From Ianthella basta (Eukaryota; Porifera; Demospongiae; Verongiida; Ianthellidae), in assembly GCA_964019415.1 (NCBI GenBank), contig OZ025878.1:4840512-4904511 (forward strand): a stretch of 64,000 nt of DNA, in the 5' to 3' direction. Under the pieces are notes generated by a model. That model did no database searches and had not been told where the DNA came from. It saw nothing but the letters and a program-made list of their open reading frames with translations. The position numbers and the translations under genes were made by a program. Numbering within the stretch: the first letter of the stretch is position 1; the number at the start of each line of letters is the position of its first letter. Positions 1 through 64,000 of the stretch are shown one piece after another.

Positions 1-1716
1 AACCAATGTCTGTACCTGCGTGCTGCAATGAATGCACTGCAATGTCTGACTGCCTTGTTACAATACAACTGCATCTCGAGGTTCACAAGAATTGCTTTCA
101 TTGAGGGAAGACTGCAAAAGATAAGCCATAAAGGATTGCAGTCAGTTTAGTGGCTGTAATTGACTACAGTCATTTTGTAAAAAGCATTATTACTTTCCTT
201 TAGTAGGATGATACTACATGCAACTTGTACAATGACTGTATTGATAGTTATGAGGTGTGCAAACTGAACCTGAACTTTTACATGACCAGCTGCAAAGGTT
301 TCACAACATTGTGCCAACATCATAATACCAGACGTCTTTATCTGATGTGTGTCCAAGATTGTTTGCATGCATGAACACACCAGGCAGAGTGATAGGAAGA
401 TCTATTTCAGTCACAAAGCACATGCCTTAGAGATACAGTCAGTGCAATCAATCATGTGCATCTATACACACATGCACACACACTTGCATACAAACACTTT
501 TATAAGTGTAATATTATTATAATTTTATGGACAAGAACTTGACATTGTGGTTACTAAATATAATATTGAGGAGACACATTTCTGAAACAATCTTCTCATT
601 GAAAGAATAAGATGCACTTCAGCACAAAATGTGATATTGAGACGAAACCGCTCAAAAGTGGATAGTGGGTGTTGAATGCATGCATGAATGTGTACACACG
701 CACACTATTATCTTACAGGACAGCATTTCAATCCTTTTGCAGTTTGAAAAAACTCGTTACATGAAGTTCTTGGGACGGGTGAATACGTATGCATATAATA
801 ACTGGCAATGGGTAGTAGTAGGACAGTGCAACACACATGCAGTGTCATACATACACCATTTTACATTGTTCAGGGCATCAGAATGCACTTAATTAATTCA
901 ACTAGCGCAAATGGTGAAGCCATTGTTTTGGTAGACATTTTCAATAGCACACAAACAACAGCTGGACCATGCCCATAAATGGTCATAAGTTGCCGTTGCA
1001 TCTTCAGTGCATTTGCAGTCTTGCTAATGCATGTGCAATCTTGGACCATAACACTAGCGAGTTACAAAGTGAACCTATATAAGTGCTATAAGTTGGAGTA
1101 CATGTGTTCTAATAATATATTCACAATGCATGTCCCCTGTACGCGTGGCAGGTCTTAGAAGTTGAATAATAATGTACTCATTATTGTCTATCTTTTAATG
1201 TAGAATGAATCTGATACGCAGTTGGAGTAGACACACTGTTATTTTGCATTGCTCCAACACATATTAACACAACCATTAGACAATGTCATTCATTCATGGT
1301 CCACATTGTCCAGTCCTATATGTATATTTGTAGTAGTTATACCGCCGCCACACAGTGCAAGTTGCAATCTGCACATGCAGTATATGCGCCAGTGCTTCTA
1401 TTAACAAGGCCACCAGTGCCAGTTGTTGAGGGTAACCACCCTTAGTGCAGGTAGAGTGTTTGCACTAATTGATAGAAGGAAAAACACCACCAGTGCAAGC
1501 TGCTGAAGGTGAGGGGGACTGGGCACAATCATTGATCAGCATACAGTGGAGGACCACTATGAATGCAAGTACAGTGTTGTTGCTAGTCGAATGTAATGTA
1601 CATTAAATTATGCTTGCTATAGTCTTCTTACTATAGAACCTAATTTACTGCTCAACAGCTGAGAACACACAAAAAGTCCTAGTGTTATGTATTGCACACT
1701 CTAAGACACACTGCTG
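1..1716. other. 3' flank of gene B, no gene supported
   Basis: I see no exon-like reading frame. A loosely repeated motif around CCACCAGTGC followed by AGTTG occurs near 1408 and 1483. I found no clear AATAAA on the minus strand just after the stop codon, so the transcript end is not placed. Confidence 0.5.
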
Positions 1717-2165
1717 TCAAACACAGCTCTCCTTTGTTTCTTCAGTGGCTGGAATTATTTCAAACTCTTCAGTGATATTGACTTCTTCATTAGCTTTGTC
1801 ATTTTGATCTTCAGCCTTTTCAGCCAATGTAATCTTCATCTCCAGCTCCTCATCACCTTTAATACTTCTTGCATCCTCCTTCTTCTTCTGTCCTCCAACT
1901 TCAATAATGGCCTCTGATTCTGCTGCAAAGCTGTTACCCTTTTTACTGTCAACCCAGGTTGACTTGCCAGAGCTAGTACCTCCTGAACAGGGACAAAGTG
2001 AACAGTTTTAAGCAGCTTTGGGCGCAAATATCTTACAACAAAGAACTTGCTCTGTCTGTGTTTGTATTTAACTTCAAACATACGTATTCAAGCATATAAT
2101 TGAATGCAAAAATACATCACAGCAGACCAACCAGGAGCTGAGCCACTTCCACTGGTCAATGTCAC
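1717..2165 (-). CDS. Gene B exons 67-68: cytoplasmic tail with C-terminal PDZ ligand
   Basis: A 34-nt micro-exon (2132-2165, VTLTSGSGSAP plus one base) and the last exon (1717-1982). The phase-1 join between them makes a glycine codon, which supports the micro-exon. The tail is rich in Glu and Lys (GQKKKEDARSIKGDEELEM and KAEDQNDKANEEVNITEEFE) and probably disordered. It ends KESCV before TGA (1717-1719). Ser at -2 and Val at 0 match a class I PDZ-binding motif. ADGRV1 also ends in a PDZ ligand; a scaffold partner here is inference. Confidence 0.8.
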
Positions 2166-5100
2166 CTACAGCACATGTACAATGAGCAGCAATGCATCAA
2201 ATCAGACAGCTGGCTGTGTGCTGTGTGTGCAGCTACAATAGCTACGTATTTACTTTGACAGTACGTAGCACTAACCTGTGTCCACAGCTTTGGAAGTTTG
2301 TCTTTGATCTTTCCATACACCTTCTCATGTCTCACAACATGAAACAGAAATATGAACAAACCCTGCAAGACGATTGCAGAATGAAGTTGTTAAAGAATGA
2401 CAAGCACCCTTGCCATCTGTTAAAACTCAGAAATACTGCTGTAGTTAACCTCTCACCTGAAACACATTGGCAATGACAAAGAGGTAGGCAAAGACCCTCC
2501 CCTCCTCTCCCACTGCAAACAGCCCAATGATCCAGGTGAAACCCAGCAATGGGAGAAGGATGATGGTAGCCTTCAACAGGTGTCTGAGAAAAATAGACAA
2601 CAATACACATTATATGTGCACATCAGGAACAGTTGGTCAATACTGTACTGAAGCTAGCTAAGTAAACGCATTCAGTATAAACCAGTCAGCTGGCTTCACA
2701 GGTGATCCACTTGCAGGATGGGAAAGACCATGCAACCCTTGTAGTAATAGTTGTAAAATTAATGCACAATTTGCTCACTTTCTGCCATGCCCATTGAGCA
2801 TGCAGTGGTAAAGTTTCTACTCGGGAAATCAGCTAGTGTGCGTGTGCGGACTTACTTGCCCACATCCATGTACTTCTGTCTCTTCTCATCCTTGTTAGAC
2901 TCCATCTTAGAAGCCATTCCACACTGAGACTTGGCCAGTGACACCAAACTGATGGTCAGCAGTACAGCATTCACCTGTGTGTAAGCACACACAGTGTCAC
3001 ATTTTGGATGATACGTATATAGCCCACTAACATGCTCCAAGCTCTCCAGTTCACACATCATTCAGGTGACATGAATGTGTGTCCACTCTTTAGGGGACAA
3101 TTTCAATGGACCAATAGTGAGATGTAAATTCATAAGATATGTTGCATCAGCTATATATACTCACCACAATAATGGCCACCATTGGTCCAATAAATGCAAA
3201 AATAATTCCCTTTTCACTGGGCAACCAACACCTAAGGGAAAGTGCATGTACACAATTGCAAAGAATAGATTAAAGTATAGTAATAAACCTGTTCATTTAT
3301 TTCCAAGAACTCACGCTTTGATATCCTTATGATGAGGATGATTCTGATCAAATGATGATCTAATCAGATAGCTGTCATGTCTCACTCCTCCAGTTATCAC
3401 CACAACAGGAATGGGGAGAGCTGAGGAATTGATTGGACAGGGGATACAAACCATATTACCTGCTCATTTTGATATTGTATGAAAGAAACCATGGTAATTA
3501 ATATAGGTCACAGACCAAAATTAATGATAAGTGCTGAAAAATGTAACAGAAAAGACTGTACATGAATTTCTAAGGTGGACCTCATAGTGGAAGAATACAA
3601 AGCTAGAATTGTGCTAGTAACATAATATATACAATGCATAACTTCCTAAGAACACTAGTTGGCAATATGGTATTCATGTACTCCACAGTTAATAATAGTT
3701 GGCGCCGAAAGCAGAAATTGTGTCTTTCTTGAACAGTACACAATTGAACTAATGTGATGGTGCCTTATCACTAATAGGTATTGCTTCATGAATAATCACC
3801 AATTAACATTGATAGATGAAGAATCATGCAGTTTAGTTATTATGTGTGCTAGTTTGATAACTGTAGATCCTGAGCATTACTTCATTATTGAGTGACTGCA
3901 AATGTCAAAGAATATGTTATAATTATAGTACACAATAATTATATAAGCCTGCCTATTTGCTTTCATTTCACAAGGTAAAAGGGGGCGAAGCGCCCGATGG
4001 GGAGTAAAATAAGAAGCATATAGTCTGGCTTAGTTTACTATAATTAGCTTATTGTAAGACGAACGTTGCGAATTCGTGGAACCCTCGAGCATTCATTACC
4101 AAGCACATGGTGGATCAAAAGGAATGTGCAAGAACTCAGAAATATTCTTTTGAAGTGTAAGGTGTACATAAACATATCATACATAGTGATGACATTGCTC
4201 ACCCCATCCCAGTGCCAGGTAGAGGTAGATCCACTTTCTCTCGTTGGCTCCAAACACTTTCACCAGAAGGATGTAAATGAGGACAGCTTCACAGAGTGTC
4301 CAGGTGAAGGTAGCCAGGAAGAAGTAGTGGAGCAAGGCTGTCATAACTTTGCAGGCATACTAGTGAATGGAAGGATATGTATGCAAATTGATACTGAATT
4401 ATTGTTCCATCAAGCAAAATCACTAAATTAATCAGTTCAAAGTGTTCTGCCCATCATGGCTTGATTTTTCATTTGCACTTATGTTCAAAACCATTTGATA
4501 TCACTGATTTCTCTGAGTGACTGACGTAAGATACTGTCCATGGCCATTTCAGTCACTTTTAGTGCAATTGCTTCAGACATTTTGGAGCCAACACTGATAT
4601 GATAGAGGAGCATTAGACTAGTATACAGTTGTCATCTTAATGAATTTGTAGTTGTTGAAATATTTGGCTTAGTCTAATATCAGCCTTGACTAGTCACACT
4701 CTGTAATAACAAGAATACTTGTACCTAGCCACCCAGAGTTCTTCACATTGAGAATCAGTTTGCTTATCATCTATAGTTAATGCACTGTTTGCTCTTTGAA
4801 TTAGATTTATAATCATGATCATATGCACCCCAAGGTAGTCTGCATTTTAGCTTTCAACTTTGCTGAAACACACATGTAATATAAATGATTGCAAACTTAA
4901 CACTGTGCAGTTATTGCCAATTTGGATTTCTCAGTACATGATGAAGTTCACTAATCTATTGATAAATAGCCCTAATTGGGTGTGCCTGTCACTTACAATG
5001 TTGGCTGTGGCTGTCTGTATTCCAGTGAGGAACAGGAGCAGTCCCAAGGAAAGGGCAATGCACAGATTAAGGTGGACAAAATTGTGGAGCTTTCGAAATA

Positions 5101-8100
5101 ACTCCTTTCTGCAGCAGTAGAAGGAATACAAAGTGAGACTTCTACAAAACTGACCAAACTACAGATTTTACTTCACCTCAGTGACAAGAAGAATATGATG
5201 GAGGCAAGCAAGCAGAGTAAAGAAATGCTGCAGCCAATGTATGTGATGTAGTCCAAGGCAGGCTGCAAGAAGAGGTAGAGGATTGTGGGGTAACTAAACA
5301 TGGCATCTGCATAAACAGGCATACACCTATTCAGTTCCAATACAATTGAGAATCAGTTACTCACTGGATCTCCCACTGTTGACACGATGCTGACCAAAAC
5401 TACAAAACTGGTCAGATGTGATGCATTGCAGCCAACATGAGTGTCATTGATGACTTTAGTCTCAACTCCTCTGTAGGACCACCCTCCAGTCTGGTTGGCC
5501 CCTCCAGTGAAGTTAAAGAAGGCACAATGGAACTGCTTCACTCTTCCAGCTGGGACTGTGAGGTTCTGTGCTCTCTCCTTTAGAAAGTGTTAAAGGATAT
5601 TTTAGAATAATGGTTTCTGGAAGCCATAGTATAAAGTGCAATAGGTCCAGAATTAACCATGAATACCTTCCAATCCATGTACTTTGCATGTAATAGTATG
5701 TACTGTACAAGTGCATGCAGACGAACCATCTCATTACAATAATAGTAACAAGCATTACGTACATGTTAACTACAAGCACTTCCTTACATTAATAGGGAAC
5801 ATCACTTCCACTGTCTCATTGGTGTCCACCTCCCCACCATCATAGCCAGGAATCTGACTTGAGAGCACACGACTAGCAGGAAGGGTATCCTCCACCTCAC
5901 CTGCACTGTATGCAGGCAAGAAAATGTTACGTGATTTAAACACATTTCAATATAGTATAGGGTGCCTGTATAATGTTTTACAGTAGTAAGCCTGTACAGA
6001 AAGTTAGTTTAAGCAGATCGATGAATAGAAATAATAAAATTTCAGAATATGTCATTAAGAGTATATTTTCAACAAATTGGTATTGCCTATTGAGAATGTT
6101 TCCTGTTCATTACTCATACATGTATGTAGGGGTAGAGACACTTACATCTTCTCTTCCTGGTCAGCCACATTACTGGGCAGGTAATTCTCCATGTTGTTCA
6201 TCACCACATTCACTACCTCAACAGTGTCATTTTCTGAAATATCAATTATGCACCTTAAATGATACCCCTACTCATTGCTCAAAGATTTTAATATGCAACT
6301 CACCAGAAGGCATTTCTATTCCTCTTGCTGCCAAAAGGAAAGCTCGAGGCAACTGAACAAGAGGAAGGCTGTCTGGCTTTCCGAAGGAGGGCAGTGTGAC
6401 ACCAGGTCCTGGGAATACTACAGTCTGAACATTGCTGATTGAGAACAGCTGTCCATTCATTACTGAGTGTATAGGTAAGAAACAGAAAGTTCCATTAAAT
6501 AATTATTATTTAATTCAGCGGGTTTAAACTTGCAATGGACAATATCTTCAATGCTGTATGGACCACATATACCTATATTTGGTCTTGAAATGGTAAAGGT
6601 ATCCTTGTCCTTGGACAATGTACTTGCAAGCACATTAGTGACTCTTTCTGTGCTCTGAAGGATGCTGGTAGCTGTGGGCACTGCTTTGCCATCTTCTGGG
6701 TCAGCTGAGGTACTCTTCTACATGTGTACAATGTGGAGCCCACTGTTAAGTACACCTACTTCTATCTTAATAAACTACAAACATTTTCTTTTCCGAAATA
6801 AATATCAGTGGAATTGCCTTTATGAATTCAATGTCAGTGGAACTCCACCTATTTGGTATACCTAATGCCCAAATGTTCAAACTATTACACCTAGTGTGTC
6901 CTAACTAACACACACAGCAAGATGTATTATCAGGGCTCACCTGTTCAGTAGCTTCAAATGCTGGTGCATTACGTTCATCAAGTACATTGCTCAATATGTC
7001 AGCCACCACCTACAATGGGCCAGAACATTAAGCACTCAGTACAACCACACAGTGAATTGTGTAGTGCGTATGTGTGCTCACTTCTTGTGTTTCATTCGCT
7101 TCTTCACTAAACAAACCATTGTTCTCGCCCAGGCTGCAGTCAGGGAGACAGTTATTGTGAGAAAATGGGGTGATCATAAACGATCTGCCTCTTGCATTCA
7201 TACTTGGAACCAAACAACAGGCTTACTCTGCTACAACTTCCACAAATTTGGCAACTGTCTTCAAATCTTGTGGTGGAATTGGTGTGTCATCCTCAGTTTC
7301 ATTCTCAACTGTTGGTTGCAAAGCTGCACTTAAATCCTGAGATACATTCTGAAACAAATCTCTTTCACCATCACTGAGGGTGCTGTTAGACCCATCCAAA
7401 GTTTCAATGAACTTTTCAGTCTACAGACAAAGCCATGTATTCTATTTCTCTCTTGAACAACAGACAAAGTGTTCTATACACTATTATTGTTCTACTTATT
7501 TCTTATGTGTTAGGATGCGCAATCAGTCTTACTTTCATCCTAACTGCCACGACAGCCACAGATTCACATTCTGAGGCATCAACAGAGTCCCACACACCAC
7601 CAGCCAGACATCTCCTGTAGGCCAGGCTCATCCCAGGTGTGTCCCCCTCTCTTTGACAAGCAACAGACTGAGTGGAGTCTGGAGCAGTAACAGGCCACTG
7701 GATCCTCCACACACTGTCTTCTTCATTAGGACAATTACTGATTACAACTGGTAGAAGATGACAAATGCATGAAATGCATGTGTCTGATTGTGTAATTTCT
7801 TCGCCTACGTACTTTCATCAGCCACAATAGAGATAGTTGCAGTGTTAGGTGAGCCCTTGATGACACCTATGGCTGCAGCCACAGCTGGGATCTCCAGATC
7901 AAGAGTGAACATCTCAGCAAGTTCTGCAATGTTGTCGTCAATGATGGTCACATTGAAGCTGATCACATTCACTCCAGCTGGGAAGGTCACAGTGAAACGA
8001 TCATCCTCATAGTCAGAGCCACCTAAGGATGCAAATGGGAAACGGTAAGCAGTCTAATGGAGACAATAGGTGAGGAAGGAAATATCTGCCACCACCCTGT

Positions 8101-11100
8101 TTAAAACACACGGCATGTGCTCAAACATGAAGTTTCAGCCTTATAGCCGCGCTCGCATACAGTCCTAGCAATCTGGTATGCTCACACTCTGATCATGTAC
8201 CAGTCTTGTACGTTTAGAATTTCTGTACCCACAAAATGCATATCTGTGGCTAGACCCACGTGTAGCAGTTCCATCCTGTGCGACCACAGTGAGATTGAAG
8301 GCAAAGTCGAGGTGGTCTTCAAGTGCTTCCAAGGTGATGACAGCATTGCCATCCACTTCTTCTCTCACAAGGTAGTTAGATTGGCTGAACCGTACTGGAA
8401 TAAGGGCTGAAATGCAAAACAGAGTTGTCAATACCATCTCACTACAGAGTAGGAATTTGAGTTGATTTTTAGAAGTGCGTATACCCAAGACGTAAACCAC
8501 AGCTTACGAGTAGTGTCAGTGATGGTGACAAAGGCAACTTCTGGAGAGCCAACAACGACAGCTTCTGGTATGACAGGGAGACTGAGGGTGGCCTTGAAGT
8601 ATTCATCATCTTCCACAAATTTGCTTGTTAGAGTAGTCATAGAGAGTGTCACCTTCACCTTTCCACTTTGGAGTGACACATTAAAGGAGCCACCCACATA
8701 GTCATCAGGATCTGGTGGAAGATGGCCCATACATCTTGAAGTTATCAGCTTCACACTACAAGAAGTAGTAAACAGATCTCGCAGTTACCTTGAGCTGTGA
8801 TGTCCATGGTAGTGAAAGTAATGGTGATGTCCTTGGGTGATGGTTTGTCCAGTACAATCATGATGTCAGCTGGTGTGCCCTCAGGAACAGTGTAGTTCTG
8901 TGGACTGAAACTGATGGCTACCACTGAAAGGGAATAACCAAGGGACATGGGTTTTGAGCATATACTGAAGCAGCATATATATATATATATATATAAGGAT
9001 AGAGAGTCCACACAGCATCTCATTGATCATTAAGCCCTAACCCTCATTGTCCACTATGTTCACAGTTGCAGTATCAGGTGACCCCTTGATGACACCCATA
9101 GCTGCTGAAGCAGCTGGGATCTCCAGATCAAGAGTGAACAACTCAGTAAGTTCAGCAATGTTGTCATCAATGATGGTCACATTGAAGTTGATCACATTCA
9201 CTCCAGCTGGGAAGGTCACTGTGAAACGATCACCCTCATAGTCAGAGTCACCTGTTTACACAGACATGGAGGAGGAAAAGTAGAATTGCCTATTAAATTG
9301 GTTAAATCATAGTCTAGTGAAGCAGGCGAACTTGAGTATTAATGCACTACTCAGCTGGTTCACTATACAGCATTGGTACACTTAGCTGCTGTGCATGCAG
9401 TATAACTATGCATGTATAAAATTAATATAAGTATGAGTGACTCAACGATTCCAAGACTTAGTACTAACTAAAAGCAGTTCCATTCTGTGTGACCACAGTG
9501 AGGATGATGGCAAACTCAGGATGGTCTTCAAGTGCTACCAAGGTGATGACAGCAATGCTATCCACTCCTTCCTTCACAGAGTAGTTGGATGGGTTCAGTA
9601 TTATTGGGATTGATGCTGCAGGGGATAATGAATGTGTGCAAAAGGAACATAGAATATTGCCTAGAATATTTGTCTGATGAGCATGCTGATAAAATCCTCC
9701 ACATACAAGTATTATCAGTTATACTGACAAAGGCCACATCTGGAGAGGCAACAACCACATCCTCTAGTGCACCAGCAAGGTTGAGGGTGGCTTTGAAGTA
9801 CTCCTCATCTTCTTTCAAATTGTCTGTTAGAGTAGTCACAGGCAGTGTCACCTTCACTGTCTGAGCTGGGATCAACATGCTAATTGAGCCACCAGTGTAG
9901 TCATCAGGGTCTGGGTGGAATTGAAGGATGACTTTTGATGACTGGCAAACAGAAATACACATGAAGTATTGATAGACTGATTGCATTTTATCAGTAACCA
10001 TCAGACAGTGTCAAGGTATATACCTCGAGCTATGAAGTCCATGGTAGTGACAGTAATGTTGATGTTCTTGGGTGATGGTTTGTCTAGTACAATCATGATT
10101 TCAGCTGGTGTGCCCTCAGGAACAGTGTAGTTCTGAGGACTGAAACTGATGGTCACCACTGAAGAGGAAGATTATAAGAAGCTTTAAACTGGGAGAATGT
10201 CGTTAATACCACACGTATACTGTGTCAAGTGGTGCTAACCCTCATTGTCCATGATGTTAACAGTTGCAGTGTCAGGTGACCCCTTGATGATACCCATAGC
10301 AGCAGATGCATCTGGGATCTCCAGATCAAGAGTGAACAACTCAGCAAGTTCAGCAATGTTGTCATCAATGATGGTCACATTGAAGCTGATCACATTCACT
10401 CCCGCTGGGAAGGTCACTGTGAAATGTTCGCCCTTGTAGTCGCTATCACCTGTGAGTGCATAAAGAATTATTTGTTGTATTGTAGAAAGTGTATTTGAAA
10501 AGTGAGGAAGACAGGTACAGTGCTCCCATGCTGTATAGAGCATCGCGGTTGTACCGTTCTACTGTTACTGCTGTTAACATATTCTGCCACATTGCATAGG
10601 TGCACAAGAAGCACTAACGAATGCTCACGTGTAGCAGTTCCATTCTGTGGGAGCACAGTGACAGTGAAGGCAAAACCAGGATGGTCTACAAGAGCTTCCA
10701 AGATGATGACAGCATTACTGTCTACTCCTTCCTTCACAGAGTAGTTGGATGGTTTAAAGTGAACTGGTATCAATACTGCACAACAAAGTGAATGTACACA
10801 GGACAGAAGTGGAAAAGTTTCATTAATGAGTTAACATGAATGATACAATGTATACTCTTACGTACGAGTATTGTCAATGACATGTACAAAGGTTACATCT
10901 GGAAATCCAATAGCCACATCTGCTGGTGCATCAGGGAGACTGAGAGTGGCCTTGAAGTACTCATCATCTTCCACAAAGTTGTCTCTTAGAGAGGCTACAG
11001 GGAGTGTTTCTTTCACTAATCCAGCTCGGATCAACACATTAAAGGAGCCACCTGTGTAGTCATAAGCATCTGGATAAAACAGAAAGAATATGCAGAAAGC

Positions 11101-14100
11101 AATAATGAAGAGGTTGTGTTCCATCAGATTACATGACTACAGCTTATCAGATAGTACATGCGCAGGTACTGTACCTTGAGCTGTAATATCCATGGTAGTG
11201 ACAGTAACGTTGACATGCTTTGGTGATGGTTTGTCCAGTACAATCATGATGTCAGCTGGTGTGCCCTCACGAACAGTGTAGTTCTGAGGACTGAAACTGA
11301 TGGTCACCACTGAAAGAAAACAATTAAGAAGTCTACTGACAGAGCCCAAAGTATAGATGCTACGTATGTCTCACTCCATTGAGCTAACCCTCGTCATCCA
11401 TGATGTTAACAGTCGCAGTGTCAGGTGATCCCTTGACAACACCCATAACTACAGATGCAGTTGGGATCTCCAGGTCAAGAGTGAACAACTCAGCAAGTTC
11501 AGCAATGTTGTCATCAATGATGGTCACATTGAAGCTGATCACATTCACTCCAGCTGGGAAGGTCATTGTGAAACGTTCACCCTCGTAGTCAGAGCCACCT
11601 GTGTTGAATGTGTAAAGGGAAGTGTTATGAGAAAGCTATCTCGTTGAAGAATGCAGAAACTAAGAGGGTTAAAGTACTCACGAATACTAGTTCCATTCTG
11701 TGTGAGCACCATGACAGTGAAGGCAAAATCAGGATGTCCCAGGAGTGCTGCCAAGGTGATAACAGCATTACTGTGCACTCCTTCCTTCACTGAGTAGTTT
11801 GATGGGTTAAAATGTACCGGAATCACAGCTGTGTAGGAAACATACAAAGTATATATGGTTGAGGTTCGCACTATGCTAGAGCATGTTTGATGACTTCTAA
11901 GGGTGCATTCCATGCAGCATACAGGTATTATCAGTGATGGTGACAAAGGCCATATCTGGAGAGCCAACAACCACAGCTTCTGGTGCACCAGAGAGACTGA
12001 GGGTGGCCCTGAAGTACTCATCGTCTTCCACAGTGTTGTCTTGTACAGTAGATACAGTGAGTGTTGACTTCACTGTTCCAGCTGGGATCAACACAATAAA
12101 GGTACTACCTGTGTAGTCATCAGGATCTGGGTGGAGCAGAAAGACTCTTGAAACGTGACATCCCAAAAAGGCAAGAAGTAATAATTGAGTGATTATGTTT
12201 ATTCTGGGCTATCAGATTACATCAAATCTAGTACTTACGTAGACTTGTGATGTCCATGGTAGTGATAGTAATGTTGATGTCCTTGGGTGATGGTTTGTCC
12301 AGCTCAATCATGATGTCAGCAGATGTGCCCTCACGAACAGTGTAGTTCTGAGGACTGAAACTAATGTACACCGCTGAAAGAGAAACAGTAACATTGAAGA
12401 AGCCTTTCTTTATACAAAATACTACTTGAGCACTTGCCATGCCACACTGTTCTGCACTAACCTTCATCATCAATGATGTTGACAGTTGCAGTATCAGGTG
12501 ACCCCTTGATGATACCCATAGCTGCAGCTACATCTGGGATCTCCAGATCAAGAGTGAACAACTCAGCAAGTTCAGCAATGTTGTCATCAATGATGGTCAC
12601 ATTGAAGCTGATCACGTTCACTCCAGCTGGGAAGGTCACAGTGAAACTTTCCCCTTCATAGTCAAAGTCACCTGGTTAAAGAAAGAAAGATTGAGGAAGA
12701 GTATGCACCTTCTGATGAAGTCCAAAGCCTGAGTGAGAGAGGACATGAACTCACGAATAGCAGTTCCATCTTGTGAGAGCACAGCGATATTGTAGGCAAA
12801 GTCAGGATGGTCTTCAAGTGCTTCCAAGGTGATGACAGCATTGGTGTTCACTCCTTCATTCACTGAGTAGTCTGCTGGATTGAACCGCACTGGAATCATG
12901 GCTGAACATGAAGAACAAAAGAACACACATGCAGCGCAAGAGGACTGCAATAGCTTGTAAGAGTGTTCTGTGATAAATTCTGAGGGGCACAAGAGGCATA
13001 AAAGTGTCAAGATCCCAACATACGAGTCTCATCAGCGATGGTGACAAAAGCCATATTAAGAGAGCCCACAACCACAGCCTCTGGTGCAGCAGGGAGACTG
13101 AGGGTGGCCATGAAGTACTCATCATCTTCCACAAAGTTGTCTGTTAGAGTAGTCACATTGAGTGTCACCTTCACAGCCCCAGCTGGGATTGACACACCAA
13201 AGGAGCTACCTGTGTAGTCATCAGGATCTGCATGTGGAATAGAAGAATGAGTCCTGTGATGTGGCACTCTGAAACAAGCACGTACGTAATCATAGAGTGG
13301 CTGTGTTTTATGAGATAGTACAATAATATAAATTATACCTCGAGCTGTGATGTCCATGGTAGTGACAGTAATGGTGATGTTCTTGGGTGATGGTTTGTCC
13401 AGTACAATCATGATGACAGCTGGTGTGCCCTCAGGAATAGTGTAGTTCTGAGGACTGAAACTGATGGTCACCACTGAAAAGGAATTTTCAGAAATGTGTT
13501 TTAAGAAATCTTTAAGCTAACATGACATGAAGATGCTTTGCAACAATTTGCACTAACCCTCGTCATCCATAATGTTGACAGTTGCAGTGTTAGGTGAGCC
13601 CTTGACGACACCTATGGCTGCAGCTACAGCTGGGATATCCAGATCAAGAGTGAACAACTCAGCAAGTTCAGCAATGTTGTCATCAATGATGGTCACATTG
13701 AAGCTGATCACATTCACTCCAGCTGGGAAGGTCACAGTGAAACGTTCATCCTCATAGTCAGAGCCACCTGAGTTGAATGTGCAAAGAGAATAAGATGATG
13801 GACATGAGGGGTGCAAGCATATATATCCTTGCTGTATGCACTGCATTCTGTTGGCCTGAAATATCCTAATGCAGTTGAAGGGCTATCTCAAGCGCCATCA
13901 TTCTATACTGTTTCTATCTCATTCACTCTGTATAGTGTAATAAGTTAGATCATTGCTATAAAGGCTCACGAATAGCACTTCCATCTTGTGTGAGCACAGT
14001 GACAGTGAAGTCAAAGTCAGGATGGTCACCAAGTGCCTCTAAGATGATAACAGCATTGCTGTCCACTCTTTCCTTCACAGAGTAGTTGGATGGGTTGAAC

Positions 14101-17100
14101 CGCATTGGAATAACGGCTGTGCACAAGAAACCGTTTCACGAGCATTGTCAGATAATCCTTAGGAGGTGCACACACACTCTCTACAGAGCTAGATCAATTT
14201 ACGAGTAGTATCAGTGTAGTATATCTGAAGATTGCATTACATTTTAGGGGCATATTGTGCTGAATTCTAACTGGGGCATGCAGTGTATAGGGATTAACAA
14301 TCCCAACATACGAGTATCATCAGCTATTGTGATAAAGGCCATATTTGGAGATCCAACAACCACAGCTTCTGGTGCACCAAAGAGACTGAGGGTCGCCCTG
14401 AAGTACTCATCATCTTCCAGAAGGTTGTCCGTTAAAGTACCCATATGGAGCGTTACCTTCACTGTCCCAGCTGTGATCAACATATTAAAGGAGCCACCTG
14501 TGTAGTCATCAGGATCTAGTTAGAACAGAAAGTTTGTCTCTTGAAATGTGACGCTCTGAAAAATGTATAAAATAATGATGGAGTGGTTTTATTCATCAGA
14601 TAGTACATACTGTAGCTACCTTGAGCTGTGATGTCCATGGTAGTGACGGTAATGGCAATGTCATTGGGAGATGGTTTGTCTAGTACAATCATGATGTCAG
14701 CTGGTGTGCCTTCAGGAACAGTGTAGTTCTGAGGACTAAAACTGATGGCCACCACTGCAAAGGAAACATTTGAAACATTTTACAGATATCAAACAGTAAA
14801 GATACTGTACCACACTGCATTGCACTAACCCTCATCATCCATGATGTTAACAGTTGCATTGGCTGTTTCCCCCATCCTAACACCCATAGCTGCAGCTGCA
14901 GCTGGGATCACCAGATTAAGAGTGAACAACTCGGCAAGTTCAGCAATGTTGTCATCAATGATGGTCACATTGAAGCTGATCACATTCACTCCAGCTGGGA
15001 AGGTCACTGTGAAACGTTTACCCTCATAGTCAAAGCCATCTTGAGCGTGAAAAGGAAAGTATTGAGGAAGAGTGGAAAATGATGGCATATAGTCAAGTTT
15101 GCACATTTTCATTAGCTCGAGGCGTAGTATATTGGTCCTCACATGTACCCAACATGTACTGTTACGTACATATATTCTTTGGAAGTACATAATATATATG
15201 CAGATGACAGTGCAAGGACTCACGTGCAGCAGTTCCATCCTGTGTGAGCACCGTAATATTGAAAGCAAAGTCAGGATGGTCTTCAAGTGCTTCCAAGGTG
15301 ATGACAGCATTGCTGTCCACTCCTTCCTTCACAGAGTAGTCTGATGGATTGAACCGTACTGGAATCCTGGCTGTAAAAGTGTGAAGCAGAGCAATTGTGA
15401 CAAGTACAAGACTTGAATATATGTTATGTGTTAGACTCAGTCATGAATATTGTTGTGACATGCCAATGAATCGAGCTAACCAGTGATGGAGACAAAGGCT
15501 ATATCAGGACTGCCAACAAACACATCCATATGTCCTGGTACACTGGGGAGACTGAGGAAAGCCTTGAAGTACTCATCATTTTCCACAGTGTTGTCAAGTA
15601 GAGTATTCACAGCCAGTGTTGCCATTGTTGTGCCAGCTTGGATGAATACATCAAATGACCCACCAGAATAGTCAGTAGGAGCTGAAAGGTGGGGTAATAC
15701 AAGAGGAAATCAGAAAACCTATGAAGTTGCAAGATGTGCAAGATGCCAAATTATCTTGCATGAAATAGAACCAAACGCAAATTATGGAAATAGTATGTAT
15801 AGAATTGGCATCACAATGGAAGTCTCAATAGTTAAGCAGTTAGCACTGGTATTGACTGAATCAATTCTATATACGCTGTTGGATTCTTCACAGGTGTCCA
15901 ATGTGTTCACTTGTTATCTTTTTCAATGATTCTCTACTGCAAAGACATTCCTTTATTAATTTGGACTAGGGACCGGAGTGGCACACACTCTTAAGATTTT
16001 GGTTAGATGAGTGCAAATATCCATATTCTGGCTATAATGCAATTATACTTTGTAATTAAATAATTAATGATTTGTAATGTTAAATAAATTACAGAGGCTC
16101 GTTGCTACATTGCTCTACATATATCCTGTAGGTGAATGCATATAATTATAGATGAGCAATGGCATAGTAGAATCAAACAAAAACTGATCTACAATATTAT
16201 TGATCTCCAGGAGAAAGCCAAATTTAGGAACTCACAAGCTAAATAATTGTAAGGAGAGATTATCTGGTATGGTAACTATACCTGTCATTTCTCATCAAGT
16301 ACAGAAGACATGGGTTGTCCCCTATGGGCAACAGGTAACCTTGCTAATTTACTTGACCAAGGATGAGAAGATTACAGAGAGGACTAGCCAGGCCCGCATA
16401 TGGGAAAGGATTGGAAAAGTACACAGACAGTAGGTGATGCTGTCAATATGTGCCATGTGCAACTGACAACAGACCTGTCCCAGTGACACCAACCAGTGGG
16501 CCTGAGTTGATCACATGGTGAATGGATGCAGGATGCCCACAGTAGAGGCAGAAGCAACATTATTGATTGGTTACACCCTCTACACGTAAGTATTTAATTT
16601 AATTAGCCAAACACGACTACATTGATTATGAATTTTGATTGGTCACACACTTGTCACATCACGATCAACTATATAAACTGCATGCTAGTGTTGCCACAAT
16701 AATTACAACACACTATGTACATATCACGACATTTTAGCTAATATATGGGAAACAATATAGAACAGCATTCTTCCTGTCGCAATATTTGCCAAATCTTTGA
16801 TTAGTGCAGAACTAGCATCTAAGATAGGTTATTCAAAAGCTCAGTGAAAGCAAAGCTATGAAGCTTCACAACTACCTGAAGCCTTCTGGAGCATATTAAT
16901 GAAAAAGCCTTGTTTCTGATTCTCTACTGAATGTATTTCTATGTCAGCAAAGCATACATTATTGCTTTTGATTCACTTCCTATACACTACATTACGTAAG
17001 CACCCTTGGCACTGGCCATATAATTTTGAGCCAGTTAAACTACACCCATAGTGTGAGACAGCCTTTTTATGATGTCACTCTATGCGTACTTCCTCAAAGG

Positions 17101-20100
17101 TTGTATCTATATGCACAAGGAGCCCCAAACACTACATCCACTTCATCCCAGCCATAGTAAAAACTCTATGGCAGGCTAGCAGTATATTGCTGTGCCTGTA
17201 CTTCACTTGCCTAGGTGGCAGTTTAGGGAGATGCGGTATGCAAGTGAAGTTCTGCATCCCCATAAGTGGTAGGGCACAAATATAGGCAAAAAGATAACCA
17301 TTTGTGCATCACATACCTCACCTTTCTACTAAGATATACACGTATAATATAATTGGCAGAAAATGATCAGGGCATCATTCATTAAATAATATATCGTGAC
17401 ATATGTTGTACAATCCACTAATGTCGTGAGTGACTACCGTGATACTGATTTACTTGTATCGTAGCAAAACTACTGCATGCATGGTCTTATACTTGCTGAA
17501 CGTAGCTGATGAAGGCCCACATGGCCAAAATCTCTTGCAATCAGTTGTTGATTGATTCCACTATGTCATTGCTCATTGTCTATTTACACAAATTATGAGC
17601 TGTTATTATCCCATACTTTGAACTATTCACAGCATGTGACAGGATTAGAACATGAAGAAAAAAGAACCATGCAAGAAAGAGATTTGAATTGCTTGTGTTG
17701 GACAGGTATGGAAGCACAGTCAAGTGACAGGTCCAGAGGATTAGCTATTGAATTACAAGAACAGTTTCTCCAGACATAGAATTTGATAGTGCATGAAGCA
17801 AGTCTATGTTGTCCCTCTTCTGTGAAGATTTGAATCACAACTATTCATATAGGTTTAGAGTGATCACTTTGTATGTACCTCTTTCAAGAAATTTTGATTT
17901 ATAGCTTGATTCCTCTTTACTCTGCATGCCTAACAACTTTCACAAAATTATAATTTATGCACAAATAATATTACAAGTAATATGCTGCTGTGTCATTAGT
18001 AAATTGTCTCACATTGAGCTGTGACGTCCATGGTAGTAACTGTAATTGTGAAGTTTCTTGCAAAAGGATTGTCTAGTATAATCATCACTTCAGCTGGATC
18101 ACCCTCAGGAACAGTGTAGTTTTGGGGGCGGAAGCTGACTGTCACATCTATTTGGAGAAAAATAGACTGAACAAGTATTTACGGGTCTGGTCTGTGTTGA
18201 TCTAAGTAATTAAGCATAAATCAAGAAAAGAAATGATAAAATTGTTTATTATATTAAATGTAGATATAAGCAGGTACAGCTCCAGAAACTAATGAATGAG
18301 TCGAGCGAACCAGGTAACAATGACTCAAATGAACTTACAGAGCACAAGACCCTCAACCAAACTGAACATATACTAGAAGGTAAGGTTACTTAACATAATC
18401 ATTTACAATTAGAAAACAGCACTACAGCAAATACTCCCCATAAGACTTTAGGAAAGGTATATATGTATAATGGCATCACATATAGTGGCCATGTGATGGG
18501 AATGACATTCAATTTGATGCAATGATATAGCTAGGTGCACCAAATATTATGGTTTGACTAGTGTGTGAACACATTATAATTACTTGCATGGTGAGGTAGA
18601 ATTCTCCCCAAATCCTTAATTGCCTTAGATAGACTGCATATATAATGTTGCTTGCTCTCATACCTGTAGACAACCGAGTATCTGCTCTTGCATCTTCTTG
18701 TAACATACTGTACTTTTATTTCAGTGGAACCTGTCTAAGATAGTCACTGAGCTAGGCAGCCACCTCTCCAAACAGCCAGCCTCCCTGGTCCCAAATAACA
18801 TTAAATCATTGCAATCTATGTCTGTCGAGCAGCCACCTCTCCATTAAGGTCAGTTAGAACTGGCCCACAGGTGGTTTTTCTTAGACAGGTTCCACTGAAT
18901 TTAGCAATCACCGTGATCACAACCCAATGCCAGATCCATGACATGCTAGCTATGTACTATTGTAATTGCACCATTGTACACTGGCTGCATGCATTTTGTT
19001 GACAGTCTGTTCCCCAATACATCAGCTGCATGAGAGCAGATTCTTGGAACTGTAGCATAAATATTGATTACACTGATGATAATGGTGCACATCCAAAGCT
19101 ACATGCAAACAAGTATCATATTATGGATGATTTGAATCTCTACTGGAAGGCACTTTAAGTAGCCTGTGAGGAGTCTAACTCAAGTGTCTTATGATGCACC
19201 CTCTACATAGAATAGCGAGTCTCAGAGCAAATTAGACAAATAAACATGACTAGTGCACATGTGTTGAATACCAAACACATTAACCTAAGTACACAATACA
19301 TAATATATCTAACTCACTGTCATTATCAACAATGGTCACATTGACAGTGTCTCGCTGACCAATCATCACTCGAATCAAGTCAGACGTCTCCACAATGCGT
19401 GCTTGAAAGTGCTCCAGACCTTCCAAAATGGTGTCATCTGTGATATTAAAGGTTATGGGTAAAGAGTCAGCAAAGGGTGCTGGAGTATCTGTATCGGTGA
19501 ATGCAGTTTGTGGGAACTCCACTCTGTAGCGCCTTGCACTAGAGTAGTCTTCAGGGTCTGCAGAATAGAATGATAGGTAGATAAAAATGCCATGGCTACA
19601 CACCTGGTTCTGGAGGCCCATTATTTTGGGCTGCCCATCTGAACATTAATCACACGTGGAGCAGTGTTAGTAGTCAGCACGAAACTGCCATGGATTGCTT
19701 TGGTGTCCAGCAGACTAGCTATAGCTGTATGTACTTGTATGAGAGGGAGGCTTGAAGAGTGGGGGTTAGGAGGAAGATGGGAAGAGACTTACATAAAGAT
19801 ACATATATAATTATGGTCTATAATTATATGAGGGAGAGGGAGAGAGAGTGGTTTGCGTACATGGCTGCTTACTTCCTTTACTCCTGTTCAGGATAGATGG
19901 GTGGATGTGTAGATAGATGGCAATACATAAAGCACTCAGTGATAGTCCCATTCCACAACAAGTTAGATAATTATGTGTGCATATTACAGTAATGTCTAAT
20001 TACTTATCATTTCTGTGAGCTTGGCTCACCTGTTGCTGTTCCATCACTGACTTCAATGACAGCATACAGGAGAATGAAGAACTGTCCAGTGATGTGTAGG

Positions 20101-23100
20101 GAGACACTGACTTGGCCTACACTTTCAGTAACGTTGTAACTTGACTCTCTGAAGTTCACCTCCACAACTGAAGAAGGAAAGGTAGTAATTAAGTCACTGT
20201 CAAAAATTCAACAGTAGGTACAGATAAAGTTTACTCACAGTCATCATCTCTGATAAGGATGTAGGTGGTGGAAGGGGTTCCTTTTCTAGCATTCCAACTG
20301 TTTGTAATCTCTGGGCCAAAATCAAATGTTGCTATCAGAAGCTCATCAAACTCCAGCACACTATCATCACTGAGTGTAAACTTCTGGACAGAAGAATTTG
20401 TGGTTGGTGTGAATATATATTCATTCCTGGTACTCTCCACATCAGTGCGACCATACACTGCACAAGTAAAGGCAAGCTACATCACTGTGGGCTCATGACA
20501 AGCACTATGCACAATACCATACGTACGTGTCACTTGGGCCTTGCCAAAAGCTCCTCCTCTGAATGTTGAGTAAACTTGCTCAATAGTGGTATTAATGATC
20601 ACACCTATATAAAATGTACAATGTACATGCAGTAGTAAGAAGGCTTGATTAGATGTCAAAGAAGTCACAGTGCAGCAAACATTCAGTTTTGGTTCTCTAT
20701 TACCTGGAAAGATGACTGGTCCAAGCACTTCAAGAGAAGGAAGGGTACTGGGGTGACTATCTGGAATCCATCTGGGATACCCCAGAATAGTGACTTGGAC
20801 CACTTCAAAGACAGATTCTGTGACAAGCTCTAAGGTTGCTTCTTCATTTTCACTAAACTCATAGAAATTTTGAGCCCATCGTACAACCAGCTCTGAAGAA
20901 AAAAGAAAATTAAATTAATACAAATTATGAAGTCACAATCTTTTGAGAGGCCACAACATATGTTTGTGCTCACCATCATCATCATGGATATTTATGGTTA
21001 CTTGACTTGGAACAATAACCTGGATTGAATCATCAGTACCTCCCTGAAGAGTACAGATAAAGGATTTCCTTGGTTCAGCAATTTCATCATTAATGATTGG
21101 TATCACCACTTCGTCTCGTGAGGAGCTTCTTGTAGTAAAGGTATCACTGAAGTGAAGCTTGGTCCCAGCAATAAAGCTAAACTCTCTGCCCGGAAAGGCT
21201 GTGCATAAAGTAGCAATAAGACAAAGCTCACACAACTCCTACTAGCAGCATGCTGGCATCAGTGCCTGATATGGTGTTCATACCTGGTTCTACATTAGTG
21301 GCAATTTTCTCTGAACATTCAACACCAATTGCTACCTCATTGGCATATAGCCCAAATGCTTCACCCTTCAGTCTCACTACATCTCCCTCAGTCAATGATA
21401 TGGCTCGTGATATTGTCCAGTTGACCTGGACAACTACAAGAATCAATAATTGCTTGAGATGTAGACAACAATCCATTTGCAGAGGATGAGTTGCGTGACT
21501 TACTGTCATCATCTTCAATGCTTATGTCCACAAAGATGTTATTCACACCAGGTTGAGGTACGAAGAACTGTGCTGCTTGTCCAATGGGGCGGACTGCACT
21601 GATTCGGAGACGAAAGTACTCCCTTCCCTCAAAAATCTGATCATTAACAACAATGATCACATATTCAGTTGAATTTGCTTGCTTGGAAAGAAAATTTACA
21701 GTGAAGTTCTGGGATGCAAAATCTTGAAAGACATAGTCAGTCCCTACAAGTGTGTGGACAAAGCATATGAATACAGACAGTGTGACAGATCTACAGTAAT
21801 ATTATACGTGCCAGCTGTAAAGATCCTCGTAAGTAAGCTGAATACACACTCTTCAGGTGGGTTCCCAGCCTATTGTTTGAAATCTGAGTACTTAACCAAT
21901 CACTGCTGTCTATTTAGTTAGAAGCATCTTAGACTCACTCTATAAATCTCCATACAAAATTAATAGATTTTTCTAAGATTTAATATCTAACATCTAAAGG
22001 AGTTCAGTGACAAAGGCACTAACTGCTTTAAGTCACTCCCCGGATTGCCATGATATACTCTTCCAATTTTGAAGATAGGCTGAACTTTGAGGTAGGAGCT
22101 TCCAAACAACAAAACACAATCTTTAATGGTGGGTGATCACAAGGTAAGTATGCATATCATGACATCTACACTTTGGTATCACGATATAATTTGGCATTAT
22201 AATACAGTTAACTACTAGCTAATTAGTATTTTACAGTACAAGCAAAGCTGCAGGGGAAATACAGATATAACCAATAGATGTCACTAAAATTAATATGTAA
22301 GTTCTATTAGCTCTAATAGATCCTGTTGTCATGGTAACGGGCCTCTAAACGATGGTTCTAAATCTCTGAGAAGCCTTCAACCTGCTTTGCGCGTGATTCT
22401 AAATCCCATAAAGTACATTGCGGGCAGAGCGCGGGGGTTTATAAATCCCATATAACCATCTGCGGGAACTCCGTGGGGGCAATTGTCGTCGTAATAGACG
22501 TCATTCACGCGTACGCCGTCAAGAAGAGAGAGGAAGGCGAAATGATTGGGTAAGCAAACGGGTTTGGATCTATATCACTTAAATGGCGACCAATCGGTAT
22601 CTCTACGCGATTTAGACCACTCAGCACTCGGGCGCTTCGCACCCTCGAGCTTCGTGCTCTAAATCGCGCAGACACCTCTTGGTCGCCATTTAACTATTAC
22701 TTATATGTCAATCATTTCTGATTAGCTATATATGTACATAGTAGAGAACAGATAGCCAATCTCAGATGCCATGGCTTTCAACTGGTACACCTGTATGTAT
22801 ACTCTTTCAGCTGTTCTAGCCAATGTTTGAATTATCTGTAGATTCATTGAGAAATTGATGCAACATTCATTTTCTCTGATTCTGATGCATTCTTTTATGC
22901 TAGCTATTATACTTTCACAACCAAAATTGTACCCACAATGGCATGGTAGTAATGGAATACTAACATGTTGTATCAACACTTTTGATACTATCAACGTGTG
23001 GTTCAGCACTATTTACCTAGTGTAGCCTGGTGTCGTTGATCACCAGCTGGCAGGTCTTCTGCAGTTATGTCCACTTCAATCCTTCCAGTGAAAGCAGGGA

Positions 23101-26100
23101 CAATGGACTGAGTCAGGATAGGGGCTGACAAACGAACCACAAGTTGATCACCTCCGAATTCACTGGTGATAGTGCCGCTGATGGAAAAGACTGGGCCAAA
23201 TAGTACTGAATATTATAGAAGAGAGATGGAGACAGATTGTTTGCTAACTTTAGTTGGGAAGAATGTAACACAACTTTGCAGTGCACATGAAGCTGTCTCT
23301 GTTAGGACAGTAGTATAATTGTGATCGTAAAGAAAACAAATATTAATATCTCTACTAAAATAGTACAGTTGCAGGGTGCACTAAATTGCAGAATAGGAAG
23401 GGCTACTTGATGACATCAAGGGCTCCGTTGGAGCAGAAACTGAATACAGGTATGGTTGGCATATGCACGTGCAGTAAATTAGCCAAGTGCCTCTTCACCT
23501 AGTAATAACCACTAAGAACTCATTATAAAACAACATTAACAGTGGTAGAAGCAGCCCAAGTCAGGCTATGTCTGTGTGTAAATGTTGTGCCTAAAGGTAT
23601 GATGTTTGACACTTTTCGATGATTTGCACTCGCCATTCTGCCTCTGTGCTTCTTACAGTATGGTAAAGTTAGGTGTTTGTGATATAACAGATTCTGTTTT
23701 TGTACATAGCTAGGACAGAAGTCAGCATGACAGTTGACGTATCAGAATCCATTCTCAAACAGATGGAAGATTGTGCCAAGTTCAGAAACATATATTGCTT
23801 GGAAACCTCCAAATGCCTCCAAATGCCTCCAAATGCATGCCTCAGCAGTTGCAAGTTGTGTCTGGCATCATTACTGGCCATGTGACCTGTACTGTGATGA
23901 GCGGCATTAGAAATTGCACCTTAGTGCCAATCAGCATTTGGAACATGGCTGCCAAAAATGTCAAGTTTCACAGGACAAAAAGTGATATTCAACAATATTG
24001 TTGAGACGTTGGACAGCTGCGCAGCAATTATGCATGCCTTTTACATTATTTACAGCAACATTTATACCTTTTGGGTCTAGAAGATAGCCTTGGACTTATG
24101 TTTTCTAAGTCCACTCAATTTTTGTAGCTGGAAATGTCATATCTTCTGACGGCCAAGTGTGCTAAGGTGCAATTTCTACTGGCAACTCTCCGTCCTACCA
24201 TCAATAAGTATTGAACATTCACAGCATACTTGGGGAAATTGATAGCAATTATTTAAAATGTTTGAGGCACAGCCACCCCACTTTCATAACTCAATGTAAT
24301 TGTAGAAACTCGCATACTGGTTATAGAGTGCGAGCTCAGATTCTACCTTCTAATGTGGTGCAAAGAATGAGCTGCTTGACTTACTGTCATTATCTTCAAT
24401 GGCTATGTCCACAAATGTCTCATTCACACCAGGTTCACTTATGAAGAACTGTGCTGCTTGTCCAATGGGGCGGACTGCACTGATTCGGAGGCGAAAGTAC
24501 TCCTTTTCTTCAGATGTGCTATCATCAACAATTTGAATCACATGTTCAGTTGAATTAGCTTGCTTGGATAAAAAAGTGACTGTAAAATTCCTGGATGCAA
24601 TATCTTGAAGGTTTACAATATAGTCAGACCCTGTAAGAGTGTGAGCAATTGCAAAGTTTTTGATTATAACAGTCACTGTGACAAAGCAACAGGATATGAA
24701 CAGGTGCAGTAGCATAACAAGTATAGAAAGTGCAACAGAATTGTAATTATCCGATGACATCACAGGCCTTAGTTCTGAGCATTGTAATTGCAGTTATAAC
24801 TGTGACGTATTTCTTTGCTAAATATAGGATGATTGTTGAGTGCAGTTTGTTGAAGGAATCTTGAGCGTAATCAAGGCAGGCATCCTCATGGAAAGTAGCA
24901 TTGTCTGAAGGTGAACGTCTTTAATTGACAACATGCTTTGGACAATTTACTGTACACAGAACTTGAAATAGCATATAAGGCTGGAAATTAAGAAGGATAG
25001 CACCACTGGGAATCAAACCCAAGGCTTAACTGCAGTTGCCAGTGCTCTAGCCACCAAGCATTGATGCCCACCAGCAACTACCATTCTTTCCAGCCATCCT
25101 TCTATTCACAATGCTTGAAGTGATTGTTGCTAGTTAACAGGAGGATTGCTGGGTGCAGGCTCAGTTTGTTAAAGAAAGAGTGTAATCACAGCAGGTGGTC
25201 AAGATCATGTATAATTATAGTCATGGTATTACCTGTAAGGTGTATGTTTGCTGTTAGATACAGGAATGGATGATTGCAGTGTGCATGCAGAATCAGTTTA
25301 TGGAAGGATTCATGAGCTGCTCAGCATTGTCACAGCAGGCATCCCAATGACATGTTAGACACATTCACCTATCGGCTTCAAACCACAGTCTCTTCCATCG
25401 GGATGCCTTCTGTGACTATGCTCATGATTCCTTCCACAAACTAAATGTTCCTTTTTTTGCAAAATTTAGGAAATGCTGACCATGTGTAGCCCTCAGATGG
25501 GGATCACCAGCTTGCAGGTTCTCTGCAGTTATGTCCACTTCAATTCTTCCAGTGAAAGCAGGAGCAAAGGACCTAGTCAGGATAGGGGCTGACAAACGAA
25601 CCACAAGTTGTTCACCTTCCCTGGTGATGAGATTGCTGACTGAAAAGACTGGTCCGATTAGTCCTGCATTTTTTGAAAGAGAGATGGCAACAAAACTTAA
25701 TTATTGGATAAATTTAGTTGGGAAGAATGTAACACAACTTTGTAGTGCAAATGAAGCTATCTCTGTTGGGGCTGTGGTACACTTGACATTGATAATAGTA
25801 TCGACAATGTTTAGACTGACTATTTTATTATTTCAGTAGTGTAGTGTTCTAGGCACTCCTCCATTTTAGTTTAAAATTATCCAAGGCAGTGCCATTAGCC
25901 TCATAAATTATGCTGTTTCATTGTACATCTTGTGTGCATACACGTACGATATAATTATGATCATTAAAAATTAATGTAAATACAGAAACAAAATATTTTC
26001 TGCTAATATATAAAGGGGCATGGACATAGAATATATGAATGCTTTTAATTAAAGGTTCTTTGTCCTGTATAAAGACATTTTATAATGTTTCACTCAATGT

Positions 26101-29100
26101 CTTATGCACTGTACTACCCTTTTTACCCATTTTTGAGGGAAGGGAGTACTACCCTTTGGCTCTAGCCATTTTGTCAATATTCTGCTCATCAGAATATTGC
26201 CTGCTTGATAACTGTTCCTTGCAGCCATTACACTAATACTGATTACACTGATTACAATGAAAGCAATGAAGGGAATCTCATTAGTCTACTGGAAGGAAAC
26301 TCAAATAAATCTAACTCAAATGCCCTATATATGCACTGTACTGCATTATATGACAGTCTTAGGCAAATACTTTAACACAAGTGCACTAGTGTTAAATAGT
26401 AAATGCACTAACATACAGTAAATACAGCTGACTTACTGTCATTATCATTAATGGTCACTTTGATAGTGTCTTGCTGACCATTCCTCACTCGGAAGACATC
26501 AGATGTCTCCACAATGCGCACTTGAAAGTATTCCAGACCTTCTATAATGGTGTCAACTGTGATATTAATAGTTACGGGTAAAGAGTCAGCAAAGGGTGCT
26601 GGAGTATCTGTATCAGTGAATGCAGTTTGAGGGAACTCCACTCTGTAGCGTCCTGCACCAGAGTAGTCTGCAGGGTCTGCAGAATAACATGGAAAGTTAT
26701 TTAAACAAGTATATTTTCAAGTTTAAACCTCATGGGGCTGCTTCACCTAACTTGAATGACTTGTCCTATTATCTGTAGTCAAATTTTCAATACTCAATAT
26801 ATCTGGCATTATATCACTATAGGTACAAACTACAGTTTTGCTCAACCCTGTAGTAAATCTTGAGGTAGGCAGCTGTGGATTCAACCATCTGGGAGGGGCT
26901 AGATGCCTGTCTATTCTTGTCTGTCACGATATATTCTACTAGTTCTAGCTTCCAGCCTCTGCCCACTTTGTCAGTTTTACCTTTAGCCATTTACAAAATT
27001 ATATAAATTATACAGGTTTGCTACCATGTAGATAATTCATACACAAACTTTATGAATAGTTCGTCTTTGTTTCTGCACACCAATCATGAATGACAATGCT
27101 GAATCACCAGAAGTGAGATGGTGTCGGTTGCAGCACAGCATGGCAAGGGTACATGACCTATCTGTATGCTAAGCAGAAACAGCTCAAGAGCAGGCCCAAC
27201 TTCAGTGGGCATAAGCCAGGGAACAACCGCAAAAGCTGAATTTGATTTACCCTGGGAATGTTGGGATGCTGCTAAAGAGAAATTTGCTGTCTTCAAGAGT
27301 TATATACTTATGTAAGGGCAAGCACTATAGTTACCCATATAACCTGGTATAATGCTTTAGCCAGAAGGCCGTATACTCATGCAATTGGCAGTGCAATCAT
27401 GAAACTTTAAATCATATTACATCCTTTATGCAATGATATCATTTGTTCTACCCATCATAGTTTGTTTAATGGCCAGGCTTTGCAGAATGGCTGTCGCGAA
27501 CGTCATTAGGCTCACAACTCACCTTTGAACTTTAACCTAATACTTATACTTTATTGCTCCTTACATGCACCTAAAGTATAATTTGAAGTTTAAAGTTGAG
27601 TTGTGAGTCCAATGACGATTGCGACAACCATTTTGCAAAACCTGTACCATAAAATGCATAACATCATGTTGAACAGCTGCTGCACACCCCCCATAAATAT
27701 TTGACTAATATAAACATATCTTATCATCATGTATGTTAATAGTGACATATTATGTTCAGGATTTACTCTTTGATTTCAATAAATGGGTCATCAATGGTGG
27801 CAAAAATAATGAGTGTCAGAGGTGCTAGTAAGAGTATCATAGCCGAGCCAATATTGGGATTGCTGTCATTCTGTCAAAGTTCTTGCATCTTTTGTATATC
27901 CACCACTTTATCTGAGAGATGGGGAAAGACCATGTCTGCCAACACCCTGAAGAAGTGACTCACTGAACACAGAACAGCAGTGAAGAAGATGTGTAACAAG
28001 AAGAATGGCTTAGCTGTGCAGTCTTGGGAGTCTGGACACTGAGTGAAGTGGGAGTCTGCTGTAGTCAAGGAAGTAATTTTCAGTCTCTTTTAATTCTACA
28101 AAATGATTGTGGAAGCCCTTCTTATCCACGAGATACTAAGCACAGCAAACATGAACTGCATGCGGATTCTGCTTGGTTCCTGCCTGACCCACCCTAGAAT
28201 ACAATGCATCAATTAATGTTCCCATATGACACAATCCCTACAATGCCACTATTACATCATCCCAAGTCTTCCCCTTTTGATTAATTACTCTTGTCTTCCT
28301 CCTTATAATGTCGCTCTTTTCTACCCACATATAGTTGCATTTATTTACCTTGGCTTTTACCTTAGTTTTTGTAACAACTAATAAAAATCTTTGGATTGAA
28401 ACATAATTTTCTCAAATGCTCCCCTTGCTGTGATCAGCTACAGTATCTTCCTGCACATCAAGATTTATTGTGTTTTGGTTGTTTGCAAATTCCTCCTACA
28501 TGTAGTTTCTTACCATTCTACTGTAAATGTGAATGGTTAGATCACAACAATATTCTGCGAGTGACTTATCGTGGTTGGCACCTTCACCACTCTATTCTTC
28601 CATTACATGCAGACTACGTAGCCTGGGTGTGGCCTATGTGCACACCAAATAGCATACTCATAAATAGGCAAGGTGCACATTCAGTCTTAAATTTTGCCCT
28701 ACATGCATGCCCGTGTCCATATTGTGTAGGGTGAGTATGCATTGGATAAGCAAGCAGTTGATGAGCTTTCATGAACATGCCTTAGCACCAAATCCCGCCT
28801 GTGGCAGCCCCAATACAGCACTTAGTTAGCAATGGGCCCATTCCAAGCAAGTTTGATTATATGTGTACATAACTAGCTACATTGTAATCACTTTTTTGAG
28901 CGCTGCTCACCTGTTGCTGTTCCATCACTGACTTCAATGAAAGCATACAGAGGAATGAAGAACTGTCCAGTGATGTGTAGGGAGACACTGACTTGGCCTA
29001 CACTTTCAGTAACACTGTAACTTGACCTTTTGAAGTTTACCTCTACAACTGATGAAGGAATAGAAATATTAAGTCACTGTTGTGAAAGTGGGTTGGAATT

Positions 29101-32100
29101 AGTTAAAGATTCACTCACAGTCCTCATCTAGAATTCTGATGTAGGCGGTGGAGGGGGTTCCTTTTCTAGCATTCCAGTTGTTAGTTATCTCTGGGCCAAA
29201 ATCAAATGTTGCTATTAGGAATTCATCAAACTCCAATACACAATCATCGATTATAGTAAAGTTATGAAATGCAGAAATACTGGTTGGTGTGAAGATAGAT
29301 TCATTTCTTGTATTCTCCACATCAGTACGACCATACACTGTGCAATTAAGTGAAAGAAGCTATATCACGGTAGATTCATTCATGCACCAATTAATTCACA
29401 ACTACTTACTTGTCACTTGAGCCTTGCCATAATAATTTCCTCCATACATCGCTCGTTCAATTGAAGAATTAGTGATCATGCCTATAAAATGATATGCATA
29501 CATGAAAGTATTATAAAAGGTGGAGTGATCAGACTGAGAAAGTGTCCCAAAGAAGGCAACACTGTAAAATCATTCAGGTTTGACTCCTAATTACCTGGAA
29601 AGACGTCAGGTCCAAGCACTTTAAGAGATGGAAAGCTGTAGCGGTCACTATCAGGAATCCTTCTGGGACTTCCATGAATGGCGACTTGGGCTACTTCAAT
29701 GGCAGAATCTGTGACAAGCTCTAAGGTTGCTAATTCATTTTCTTGGAACTGATAGAAATCTTGAACCCAGCGCACAATCAGCTCTGGAAACAGCAATACT
29801 AATCTTGTAAAGCTCTAAGTGCCCATGTAGGGTATCCATGTTATACTTTGTATCACACTAGCCAGGATTTCACAGTTTCCAACATCTTATATAGCAGCTA
29901 CCAGCTACACTCATCAGTAATAATGACAAAGAGTGCACTTTGTTTAAACAAGGAATGACAAGACATATGTGCTGGTGATGAGAAGGTCAACAGCAGGCAA
30001 TGAGAGCTATATTATGAATAATGTAATTATGCACAATACTATGGTACAATTGAGCAGCTACAATGAGGTCAATGATGACATGACATTAATTTAAGTAGAT
30101 ACATGATGCCATGGATCATATGATGTGAGTGGTGTCCCATATACATAATTTCACAATTCAGTCCAGGATGGCTGTGTAAACCTCTGGAAGGTTTCTTGCT
30201 CTCTATTCAACTTGTCTTCATTATGCTAAATGTGCCACTTCTCAAGTAAGCAATGTGTGGTAGTGTATTGGTAGCTGTCGGGCATATTTGCCTTACTCAG
30301 GTTTATGCCATGCGATCATGACCAGAGAGTGAGGAACCCTTAAAAGAGGTTCCACACAGCACTCCTGGACTCAATTGCGAATTATCTATTCATGACGCCA
30401 CTCACATCTGATTCCCCTCCTGTAGCATTATGTATTTACTTATGTCATGTCATCCCTGGCCCTTCAACTGTAATAAATGTACAATATATCATTCTTCAGA
30501 ACTCGCACCAGCTGTCATTCATCATGTCATGTCATCCCATGTTATTTATACAGTGTAGAGTTCATTCATTGTAATTCACTGATAAAGGTAGCTGATAGTT
30601 ACCGAAATGTTTGAAAATTGTAAATTCCATCTCATGTGAAATATAGTGCAACAGCAATAGAAACAAGAGCCAATAATAATGTGCAAACATGCATGGTCAC
30701 TCACTCAACTAGTCATAACACATACATGTGCTCACCATCATCATCATGAATGTGTATTGTGACTTGACTTGGAAAAATCACCTGGACTGAATCCACAATA
30801 CCTCCTTGAAGAGTACAGATAAAGGACTCCCTTGGTTCAGCAATATCATCATTAATGATTGGTATCATCAGTAAGTCTTGGTAATGTGGGAAGCTTTGAA
30901 TAGTTCCAGTATCCCTGAAGCGAATCTTGGTTCCAACAGTGAAGTTGAAATCTCTGCCAGGAAAGGCTGCACACAAGGTGGTAACAAGACAAAGTGTGGT
31001 AGCTCACTCAACTCCTACTAGCAGCACGCTAGCATCAGTGACTGATATGGTGTCCATACCTGGTTCTACATCAGTGGCAATAGTCTCTGAACACTCAACA
31101 CCAACTGCTATCTCATTGGCATAAATCCCAAATGCTTCACCACTCAGTATCACTACATCTCCCTCAGTCACATTTATGGTTTGTGATATTGTCCAGTTGA
31201 CCTGTACAACTACAAGAAGCAATTGCTTGCTCAAGGCATAGCAGCAACACAGTATACGTACATTTTATAATTTGCTATTCTGTATGTATATTAATGATGA
31301 GCTGCTTGACTTACTGTCATCATCTTCAATGCTTATATCCACAAAGATGTTATTCACACCAGGTTGAGGTACAAAGAACTGTGCTGCTTGTCCAATGGGG
31401 CGAACTGCACTGAGTCGGAGGCGAAAGTACTCCCTTTCCTCAAATATCCGATCATCAGCAATGTAGATCACATGTTCAGTTGAATTAGCTTGCCTGGAGA
31501 GGAAAGTTACTGTAAAGTTCCTGGATGTATAATCCTGAAGACTGACAAGATAGTCAGACCCTGCAAGTGTGAGGGGGAACATATTTGTGTACAGTCGGTG
31601 TGACAGAGCAATAGTATACGAGGCAGAAGAAAAAGCATTATTATGAGTACTGTACATCTTAATGCAGGAGAGAGAAAATTATTATCTGAGACACCACACA
31701 AATTGCTTCAGCAATTGATAATGACAGCTTTATCTAGCTACACAAATTAGGTATAATGTGTTTGGTTCAATAATGACGCTTACCAAATGTAGCCCGCAGA
31801 CGGGGATCGTCAGCTGGCAAATCTTCGACTGTTATGTCTACTTCAATACTTCCAGTGAAAGCAGGGACAAAAGACCTAGTCAGGATAGGGGCTGACAAGT
31901 GAACCACAAATTGTCCATCTTCACCAGTGGCAGTGGTACTGATAGAAAAGTCTGGACTAACTGCATGATAGAAGGGAGGGGTGGCAATCCGGGAAGAAAA
32001 GGGGAGATTAGGTGATATATGTGAGAGGAAGAAGGGGGAAAAAAGAGAGAGGGAGAGGGAGAACAATTGAGAGGGGATGAAGAAAGGGAGAGGGAGAGGG

Positions 32101-32402
32101 AGTGGGAGAGAGAGAACTGTCTGTTGACTGCATTGATGATCACATATCAAATGACATGGCATCTGATGGCTCAACATGCATGGATGCAGCTACAGGTATT
32201 TACTCTGTAATCTGGATTGTGACAATCTGGTGTCCAAAGAAAACAATTTGAAGTGAGAGGAACATAACTGATGAAACAAATTCAATGACTGCCTTCCTTT
32301 AAAACTCACAGGATAATTGTTCTGTGCCCTGAGTGATCAGAGTTGCCAGCAGCACTATGGCTGCCAACAATTGCAAGAACCTCATCCTGCACCTCAGTAC
32401 AG
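1717..32402 (-). CDS. Gene B: Calx-beta/HRM adhesion G-protein-coupled receptor, 68 coding exons
   Basis: Predicted cell-surface adhesion GPCR of about 3,684 residues. I assembled 68 coding exons by hand from GT-AG borders; all junction phases agree and the summed length (11,055 nt with stop) divides by three. Order: signal peptide (1-25), 9 Calx-beta repeats (to about 1278), 14 Calx-beta repeats in seven two-domain units (1279-2901), HRM (about 2902-2973), GAIN with GPS (cleavage predicted after Leu 3282), 7TM (about 3299-3585) and an 100-residue tail ending ESCV. The start ATG (32383-32385) opens a hydrophobic leader and matches the start of gene A. Calx-beta repeats bind calcium in adhesion proteins and in the vertebrate receptor ADGRV1, which it resembles in architecture; I see no LamG or EPTP repeats, and HRM is not part of ADGRV1, so orthology is not claimed. 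Ligand and G protein are unknown. Confidence 0.85.
2276..5262 (-). CDS. Gene B exons 59-66: seven-transmembrane core of the adhesion GPCR
   Basis: Exons 5177-5262 (TM1, ITYIGCSISLLCLL), 4997-5108 (TM2, HLNLCIALSLGLLLFLTG), 4203-4359 (TM3 and start of TM4, ALLHYFFLATFTWTLCEA), 3315-3420 (TM4 and loop 2, ALPIPVVVITGG), 3165-3231 (loop 2 cysteine and TM5, CWLPSEKGIIFAFIGPM), 2856-2974 (TM5 end and loop 3), 2457-2583 (TM6-7, LLPLLGFTWIIGLFAVG, YLFVIANVFQ) and 2276-2362 (TM7 end, GLFIFLFHVVRHEKV). These are strong adhesion-class signatures, including the TM3-loop 2 cysteine pair. No key motif is missing, so the core looks functional. Confidence 0.92.
3421..4996. other. Introns inside the 7TM region of gene B
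   Basis: Two introns (3421-4202 and 4360-4996) flank the TM3 exon. The first contains a small GC-rich palindrome (GGGCGAAGCGCCC at about 3975). No other coding signal seen. Confidence 0.5.
5365..7420 (-). CDS. Gene B exons 51-58: GAIN domain and GPS autoproteolysis site
   Basis: Exons 7227-7420, 7082-7133, 6941-7009, 6573-6654, 6304-6462, 6146-6233, 5788-5905 and 5365-5577. The first part is helical and acidic (NVSQDLSAALQ, VVADILSNVLDE), the second beta-rich, ending in the GPS motif: CAFFNF, GGWSYRG, DTHVGCNASHLTSFVVLVS. The HLT tripeptide needed for self-cleavage is intact, giving a predicted tethered agonist starting TSFVVLVS. Only the first and third of the four usual GPS cysteines are present; the second (GC to GV) and fourth are both missing. 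Mixed exon phases here contrast with the phase-1 ectodomain. For exon 54 I use the acceptor before AGCACAGAAAG at 6655-6656, the only one that keeps the frame. Confidence 0.85.
7533..7747 (-). CDS. Gene B exon 50: HRM (hormone-receptor motif) domain
   Basis: The exon encodes about 71 residues with four cysteines and the HRM pattern: NCPN, WRIQWPVTAPDSTQ, ACQREGD, AYRRCLAGGVWDSV and SECES. HRM domains lie just before the GAIN domain in many family B and adhesion GPCRs. I place the acceptor at 7748-7749 (CTACCAG), because it joins in frame with the last Calx-beta exon; a nearer AG at 7738-7739 would break the frame. The exon ends in phase 0, the end of the long run of phase-1 exons. Confidence 0.8.
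7813..18147 (-). CDS. Gene B exons 22-49: seven tandem four-exon units, 14 Calx-beta repeats
   Basis: Each unit has four phase-1/1 exons of 135, 204, 147 and 210 nt (c, d, a, b; the first d is 201), giving 232 residues and two Calx-beta repeats. c exons: 18013-18147, 14620-14754, 13339-13473, 12239-12373, 11175-11309, 10024-10158, 8789-8923. d exons: 15481-15681, 14312-14515, 13024-13227, 11923-12126, 10866-11069, 9707-9910, 8508-8711. a exons: 15224-15370, 13970-14116, 12755-12901, 11682-11828, 10629-10775, 9469-9615, 8260-8406. b exons: 14830-15039, 13558-13767, 12462-12671, 11389-11598, 10240-10449, 9042-9251, 7813-8022. Hallmarks are ISFSPQNYTVPEG (c), DPDDYTGGSF with EDDEYFKATL (d), VRFNPSDYSVKEG (a) and VTIIDDNIAELAELFTLDL (b). 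The b exons are nearly identical copy to copy; the first c/d pair is the most divergent and is separated by a 2.3 kb intron. Confidence 0.9.
15682..18012. other. Long intron between the first c and d exons of the gene B array
   Basis: The 2.3 kb intron is far longer than the 100-400 nt introns of the other units. It has no exon-like frame. At about 17507 GCTGATGAAGGCCCACATGG resembles the 3' terminus of Penelope-like elements, so a retroelement remnant is likely. Confidence 0.5.
18720..18899. mobile_element. MITE with perfect terminal inverted repeats
   Basis: The ends TCAGTGGAACCTGTCTAAGA and its exact reverse complement bound about 180 bp without coding capacity. Internal CAGCCACCTCTCCA motifs repeat. 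A degenerate relative lies at about 35030-35205, and half an end occurs near 60094. This is the structure of a non-autonomous DNA transposon. Confidence 0.75.
19318..23205 (-). CDS. Gene B exons 13-21: second block of four Calx-beta repeats
   Basis: Exons at 23017-23205, 21504-21743, 21284-21433, 20974-21198, 20704-20892, 20527-20604, 20239-20457, 20030-20167 and 19318-19557 repeat the order and nearly the sizes of exons 2-10, so an internal nine-exon duplication produced it. Acidic turns such as IINDEIAEPRKSF, LSDDSVLEFDELL and ITDDTILEGLEHF are kept. The mini-exon is 78 nt here versus 72 elsewhere. All exons remain phase 1/1. Confidence 0.85.
22579..22693. mobile_element. Short CpG-rich inverted-repeat element
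   Basis: TTAAATGGCGACCAA and its exact reverse complement bound 115 bp, with a second inner inverted repeat around GCGATTTAGA. The surrounding 22330-22700 stretch is unusually rich in CG dinucleotides for the window. It lies in the intron between exons 13 and 14 of gene B. Confidence 0.6.
23206..24384. other. Intron between exons 12 and 13 of gene B
   Basis: No coding signal. A short direct repeat of CCTCCAAATG occurs three to four times at 23805-23837. Parts near the 3' end resemble the matching region of gene A. Confidence 0.45.
24385..25663 (-). CDS. Gene B exons 11-12: single extra Calx-beta repeat
   Basis: Exon 11 (25481-25663) and exon 12 (24385-24630) together make one Calx-beta repeat of the same subtype as exons 2+3 (core LSAPILTRSFAPAFTGRIEV and the acidic turn IVDDSTSEEKEYFRLRI). 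Both are phase 1/1. The exon 11 donor is GTCAGC instead of the GTAAGC of its partner in gene A, and a foldback repeat abuts it on the intron side, so splicing here may be weak. Skipping either exon keeps the frame. Confidence 0.75.
24995..25090 (-). mobile_element. tRNA-derived SINE fragment
   Basis: On the minus strand GGTGGCTAGAGCACTGGC is followed about 20 bases later by GGGTTTGATTCCC, resembling the A and B boxes of an RNA polymerase III promoter. The sequence does not close into a tRNA with an intact anticodon arm that I can defend, so I call a SINE remnant rather than a tRNA gene. Confidence 0.5.
25100..25480. repeat. Foldback repeat cluster abutting gene B exon 11
   Basis: Copies of a unit around CAGAATCAGTTTATGGAAGG and GTCACAGCAGGCATCCC appear near 24840, 25145 and 25275, and an inverted copy at 25397-25447 (CTCATGATTCCTTCCACAAA). 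The matching place in gene A (51110-51400) has the same arrangement, so the repeat predates the duplication. Confidence 0.6.
26437..31960 (-). CDS. Gene B exons 2-10: first block of four Calx-beta repeats
   Basis: Exons at 31784-31960, 31315-31560, 31060-31209, 30736-30966, 29595-29783, 29410-29481, 29119-29337, 28911-29048 and 26437-26676. Exons 2+3, 4+5, 6+7+8 and 9+10 each give one Calx-beta fold; second-half exons carry the acidic turn of the family (IADDRIFEEREYF, IINDDIAEPRESF, IIDDCVLEFDEFL). Every exon is a multiple of three and phase 1 on both sides. The third repeat is unusual: its first half is long and a 72-nt mini-exon sits between the halves. Exon 10 lies beyond a 2.2 kb intron with a foldback repeat. 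The block recurs as exons 13-21 and twice in gene A. Confidence 0.85.
26677..28910. other. Intron between exons 9 and 10 of gene B
   Basis: No exon-like frame. It holds the foldback element at 27479-27642, and stretches near 27230-27470 and 28610-28860 that match intron sequence at 54720-54910 and 57840-58080 of gene A. Confidence 0.55.
27479..27642. mobile_element. Foldback MITE in intron 9 of gene B
   Basis: The left arm (TGCAGAATGGCTGTCGCGAA, CTCACAACTCACCTTTGAAC) is mirrored by the right arm (TTGAGTTGTGAG, GCGACAACCATTTTGCAAAA), with arms of about 60 bp and no coding capacity. Confidence 0.65.
29784..30735. other. Intron between exons 5 and 6 of gene B with a retroelement terminus
   Basis: At about 30577 CACTGATAAAGGTAGCTGAT followed by CCGAAATGTTTG resembles the conserved Penelope-like 3' terminus. 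The matching intron in gene A is only about 80 nt, so this insertion happened after the duplication. Confidence 0.45.
31965..32120. repeat. Long purine-rich tract in intron 1 of gene B
   Basis: About 155 bases are almost purely A and G on the plus strand (runs such as GGGAGAGGGAGAGGGAG), forming a pyrimidine tract on the sense strand just upstream of the exon 2 acceptor. Gene A has a similar tract at 60440-60620. Confidence 0.7.
32310..32402 (-). CDS. Gene B exon 1: 5' UTR end and signal peptide
   Basis: The ATG at 32383-32385 starts a 25-residue leader (MRFLQLLAAIVLLATLITQG, then TEQLS) with a hydrophobic core, a typical secretory signal peptide. The exon ends in phase 1 at a GTGAGT donor (32310). 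A likely 5' UTR intron precedes it: acceptor at about 32403, donor of the upstream untranslated exon at 32492 (GTGAGT). Gene A has the same arrangement and a similar leader. Confidence 0.8.
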
Positions 32403-32550
32403 CTATGAAGAGATGAGTCTGTACAAAGAAAGAACATAATACAATACGAGGGAATCATCTGCAGTAGCTGCCACATTTTTGACTAACTCACCATCCAGAG
32501 TTCCCGCACAATGTTGGGCATGGCTGTGCAAAGCAGTTCACTCAGTCTGC

Positions 32551-32558
32551 TTTTTATA
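32551..32558 (-). promoter_or_regulatory. Candidate TATA box of gene B
   Basis: On the minus strand the sequence reads TATAAAAA, about 60 bases upstream of the predicted donor (32492) of the 5' untranslated exon. That leaves room for a start of transcription 25-30 bases downstream. The surrounding few hundred bases resemble the region upstream of gene A. Confidence 0.45.
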
Positions 32559-33235
32559 GCTAACAGAACTGACTTCCTTCCTGTCCAATGGTGTAATGTA
32601 TTGGTACTGAGAAATAGGAAAGGGGAAATATCGCTACTCGCTGAATATTAGGACTATCTAAAGTCAAACAAAAACTAAATTGTAGCTCTCTTCAGGCTTA
32701 ATTGACATGCAATTAATGCAATGGCCTATGGCCTATGCCTAAATTTCTATCATCGTTCATTTCCAGTTAAGATGAACTTCTTCTTATCCCGCCACATTGA
32801 TTTCACTGTAATTTATATCTCATCCCACAGACACAATATCTGTTGAAGCCCATGTTGTATGCCACCACATCACCCCCATTTACATGCACCCACAGTAATT
32901 TTGTACCAACACAGACATAGTAAATATTTAAATCCCTGCCTTTATCATATAGCAACCCACGATAATTTGTACTCTGTGACCAGTAAGCCAGACCATGGCT
33001 GAGCAGCTTCTAGCACTAGCTGCTGCCACATGAATACTGATAGAGCAGTTTAAAAGAATGGAGTGAAACAGTTACTCTGCTAAAGGGCATTGCTTCATCT
33101 TCCTTGACTCCAAAGTGTTTCTATCAGTGTAGCACAGGATTGAGATGCTGCACCATCCCCAATAGTCTGTATTGTATTCTGGAAAACTTTGTAATCTCTA
33201 TAACATTGTAGATCACAAATCTTTAAGTATTTCTT

Positions 33236-33569
<334 letters not shown>

Positions 33570-33649
33570 CACAGTGGCAGTGCTTTATCATGAAGCATAA
33601 GCAAAATAGTGTACATGTGAGTATAAGCAAGTGTATGTTAGCATTATGC

Positions 33650-34170
33650 TAGGTTTCATGGAAAACATGCACAACTAAGGAACAAAGACGATGTACATGG
33701 ACACATACAATGATGTCATAACTACATTACAATCACCTTACCATGCAGAGCATGGTAGAAAACAGATTATGAGAGACATTGGTTGAGTGGTGATTAGATT
33801 ACATGCACATAGGGTGATGAGACAGTAAACTGGAGGTGAATCAAGACTAGAAAGTGATGCAAAGTTTACCTTCACCATCTTTTATACAGTGCATTTGTTT
33901 GCTTTGCGTTCATACTATAGGCAAGATGAACTGTGAACCCAGTTGGGCACAGTGCTTCAGCATGAAGCATAAATACAATCATGATGTTAATATACTGTAA
34001 GTGTACATCTCTTGTTAGGTTTTATGCAAGACATCACAACTAAAGAACAAGGGCAAAGTACATGGACACATATAAAGACGTCATAACTACATTAGAATCA
34101 TTTTCATGGTGCTACAACAACACCATAATAATCCCAAACATGAGAAACACAACATGGTTTCTCCCAAGTG
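33650..34170. repeat. Duplicated flank segment, two tandem copies, third copy upstream of gene A
   Basis: The motif set CACAACTAA, GAACAA, GTACATGGACACAT, GTCATAACTACATTA and AACACAACATGGTTTCTCC occurs at about 33655, at 34020-34165 and again at 62610-62760. It extends the duplicated region beyond the promoters. Confidence 0.7.
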
Positions 34171-35029
34171 AAGCTGTGAGTTCCAACTGCAGTGTCAAAG
34201 ATATCCTGACAGTGTAATACACTCTGAGATGACTTAAAGCAAATTGGAAGAATATCTGGCTGTTAGGATACTGTAGTCCAGTAATTAGGGGAACTGTTAC
34301 ATGTTGTATGCATAAATTATGATTCTCACTTGTAAACGGAGTCCTACATCCACCTCTAAAATGATTTGAAGTATACACACATGCAGTATAGTGACAATTT
34401 CTTGAGCGGGACACAACTATTAGTGATGATCAACTGCATGTAGAATATTTTGACCCAAAGGTCTTTCAACTGTGTCCTACTAAGTCTGTACTAAATCAAT
34501 GTGTGAATGATAGAGCATAAGCCTCCTCTATTTGTACAGTCATGCTTATGCCCAAATACAAGTTCGGTTACTTGTAACACCATACCTATGCGACACATGT
34601 GTGCTATACTATACTAGCCATTTCATAATACTGTACAAGCAAGATGTGTATTTATGTCAAGACACAGGATCCTATTATTGGCAACAAAACCAAACCACTG
34701 GCATACACTGTAGATCTAGAGTATGGATACCTTTGCATTTATACATATTATAAGGCTGTATAGCTACTGTACAATTATGTGACTGTATAAAGCTAGTGCT
34801 CTCCTTCATGTGTGAGCATGGACAACATAGCACTCTTGACTGCAATGCCAGAGATCTGCAGTGTGGTCTATTTCATTTTCTGCAGTTTAAATAAAGGCAC
34901 ATGAACAATTCTTATTACTTAGCCAATTACTGCCAATATCCTGAAGAGCAATTGGAATGTGTGGTGGCTATTGGCACCTGAGAAACTACTAGTGTGTGTA
35001 TGTGAACATGTGGCATGCAGTAGCTAGTA

Positions 35030-35205
35030 CAGTTAAACGTGTCTTAGACAGCCACCTGTGGGTTGTTACAATTTGGCTTTTATAGAGTGTTGGCTGCATT
35101 ACAGCCATAGAATGTAATGTTTAAGTGCTACGTGGGGCCAGGGAGGCTGGTCATTATAGGGAGGGGGATACCTTACACAGCAACCATCTTAGACAGGTTC
35201 CGTGC
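35030..35205. mobile_element. Degenerate relative of the MITE at 18720
   Basis: Ends GTCTTAGACAGCCACC and CTTAGACAGGTTCC, with an internal GGCCAGGGAGGCTGG, match the 18.7 kb element with point differences. It lies between the two genes. Confidence 0.55.
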
Positions 35206-35507
35206 ATGACTTGTTGCATGAATTTCAGCTAGGTCTTCGACTTACTGTTAAAATAATATCTGCTATCCATACTTCTCAACTGTCTACAGGTGTCACAGAA
35301 TATTTCACTTTAACAATGTTGGTCAAATTGAATGGGCATTTATATATTTCATCAATTAAATCCAAGTTAAACACAACTCACCAATTGGCACCTTGCTACA
35401 TTAATGTATACTCTAAGGCTCAGTACATGTTTGCATGCTGATTAATAATGTAATGATACAACATGACAACATATAGTCATTGTACAAGTAAGGAAATGTT
35501 TAAGCAG

Positions 35508-35980
35508 AAATTCACGGTAACTCAGGTTGTTTTGGCCACATAGGCCTTCATCAGCTGATGAACTGAAGATACAGAGGAGATGCTATGTTTTTATAGAGGT
35601 GTGACCGGTGGCTTGAAAGGGCTAGAAGTGATAGAAATGGTAGAGGTTCTAAGGGGTGTTAACTGCTAAAGGGGGGGGGGGATGTAAATAATGATGTGGT
35701 AAGTGTTACAAGGGGGTGGTAACAGCTTAAGGGTGTGTGTGAGTGGTGCACAGAGTCTGGAGTAGTGGGGTCATAGTAAGTGAACCTAGGTGGGGTCTAT
35801 AAATGGGGCTCCATACAGTTAACACCCTTTAGAACTTCTACCATTTTATCACCTCTAGCACTTTCAAGCCACCGCTCACACCTCTATATAAACACAGCAT
35901 CTCCTCTATATCTTCAGTTTATCTGCTTATGAAGGCCTACGTGGTTGGAACATCCTGAGTTACCATGAATTTCTGCTACA
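35508..35980. mobile_element. Large foldback element
   Basis: Arms of about 160 bp mirror each other: left GGTAACTCAGG, GGCCTTCATCAG, AGAGGAGATGCT, GGTGTTAACTG; right CAGTTAACACCC, AGCATCTCCTCT, GAAGGCCTACGTGG, TCCTGAGTTACC. The GATGAAGGCC at the ends resembles Penelope-like termini. Unpaired centre about 140 bp with a G-run. Confidence 0.7.
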
Positions 35981-37150
35981 TAAGTATCACTAGCCACAAT
36001 ACATCCCACGTAGCATTGAGTCTGTATGCTATCATGTTTAAGCAATGTGCAAATAACAACATAGAATACATACGTAGCTACAGACGAAGTGATAAGATTT
36101 GCATTTATTATAATCCATTTATTTATAATATTAATAATATTAATTTATTATAAATTGTTGCACTAACTGTACATATCCCTGTGCACCAAGACTGCACTTG
36201 ACAGTCTCTACTGTCTGGTATCGCAACACTATACTACAGATGCTACAGACTATACTTTTGCAGTTCATCGCATATGTGGTGTGTCATATCTCCTTTCATC
36301 TCAAGATTCTTAGTAGGTGGAGTCCAGACACACCTCTATCAATTATTAATCAACATACTAGCATTCCTTTGCCATGGCCACCATAACATTAAGATCACAT
36401 TTCATAGCTCATGATTGTGAAGTCTCCATTTTATAATACTTTGTGAATGGTAGGCATCAGCATGCAGTTGTCCATGATTCATGCAATGAACACAGTCAAC
36501 ACCATCACTGTCACTTAGTACTATAACAGCCATGGCCACATTAACAGCATGGCAAAGTATAATAATTGTATCATATGCATTCATAAGCAGTGGTAATGTT
36601 TTGTATGAGGGGGAGGAATTTGAGCATTACATTAATATTCAGGTCAATGTTCAAAACCTTGGGCATATGTACTTTGTGATCAGCATCCATTCACTCTGTT
36701 TATCATAATATGCAGACTACACTCCTCTCCTCATCTCTCCCCCCCACACCTAACTATGTACACAATCACTTGATTCAATCAGCAACATAATGGGAGTAGT
36801 TTTGTTATGACCCAGAATGCTCATCTTCAAAGACATTGTCTCTAATCTACAGAATCTGATGTCTCAATTATAGCAAGGTGTCCTCTCAAGTGAGATAATG
36901 CTGTGCAGCTATTATATAGTCTACAAAGAGAGCTGCATGCAATCTTCCCTAGTCCTGTAACAGTACTAGTACACAGATCAAATTAGCATATCAACTCAAG
37001 CACACGTACCACTTACAGTACAGGTAAGGTGTTCTGAGTGCAACATAACAGTTTCTGTCGTGAGCCTCTACGATGTGTTGGCAGCTACAAAATTAAAGGC
37101 TGGATAAATTGAAAACATTATTGAATTCCACACTGCACTCCCATCAGTTA

Positions 37151-37475
37151 CTAATTAGCATTCTCATACACTTCCCCTTCAGCAACACTCTGGTCACACT
37201 CCACAGTGGCAACCTGGACACTAAGTGTGGCATCCTGCAAGATGCCATGAGCAGTGTCCCCCTGCTCCCCCTCATTGGCCTCAAAGGGCAGCTCCTCATA
37301 TGTGTGGTCCTCTTCCCCCTTGCCTGCCTCTTTGTTAGAAGAGAAGCTTGTGACTGCCTCCTCTTTAGTCACATATGCTGGATTCTTCATCATGTTCTCA
37401 AGGGCAACACCCCCAGGCTTACTGTCAATGTACTCACACTCGTCATATATCGGGTTGGGGAGAGGACGGTTGGGC
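37151..37475 (-). CDS. Gene A exon 30: cytoplasmic tail with tyrosine docking motifs
   Basis: The last exon encodes 107 residues and stops with TAG at 37151-37153. The tail has five tyrosines in acidic contexts: NPIYDE, ECEYIDS, KNPAYVTKEE, DHTYEELPF and the near-terminal EVYENAN. Two are NPxY motifs (PTB-domain or endocytic adaptor docking) and YENA is a Y-x-N motif of the Grb2-SH2 type. There is no kinase or phosphatase domain, so signalling would depend on other kinases. Function is inferred from motifs only. Confidence 0.85.
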
Positions 37476-40400
37476 CTGAAGAGAAAGCATGGAACAAAAC
37501 GCTGAGAGCATTTCATCATGGCGCATGAGCACATTCATGTACAACATAAGCTGTAATCCAGGACTGACAGTCATGTAAGTATGTATTTAAATGGTAACGT
37601 AAAAGAGGTGCATACCTATAATTTGCCCATTTCCTGCAAAGCACAATCACTGCTACCACTGCAGCTACAAGGACTATCACCACAAGTAGGACAGCAAGAC
37701 ATACAGCTATGGTAATCACAGTGAAGTCTGTGGGTGGGTTGGTAGGTGAGTTGGTAGGTGAGTTGGTAGGTGGGGTGGTTGGTGGGGTGGTTGGTGGGTC
37801 AGTAGATGGGTCAGTGCAACGTTTAGAGTTCAAGGAATCCACCACAACCGGGCAATTGGTGCCCACCTGTAGCTGAATGGAGTTGACTAGGATGGCACGG
37901 CTGGAGGCTACCCAGGAAGTGATGAGAGACGGAATGTCCATGCCTCCAGGGAGTTCAGCATAGGAGAGCTGTGCTAGGAAGACAACCGTCTGTGAGTCTG
38001 CAGTGCCCAGACAGCTGAAGAATTGCTGCTGTATGGTCAAAGGACAGGTGCAGTTCTGTTGGAGGGGGGCTGAGAGAGCAGTAGATATTTCTGACAGTTT
38101 GGTCTCAGTTTGAAGGTCCTGTGTGCAGACAAGTACAGAATAGAAATTCAACTCTGCAACAGACTAGGAAGGATGATATCTGCACACATGCAGTGTATGA
38201 ACACTGTCTCAAATGCCACACTCACCACCCAAACAGTACACTCAGAAACAGGTCGTAGGTGAAGTTGAATGATTACTGTTGAAACTGACAGAACATAAGG
38301 AAGGAAATAATCATTGTGGTGCACATGCATGCAGTACGTACGTACATGCATGCCATGAAACAGGTTGCAGGTGAAGCTGAATGATCACTGTAGACACTGA
38401 CATAAAATTAGGAAGAAAGGGCCTGCAGTGTGCCACATTACCATGTTCTTTGTGAGACACTGTCACTGTATATAGTATAACCTACTGTGAGACTGTGTCA
38501 GTTTAGTGCTCTCTGCACTGCTTGCCCCAATGCCAGCATCAGACAGAGCTGCCACACTGACAGTGTAGTTGGTGGCAGGAGCCAGTCCTGGTACTGTGCA
38601 CATGATGCACTGGTCTGCTTGGGCAGAGGACTCCACACAAGGTGGCGGGTTGCTGCACATACTACAGTTGAGGTCACGCATCTTCTCATTACGAGAAACA
38701 CTGAAACTAGGATCATAATTTCTCTTGCCACTTACAGAAATCTGCAAGGGAAGAGATTGACAGCAATGTGATACTATGCACATTACACACATTCCTGATT
38801 AAGTTGATAGCAAAGTTAATTGGGTTATGTTGCAGGGCAAGCGTGAGACTTGAAAATCCCAAACAGGAATGCCTCAGAGGCTAATTGAGAAAGTTCCAGG
38901 GTGGCTTGGCAATCAGTGTTCATTAACATTCTTCTAGGAAATTGGACACATGTAGGGACATAGTCATACAGACACAAGTGCTTAGAGTAGGAGTCTATGG
39001 ACCAAGACCACGGAGTACCTGATGAACAGAAAGAGTACTATAGAGGATTACTAGAGGAACGTCACCAGCCAAGTTTAGAAGAATTGAACACCAGCAGTCC
39101 TTCATTCCTCACCTCATAATCAGTGATCACACCTCTGGGGATGTTAGGAGGATACCAAGAGACAACAAGAGAGTTAGTTGTGACATCCGTCAGTGTTGTA
39201 CAGAGTGGTGGGGAGGCAGCTGAGGTTGGGATTGCAGGAAAGACTGACTGAACACATCAAGTTGTAGTTATTATAAAATTCAGGAACAGGGGTTGCAACA
39301 TGCATTAGGTTAAGATAGCAGTCATGTGATTGTGTGATTCAAAGTTTTCATTACTTGCTGCGTGATGAACATGTATATAATAAGGAACATAAATGACCTC
39401 CTCTTGACTCACTGTCATTGAGTGTTCGCATTATGAATGGCATGGTGAACTCCCCTTGTCCGGCACTGGTGTTCCCTGCCACAGTGATGTTGTAGTCAGT
39501 GAATGGCACAAGACCTGTCAGCAGGTGTGAGGTGTCATTGCTGAAAAGCTCTGTTGTGTTCATCTTGCTGCCTGTCTGTATGACGACGGTGTAGCCAGTG
39601 ATGATGCCATTGCGGTCAGGGGCCAGAGGGTGCTCCCAGGTCACTAACAAGGAGGTGGGACTAGGAGAAGTCCCATTCACACTCCGTGGAGCACCAGGCA
39701 CTGAACATACGCAAAAAGAGACAAATCAACTACACACAGGCTCCATGGTGCAAGGTTGCATAGTTAACAGAAGAAGCAGAATTATGTCTCCACTCACCGC
39801 CCTCCTCTGTGAGGACTGTACACTCAAGATCCTCAGTGAAGGGGCTGGTGCCACCATGGCTAGAGACTGCCAGTTGGATGCTGTACAGCACAGCTGACTG
39901 ACGGCCTTCTACCTTGAGCATTGTGATGTTTGCTTCAGTATACTCTGTAGTGCTGTTCTCCAATGTGCTTGGATTATAGTCTGCCACTGCATCCACTGGC
40001 CTGTATTTGATGGTGTAGTTGGCAATGATGCCATTTGGCAGATCAGGTGATGACCAAGAAATTTTAAAGGAAGTAGATGAACATGCCAAAGCAACACAGT
40101 CTCGGGGTAGGTTGTCTGGAGTGGTGAAGGACATGGGAGCATGCAATATGTAAGTAGACAGAATTTATTACTTGTTTCTAATGTATAAATCCATTGGATG
40201 AATGCATGATTCAACAATGTAGCTAAGTTGCAATATGCACTACTAATCTAGTAAATGAGTCTTATTATAACAAGTATTTTGAGTTAAAAGCTCGTGGGGT
40301 GCCAGGGTGCCCCTAAACTCAAACTACTTGCTAGCAATTTCCTTGTGCAGTTATGTTCAATAAATCAGATAGTTGGGCGTGCAGCATTGCTTATGGCCTG

Positions 40401-43400
40401 AAAGATAGCTAGCTACATCAAGATGCAATACACAGTTGGGTTTGCAAGAGTATCAAGTCTCCAGAGCAGCCAGTCATTTAGTGAAAGAACGGCAGGCCTA
40501 CTGGTACCTAACTGTCAATATGTTTGCCAACTGCTTTTGATCTGTATAACATTCTGAATGAGGATGCACATGTTACTTTGCGCCTGGAGAAGGTGGATGA
40601 AATGTTTGGCAATTATTCTTCAATTCTTGGCTAGTAAAGCCTGGTAATAAATCAAGCATGTCTACTCCTATCCACTAAGGTTTCTTTTCATTTGCTCGAG
40701 AGAAGTACGGCAGAGAGATACTCACTCTAATTCGTGGGTTTGTGGTTACCTCCAGACATACTGTTACCCAAACACAGCACCTAGCCTTCAATTCAAGATA
40801 ATAACGTTATCAACTAATCCCAAAGTTTCTTCAGATAAAGGCCCTAGTTTCTGTGTGCATTAATCTAGCAGAAACCATCGCGTAACTTAGTGCTCAGCGC
40901 AAGACCTACGATGCAGATGCCTGGTACTAGCGGAGTCCCTGCAGAAGGATGATCCGGCAGTGCTTGAGTCGTTGTGTGCTGAGGTGCAATGTACGGAGCA
41001 GGAGAAGTGCAAGACCAGACGAAGTGGAAGTTTGAGGCCCTGGTGAGAAACGCACAATGATGGAAATGTCAGGAGCCCATGAGAGTGCCAGCAACCACAA
41101 AAATGGGCAGTGAACCTGTCATTCAGGACCTTGTCCTCAGCAGAGAGGAATGTGCTGAGCAAAGGTCTGAACTTTGCTCCAGCCCCATCCAAGATACGAG
41201 CCTCACACATGGTGGCAGTGGTGGTAGCAAACTTTAAATGCTCTACCGTCTAAGGGCCCTACAGTATCAGTAGTGCTGAGCTTGCAAGGTCTGCCGTGGT
41301 CATGTTATCTTGTTTAGTTGATGCAGTGGCTAGATGAGACCATGACAATTGCGCAACAAGAAGAACATACAGAATTCTGTACAATGCGTGGGAGATGACA
41401 CAGAAGGTGTCATTTGCGAGCTATGAACGGTGAAGAGAGGAAGCACAGCATGGACAGTGGAGAAGAATAGTGGAATGAAGAGAGAAGCTCAGTACAGGAC
41501 ATGGAGAAGAGAAGAACAAGGACGTAATCGCGCGTATCTCTACGTAACCTCTTCAACCTACCTTGAAGGATGCCCTGACACCATGAAAAAGAGTAATTCG
41601 AAAGAAGGCCAAGAAGTTTCAAGTGTCAGAGGGGGAGCTGTACTACAAGATGAAACAGAAGGGAAAGGCATTATATTTTGTAGCTTTCCTATGTGTAATA
41701 TTTGATGCTGTTCTATTATTCCTAGCCAAGTACTATTGGACACTATTTAACTATCCTAAGTATTATTTGATGCTGTACTATTATAATCCAACTTATCCAA
41801 AAATAATATTATGCCTACATATATAGCTAGTTATTTCAAGAATTGTGTCACTCTGGTAGGACCCATTATTTTCAGAAAGTTCTGGTCCAGGAGACCAATA
41901 TTTTCTATGAAAAATTGGTCCTAGGACCATCTTTCAGGACCAATTTTCCAGTGACAGGCCTGAAGCGTCTCCCAGAGGAGGTAGCTGACCCGGCAAGGAC
42001 AAAGATTGCTGGTACTATCACATGCTCCCACAATTGCAAGAACGCCACGCCATCAAGATATCGTCCAGACAGATGACACCATTTTGTACTACTGGCAGAC
42101 AAGGGATGAGCCACAGTAGTGATGGACGTGGTGGAGTATGACAGGAAGTTGCCACCTTCCTTTCCTTCCATGGAGGTATCTACCAGCACATCTATGGGAC
42201 AGCAATTGGATCCCAAGTAAGCATCGCCAACTTAGCTATGGAAGACGTGGAGGAGAGGGCGTTGGCTATCATGGAATCCCCTGAGGTTTTGGAAACGTTA
42301 TGTGGATGACACCTGTGCAGCACTCCCGCTTCAAGAGTGCAGCAGTTCCTGGACCACCTCAATAGTGTGGAACCTAGCATCTAGTTCACAGTCAAGGTGG
42401 AGTCAGTAGGCAAGCTCCCAATCTTGAATGTCCTTCTCCAGCGGGATCCGAATGGCTCCATCTCGACAACTGTGTACAGAAAAACTACACACTTGGACCG
42501 CTACCTGGACTTTATGTCCCACCAACCACTGGCACACAAACTTGTGGTGGTCAAGACGCTGCAAAGCAGGGCAGGGGCAATCTGCTCAGATGTCACTGCA
42601 AAGGATTGGGAAACCAGACACATCAGGTGTGCCCTCATCGACAATGGGTACCCAAAAAGGTTATTCAATTCCACTCTACACCAACCCGCACCAGGCACAC
42701 AGATGACCAGCCCAGGGCCCAGTGGTCACCCTCCCATATTATGTGCGCGGTCTGTCCAAGGCAGTATGTGAAGTCCTTACTCCACTGTGACTGAGGGTCT
42801 CATTCTGCCCAAACACCACCCTCAGACAGCTGCTGGGGAAACCCAAGGATCATGTGGGGACAGAATAGCTGGCTGGAGTCGTGCACAAGATCCCATGTGC
42901 AGGTTGCCCAGCCACTTATGTTGGCCAGACAGGTAGGTGCCTGAGTAAGCAGATGAAGGAGAACCAGAAGGCTGTGGAGTTAAACTTTGCACTGGCTAGC
43001 TGAGCACGCATGGAGCCACCACCACCCTGTGGACTGGGATAACGTCAGAGTACTGGAGCAGCAAGCCTGTCTGTACCACAGACTTATATTTGAGTCAATC
43101 CACATCAAGTCTCACCCCCACACTATGAACGGAAATGATGGCACATTGTCCCAGTGTACAATTCTTTTTTTCCTGTTAGACACCACCTCTGTACCCTGCA
43201 TGCTTCCTTGATACCCACCCACCCTGTCCCTTAAGCTTATTCATCACCTGTCACCTCACATTTGTGACATTCCCATCATCTTAGCTTATATAAAGCAAGT
43301 CACATTCTGTTTAGTACCACCACTGATGAAGACAACTGCATGGTTGTCAAAACGTTTGGCAATAATTATTATCCTTCAATTCTTGACTATTGAAGTCTGG

Positions 43401-46400
43401 TAACAAATCAAGCATATTCATTTCTTCCTGCAACGCAATTTGCAAGTGCTGCAGTGCGAATATGCCAAGCATTAATAGCCAGCAACACCGAACTAACCAA
43501 GAAATCAAGACATTCAAGAAACCTCTTAAGAGCCGTTGACAGCTAGCTGTCACAACTCCAAGTCCATCACTCAACCTTCACTCACAGACATCGATCAGTT
43601 CCAAGGACCACCCAGGAGCCAGCTCAAAAGAACAACCAGGAGTCAGCTCAAGAGAACAACCAGGAGTCAGCTCTAAGGACCAACCAGGAGCCAGCTCTAA
43701 GGGGGCCATCAGCAGTCAGTTCTGTTTAATATGGAGGGCAATACAAGACACTTGACCTTGCACAAAGTGATTCATGGCCGGAGGTAGAGGAGCCATTACC
43801 AGGAATCAGCTCAATGGAAGAACCATGTGAGTACACTCAAAGGAATAGCCGGAATCAGCTGCATGCAACTCTATAGCTAACTGCAACTATACGTACAATG
43901 TCTATAGCTATTATATCACTCAGTAGCCATTACTTGGTAGCCAGGTTTGAAGTGCTTTGCATCAGAAGCACTGGCATTGGAAGCACATGCATCAGGGGCC
44001 AGAGCAGAGGAGGGCACCAAAGGCATCCTTCTCTTCTAGTTCGAATAATAATTATGTGAATGTGTACAAGTGTATGTGTGAAGCCACACATAAATATAGC
44101 ATCCAAATTTGAGTTGTTTGTTACCAAAATTATGCTTAAGAGAAGGAAAGCTATGTTAATATTGGAAATGCACAGACAGCAGGAGAATGGCCAGCATATT
44201 CTCACTAATGACATGGGGAAGCCTTGTTGCTTTTGCCGCTACGTACATGGATTTTGAAGGTCCTTGTAGACAGCTGGTCAGCACTGACAGAAGTGATGCA
44301 GAAGAGATGGGCAGATCATCCAAAGTAGGTATGCATAATCTTGTACGGCCCTATAACCATATGATGTGCATACTCTGTACAGACATGCAGCATACTAGTA
44401 AGGCACACAAGAAACGCCATTCTTGTGACAAATGAGTATAAGTAATTCCTTGTGATTGCAATTGCTCAAATGATGCACAGCAATCACAAAAGAATGAACT
44501 GATGAATGAAAGTAGATAATACCTAACACACATACAATTCCAATGGCAATTAGTGCTGCAAAAAATGGAATACAGTAGTTTCAAGGTCTTTTGTCCACAG
44601 TTCACATTGCACATTGCTATTGATTGGATAAATACAGTAATGGTATGGTGTATCATGTGTGCTGTATATAAAATATCCAATACAAAGGAATCACACAGAA
44701 TCCATTGTTGCAATTACACCATAACTATGTGATTAGTTGAAATGCCTGTTTGCAATAGCGGAAAAGAATCCCATAGCCACTATAGACAGTTATACATACA
44801 TGTGCAGAAGCATGCACATATGTACGCATTGTGTTAGTGCTGTTAATCACTCACAGTCAACATCATCTAGGATCTCAATGAGTGGCTGTTTGGGACTTTC
44901 AATGAGAACACGAGAAGCATCTTCTGGTCTGGCATTTACATCAGCATTGAAGTACTCTGAGTTTTCTTGAAAAGTATCATCCACAATAGTGACATTGTAG
45001 AGCTGTCGTTTGCTTCCAGCTGGAAAGGTAACATCAAAAGGAGCCCTCGGTAGGTAGTCCAGTACAGCTGAAGAGTTGGAAGAGATTATGCGAATTAGGG
45101 ACACACGCAAGACACAAAGATGCATACACACATGCCCACATACAGTCATGCTCAGCATTCACTGTGTTACACTATTACTGCTGGTAAGAATGCAACAGGC
45201 CCAACAGCACCGGTAAGTAAATTTGTCCGATGTCATTATGCCAAACAGTGATGGCATCTACCACACTTTCAGCTGGGATGCTCAAATAGAGCAACACAAT
45301 TCAACTCAATCCCACAGTGGCCACGTTTCACACCAAGTACACCATGGTACCTACACACCACTAGGATACACCTCTGGGAATACAACAGCAATCAGTTCTG
45401 CAGACACAATTAAGTGCACATTGCATTGGACATGCACAACCTCCAAAGATAAAGGAAACTGTTCAAATTCACAATTCACCAGTGGCAGCATCCCCAACAC
45501 TGCTATCTAGCAGGTCTAGTGTGCTGACAGACACTGTCACTGGAATAGCAGCATTTCCTTTCAGCACAAGGGCCAGTGTGACAAATCCAACCTCTTCCTC
45601 AACACTGTACAAGTCATCCTCATAATGTACTGTTGCAGCTATTTGGAAAAGGAAGACCAAGAAATGGGACAGGCTCAGCACAGCATGTACATACAAATAT
45701 ACTACAACATATACATTAACATGCATGAAGCTTCGCTGTATATACATGAGGAAGAACATCCACACAGACACAGCTCAAGTAGGCTAAATTAAATTTGGAG
45801 AATGTTTCCTTTGCCAGTACCAAACATTGACGACTGTGCAATTAAAGAGTACATTTATAGTGTGAGTCACTAGTGACACATCCACTCTAATTCACACATC
45901 ATAAATTGAGCAGTGGGAGGGGTCTGGGCCACATGGCTGGAATGAAGTTAGCCAAAGAATGGCAGAACTGACTTGACTATTTACAGCTCAGTGAACCACA
46001 CATTGAAGTGCACTGAGATTGTATACAGCAAAATGTATGTGAGAAAATGTCATTTCAAGAAGGCACAGAAAGGGTGGTCATTGGACATAAGAAAGGATCT
46101 TGATTGCCATTCACACAATCAAGGGGAAGTGGCATTTCCACAATGGAGGTGACCAGAATTGAATGCAATGGGCCTAATTACATACAATCACCAAAGAAGA
46201 ACCATCTACAGATAATCTACTGATGAGTTAACTAGGCTGACAAAAGACTCACTGTCATCATCAATGACAGTCACATTGATAGTGTCTTGCTGACCAATCC
46301 TCACTCGGATGAAGTCAGATGTATTCACAATGCGTGCCTGAAAGTACTCCAGACCTTCCAAAATGTTGTCATCTGTGATATTAATAGATATGGGTAAAGA

Positions 46401-49400
46401 GTCAGCAAAGGGTGCTGGAGTATCTGTATCAGTGAATGTAGTTTGACGGAACTCCACTCGGTAGTGTCCCGCACTAGAGTAGTCTGCAGGGTCTGCAGAA
46501 TGACATGAAAAGATACACTAAAACACTTAGTGACAGGTCCATTCCAGCACAAGGAACAAGGAAGAGCACATCCTGCAACAGAAGGGTACAGGTTCAAGAC
46601 ATGCTACACAGATATATGTGTTTGGTTATATGAACTGATTACTTCTAAGTGCTTGGCTCACCTGTTGCTGTTCCATCATTAACTTCAATGAAAGCATACA
46701 GAGGAATAAAGAACTGTCCAGTGATGCGTAGGGAGACACTGACTTGGCCTGCACTTTCATTAACACTGTAACTTGACCTTTTGAAATTAACCTCCACAAC
46801 TGACAAGGAAAGGAATAGGAAAGCACTTCTAGCACTATGAATGCAAATGGACTTAGCTGATGTTCACTCACAGTCTTCATCTGTAATAAGAATGTATGTG
46901 GTGGATGGGGTTCCTTTTCTAGCATTCCAATTGTTTGCAATTTCTGGGCTAAAATCAAATGTTGCTTTTAGGAGCTCATCAAACTCCAGCACACTATCAT
47001 CGATGATGTTAAAGCTGTCAAAAGCAGACTTGTTGGTTGGTGTGAAGATGAAGTCATTTATTGTATTTTCCACATCAGTGCGGCCAGATTCTGCACAAGT
47101 AGAGGAAGGCTATGTCATTGTGGGTTCTTTCATGCGTCAATTCATAACACCTTACGTGTCACTTGAGCCTTGCCATGAACTCTTCCTCTCAAGAACACTT
47201 GCTCAATGGGGTAATGAATGATCACACCTACGAAATGTGTATATACATACATGTATCTGAAAGAAGCCACAAAATGTAACACCATTCAGCTTGTAAGTGA
47301 CTCTCAGTTACCTGGAATGATGACTGGTCCAAGCACTTCAATAGATGGAAGAGTGCTAGGATCACTATCAGGAATCCATCTGGGACGCCCAGAAATGGCA
47401 ACTGAGGCCACTTCAAAGTCAGAATCTGTTACAAGCTCTACAGCTGCTAAATCACTTTCTCGATACTCATAGAAGTCTGTAGCCCAACGCATAATCAGCT
47501 CTGAAGATTAACAACAATTATAGAAACAAGCACCTATGCAAGTATATTCATTCAAGAAGTCACATATAATAAATGCATGTGCTCACCATCATCATCACGA
47601 ATTTCTATAGTGATTTGACTTGGAAAAATTGCCTGGACTGACTTCACAGTACTTTCTTGAAGAGTACAAATAAAGGACTCCCTTGGTTCAGCAATATCAT
47701 CATTAATGATTGGTATCACCACTTCATCACGTGAGATGCTTTGGGGAGTTCCAACATCGCTGAAGTGAAGCTTTGTTCCAACAGAGAAGTTGAAATCTCT
47801 GCCAGGAAAGGCTGCACACAAGGTGGTAACAAGACAAAGGTGTGGTAGCTCACACAACTCCTACTAGCAGCATGCTAGCATCAGTGACTGATATGGTGCC
47901 CATACCTGGTTCTACATCAGTGGCAATAGTCTCTGAACAGTCAACACCAATTGCTACCTCATCTGCATAAATCCCGAATGCTTCACCACGCAGTCTCACC
48001 ACAGCATACATACCCTCAGTCATTGATATGGCTACTGATGTTCTGAAGTTGACCTGTACAACTATTATATATATATGTACAAGAAGCAATTGCTTGAGAT
48101 CTAAGCAACACATCATTCGTAATAGATCTGTGTACAATATGTACAAGATTAGCTTGACTTACTATCATCATCTTCAATGCTTAAGTCCACAAAAGTGTTG
48201 TTCACACCAGCTTGAGGTATATAGAACTTTGCTGCTTGTCCAATGAGGTGAATTGCACTGATTCGGAGACGAAAGTACTCCCTTCCCTCATAGATCTGAT
48301 CATCAGCAATGATGATCACATGCTCAGTTGAATTAGCTTGTTTGGACAGGAAAGTCACTGTAAAGTTTTTGGATGCAAAATCTTGAAGGTTGACAACATA
48401 GTCAGTCCCTGCAAGCGTGTTGACAAGGTATATAAGTACAGTCAGTGTTGCAGGTCAAGACCAAATAGAATACAAAACAGCTGTAAATAAATTATTACAA
48501 TGAATTAATGAATTGCGAATGACAAGTGGATACTATTTTATCGAGATCACATGCCTAACTTCAATAAATCTTATGGCACTCTAATGGATAGATGTGTATA
48601 ATACGTGGGAGAATACTTACCAAGTGTAGCTTGCTGTCGGTCATCATCTGCTGGCAGGTCTTCTACATTTATGTGCACTTCAATTCTTCCAGTGAAAGCA
48701 GGAGCAAAGGACTGAGTCAGGATAGGGGCTGACAAAGAGACCACAAGTTGTTGACCTTCCCCGGTAGCATTACTGATTGAAAAGACTGGGTCAAATATAA
48801 CTGCATATTATGAAAGAGAGATGTCAATAGATTTTTGACTATCTTAAGTTGGGAAGATTGCAACTTATACCTTGAATTGCATATTACATTAACACTGTTA
48901 ATTGGGACAGTGGTATAATTGGCATGTTTATTATAATTATATAATATAATGGGCACAAACAAAGAGACCACAAGTTGTTGACCTTCCCTAAGAGGACAGT
49001 GTTTTCCAATGAAATAGTAAAGATGTATCCTCATGGGCAAATTAGTGTATATGCAGTTAATGGTCAAAGTGCTCTTTCAACTAGCAACAACTATATAATA
49101 ACACCTTGTTACACCTAGCAAGTGCACAAACACCTTTGATAATTAGCCATCAGGCTCATGGCAGAAGCAACAGAAGTCAGGCTGTGCATGTCTGTGTATA
49201 AATACTGTGCCCAAAGGTACGTCTTGTTGGACAGTTTTAGTGTATTTGAAAGGCCAGCTGTTGGCCACTGCAGGGATAGGCTGGGACAGGTTACATAAAA
49301 GTTGGGTTAATCACTGGATTACACCAACCAGCCTTCTACAGTGGTGTTACAGGAGGCTGGGGGGTCATAGTGCTATTAATGGCATCCAGTGATTGCCTTC

Positions 49401-52400
49401 CCCGCTGGTCATCTTACAAAGATGAAAGTGCCACGGGCAGCTGTTCCACCCCGACTGGGGCTCATTGGTGCTGCATTTCAGCAACCTTGTGCAAAGTCAT
49501 GCTCATGCCTTATAACCTTCCCCCTACTATTTTTCACTCTTGTTGAAACACTTTTACTGTTGGTGGAAGCAAGAGTAGCTAGTCATCCTGCCATCCATTA
49601 TTGCACCACACTGATGAGCCCCAATCAGGACAAACAGCTGTCTGTAGCTCTTCCATCTTTGAAGGATGACTCATGGGGGAAGACAATCAATGAATGCCAT
49701 CAATAGGGCTCCTGTAGCACCACTGGTGTAGAAGCCTGGTTGACATACTATCCAGTGATTCACCCAACTTCATAGTTTTGTTTTCTTCACCATTTTGCTT
49801 CCATGCTTCTTGTATAGTTATAGTAGGTAAAGTTGGTGGTTCTAATCATAGCACTTCCTTTCACCTGTATGCAACAGAATAGCTTCTGTTTTCATATATA
49901 TGTATATATGTATAGTTATGGCAGGAGTGAATGTGGCAATTGCCATAGCAAGAAGGATGTCTCAAGATAGACTTCTCGTAATCCAATAGTCATCAACAAG
50001 CATAGCAACTTTGTTATAATATTAACAGTCTTTTCGGTCATCAGCAATACTGTATCCTTAAAAATCGGAGCTATATACTGAATATTCACAGCATATTATG
50101 CACTCAGTGAAAATAACAGCAATTATCTTGAGTTTTAGGAGTGTGCAGACACCCTACATTTTCTAGTACGTAACTCGATAACTTGCGTAAACTTGAAATA
50201 ATTGTTATAGAGTGCAACCTTAATTTCTACATACTAGTAAAAGGAGAGCTGCCTGACTTACTATCGTCATCATCAATGATTATTTCCACAAAGGTGTTAG
50301 TCACACAGGCTTCAGGTATAAAGAACTGTGCTGCTTGTCCAATGGGGCGGACTGCACTGATTCGGAGGCGAAAATACTCCCTTCCCTCAAATAATCCATC
50401 ATCAGCAATTTTGATCACATGTTCAGTTGAATTGACTTGCTTGGAGAGGAAAGTTACTGTGAAGTTTCTGGATGTAATTTCTTGATGGTTGACAATATAG
50501 TCAGTCCCTACAAGTGATTCAAAGTATTTGAGAACAGTTAGTGTGACAAGAGCAATAGGATGTGAACAGCTGCTATAGCATAGCAAGTATAGAAAGTGCA
50601 ATAGTGAGTTACAAATATCATATCAGATCACAGGCTTTCATCAACTGTGTATATTTTAATTACAGTTATATAAGTCAAATGTTCTGCCCTTCTTTGTCCC
50701 AATTTTCCTCGGGCGCCAGGGAAGTGATTGCCACCAAACTACACTGTGATATAAGCTGCACAGCAAGGTTGGCGTTCTCAATTAATAAAGTGCTTATAGC
50801 TGAGGAGGGGGATGCAAACGAGGCCACCCGCAATATATATAAAGCGGGCAGAACCAGATTATTCTCGTGCACCTACGCAAGCTGAGAGCAGATGGCTGCT
50901 AAACGTATCCTGCATGCACGGCGACACTGTGCTGTAGGTTGCACCAAAGCCTTGACCTACCTTAATAGCTTCTAGCCATGGAAACGGCGGCAAGTTTTAT
51001 TTTTTTTTTGGGGGGGGGGGTTACTTGTCCACCAACCCTTCTAGCACCCAGCAACAGATTACCACCAGACTTTGGTAACTACCACTCTCTCCAGGCCTTG
51101 TATTGATCATGCTTGAGATGATTGTTGCTAGACACAGGATGACTGCTGTGCATGTGCAGAATCAGTTTGTGGAAGGAATCGTGAACGTAATCACAACAGA
51201 CAGTCCATATCATGTATTCAGAGTAGATTCATTGCTGTGTGTAGAAACAGCTTGAGGAAGCAATCATGAGTTTCTCAGCGCATTCACATCAGGCATCCCA
51301 AGGGCATGTTAGATATGTTCACCGATTGGTCTGGAAATCCCATCCCTTCCCATCGGGATACTGGCTGTGATTATGCTCATGACTCCTTCCACAAACTGGA
51401 TGTGTCCTATTATACAAACGTTGAGAGAAAGCTTACCAAGTATAGCCTGCTGTTGACCACCACCAGCTGGTAGATCTTCTGTGATTATGTCAACTTCAAT
51501 TCTTCCAGTGAAAGAAGGGGCAGAGGACTGAGACAGGATAGGGGCTGACATACGAACCACAAGTTGTTCACCTTCCCTGGTGGTAGGGTCACTGATTGAA
51601 AAGACTGGTCCAATTATAACTGTGTATCATGAAAGAGAGAGGGCAATAGATTGTCGGATGATTGCAACACAAGCTAGCAGTGTGCATTCATGAAATTGTC
51701 TCCATTGATACAGTGGTATAAATAGCATGATAAATAAATGTAGAGCAACATAATATTTATGTTTTCAGCAAAAATAGTAAAAATGTAGAGATGCACAAAA
51801 GTACAGAAAAAGAAGGACCCTTGCACAGTGGAGGATTAACCATGGATAGATCATACATGCAAGAAAGTTGTACTATTTAATACTGCAATTCAGGAAATTG
51901 CAGTGTTCAGAATGTTCATAGGATAGATTTGATGATATATGAAATAGTCAGGCATCAGAGGGGGATCGATACACATCATCAAAATGTGTATTGATATACG
52001 TAATTATTATAACATGCATTAGCATGGAGTTCTAGCATATGCCACATGGCACAACTATGGAAATGTACTATTCCACGTACTGGAGTGGTGAATACTTAGT
52101 AAGTTCCATGCTCTCGTACACAAGACCACCTAGGGTATAGCCAGGCTAGGCACTAAAGATATCCTACACAGATGTTTACTATAATAAATGAAATGTTAGA
52201 ATTAATTTTTCAGGACGTTTCGATCCAAGGACTCAACTGGCACAATAACTGACACAACTTAAGAATAACCTGACTTAAATAGATGCGGTGTGACAGTGGG
52301 TGATGTGTGATGTCAGAATAAATTAATTGCAACAGCAGATGATGTGTATTGTAAATGAGCGTGATGAGATGAGTAGATTAAGTTGTGTCCGTTATTGCAC

Positions 52401-55400
52401 CATGCAGTTGAGAAATGTCCTCAGTCTGAAACATCCTGGAAATTAATGGAAGTTGATTTGAAGTTTGAGTTGAAATTAATTGAAGTTGATCCAGTCGCTC
52501 TGCTTACGCTCAGAAACTCTCCTCTACCAGTACCCCTACGCAGCAATGAACCGTTACTGCATCAAGTATTATAACATTATAATTTTATGTATGATGTGAA
52601 TCTCACTAGCCTACTGGAAGTAAGCTCAGTTAAGTCTGCAAGGATTGAGTCTAACTTATGAGAATAAGGTTGATTATCCAATCACCAGCTTGATCACAAC
52701 AGGGTTTCAACCTTGCCACTGTTCTGACCAGATCTGGTCGAAATGTCAGCAAGGTTCAAACCCTGCTGTGATCAAGCTGGCAATTGGAGAGCCAACTCTT
52801 TTCTCAGGCCAATGCCAACTGAGAAGCCTCACTTCATTCAAGTGTCTTATGATGCACAGTATAATACAATGTCTTAGAGCAATTTGGACAAATAAACACA
52901 ACATTTTAAGTGCGCTTGTTGTAAATAGCATCTACTGTTACATAAGGTACATTACAGTTGACTCACTGTTATCATCAGTAATGGTCACATTGACAGTGTC
53001 CTGTTGACCAATCCTCACTCGGATGAAGTCAGACGTCTCCACTAGGCGCACCTGAAAGTACTCCAGACCTTCTGTAATGTTGTCAGTTGTAATATTAAAG
53101 GTTATGGGTAAAGAGTCAGCAAAGGGTGCTGGAGTATCTGTATCAGTGAATGCAGTTTGAGGGAACTCCACTCTGTAGCGTCCTGCACTAGAGTAGTCTT
53201 CAGGGTCTGCAGAATGACATGAAAAGATTAAAAGAGCACAAAGGGACAAACAAATCTTGAAGGTCTGCAGAATATAATGGAATAATTATTCCATAAATTA
53301 TTCCATTATACTCTGAACAATGAACAACATGAATATTTGTTTAAGATATCATTCGAATGATATCTTAAACAAATAATTCATGTTAAAACTGATGGACCTG
53401 CTCATCTAACTCGAAATACTCGTTTCCTATAGCTGCTGATCTGTAATCATCCAAGTTCGTTCGCCAAAATTTCACAAGTTATCCAGACGTTTCGGCAGCT
53501 TTCAGCCACCTTCATCAGTGAATGACAAAATACAGCACTCCTATAGTTTATATACAAATGTTAGTGACAGGTGATGAAATGTGGTGACAGTTGATGATGC
53601 GACCATGAATAACGTTAAAGTAACAATTTAGCAGTCAATGAATTTTGTTAGGCAGTAACAGTAGAGATGCAATAGTAATCTACTCTAGGAGGGCAGTGTA
53701 CACCTCAGGCAAGGTTCCCTTCTCCCTATTCAGTGCATCCGGGTTCCGTTGTATATGCCAACTCTCCAATAGGCAGCGTGTGGTGGCATATGGGTGAAAG
53801 TCAATTACTTCTGACTTGGTGAGATCCACCAGATGACCTGTTGCGAGGGTGTGTTCTGCGAGGGCCGATGCTGCCACATCTCCATTCTTCAGGGCACGTC
53901 TGTGTTCTGCCAGCCGGTGTTTGAGGCTCCGGCCAGTTTGCCCAATGTACACCTTGGAGCATCCATCACAAGGCACGCTTCTGGAAGCGTTACGTAGACG
54001 ATACGTGCACAGCTCTCCCCAAGGACATGGTCGAGCCCTTCCATAAGCACCTGAACTGCATCGAGCCATGCATACAATTCACAGTGGAGGAGGAGTCTGG
54101 TGATAGGAAGCTACCTTTTCTGGATGTACAGCTTTGCAGGGATTGTGATGGCACTGTCACTACATCGGTGTATCGGAAGGCCACACACACCAACCAATAC
54201 CTCTCCTTCACATCCCACCGCCCGACGGCACACAAGGTAGCTGTGGTAAGGACCCTCATGACCAGAGCCAACACTCTTTCATCCTCAGGCGTGGAGAGAG
54301 TGCAGGAAGAGAAACAGATTGTAGAAGCACTGCAAGAGAATGGCTACCCCCCCCCCCCCCCCCCAGCTTCGTCCACAAACACTCGCACCCAAGGGGACCA
54401 AGACGGGAAATGGATGACCAGAGGCCCAGAACAACCCTGACCCTCCCTTACATTGCTGGTCTTTCGGAGGCAGTAAGACGGATTCTTGCACCGCTAGAAA
54501 TCAAGGTGGTTTTCCGCCCACAAAGCACTCTTCGCAGCTTACTTGTGCACCCCAAGGATCCAGTACCAATGGACCAACGGAAGGGGGTTGTGTACAGTGT
54601 GCCTTGTGATGGATGCTCCAAGGTGTACATTGGGCAAACTGGCCGGAGCCTCAAACACCGGCTGGCAGAACACAGACGTCCAGGGAAGTCAGTTTGTTTG
54701 TTGCCATATGCATACAAAAGCTAAACATGATTTAACCCTGGGAATTTGGAAGCTGATATAGTGAATTTGCTATCTTTGAGAGCAACATATGTAGGGGAAA
54801 GTAAGTACCAAGATAGCCTGGCCAATTGCATGGGCCAGATGGCTGTATTCTCTTGCAATTGGCAGTGTAATGATGAAACATTTAATACACTACTTTATTA
54901 CATCACTCATGCAATGTTATCTTTTGCTTTATCATCATCATAATTATTCATTTACACTATGTACTTATTACATAATACAGCCATCATGCTTACAGCTGTT
55001 GCCTGCCTTCACAATGCCTTGTATTTGACTAGTATAAACATTTTATCTTAGCACATTGCAGGCTAATAGTATTGTTATGTTCAGGAGTTACACCTTTAGT
55101 TTTTGATGGATGGATACTAAAGGTGATTTGTTAGCTGTGACGTCCAATCAGTCATGTAACTGATGAGCAATACTGCAGCTTAATATAGAACAAGGTGGGA
55201 GCAGAACGTTTATGTCAACTGCTTACACTGTATAAGCAGTTGACAAAGACCCCCGGCTCAAAATGTCCTGCTCCCACCTTGTTCTATTAAGCATTAAGCT
55301 GCAGTATTGCTCACCAATTACATGATTAATGCTAAATGTGGCAGGACCATGGAGGGCCATAGGCAGAGTAACATGACAGAGCCAAATTAGCTTGAAATCA

Positions 55401-58400
55401 ATCCATCCAGTTCTTGCATCTTTTCTGGTCAGTCTTCCTGCTTATAGCTACTTTTACTCTGATGTTTACCCTGATTTTGTACCAACTGATAACGATCTAT
55501 GGATTGAAACATCTTGTTCTAGAATAACTCCCCTGCTGTGATTTACTCAAATATCTGCCTGCTCATCACAGTCGTGTTTTAGATGTTAGCAAACTCCCCA
55601 AAACATAAAAGGTTACATCATGGCAATACGAGGAGTGGCCAGTTTAAGGGGAACAAATGGGGCATCCCCCACCAACAGCCCTCAGCTATATAGTGCCAAC
55701 TTTCCCTTTCTTTTCAACATTTCTTCCAAGTTGTGACTCTCATTTGCTTCAACGCGGTTACAACCGACTCGTTCATCTTACGTAAAAGTGTTGATTCTGG
55801 TGATGGTAGTGTAGACTCAGAAGTGTTGTGTAGGGATGGTCCAGCAGCGTAAACAAAATACGTATCTGTTGAGGGTCTCAGTTATTATTTGATGTGCTGC
55901 ATCTTTGGTAACAGTATGGTCAGCACGTACACTGAAAATTTTAATGGGCTTCCTTGGCTGAGATGAAGGAGTAGCTAACAGACTAGTTTTTGCCTTTCTA
56001 TAATCGTTCCAGTCACTTGGTTATGTATTTGTAGTGGGCCCAGTAACCTTGATGTGTCAACTTCAATGCTTATTGTGAAGCCAGTCACTCTTGGTGCATG
56101 CATGAGCTACGTACAACAAGCCAGTACGGAACAATGACAAGGTTGCACTAACCTGAATGGGCGGGCGGCTAACTGCTGCCACTTATCGACCCACTACTGT
56201 GCTCCAATTCTAATTTTATGTAAGGCGAGTTGTTCCAGCCTGGTTGGTTGGCTTGGAAACCCTGCGTTAGGGCGTAAGTTGTCCTGGGTTCGACTGCCAT
56301 CTGGTGCCAACTTTCCCTTTCCTTCCAACATTTCCTCCAAGTCGTGACTTTCATTAGATTCAGCACAGAATCAATACTGATTACCTATATACAGCTAAGG
56401 TGGATACAATAATAGCTAGTCATTCTGCCTTCCATCAGTACGCAACACTGATGAGTTCCAATCAGGGTGAAACAGGCCTGTGTGCCAAAAAGGTCTCTGT
56501 GGCTCTACAGACCATCTTTATAGGATGACTAGCGGGGTGAAGCCGATCACTGGTTGCCCTCAAATTGGGCTACGGACCCCCGGCCAATGCCCCCCAGCCT
56601 CCTGTAACACCACTGACATAGAAGGCTGGTCAATGTACTATCCAGTGATCCAACTTCAACCTATTCATTGTCCATGCAGTGGCTAACTGCAATGAACTGC
56701 CATTTCATCATTATTATCTGTTTACACTATAATACAAAATGCATGAACAGTTGCTGCTTGACCTCACAATGCTTTGCCTTAGATTGGCATCAACATGTTA
56801 TCAGCATGTTAATGACATCATTATACTCAGGATTTACTCCTTTGTTTTTCAACGAATGATAGCCAAAGGTGGACGAAATATGGAAGAGCATAGTAGACTG
56901 GGCACCGAGTGAATTGGGAGCCTGCTTCAGTCATTTTTAATCCACCAGACACCAAGCACCACAAACTAGAACTGTGACCTGACTTTGACTCTCTTTGGTT
57001 CCCCATTCATTACTGGACACCTTTAGTCATGCATATTCAATTAATTAAGAATTCTGCATGTCCTCATAGAACTGTATAGAGTGTGTCTACAAAACACTCT
57101 CTATTAAATACACAGCTTTAATAACTGATTAATAGTTTGAATTGCGAGACAGGTTGGGAACCAAACTGAAGTGTGAGTATTCAGCTAGTAGGGAACTGAT
57201 GGACACTAACTTTCCCAGCACTACAATGCATGCTGTGCCATTGGGTGCACTGAAGTCAGTGTTCTCTAACAGCCTACAACTGTGGAGGGAGCAGTGAATG
57301 AGTTTTTAGACAACATAGCTTGCTTACCACCAAACCTTTAGCCCTAAAGGCACACCTGAGGAGAGGCATCTAGGAATGGGCTACTTGAACTATTCCTGAG
57401 GAGTTGGAGCTGGGAAGTAAAGGCTGGAACATCTGCATGAACTACTACATTGGGTGCTGCTGGATTGTGATCAAACGTCACAATTTATTTGGGGAAGAGT
57501 TATTTGAGCAAGTTATGTAACTGGAATGTACAAGTTTAAGATGTTTTGACCTCAGGGGTGTTCATCAATTGAATAATTAAAGAAAGCCAACTTGGAGAAG
57601 CAGGCAATGCCATCTTGAGACAACGGAGGCCGTATACGACTTTACGTGCACAGCCTTGAAGAGTCTGCAAAGCTTGCCTATGGAGCTAAATGTTGGTCTT
57701 TTGCATCAGTCCATTGGTGAGAAAGGAACAGGGACATCAACCTTCCTGTGTAGACAAGTCCTGATCCAGCCAGGGCTGTACAGCAACTTCTCAGAAAGAT
57801 TTCTACATGCACACGCAGACAATGCTTGCTATGCTCACTGCAGATTGGCCTGGGTGTGGCCCGTGCACACAACCCAGAGCATACTCATAAGGAGCTAAGC
57901 TTAAGTAGCACATTCAGTTATTATAGCCTACAATTGGGCCCCTTAGCATACTGTGATGAGTGAGTATGCATTGGATGAGCCAGCTATTGGCAAGCTTTCA
58001 TCAACTTGCATAGCACCAAAGCCCACCAGTGGCAGCCCATTCCAAAAGAAGTTGGATCATGTGTACGTAGCTACATTCTAATTACGTACTTCTTTGAGCG
58101 CTGCTCACCAGTTGCTGTTTCATTACTGACTTCAATGACAGCATACAGAGGAATGAAGAACTGTCCAGTGATGTGTAGGGAGACACTGACTTGGCCTACA
58201 CTTTCAGTAACACTGTAACATGACCTTTTGAAGTTTACCTCCACATCTGGTGAAAGAAAAGGAGTATTAGATCACTAATAATTATGAATGTAAGTTGAAA
58301 TTAGCTAAAGTTTTACTCACAGTCATCATCTAGAATACTGATGTATGTGGTGGAGGGCTGCCCTTTTCTAGTATTCCAGTTGTGTGCATTTTCTGGGCCA

Positions 58401-60919
58401 AAATCAAAAGTTGCTATTAGGAGCTCATCAAATTCCAGCACACTATCATCAATGATGGTAAAGCTCTCAAAAGCTGACTTGCTGGCTGGTGTGAAGATAA
58501 AGTCACTGCTTGTATTCTCCACATCAGTGCGACCAGACACTGTGGTCCAAGTGCAAGAAGCTACATCACTGTGGGTTCATTCATGCACTAATTCAAAACA
58601 CCTTACTTCTCACTTGTGCTTTGCCAAAAATTCTGCCCCTGAATGACACTTGCTCAATGGAGGAGTTAATGATCAGAGCTATTAATTGATAAATATATAT
58701 ATATATGTGTGTGCGTAGTAGAAAGGTGGATTGTTCAGATTGAAAATGTGTTTCAACGAAACCAACAATTAAGGTAGCATCATCTGGGTTTGACTCTCAA
58801 TTACCTTGAATTCTGTCTGGCCCAAGCACTTCAAGAGTGGGACGTGTGGTAGGGTCACTATCAGGAATCCTTCTTGGGCCCCCCTTAATGGCAACTTGGG
58901 CCACCTCAAAGTCAGATTCAGTGACAAGCTCTACAGTTGCTAATTCACGTTCTAGAAACTCATAAGAATCTTGAGCCCAACGCACAATCAGCTCTGGAGG
59001 AGAACAGAATAGAAATATAATTATATGTACATAAACATAGTCATTCAAGAAATCATAATACATGCATGTGCTCACCATCATCGTCAAGAATTTGTATGGT
59101 GACTTGACTTGGGAAAATAGTCTGGACTGAATCCACAGTACCTCCTTGAAGAGTACAGATAAAGGACTCCCTTGGTTCAGCAATTTCATCATTAATGATT
59201 GGTATCACCACTTCATCAAGTGAGAAGCTTCGGGCAGTTCCAACATCATTGAAGTGAAGCTTAGTTCCAACAGTGAAGTTGAAATCTCTGCCAGGAAGAG
59301 CTGCACACAAGGTGGTAACAAGACAAAGTGTGGTAACTCACACAACTCCTACTAGCAGCATGCTAGCATCAATGACTGATATGGTGTCCATACCTGGTTC
59401 TACATCAGTGGCAATAGTCTCTGAACACTCAACACCAATTGCTACCTCATTGGCATAAATCCCAAATGCTTCACCACGCAGTCTCACCACATCTCCCTCA
59501 GTCACTGATATGGCTCGTGATATTGTCCAGTTGACATGGACAACTACAAGAAGCAATTTTAATAATAATTCTGTTTACAATATGTAGAGGACAAGCTGAT
59601 TCACTTACTGTCATCATCTTCAATGTTTATGTCCACAAAGGTGTTTTCAAAACCAGGCTGTGGTACATAGAAGTCTGCTGCTTGTCCAATGGGGTGGACT
59701 GCACTGAGTCGGAGGCGAAAGTACTCCCTTCCTTCAAAGATCTGGTCATTAGTAATGTGGATCACATATTCAGTTGAATTAGCTTGCTTGGAGAAGAATG
59801 TTACTGTAAAGTTCATGGAAGTAATATCTTGAAGGTTGACAACATAGTCAGACACTGCAAGTGTGTGGGCAGAGTATTGGAATAGTGGGTGTCACATAGC
59901 AATAGAATATGAGGCAACTGAAAAATACATCAATAATATGACTGTATGACATATTATAATGCAAGACAGAAAGAAAAATGTTCTCTGATCACAAGAACAC
60001 ATACCTTGCTTGAGCAAGTACTAATTATACTCAGCTACACTACGTATATGTTTTATGTTGCAACAAGTATAGTAATTATAGTAGTAATTAGACTTTCTTA
60101 GACAAGTTCCATGTATAAGTATATTATAAATTATGTAGTACCAGAGAGAGAGAGAAAATTGTCCTCTGATCTTGAGGCCACACATCAGCAAATACTAATG
60201 ACAGCTTAGCTACATATTTGTGATTTGTTGCAACAAGTAAGAAAATTCTTACAAAATGTAGCCCGCAGACGGGTATCTCCAGCTGGCAGGTCTTCTGCAG
60301 TTATGTCCACTTCAATTCTTCCAGTGAAAGCAGGAGCAAAGGATCTAGTCAGGATAGGGGCTGACAAACAGACCACAAATTGTTCTCCTTCAATAGCGTT
60401 AAGGTTACTGATGGAAAATAGTGGGCCAACTGCATGATCAAAAAGAGGGGAGAAAACCAGAGAGGGAGAAGGGAAAGGAGGAGGTACACATTTGAGTAGA
60501 GGGGGAGAGAAGGAGAGAGGGAGATAAGGGTGAATCAACAGTGAGAGGGAGAGAGGAAGGATGATCAACAGAGATGAGGGGTGGAGGGAGAGTAAATGGA
60601 AGAAACGAGAGGGATTGGAGATGCCTGTTATGTATTAAATGACATATGGCATGTACTTGATGGTTCAACATACATGGGTGCTGCTCATGGTTTTGCTCTA
60701 TATCCTAGTGACAATAGTGACAATCTGATGAGATAGCAAAATTTTGTTGAATGCATGCAATTCTTATTGGGGAATTTATTTATGATGGTACAAGTTTAAT
60801 GCCTCACTGTCTTTGCAACATACAGGATAATTGTGCTGTGCCCTGAGCGATCAGAGTTGCTAGCTGCACCATAGCCATGGCTGCCAACAGGGCCTTCATC
60901 TTCTTACACCTCAATGCAG
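37151..60919 (-). CDS. Gene A: Calx-beta/FN3 single-pass receptor with tyrosine-motif tail, 30 coding exons
   Basis: Predicted type I membrane receptor, about 2,017 residues if the one-base lesion in exon 13 is disregarded. Order: signal peptide (1-25), 10 Calx-beta repeats (to about 1399), three FN3 domains (about 1400-1722), membrane-proximal region (1723-1870), TM (about 1874-1902) and a 108-residue cytoplasmic tail. Exons 1-21 are collinear and paralogous with exons 1-21 of gene B, introns included. The join from exon 23 (44855) to exon 24 (40115) is phase-compatible (1 to 1) but spans 4.7 kb with a retroelement, so the FN3 half could belong to another transcript. Exon 24 begins with an acceptor in phase 1, so it does need an upstream exon. 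Exon 13 (48621-48799) is frameshifted; skipping it keeps the frame. Confidence 0.65.
37616..38284 (-). CDS. Gene A exons 28-29: membrane-proximal region, Pro/Thr stalk and transmembrane helix
   Basis: Exon 28 (38226-38284, STVIIQLHLRPVSECTVWV) and exon 29 (37616-38118). The region has several cysteines (NCTCPL, FSCLGT, TNCPVVV, KRCTDP) and, by position, could be a SEA-like or receptor-specific domain, but I do not recognise it with certainty. It is followed by a low-complexity Pro/Thr/Asn stalk of short degenerate repeats (37727-37810), likely O-glycosylated, and a hydrophobic segment ITIAVCLAVLLVVIVLVAAV continuing to CRKW, a clear transmembrane helix with a basic stop-transfer. Confidence 0.8.
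38354..38402 (-). pseudogene. Truncated duplicate of gene A exon 28
   Basis: On the minus strand, after a TATGTCAG acceptor, the sequence STVIIQLHLQPVS parallels exon 28 (STVIIQLHLRPVS), then breaks off before the second half and the GTGAGT donor. It lies about 120 bp upstream of exon 28 in the sense direction. Confidence 0.6.
38486..40115 (-). CDS. Gene A exons 24-27: three fibronectin type III domains
   Basis: Exon 24 (39798-40115) has one FN3 (FKISWSSPDLPNGIIANYTI and YSIQLAVSSHGGTSPFTEDL). Exon 25 (39413-39700) has the second (LLVTWEHPLAPDRNGIITGY and YNITVAGNTSAGQGEF). Exons 26 (39113-39219) and 27 (38486-38741) split the third (VSWYPPNIPRGVITDYE joined to ISVSGKR and NYTVSVAALSDAGIGASSAE). 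The conserved Trp of strand B and Tyr of strand F are visible in each. Phases are 1/1, 1/1, 1/0 and 0/1. The third domain has a cysteine-rich insert (NCSMCSNPPPCVE). FN3 domains usually mediate protein contacts at the cell surface. Confidence 0.85.
40588..43425 (+). mobile_element. Degenerate Penelope-like retroelement (RT plus GIY-YIG) with terminal direct repeats
   Basis: Within the intron between exons 23 and 24 of gene A, on the opposite strand. An N-terminal RT motif (SKGLNFAPAPSKI, near 41155-41200), an RT core (YGTAIGS and IANLAMEDVEE near 42190-42255), the catalytic YVDD (about 42298-42310) and a thumb (LPILNVLLQRDPNGSIST, near 42415) are followed by a GIY-YIG-like segment (ATYVGQTGRCLSKQ, near 42910-42955). 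Frameshifts and stops interrupt it. About 80 bp at 40588-40665 recurs at 43345-43425 (AAATCAAGCAT, TTCAATTCTTG), like the terminal repeats of this class, after the conserved CACTGATGAAGAC. Confidence 0.75.
43590..43720. repeat. Minisatellite, about 30 bp unit
   Basis: Four to five copies of a unit built on ACCAGGAGCCAGCTCTAAGG or ACCAGGAGTCAGCTCAAGAG in tandem. No coding role seen. Confidence 0.75.
44855..45638 (-). CDS. Gene A exons 22-23: tenth Calx-beta repeat, not shared with gene B
   Basis: Exon 22 (45480-45638; YEDDLYSVEEEVGFVTLALV) and exon 23 (44855-45067; FDVTFPAGSKRQLYNVTIVD with DTFQENSEYFNADV) form one Calx-beta repeat unlike any unit of gene B's array. Both are phase 1/1. Exon 23 ends DDVD plus one base at GTGAGT, which fits the phase-1 start of the first FN3 exon at 40115. 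Confidence 0.8.
45068..46252. other. Introns around exon 22 of gene A
   Basis: Introns 45068-45479 and 45639-46252. I see nothing beyond splice sites in either. Confidence 0.4.
46253..48408 (-). CDS. Gene A exons 14-21: rest of the second Calx-beta block
   Basis: Exons 48163-48408, 47906-48061, 47587-47811, 47312-47500, 47156-47227, 46872-47090, 46662-46799 and 46253-46492 parallel gene B exons 14-21. Cores: IADDQIYEGREYFRLRISAI, IINDDIAEPRESFICTL, IIDDSVLEFDELLKATF and ITDDNILEGLEYFQARI. Exon 15 carries a six-base in-frame insertion (156 versus 150 nt) adding two residues near MTEGMYAVVRL. All are phase 1/1. Confidence 0.85.
48621..48799 (-). pseudogene. Gene A exon 13: Calx-beta half-exon with a one-base deletion
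   Basis: This exon has the usual acceptor, GTAAGT donor and the core LSAPILTQSFAPAFTGRIEV, but is 179 nt long, not a multiple of three. Around 48780-48781 it has three A residues where the paralogues (exons 2 and 11 of A; 2, 11 and 13 of B) have four on the plus strand. The frame in from the acceptor therefore runs to a stop just before the core. Skipping the exon would restore the frame, since both neighbours are phase 1. It may be a real lesion, a polymorphism or an assembly error. Confidence 0.7.
48800..50261. other. Intron between exons 12 and 13 of gene A
   Basis: No coding signal. It holds a partial duplicate of adjacent exon sequence (48961-48987, repeating ACCACAAGTTGTTGACCTTC from exon 13) and the foldback element at 49300-49775. 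Confidence 0.5.
49300..49775. mobile_element. Foldback element, family also present at 56400
   Basis: Left arm AATCACTGGATTACACC, CAGCCTTCTACAGTGGTG; right arm CACCACTGGTGTAGAAGCCT, CTATCCAGTGATT. The internal segment CTAGTCATCCTGCCATCCAT recurs at 56420. Not protein-coding. Confidence 0.65.
50262..51619 (-). CDS. Gene A exons 11-12: single extra Calx-beta repeat
   Basis: Exon 11 (51437-51619) and exon 12 (50262-50507) are the counterparts of gene B exons 11-12, with identical lengths (183 and 246 nt). Cores: MSAPILSQSSAPSFTGRIEV and IADDGLFEGREYFRLRISAV. Here the exon 11 donor is a normal GTAAGC. Both exons are phase 1/1. Confidence 0.8.
50508..52966. other. Introns around exon 11 of gene A
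   Basis: Intron 50508-51436 has a T-run joined to a G-run (51000-51020) and the foldback repeat shared with gene B. Intron 51620-52966 has a Penelope-like terminus (TTTCAGGACGTTTCGATCC at about 52209) and a hairpin repeat at 52685-52780. Confidence 0.5.
52685..52780. repeat. Hairpin repeat with tRNA B-box-like arms
   Basis: CCAGCTTGATCACAACAGGG and its near reverse complement (CCCTGCTGTGATCAAGCTGG) flank a 35-base centre; the arms contain GGTTCAAACCC, resembling a B box. Possibly an inverted SINE pair. Confidence 0.5.
52967..60429 (-). CDS. Gene A exons 2-10: first block of four Calx-beta repeats
   Basis: Exons 60253-60429, 59609-59854, 59394-59543, 59076-59300, 58805-58993, 58607-58678, 58321-58539, 58109-58246 and 52967-53206. 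They match gene B exons 2-10 one for one in order, subtype and nearly exact length (for example 177, 246, 150, 189, 72, 219, 138 and 240 nt). Conserved cores include LSAPILTRSFAPAFTGRIEV, IINDEIAEPRESFICTL and IIDDSVLEFDELLIATF. All are phase 1/1. Exon 10 is separated by a 4.9 kb intron holding Penelope-like fragments, foldback repeats and sequence related to the matching intron of gene B. Confidence 0.85.
53328..53382. repeat. Near-perfect palindrome
   Basis: Two 26-27 base arms around TTCGAA (TTTAAGATATCATTCGAATG and its mirror) pair with a single extra base. Shorter palindromes of AATAATTATT lie just upstream at 53278-53306. Confidence 0.75.
53470..54700. mobile_element. Penelope-like retroelement fragments in head-to-head orientation
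   Basis: On the minus strand, 53969-53683 encodes a GIY-YIG domain (VPCDGCSKVYIGQTGRSLKH, EHTLATGHLVDL) followed by a terminus with CACTGATGAAGGTGGC and GCCGAAACGTC (53525-53487). On the plus strand, from about 53970, an RT piece with the catalytic YVDD, EPCIQFTVEEESGDRKLPFL and a thumb leads into a second GIY-YIG start (VYIGQTGRSLKH, near 54625-54660). A run of 18 C at 54347-54364 interrupts the frame. The element is truncated and inactive. Confidence 0.75.
55145..55335. mobile_element. Foldback element in intron 9 of gene A
   Basis: Left arm GAGCAATACTGCAGCTTAAT and GAACAAGGTGGGAGCA; right arm TGCTCCCACCTTGTTC and TTAAGCTGCAGTATTGCTC, with an inner hairpin (GTCAACTGCTTACA and TAAGCAGTTGAC). 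Confidence 0.7.
56229..56300 (+). mobile_element. tRNA-derived SINE fragment
   Basis: GGTTGGTTGGCTTGGAAACC followed by CCTGGGTTCGACTGCC has the spacing and B-box consensus of a tRNA-related Pol III promoter. There is no complete cloverleaf that I can support. Confidence 0.45.
56400..56665. mobile_element. Partial copy of the 49300 foldback family
   Basis: Shares CTAGTCATTCTGCC, CACTGATGAG, CCAATCAGG, GGATGACT and the end CTGGTCAATGTACTATCCAG with the right half of the element at 49300-49775. Confidence 0.6.
60430..60823. repeat. Intron 1 of gene A with long purine-rich tract
   Basis: Between 60440 and 60620 the plus strand is mostly A and G (GAGAGGGAGAAGGGAAAGGA and similar), matching the tract in intron 1 of gene B. 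The rest is non-coding and resembles gene B intron 1 (GACAATCTG). Confidence 0.65.
60824..60919 (-). CDS. Gene A exon 1: 5' UTR end and signal peptide
   Basis: The ATG at 60897-60899 opens MKALLAAMAMVQLATLIAQG, then TAQLS, a secretory leader very close to that of gene B. The donor is GTATGT in phase 1 (60824). The acceptor lies at about 60920, and an upstream untranslated exon probably ends at 61016 (GTGAGC donor), as in gene B. Confidence 0.8.
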
Positions 60920-61075
60920 CTATGGGGAGGAGAGTGTAAAATTAATAAATGCAGGCTGTATTGCACCAGGGAAGTCATCTTCAGTAGCAGTCACTCCACC
61001 GATGATATAGCTCACCTGACCACAACTCACAAGGTGGAGAGTAGGCTTGTATGAAGCATTCCTCTACCTGTTCTG

Positions 61076-61090
61076 CATTATATAATATAA
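61076..61090 (-). promoter_or_regulatory. Candidate TATA-like element of gene A
   Basis: A TATATAATG-type AT run on the minus strand sits at the position matching the gene B TATA box, about 60 bases upstream of the predicted untranslated exon's donor at 61016. Nearby sequence (GACTTCCT and GTAATGTATTGG on the plus strand) is shared with gene B. Confidence 0.35.
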
Positions 61091-61811
61091 TTGACTTCCT
61101 GTTCATTAGAGTAATGTATTGGAAGTGGAGATCTAAATGGGACACCTGTATAATTATAAAAGACTGAATTGTAGCTCTCCTCAGACTTATGTAATTAACA
61201 TGTCATAGCAATGGGTTGAGAAAGTTCTCTCACATGCACATCCCATGCACACTCTCACTATCTATAGCCTTGCCACACCCCCCCCCCCCCCCAATATTAT
61301 TGCTTCACACACTTCACTCCACCTTCACACATTCTACTCCACGTCATAAAACTCCCCTGGAAGAGACAGAAGGGGAGTGTGCCTAGAATGTCAGATGTAT
61401 AGGCCTCAACTGGCTACACAGCCAGGGTTAAAACATTTATTTTCCTTGTCAAGGTTCACCATGGAGGGATGTATTGCTGATACCCCTGCTCCAGAATCAA
61501 CAGCCAGTATCTGCATTAATATAGTTGCGGCTTCACATGTGCAGGTTGCACAATATAAAAGTACAAATAGTATTATAATTATTTTCAAAATATAAGAGAG
61601 ATACAGTGTACGGCTATATGGGCAGATTAATTGAGAAGCAAGGAGGATGAAGCATGAGATCTAGTGTTCTTGAGAGGTATGTGGGAACAGTACCTGTGCA
61701 TGATTTAGTACACCAAGAAGTTACATTACCAGATGCACAACAGGTATTGTTCCCATGTAATTCTAAGGGACACTGAGCAACTACTCTATCATATTAAATT
61801 GATGTGAAATG

Positions 61812-61813
<2 letters not shown>

Positions 61814-61908
<95 letters not shown>

Positions 61909-61924
61909 TGTGTGTGTGTGTGTC

Positions 61925-61975
<51 letters not shown>

Positions 61976-62008
61976 ATGTGTGTGTGTGTGTGTGTGCGTG
62001 TGTGAGTG
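61814..62008. repeat. TG dinucleotide microsatellite upstream of gene A
   Basis: About 195 bases of TG repeat with rare interruptions; the counterpart of 33238-33569. An AC tract follows at 62340-62380, and a degenerate array of CATATGCATACACAC-type units lies at 62025-62175. Apparent open frames are artefacts. Confidence 0.95.
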
Positions 62009-62024
62009 ACAACTCCATATTCCA

Positions 62025-62175
62025 TATGCATACACACATTACCATCTAATTGCATACACACACCATTCCATGTGCATTCACATACCACTTCATATGCATA
62101 CACACAACCCATGCCTCCTATGCATACACACACACCCCATATGCATACACGCCATACCATATGCATATATACACA
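62025..62175. repeat. Degenerate tandem array, about 20-40 bp units
   Basis: Repeated CATATGCATACACAC and CCATATGCAT motifs with ACACCC spacers. It directly adjoins the TG microsatellite and probably expanded with it. Confidence 0.6.
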
Positions 62176-62337
62176 ACCCTTGATATTACCCCAAAACCCA
62201 TCCAAGAGTCATTAACAGTTATAAATTGTGCCATACATTCTGCAGTACATAGACAGTCACTGTCTTATGATGACTCCATTTCTTCATTTTTGTACTGTTG
62301 TCTTTATAAGGAAATGATTTGCCCCGTGTGCCTGCCC

Positions 62338-62382
<45 letters not shown>

Positions 62383-62609
62383 CTTACCTTACAAAGAAAC
62401 CCCATAGAAAACAGATATTGAGAGATGTTGATTGAGAGGTGTTTTAGATATGATAGCACTACACAATGGGTGAAAGGACATGGGATGTAAGGGAAGAGAA
62501 AGGCTGACAAGATGAATTGTACAGCTGCACAATGGTATACTTCATCCTGAAGGGTAAGTAAGATTATAGTGTGAGTATGTTGCAGCTGCAAGTTTTCTGT
62601 TCTTGCTAG

Positions 62610-62770
62610 GTTTCAGGCAAGACATCACAACTAACGAACAAAGACAATGTACATGGACACTTTGCAAAGACGTCATAACTACATTAGAAACATTTTCATG
62701 GAGCGTAAACAACACCATAGTAATCCTAACCATGAGCCGCACAACATGGTTTCTTCTGAGGAATGTCTGC
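62610..62770. repeat. Third copy of the duplicated 5' flank segment
   Basis: Matches 34020-34165 (GACATCACAACTAA, GTACATGGACAC, GACGTCATAACTACATTAGA, CACAACATGGTTTCTTC). It marks the far end of the duplicated flank of gene A. Confidence 0.7.
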
Positions 62771-62829
62771 ATGAATGTACAAGAGATGGAGCCTCATGAT
62801 CAACTGAAGAAATTTCTTCCAGTGTACCC

Positions 62830-63560
62830 CAAAAGAGTTTGAGTAATGTTTGCAAGCATAGTCCATTAATTAGAGAAACTTAATGTCCTACATGCAGTCA
62901 ATACACTAATAGCTACCTACACCCGTGCCGAGCAACGGGTGCATAGGTGTAGCTATCGCTAATTTAAACTGTACCTTGCTGCATCTCCCAGCCAGGTTTG
63001 GAAGGAAGGTATAGCCTTTAACCCATGTATACGAATATACAATGAGTTGGCGGAAGGCCAGGGTATGCCGCAATAATAATTATTAATTTTAAGGGTTGTG
63101 AATGCGATTCAACAACCCGATGGAATAGTATCCATGGAAACATTCATCATCATCAGAGATCATTGTACAACACAGTTTGAATTTGAAATGAAGCTTTAGC
63201 CAATCATAGTAAATGAATTGGAATTCAAAGAGGTTGCCAAGCAACCAAGATTTCGACTAAAGAAATTAGATGTTAAGAATAATCTTCCTCGCAGTATCCA
63301 TGGATATCCTATGTTAATGTGCTTTGGAAATGTGGTATTAAACCACATGCCACATACCCTTGCTTGGCCTGATCACATCGAAAAACGATGGAGAAAACCT
63401 TCAGAACCCGGCCGGGAGATCAAGATCTGGAACAACCCAAGGCATGTAGTAAAGTAACTAACACACCAGGGGAGCAGTACAGTGCCGCGGTACTGCATGA
63501 ATTGAAGAACCTGTGAAAGAAAAACTGCAAAACACAAGAATGACACGTGATGCACCACTG
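62830..63560. other. Upstream region without supported gene
   Basis: An open plus-strand frame at 63218-63457 has no recognised domain and is not supported as a gene. A GC-containing hairpin (ACCCGTGCCGAGCAACGGGT) lies at 62921-62940. Confidence 0.4.
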
Positions 63561-63569
63561 CAAACCTGA

Positions 63570-64000
63570 GACACTATATTATTATTATTATTATTATGCC
63601 ACATGCCCTCAGGCACTAGGGCCAAACTGCCCTGTGAGGCCAAAAGAAGCAGCAAAGTAAACATCATAATAAGCATAATTATAGTCATGTCAGTATTGTC
63701 AATTAATCAGTTCAACAGCAATCAATCTGGACAGGTACTTGAAAGGGGGCATTAGCTAATAGAATCGGGCACTCCACATCTTCATAATGGCTTTCAATAT
63801 TGATGCGTGCTTGCATCCCCTGTCCAAAACGCAGACCAGCTTGTCATCCTCCTCGAGATTATCAAAATCATTGACTACTTGCCTCATGCACTGCAGGAGA
63901 GCTTGTCGTTCCGTGCCCCATGCATGACACTCCAACAACCAATGGGGCACATCCTCAATCTTCCCTGATTGACACTCCCGACACCTTCTCTCCTCTCTCG
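63570..64000 (-). mobile_element. 3' end of a LINE-type retrotransposon
   Basis: The minus strand enters from the window edge in an open frame carrying a zinc-knuckle-like pattern (CRECQSGKIEDVPHWLLECH), typical of the C-terminus of LINE ORF2, then ATERQALL-like helix sequence, and stops at 63756. A short 3' tail (GTGCCTGAGGGCATGTGGC) ends in TAA trinucleotide repeats (about 63600-63574), as in several LINE clades. The 5' part is outside the window. Confidence 0.65.

Follow-up and report, generated by a model that had tools for sequence, protein, structure and literature searches.

The adhesion GPCR ADGRV1 (VLGR1) combines many Calx-beta repeats with EAR repeats, and in the paired receptors of vertebrates (KIR, Siglec) related ectodomains are mounted on different tails. 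Sponge aggregation factors have a C-terminal Wreath domain and, as Grice et al. reportedly described in 2017, are secreted Calx-beta proteins. HRM adhesion GPCRs are on record for Amphimedon (Krishnan et al. 2014, PMC4302439), in a paper whose main text contains no occurrence of the word "Calx". According to the available parts of the respective papers, Calx-beta is named in a figure-legend list among the domains of sponge immune receptors (PMC8242945), the fester/FcoR receptors of Botryllus are clustered and carry tyrosine motifs that also occur in Hydractinia alr (PMC12065747), and GPCR-kinase (GPCR-TK) fusions exist in sponges (PMC12716839). One ectodomain common to GPCR, kinase, and tyrosine-tail genes was not described in titles and abstract openings of a mostly non-subscription literature, nor in the available parts of PMC6208332, PMC8242945, PMC4302439, PMC12716839, PMC11229196, PMC8380372, PMC8662651, and PMC12065747.

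Genes A and B are neighbouring predicted receptor genes in a stretch of 64,000 nucleotides from the sponge Ianthella basta (the window; G000:C11:4840512-4904511, with C11 denoting contig OZ025878.1; positions without a contig name refer to the window). In the sequence, a common head, three membrane outputs contiguous with it, a common phase, and a relative on contig C19 in which other domains precede the tyrosine-tail output are present. We consider it likely that A and B are members of a clustered receptor family in which a common head is combined with different ends. B resembles ADGRV1 in its long Calx-beta array, GPS, and 7tm_2 domain, but it has an HRM-like domain and gave no match to EPTP/EAR in four parts that together cover it (E ≤ 0.01; E 0.1 for one part). 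The sponge HRM adhesion GPCRs possess HRM, GPS, and 7tm_2 as does B, whereas the available part of PMC4302439 describes no ectodomain that they have in common with other receptor classes. Clustered relatives and tyrosine-motif signalling are the likeness to Botryllus fester/FcoR and Hydractinia alr, as far as covered by the available part of PMC12065747, and the paired-receptor feature of homologous ectodomains on different signalling ends is also present. The tails of those clustered or paired receptors are of the ITIM/ITAM type, whereas here one head is predicted to serve GPCR, tyrosine-kinase, and tyrosine-tail ends. The likeness to the aggregation factors lies in secreted Calx-beta proteins, as which a type without transmembrane helix (no-TM) appears. 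Available parts of two further papers describe a kinase module reused with varied partners in RTKs with shuffled ectodomains (PMC8662651), and kinase and 7TM modules reused in the same manner in the sponge GPCR-TK fusions (PMC12716839). Here, however, it is the ectodomain that recurs, in GPCR genes and kinase genes that are distinct from each other; none of the gene models made is a GPCR-kinase fusion.

The common head of genes A and B

Gene models were made by homology-guided exon-chain prediction from genomic sequence alone, and the genome searched comprised 209 Mb in 96 contigs. On the reverse strand, gene A is predicted to begin with the ATG at 60899 and to terminate at 37151 (30 exons, 2048 amino acids, one terminal stop), and gene B to begin with the ATG at 32385 and to terminate at 1717 (3513 amino acids). 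Both models have an open reading frame throughout, with GT-AG boundaries verified at every intron of A and imposed by the predictor in B. The outer coordinates of the initial annotation, 60919 and 1717, agree with the model limits to within 20 bases; its 68 exons for B were not recovered, as our model counts 63, one of which (18 bases, 16668-16651) is doubtful. Models other than those of A and B are rough. Long GT/TG dinucleotide arrays lie between the two genes (33238-33569) and upstream of A (61813-62008), and an open frame on the reverse strand at 63759-63998 resembles, by eye, the C-terminal end of a LINE protein.

Exons 1-21 of the two genes, previously annotated as corresponding one for one, do so: all 21 phases agree, 16 of the 21 lengths are identical, and the remaining five pairs differ by 6 or 9 bases. 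The common head opens with a signal-peptide exon, after which two units of nine exons each flank a half unit of two exons. On the reverse strand of the window, A encodes the signal peptide (MKALLAAMAMVQLATLIAQGTAQLSC) in exon 1 (60824..60899), four Calx-beta-like domains in unit 1 (exons 2-10, 52967..60429), one in the half unit (exons 11-12, 50262..51619), and four in unit 2 (exons 13-21, 46253..48800). The counterparts in B, on the same strand, are the signal-peptide exon 1 (32310..32385), unit 1 (exons 2-10, 26437..31960), the half unit (exons 11-12, 24385..25663), and unit 2 (exons 13-21, 19318..23205). Amino-acid identity between A and B is 76.6% in unit 1 (556 codons), 70.2% in the half unit (141 codons), and 74.1% in unit 2 (555 codons), which indicates paralogy and not chance. 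Comparison of unit 1 with unit 2 of the same gene gives identities of 76.8% for A and 74.2% for B; the head thus grew by internal duplication. Exon 1 of A is homologous to exon 1 of B and of three relatives described below (A', the fragment A0, and B2), and the signal-peptide exon is recognisable in these five. Homology to this family exon revealed none for the relatives B3 and B4, nor was one found for the kinase gene K; the modelled first exons of B3 and K are doubtful.

Calx-beta was found in the heads by Pfam, with an E-value of 6e-40 and three separate stretches (E ≤ 0.01) in the 1425-amino-acid ectodomain of A, and 5e-20 and one stretch (E ≤ 0.01) in the first 1178 amino acids of B. Profiles of the four domain types, each built from the copies in A and B, were further compared with 12 later Calx-beta repeats of B. 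The probabilities were 80% (domain 1), 7% (domain 2), 85% over 44 columns only (domain 3), and 97% (domain 4). A tenth domain that is present only in A of the two genes (A10, see below) reached 98%, and an FN3 control 0.2%. The Calx-beta assignment is clear for domain 4, probable for domains 1 and 3, and weak for domain 2. The "nine Calx-beta repeats" of the initial annotation are thus in part a deduction.

Two predicted signalling ends

Downstream of the head, B continues on the reverse strand with further tandem Calx-beta repeats in a cycle of 135/204/147/210-base exons (7813..18147). Pfam detected five Calx-beta stretches in a part of 595 amino acids, which includes domain 4 of unit 2, and ten in a part of 1232 amino acids. 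CFAP65 and HYDIN Ig-like domains, Cupredoxin_1, DUF4843, and PilZNR passed the whole-protein cut-off in these repeats with 0 separate stretches each and were therefore taken as sums over repeats. An HRM-like domain follows (7533..7747; E 6e-4 and E 0.0014, under the curated Pfam cut-off), then a region that is GAIN-like by position together with a GPS (5365..6717; Pfam GPS E 1.2e-7), the 7TM exons (2276..5149; Pfam 7tm_2 E 3e-34, two stretches), and a last exon with the cytoplasmic tail and stop (1717..1982). The GAIN model gave no match at E ≤ 0.01 in the C-terminal 580 amino acids of B. The GPS retains an intact HLT tripeptide. The HRM-GAIN-7TM end proposed for B thus stands for 7tm_2 and GPS, while HRM is sub-threshold and GAIN is assigned by position.

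Gene A takes another course, also on the reverse strand. Exons 22 and 23 (44855..45638) encode A10, which is absent from B and present in the relatives B3, A'', and K, and exons 24-27 (38486..40115) encode three fibronectin type III domains (Pfam fn3 E 8e-41, three stretches). A 50-base exon 28 (38226..38275) recurs in the models of A' and A'', and its peptide has a similar counterpart in a relative of this output module on C19. Exon 29 (37616..38118) contains a membrane-proximal, Cys-containing domain, a PT-rich linker, and one transmembrane helix recognised by eye, and exon 30 (37151..37475) the cytoplasmic tail with tyrosine motifs and the stop. A SEA assignment for the membrane-proximal domain was dropped: Pfam gave no SEA match and DAG1 remained under the cut-off (E 0.0043), so the domain is SEA-like by eye only. 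The tail positions NPxY, NPAY, and HTYE are kept in all four copies read (A, A', A5, and A''); NPxY-type and YxN motifs are putative assignments in the tail. These data bear out the earlier description of the A end as FN3 domains, one transmembrane helix, and a tyrosine-motif tail, for which a phosphotyrosine adaptor output is predicted. Open frames that resemble, by eye, pieces of Penelope-type elements (reverse transcriptase, GIY-YIG) lie in A introns at 42.4-42.8 kb and 53.7-54.4 kb.

A cluster of related loci on one contig

The initial annotation regarded A and B as twins, a view that proved too narrow, as at least 45 places on C11 match one head exon and the head also leads to kinase and no-TM types. 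Paralogous heads on a GPCR and on an FN3/TM/tyrosine-tail output were correctly noticed, but the outputs are not just two. Head exon 2 has at least 52 matches in the genome, at least 45 of them on C11 between 4.827 and 6.270 Mb (a span of 1.44 Mb), where two copies are each split into two matches; counts of this kind are lower bounds because only the best candidates were scored in large families. Five further genes were read, namely A', the GPCR genes B2, B3, and B4, and K at a distance of 1.4 Mb. Between 4.80 and 5.05 Mb, a gapless reading of C11 gave the reverse-strand order A5, B3, B2, A0, A', A, B, B4, after which comes an HRM that belongs to another gene. A relic B-type cytoplasmic tail exon, with no other B-type match adjoining, lies just past the window end (C11:4905582-4905778).

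B2 and B4 keep the order of B, with fewer repeats in B4 (modelled without exon 6 of unit 1), and B3 combines one unit and the A10 exons of A with many Calx-beta repeats and a GPCR end. A', the neighbour of A, has the same domain order as A. It may be damaged, since exon 7 of its unit 1 has an apparent frameshift near the exon end and was shortened in the model. Identity between A and A' is highest in A10 (96%) and FN3 (93%) and lower in the TM exon and the tail (81%) and in the two units (78-81%); the intron between A10 and FN3 is itself 93.5% identical over 4.7 kb, so that A and A' do not provide an independent comparison. A5, an A-type end at C11:5.033-5.036 Mb, is head-less over 14.5 kb upstream. 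Pieces of a Gypsy-like reverse transcriptase and RNase H (by eye) are located just upstream of it (C11:5035.9-5037.3 kb). The diverged A'' (C11:5.828-5.846 Mb, forward strand) comprises a unit that was read from exon 2 onwards, then A10, extra Calx-beta exons, FN3, TM, and tail; its first exons at the 5' end lie outside the part read, and its model is in two pieces with a shortened tail, although the tail frame is open.

K (C11:6.268-6.295 Mb) leads contiguously from one unit and A10 through further Calx-beta exons and a transmembrane helix (by eye) to a tyrosine kinase. The kinase domain is complete (PK_Tyr_Ser-Thr E 3e-74, profile positions 1-257 of 258) and carries HRDLACRN and DFG. Kinase and Calx-beta matches at C11:5.99-6.05 Mb recur at 6.19-6.24 Mb with an offset of about 197-198 kb, which represents either a large duplication or an uncollapsed haplotype.

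The no-TM end was read in one tandem copy, over 8 kb at its 3' end (C11:5568501-5576500). It has two last coding stretches with no transmembrane helix by eye, followed by the signal peptide of the next gene, has Calx-beta exons in common with K (by eye), and has a head upstream by coordinates. Its C-terminal exon occurs at seven places with 69-100% identity, each with same-strand head exons upstream (by coordinates), and the type is probably secreted. The no-TM end gave only a weak match to Pfam ITI_HC_C (E 0.007, below the cut-off), nothing better than E 0.29 in PDB, and nothing in NCBIfam. At C11:8.02-8.08 Mb, distantly related copies (40-45%) of the no-TM C-terminal exon have strong Calx-beta matches in their vicinity, possibly as parts of aggregation-factor genes.

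Outside C11, diverged head exons lie, by coordinates, just upstream of an HRM exon on C22 and of a kinase exon on C4. Two exons of the A-type output have at least 33 matches each, on C19 and elsewhere. In the one C19 relative that was read (C19:5943501-5948500), EGF- and Ig-like domains precede the A-type output and no Calx-beta was seen in these 5 kb (both by eye); heads and outputs are therefore separable. Large arrays of other 7tm_2 matches, from a search in which the best 150 of 427 candidates were scored, are present at C12:4.78-5.04 Mb, mostly as long open frames of about 700-890 amino acids, and at C8:1.76-3.49 Mb as short open frames.

Among the outputs listed on C11, a same-strand head lies within 45 kb upstream, with no other listed output between, for four of seven FN3-tail, six of 15 GPCR, three of 17 RTK, and seven of 19 no-TM copies (one far kinase match of 18 and five weak no-TM matches of 24 were excluded), and most listed kinase and GPCR copies lack such a head. 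From the 45 exon-2 matches, one that represents half of a split copy was excluded from this head count, as were 46 of 60 matches of the A10 search, which are weak general Calx-beta matches. In the downstream direction, 45 exon-2 and 14 A10 matches were compared with the outputs at 4.55-6.36 Mb (FN3-tail 5, GPCR 14, RTK 17, no-TM 10). A same-strand output followed within 45 kb, a limit picked after the spacing was seen, for 52 of the 59 head matches. With strands flipped the number was 0, a weak control because whole gene blocks share one strand; none of 2000 circular shifts of the outputs reached 52 (mean 23.4, maximum 51). For the other seven head matches, on the forward strand at 5.759-5.772 and 5.849-5.886 Mb, the 45 kb interval contains no known output.

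Assembly of the family and its possible roles

Trees were calculated from 13 units of eight genes, with recombination outside the models. The unit of A'' groups with that of B3 (95/93), with unit 1 of B4 next to them (100/100). A groups with A' in unit 2 (97/98), the half unit (100/100), and unit 1 (84/96, unstarred), and B with B2 in unit 2 (100/99) and the half unit (100/99), while the unit-1 copies of B and B2 have no resolved grouping. One clade of all five FN3-tail units, a set that mixes units 1 and 2, was rejected (p-AU 1.9e-4), as was a clade of A, A', and A'' with either unit 2 (3.3e-4) or unit 1 (2.0e-5) and a clade of the GPCR-gene units (2.6e-5 for unit 2, 4.3e-15 for unit 1, 1.8e-7 for unit 1 without B3); one clade of units 1 and 2 of A and A' was not rejected (0.10). 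Recombination, duplication inside the genes, and the roughly modelled exon 7 of A' limit these tests, and all groups except the five FN3-tail units were named after inspection of the tree. They suggest that heads changed output at least once and that recent neighbours largely keep theirs. Since A pairs with A' in all three modules, and B pairs with B2 in two of them, head swapping appears not to be frequent. On the same grounds, a free exchange of heads across the whole family, which percent identities had suggested more strongly than the trees allow, is not supported. Between paralogues, dN/dS is 0.36-0.56 in head units, 0.31-0.65 in half units, 0.19-0.69 in A10, 0.09-0.28 in 7TM, 0.26 in the FN3 domains (A-A'), and 0.35-0.65 in tails. 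Heads hence diverge faster than 7TM, and no positive selection on heads was seen, dN/dS being below 1 in every region compared.

It might be objected that A is not one gene, and that its Calx-beta exons (44.8-60.9 kb) and its FN3/TM exons (37.1-40.1 kb) are separate genes, which would leave B as the only long receptor. The 4.7 kb intron between the two exon groups contains repeat-like sequence, the FN3/TM/tail block of A5 exists without head exons within 14.5 kb, and a simple hydrophobicity scan found four possible signal-like ORF starts in this intron of A and five in the corresponding intron of A'. Yet none of these starts resembles the conserved signal peptide of the family, the model of A is open across the join with phase 1 on both sides of the intron, and the diverged third locus A'' has the same order, though the predictor split it in two. 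Because of the open model, the matching phase, and the order in A'', separate transcripts appear unlikely, and we hold the two-gene account as a whole to be very unlikely. It is quite possible, on the other hand, that the cluster reflects an ordinary lineage expansion of Calx-beta adhesion receptors with generic heads, in which the sharing between outputs is functionally meaningless. Calx-beta exons are abundant in the genome (969 first-look candidates, the best 150 of which were scored), head and output are mostly kept together in recent neighbours, and dN/dS is uniformly below 1. Against this reading stand the specificity of the 9-exon unit, which retains 70-80% amino-acid identity across three output classes, and the recurrence of the A10 exons in GPCR and kinase genes.

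An allorecognition-like complex, with polymorphic recognition proteins, a secreted ligand, and activating as well as inhibitory outputs, would account for the clustered tandem arrangement, the several outputs, the probable secreted form, and the faster evolution of head units than of 7TM. We regard it as improbable; no region-level dN/dS between paralogues exceeds 1. Compared with these alternatives, we favour a clustered family with a common head and different ends, which would have arisen as genes duplicated in tandem and modules were joined at phase-1 introns. The conserved head would contain a 9-exon Calx-beta-like block, either as a single unit or as two units plus a half unit, behind the signal peptide wherever one was found, and it would have been joined to adhesion-GPCR, FN3/single-TM/tyrosine-tail, RTK, and (by coordinates) no-TM ends. 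Each model would correspond to one transcript, the no-TM type would be secreted, and the heads may mediate contacts with adjacent cells or matrix that depend on calcium. The member that a cell expresses could then decide whether one class of contact is read via a kinase, G proteins, or phosphotyrosine adaptors, and secreted relatives may supply ligand or matrix. Because their heads are similar, members of different output classes may meet similar partners, and homophilic binding between A and B is possible.

It is tempting, though doubtful, to go further and propose that the cluster of about 1.5 Mb is a combinatorial recognition locus, in which one diversified Calx-beta head is deployed in secreted, GPCR, tyrosine-tail, and tyrosine-kinase forms, and in which ligand and receptors descended from this head and interact through it. 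If true, it would constitute a sponge-type system for recognition of self or matrix. Two long-standing questions are by what means animals of the earliest branches tell self, neighbours, and matrix apart, and what the receiver of the aggregation signal in sponges is. A family with G-protein, kinase, phosphotyrosine-adaptor, and probably secreted outputs would offer concrete, testable candidates for both, and suggests that receptor classes commonly treated as separate families may exchange ectodomains inside one cluster.
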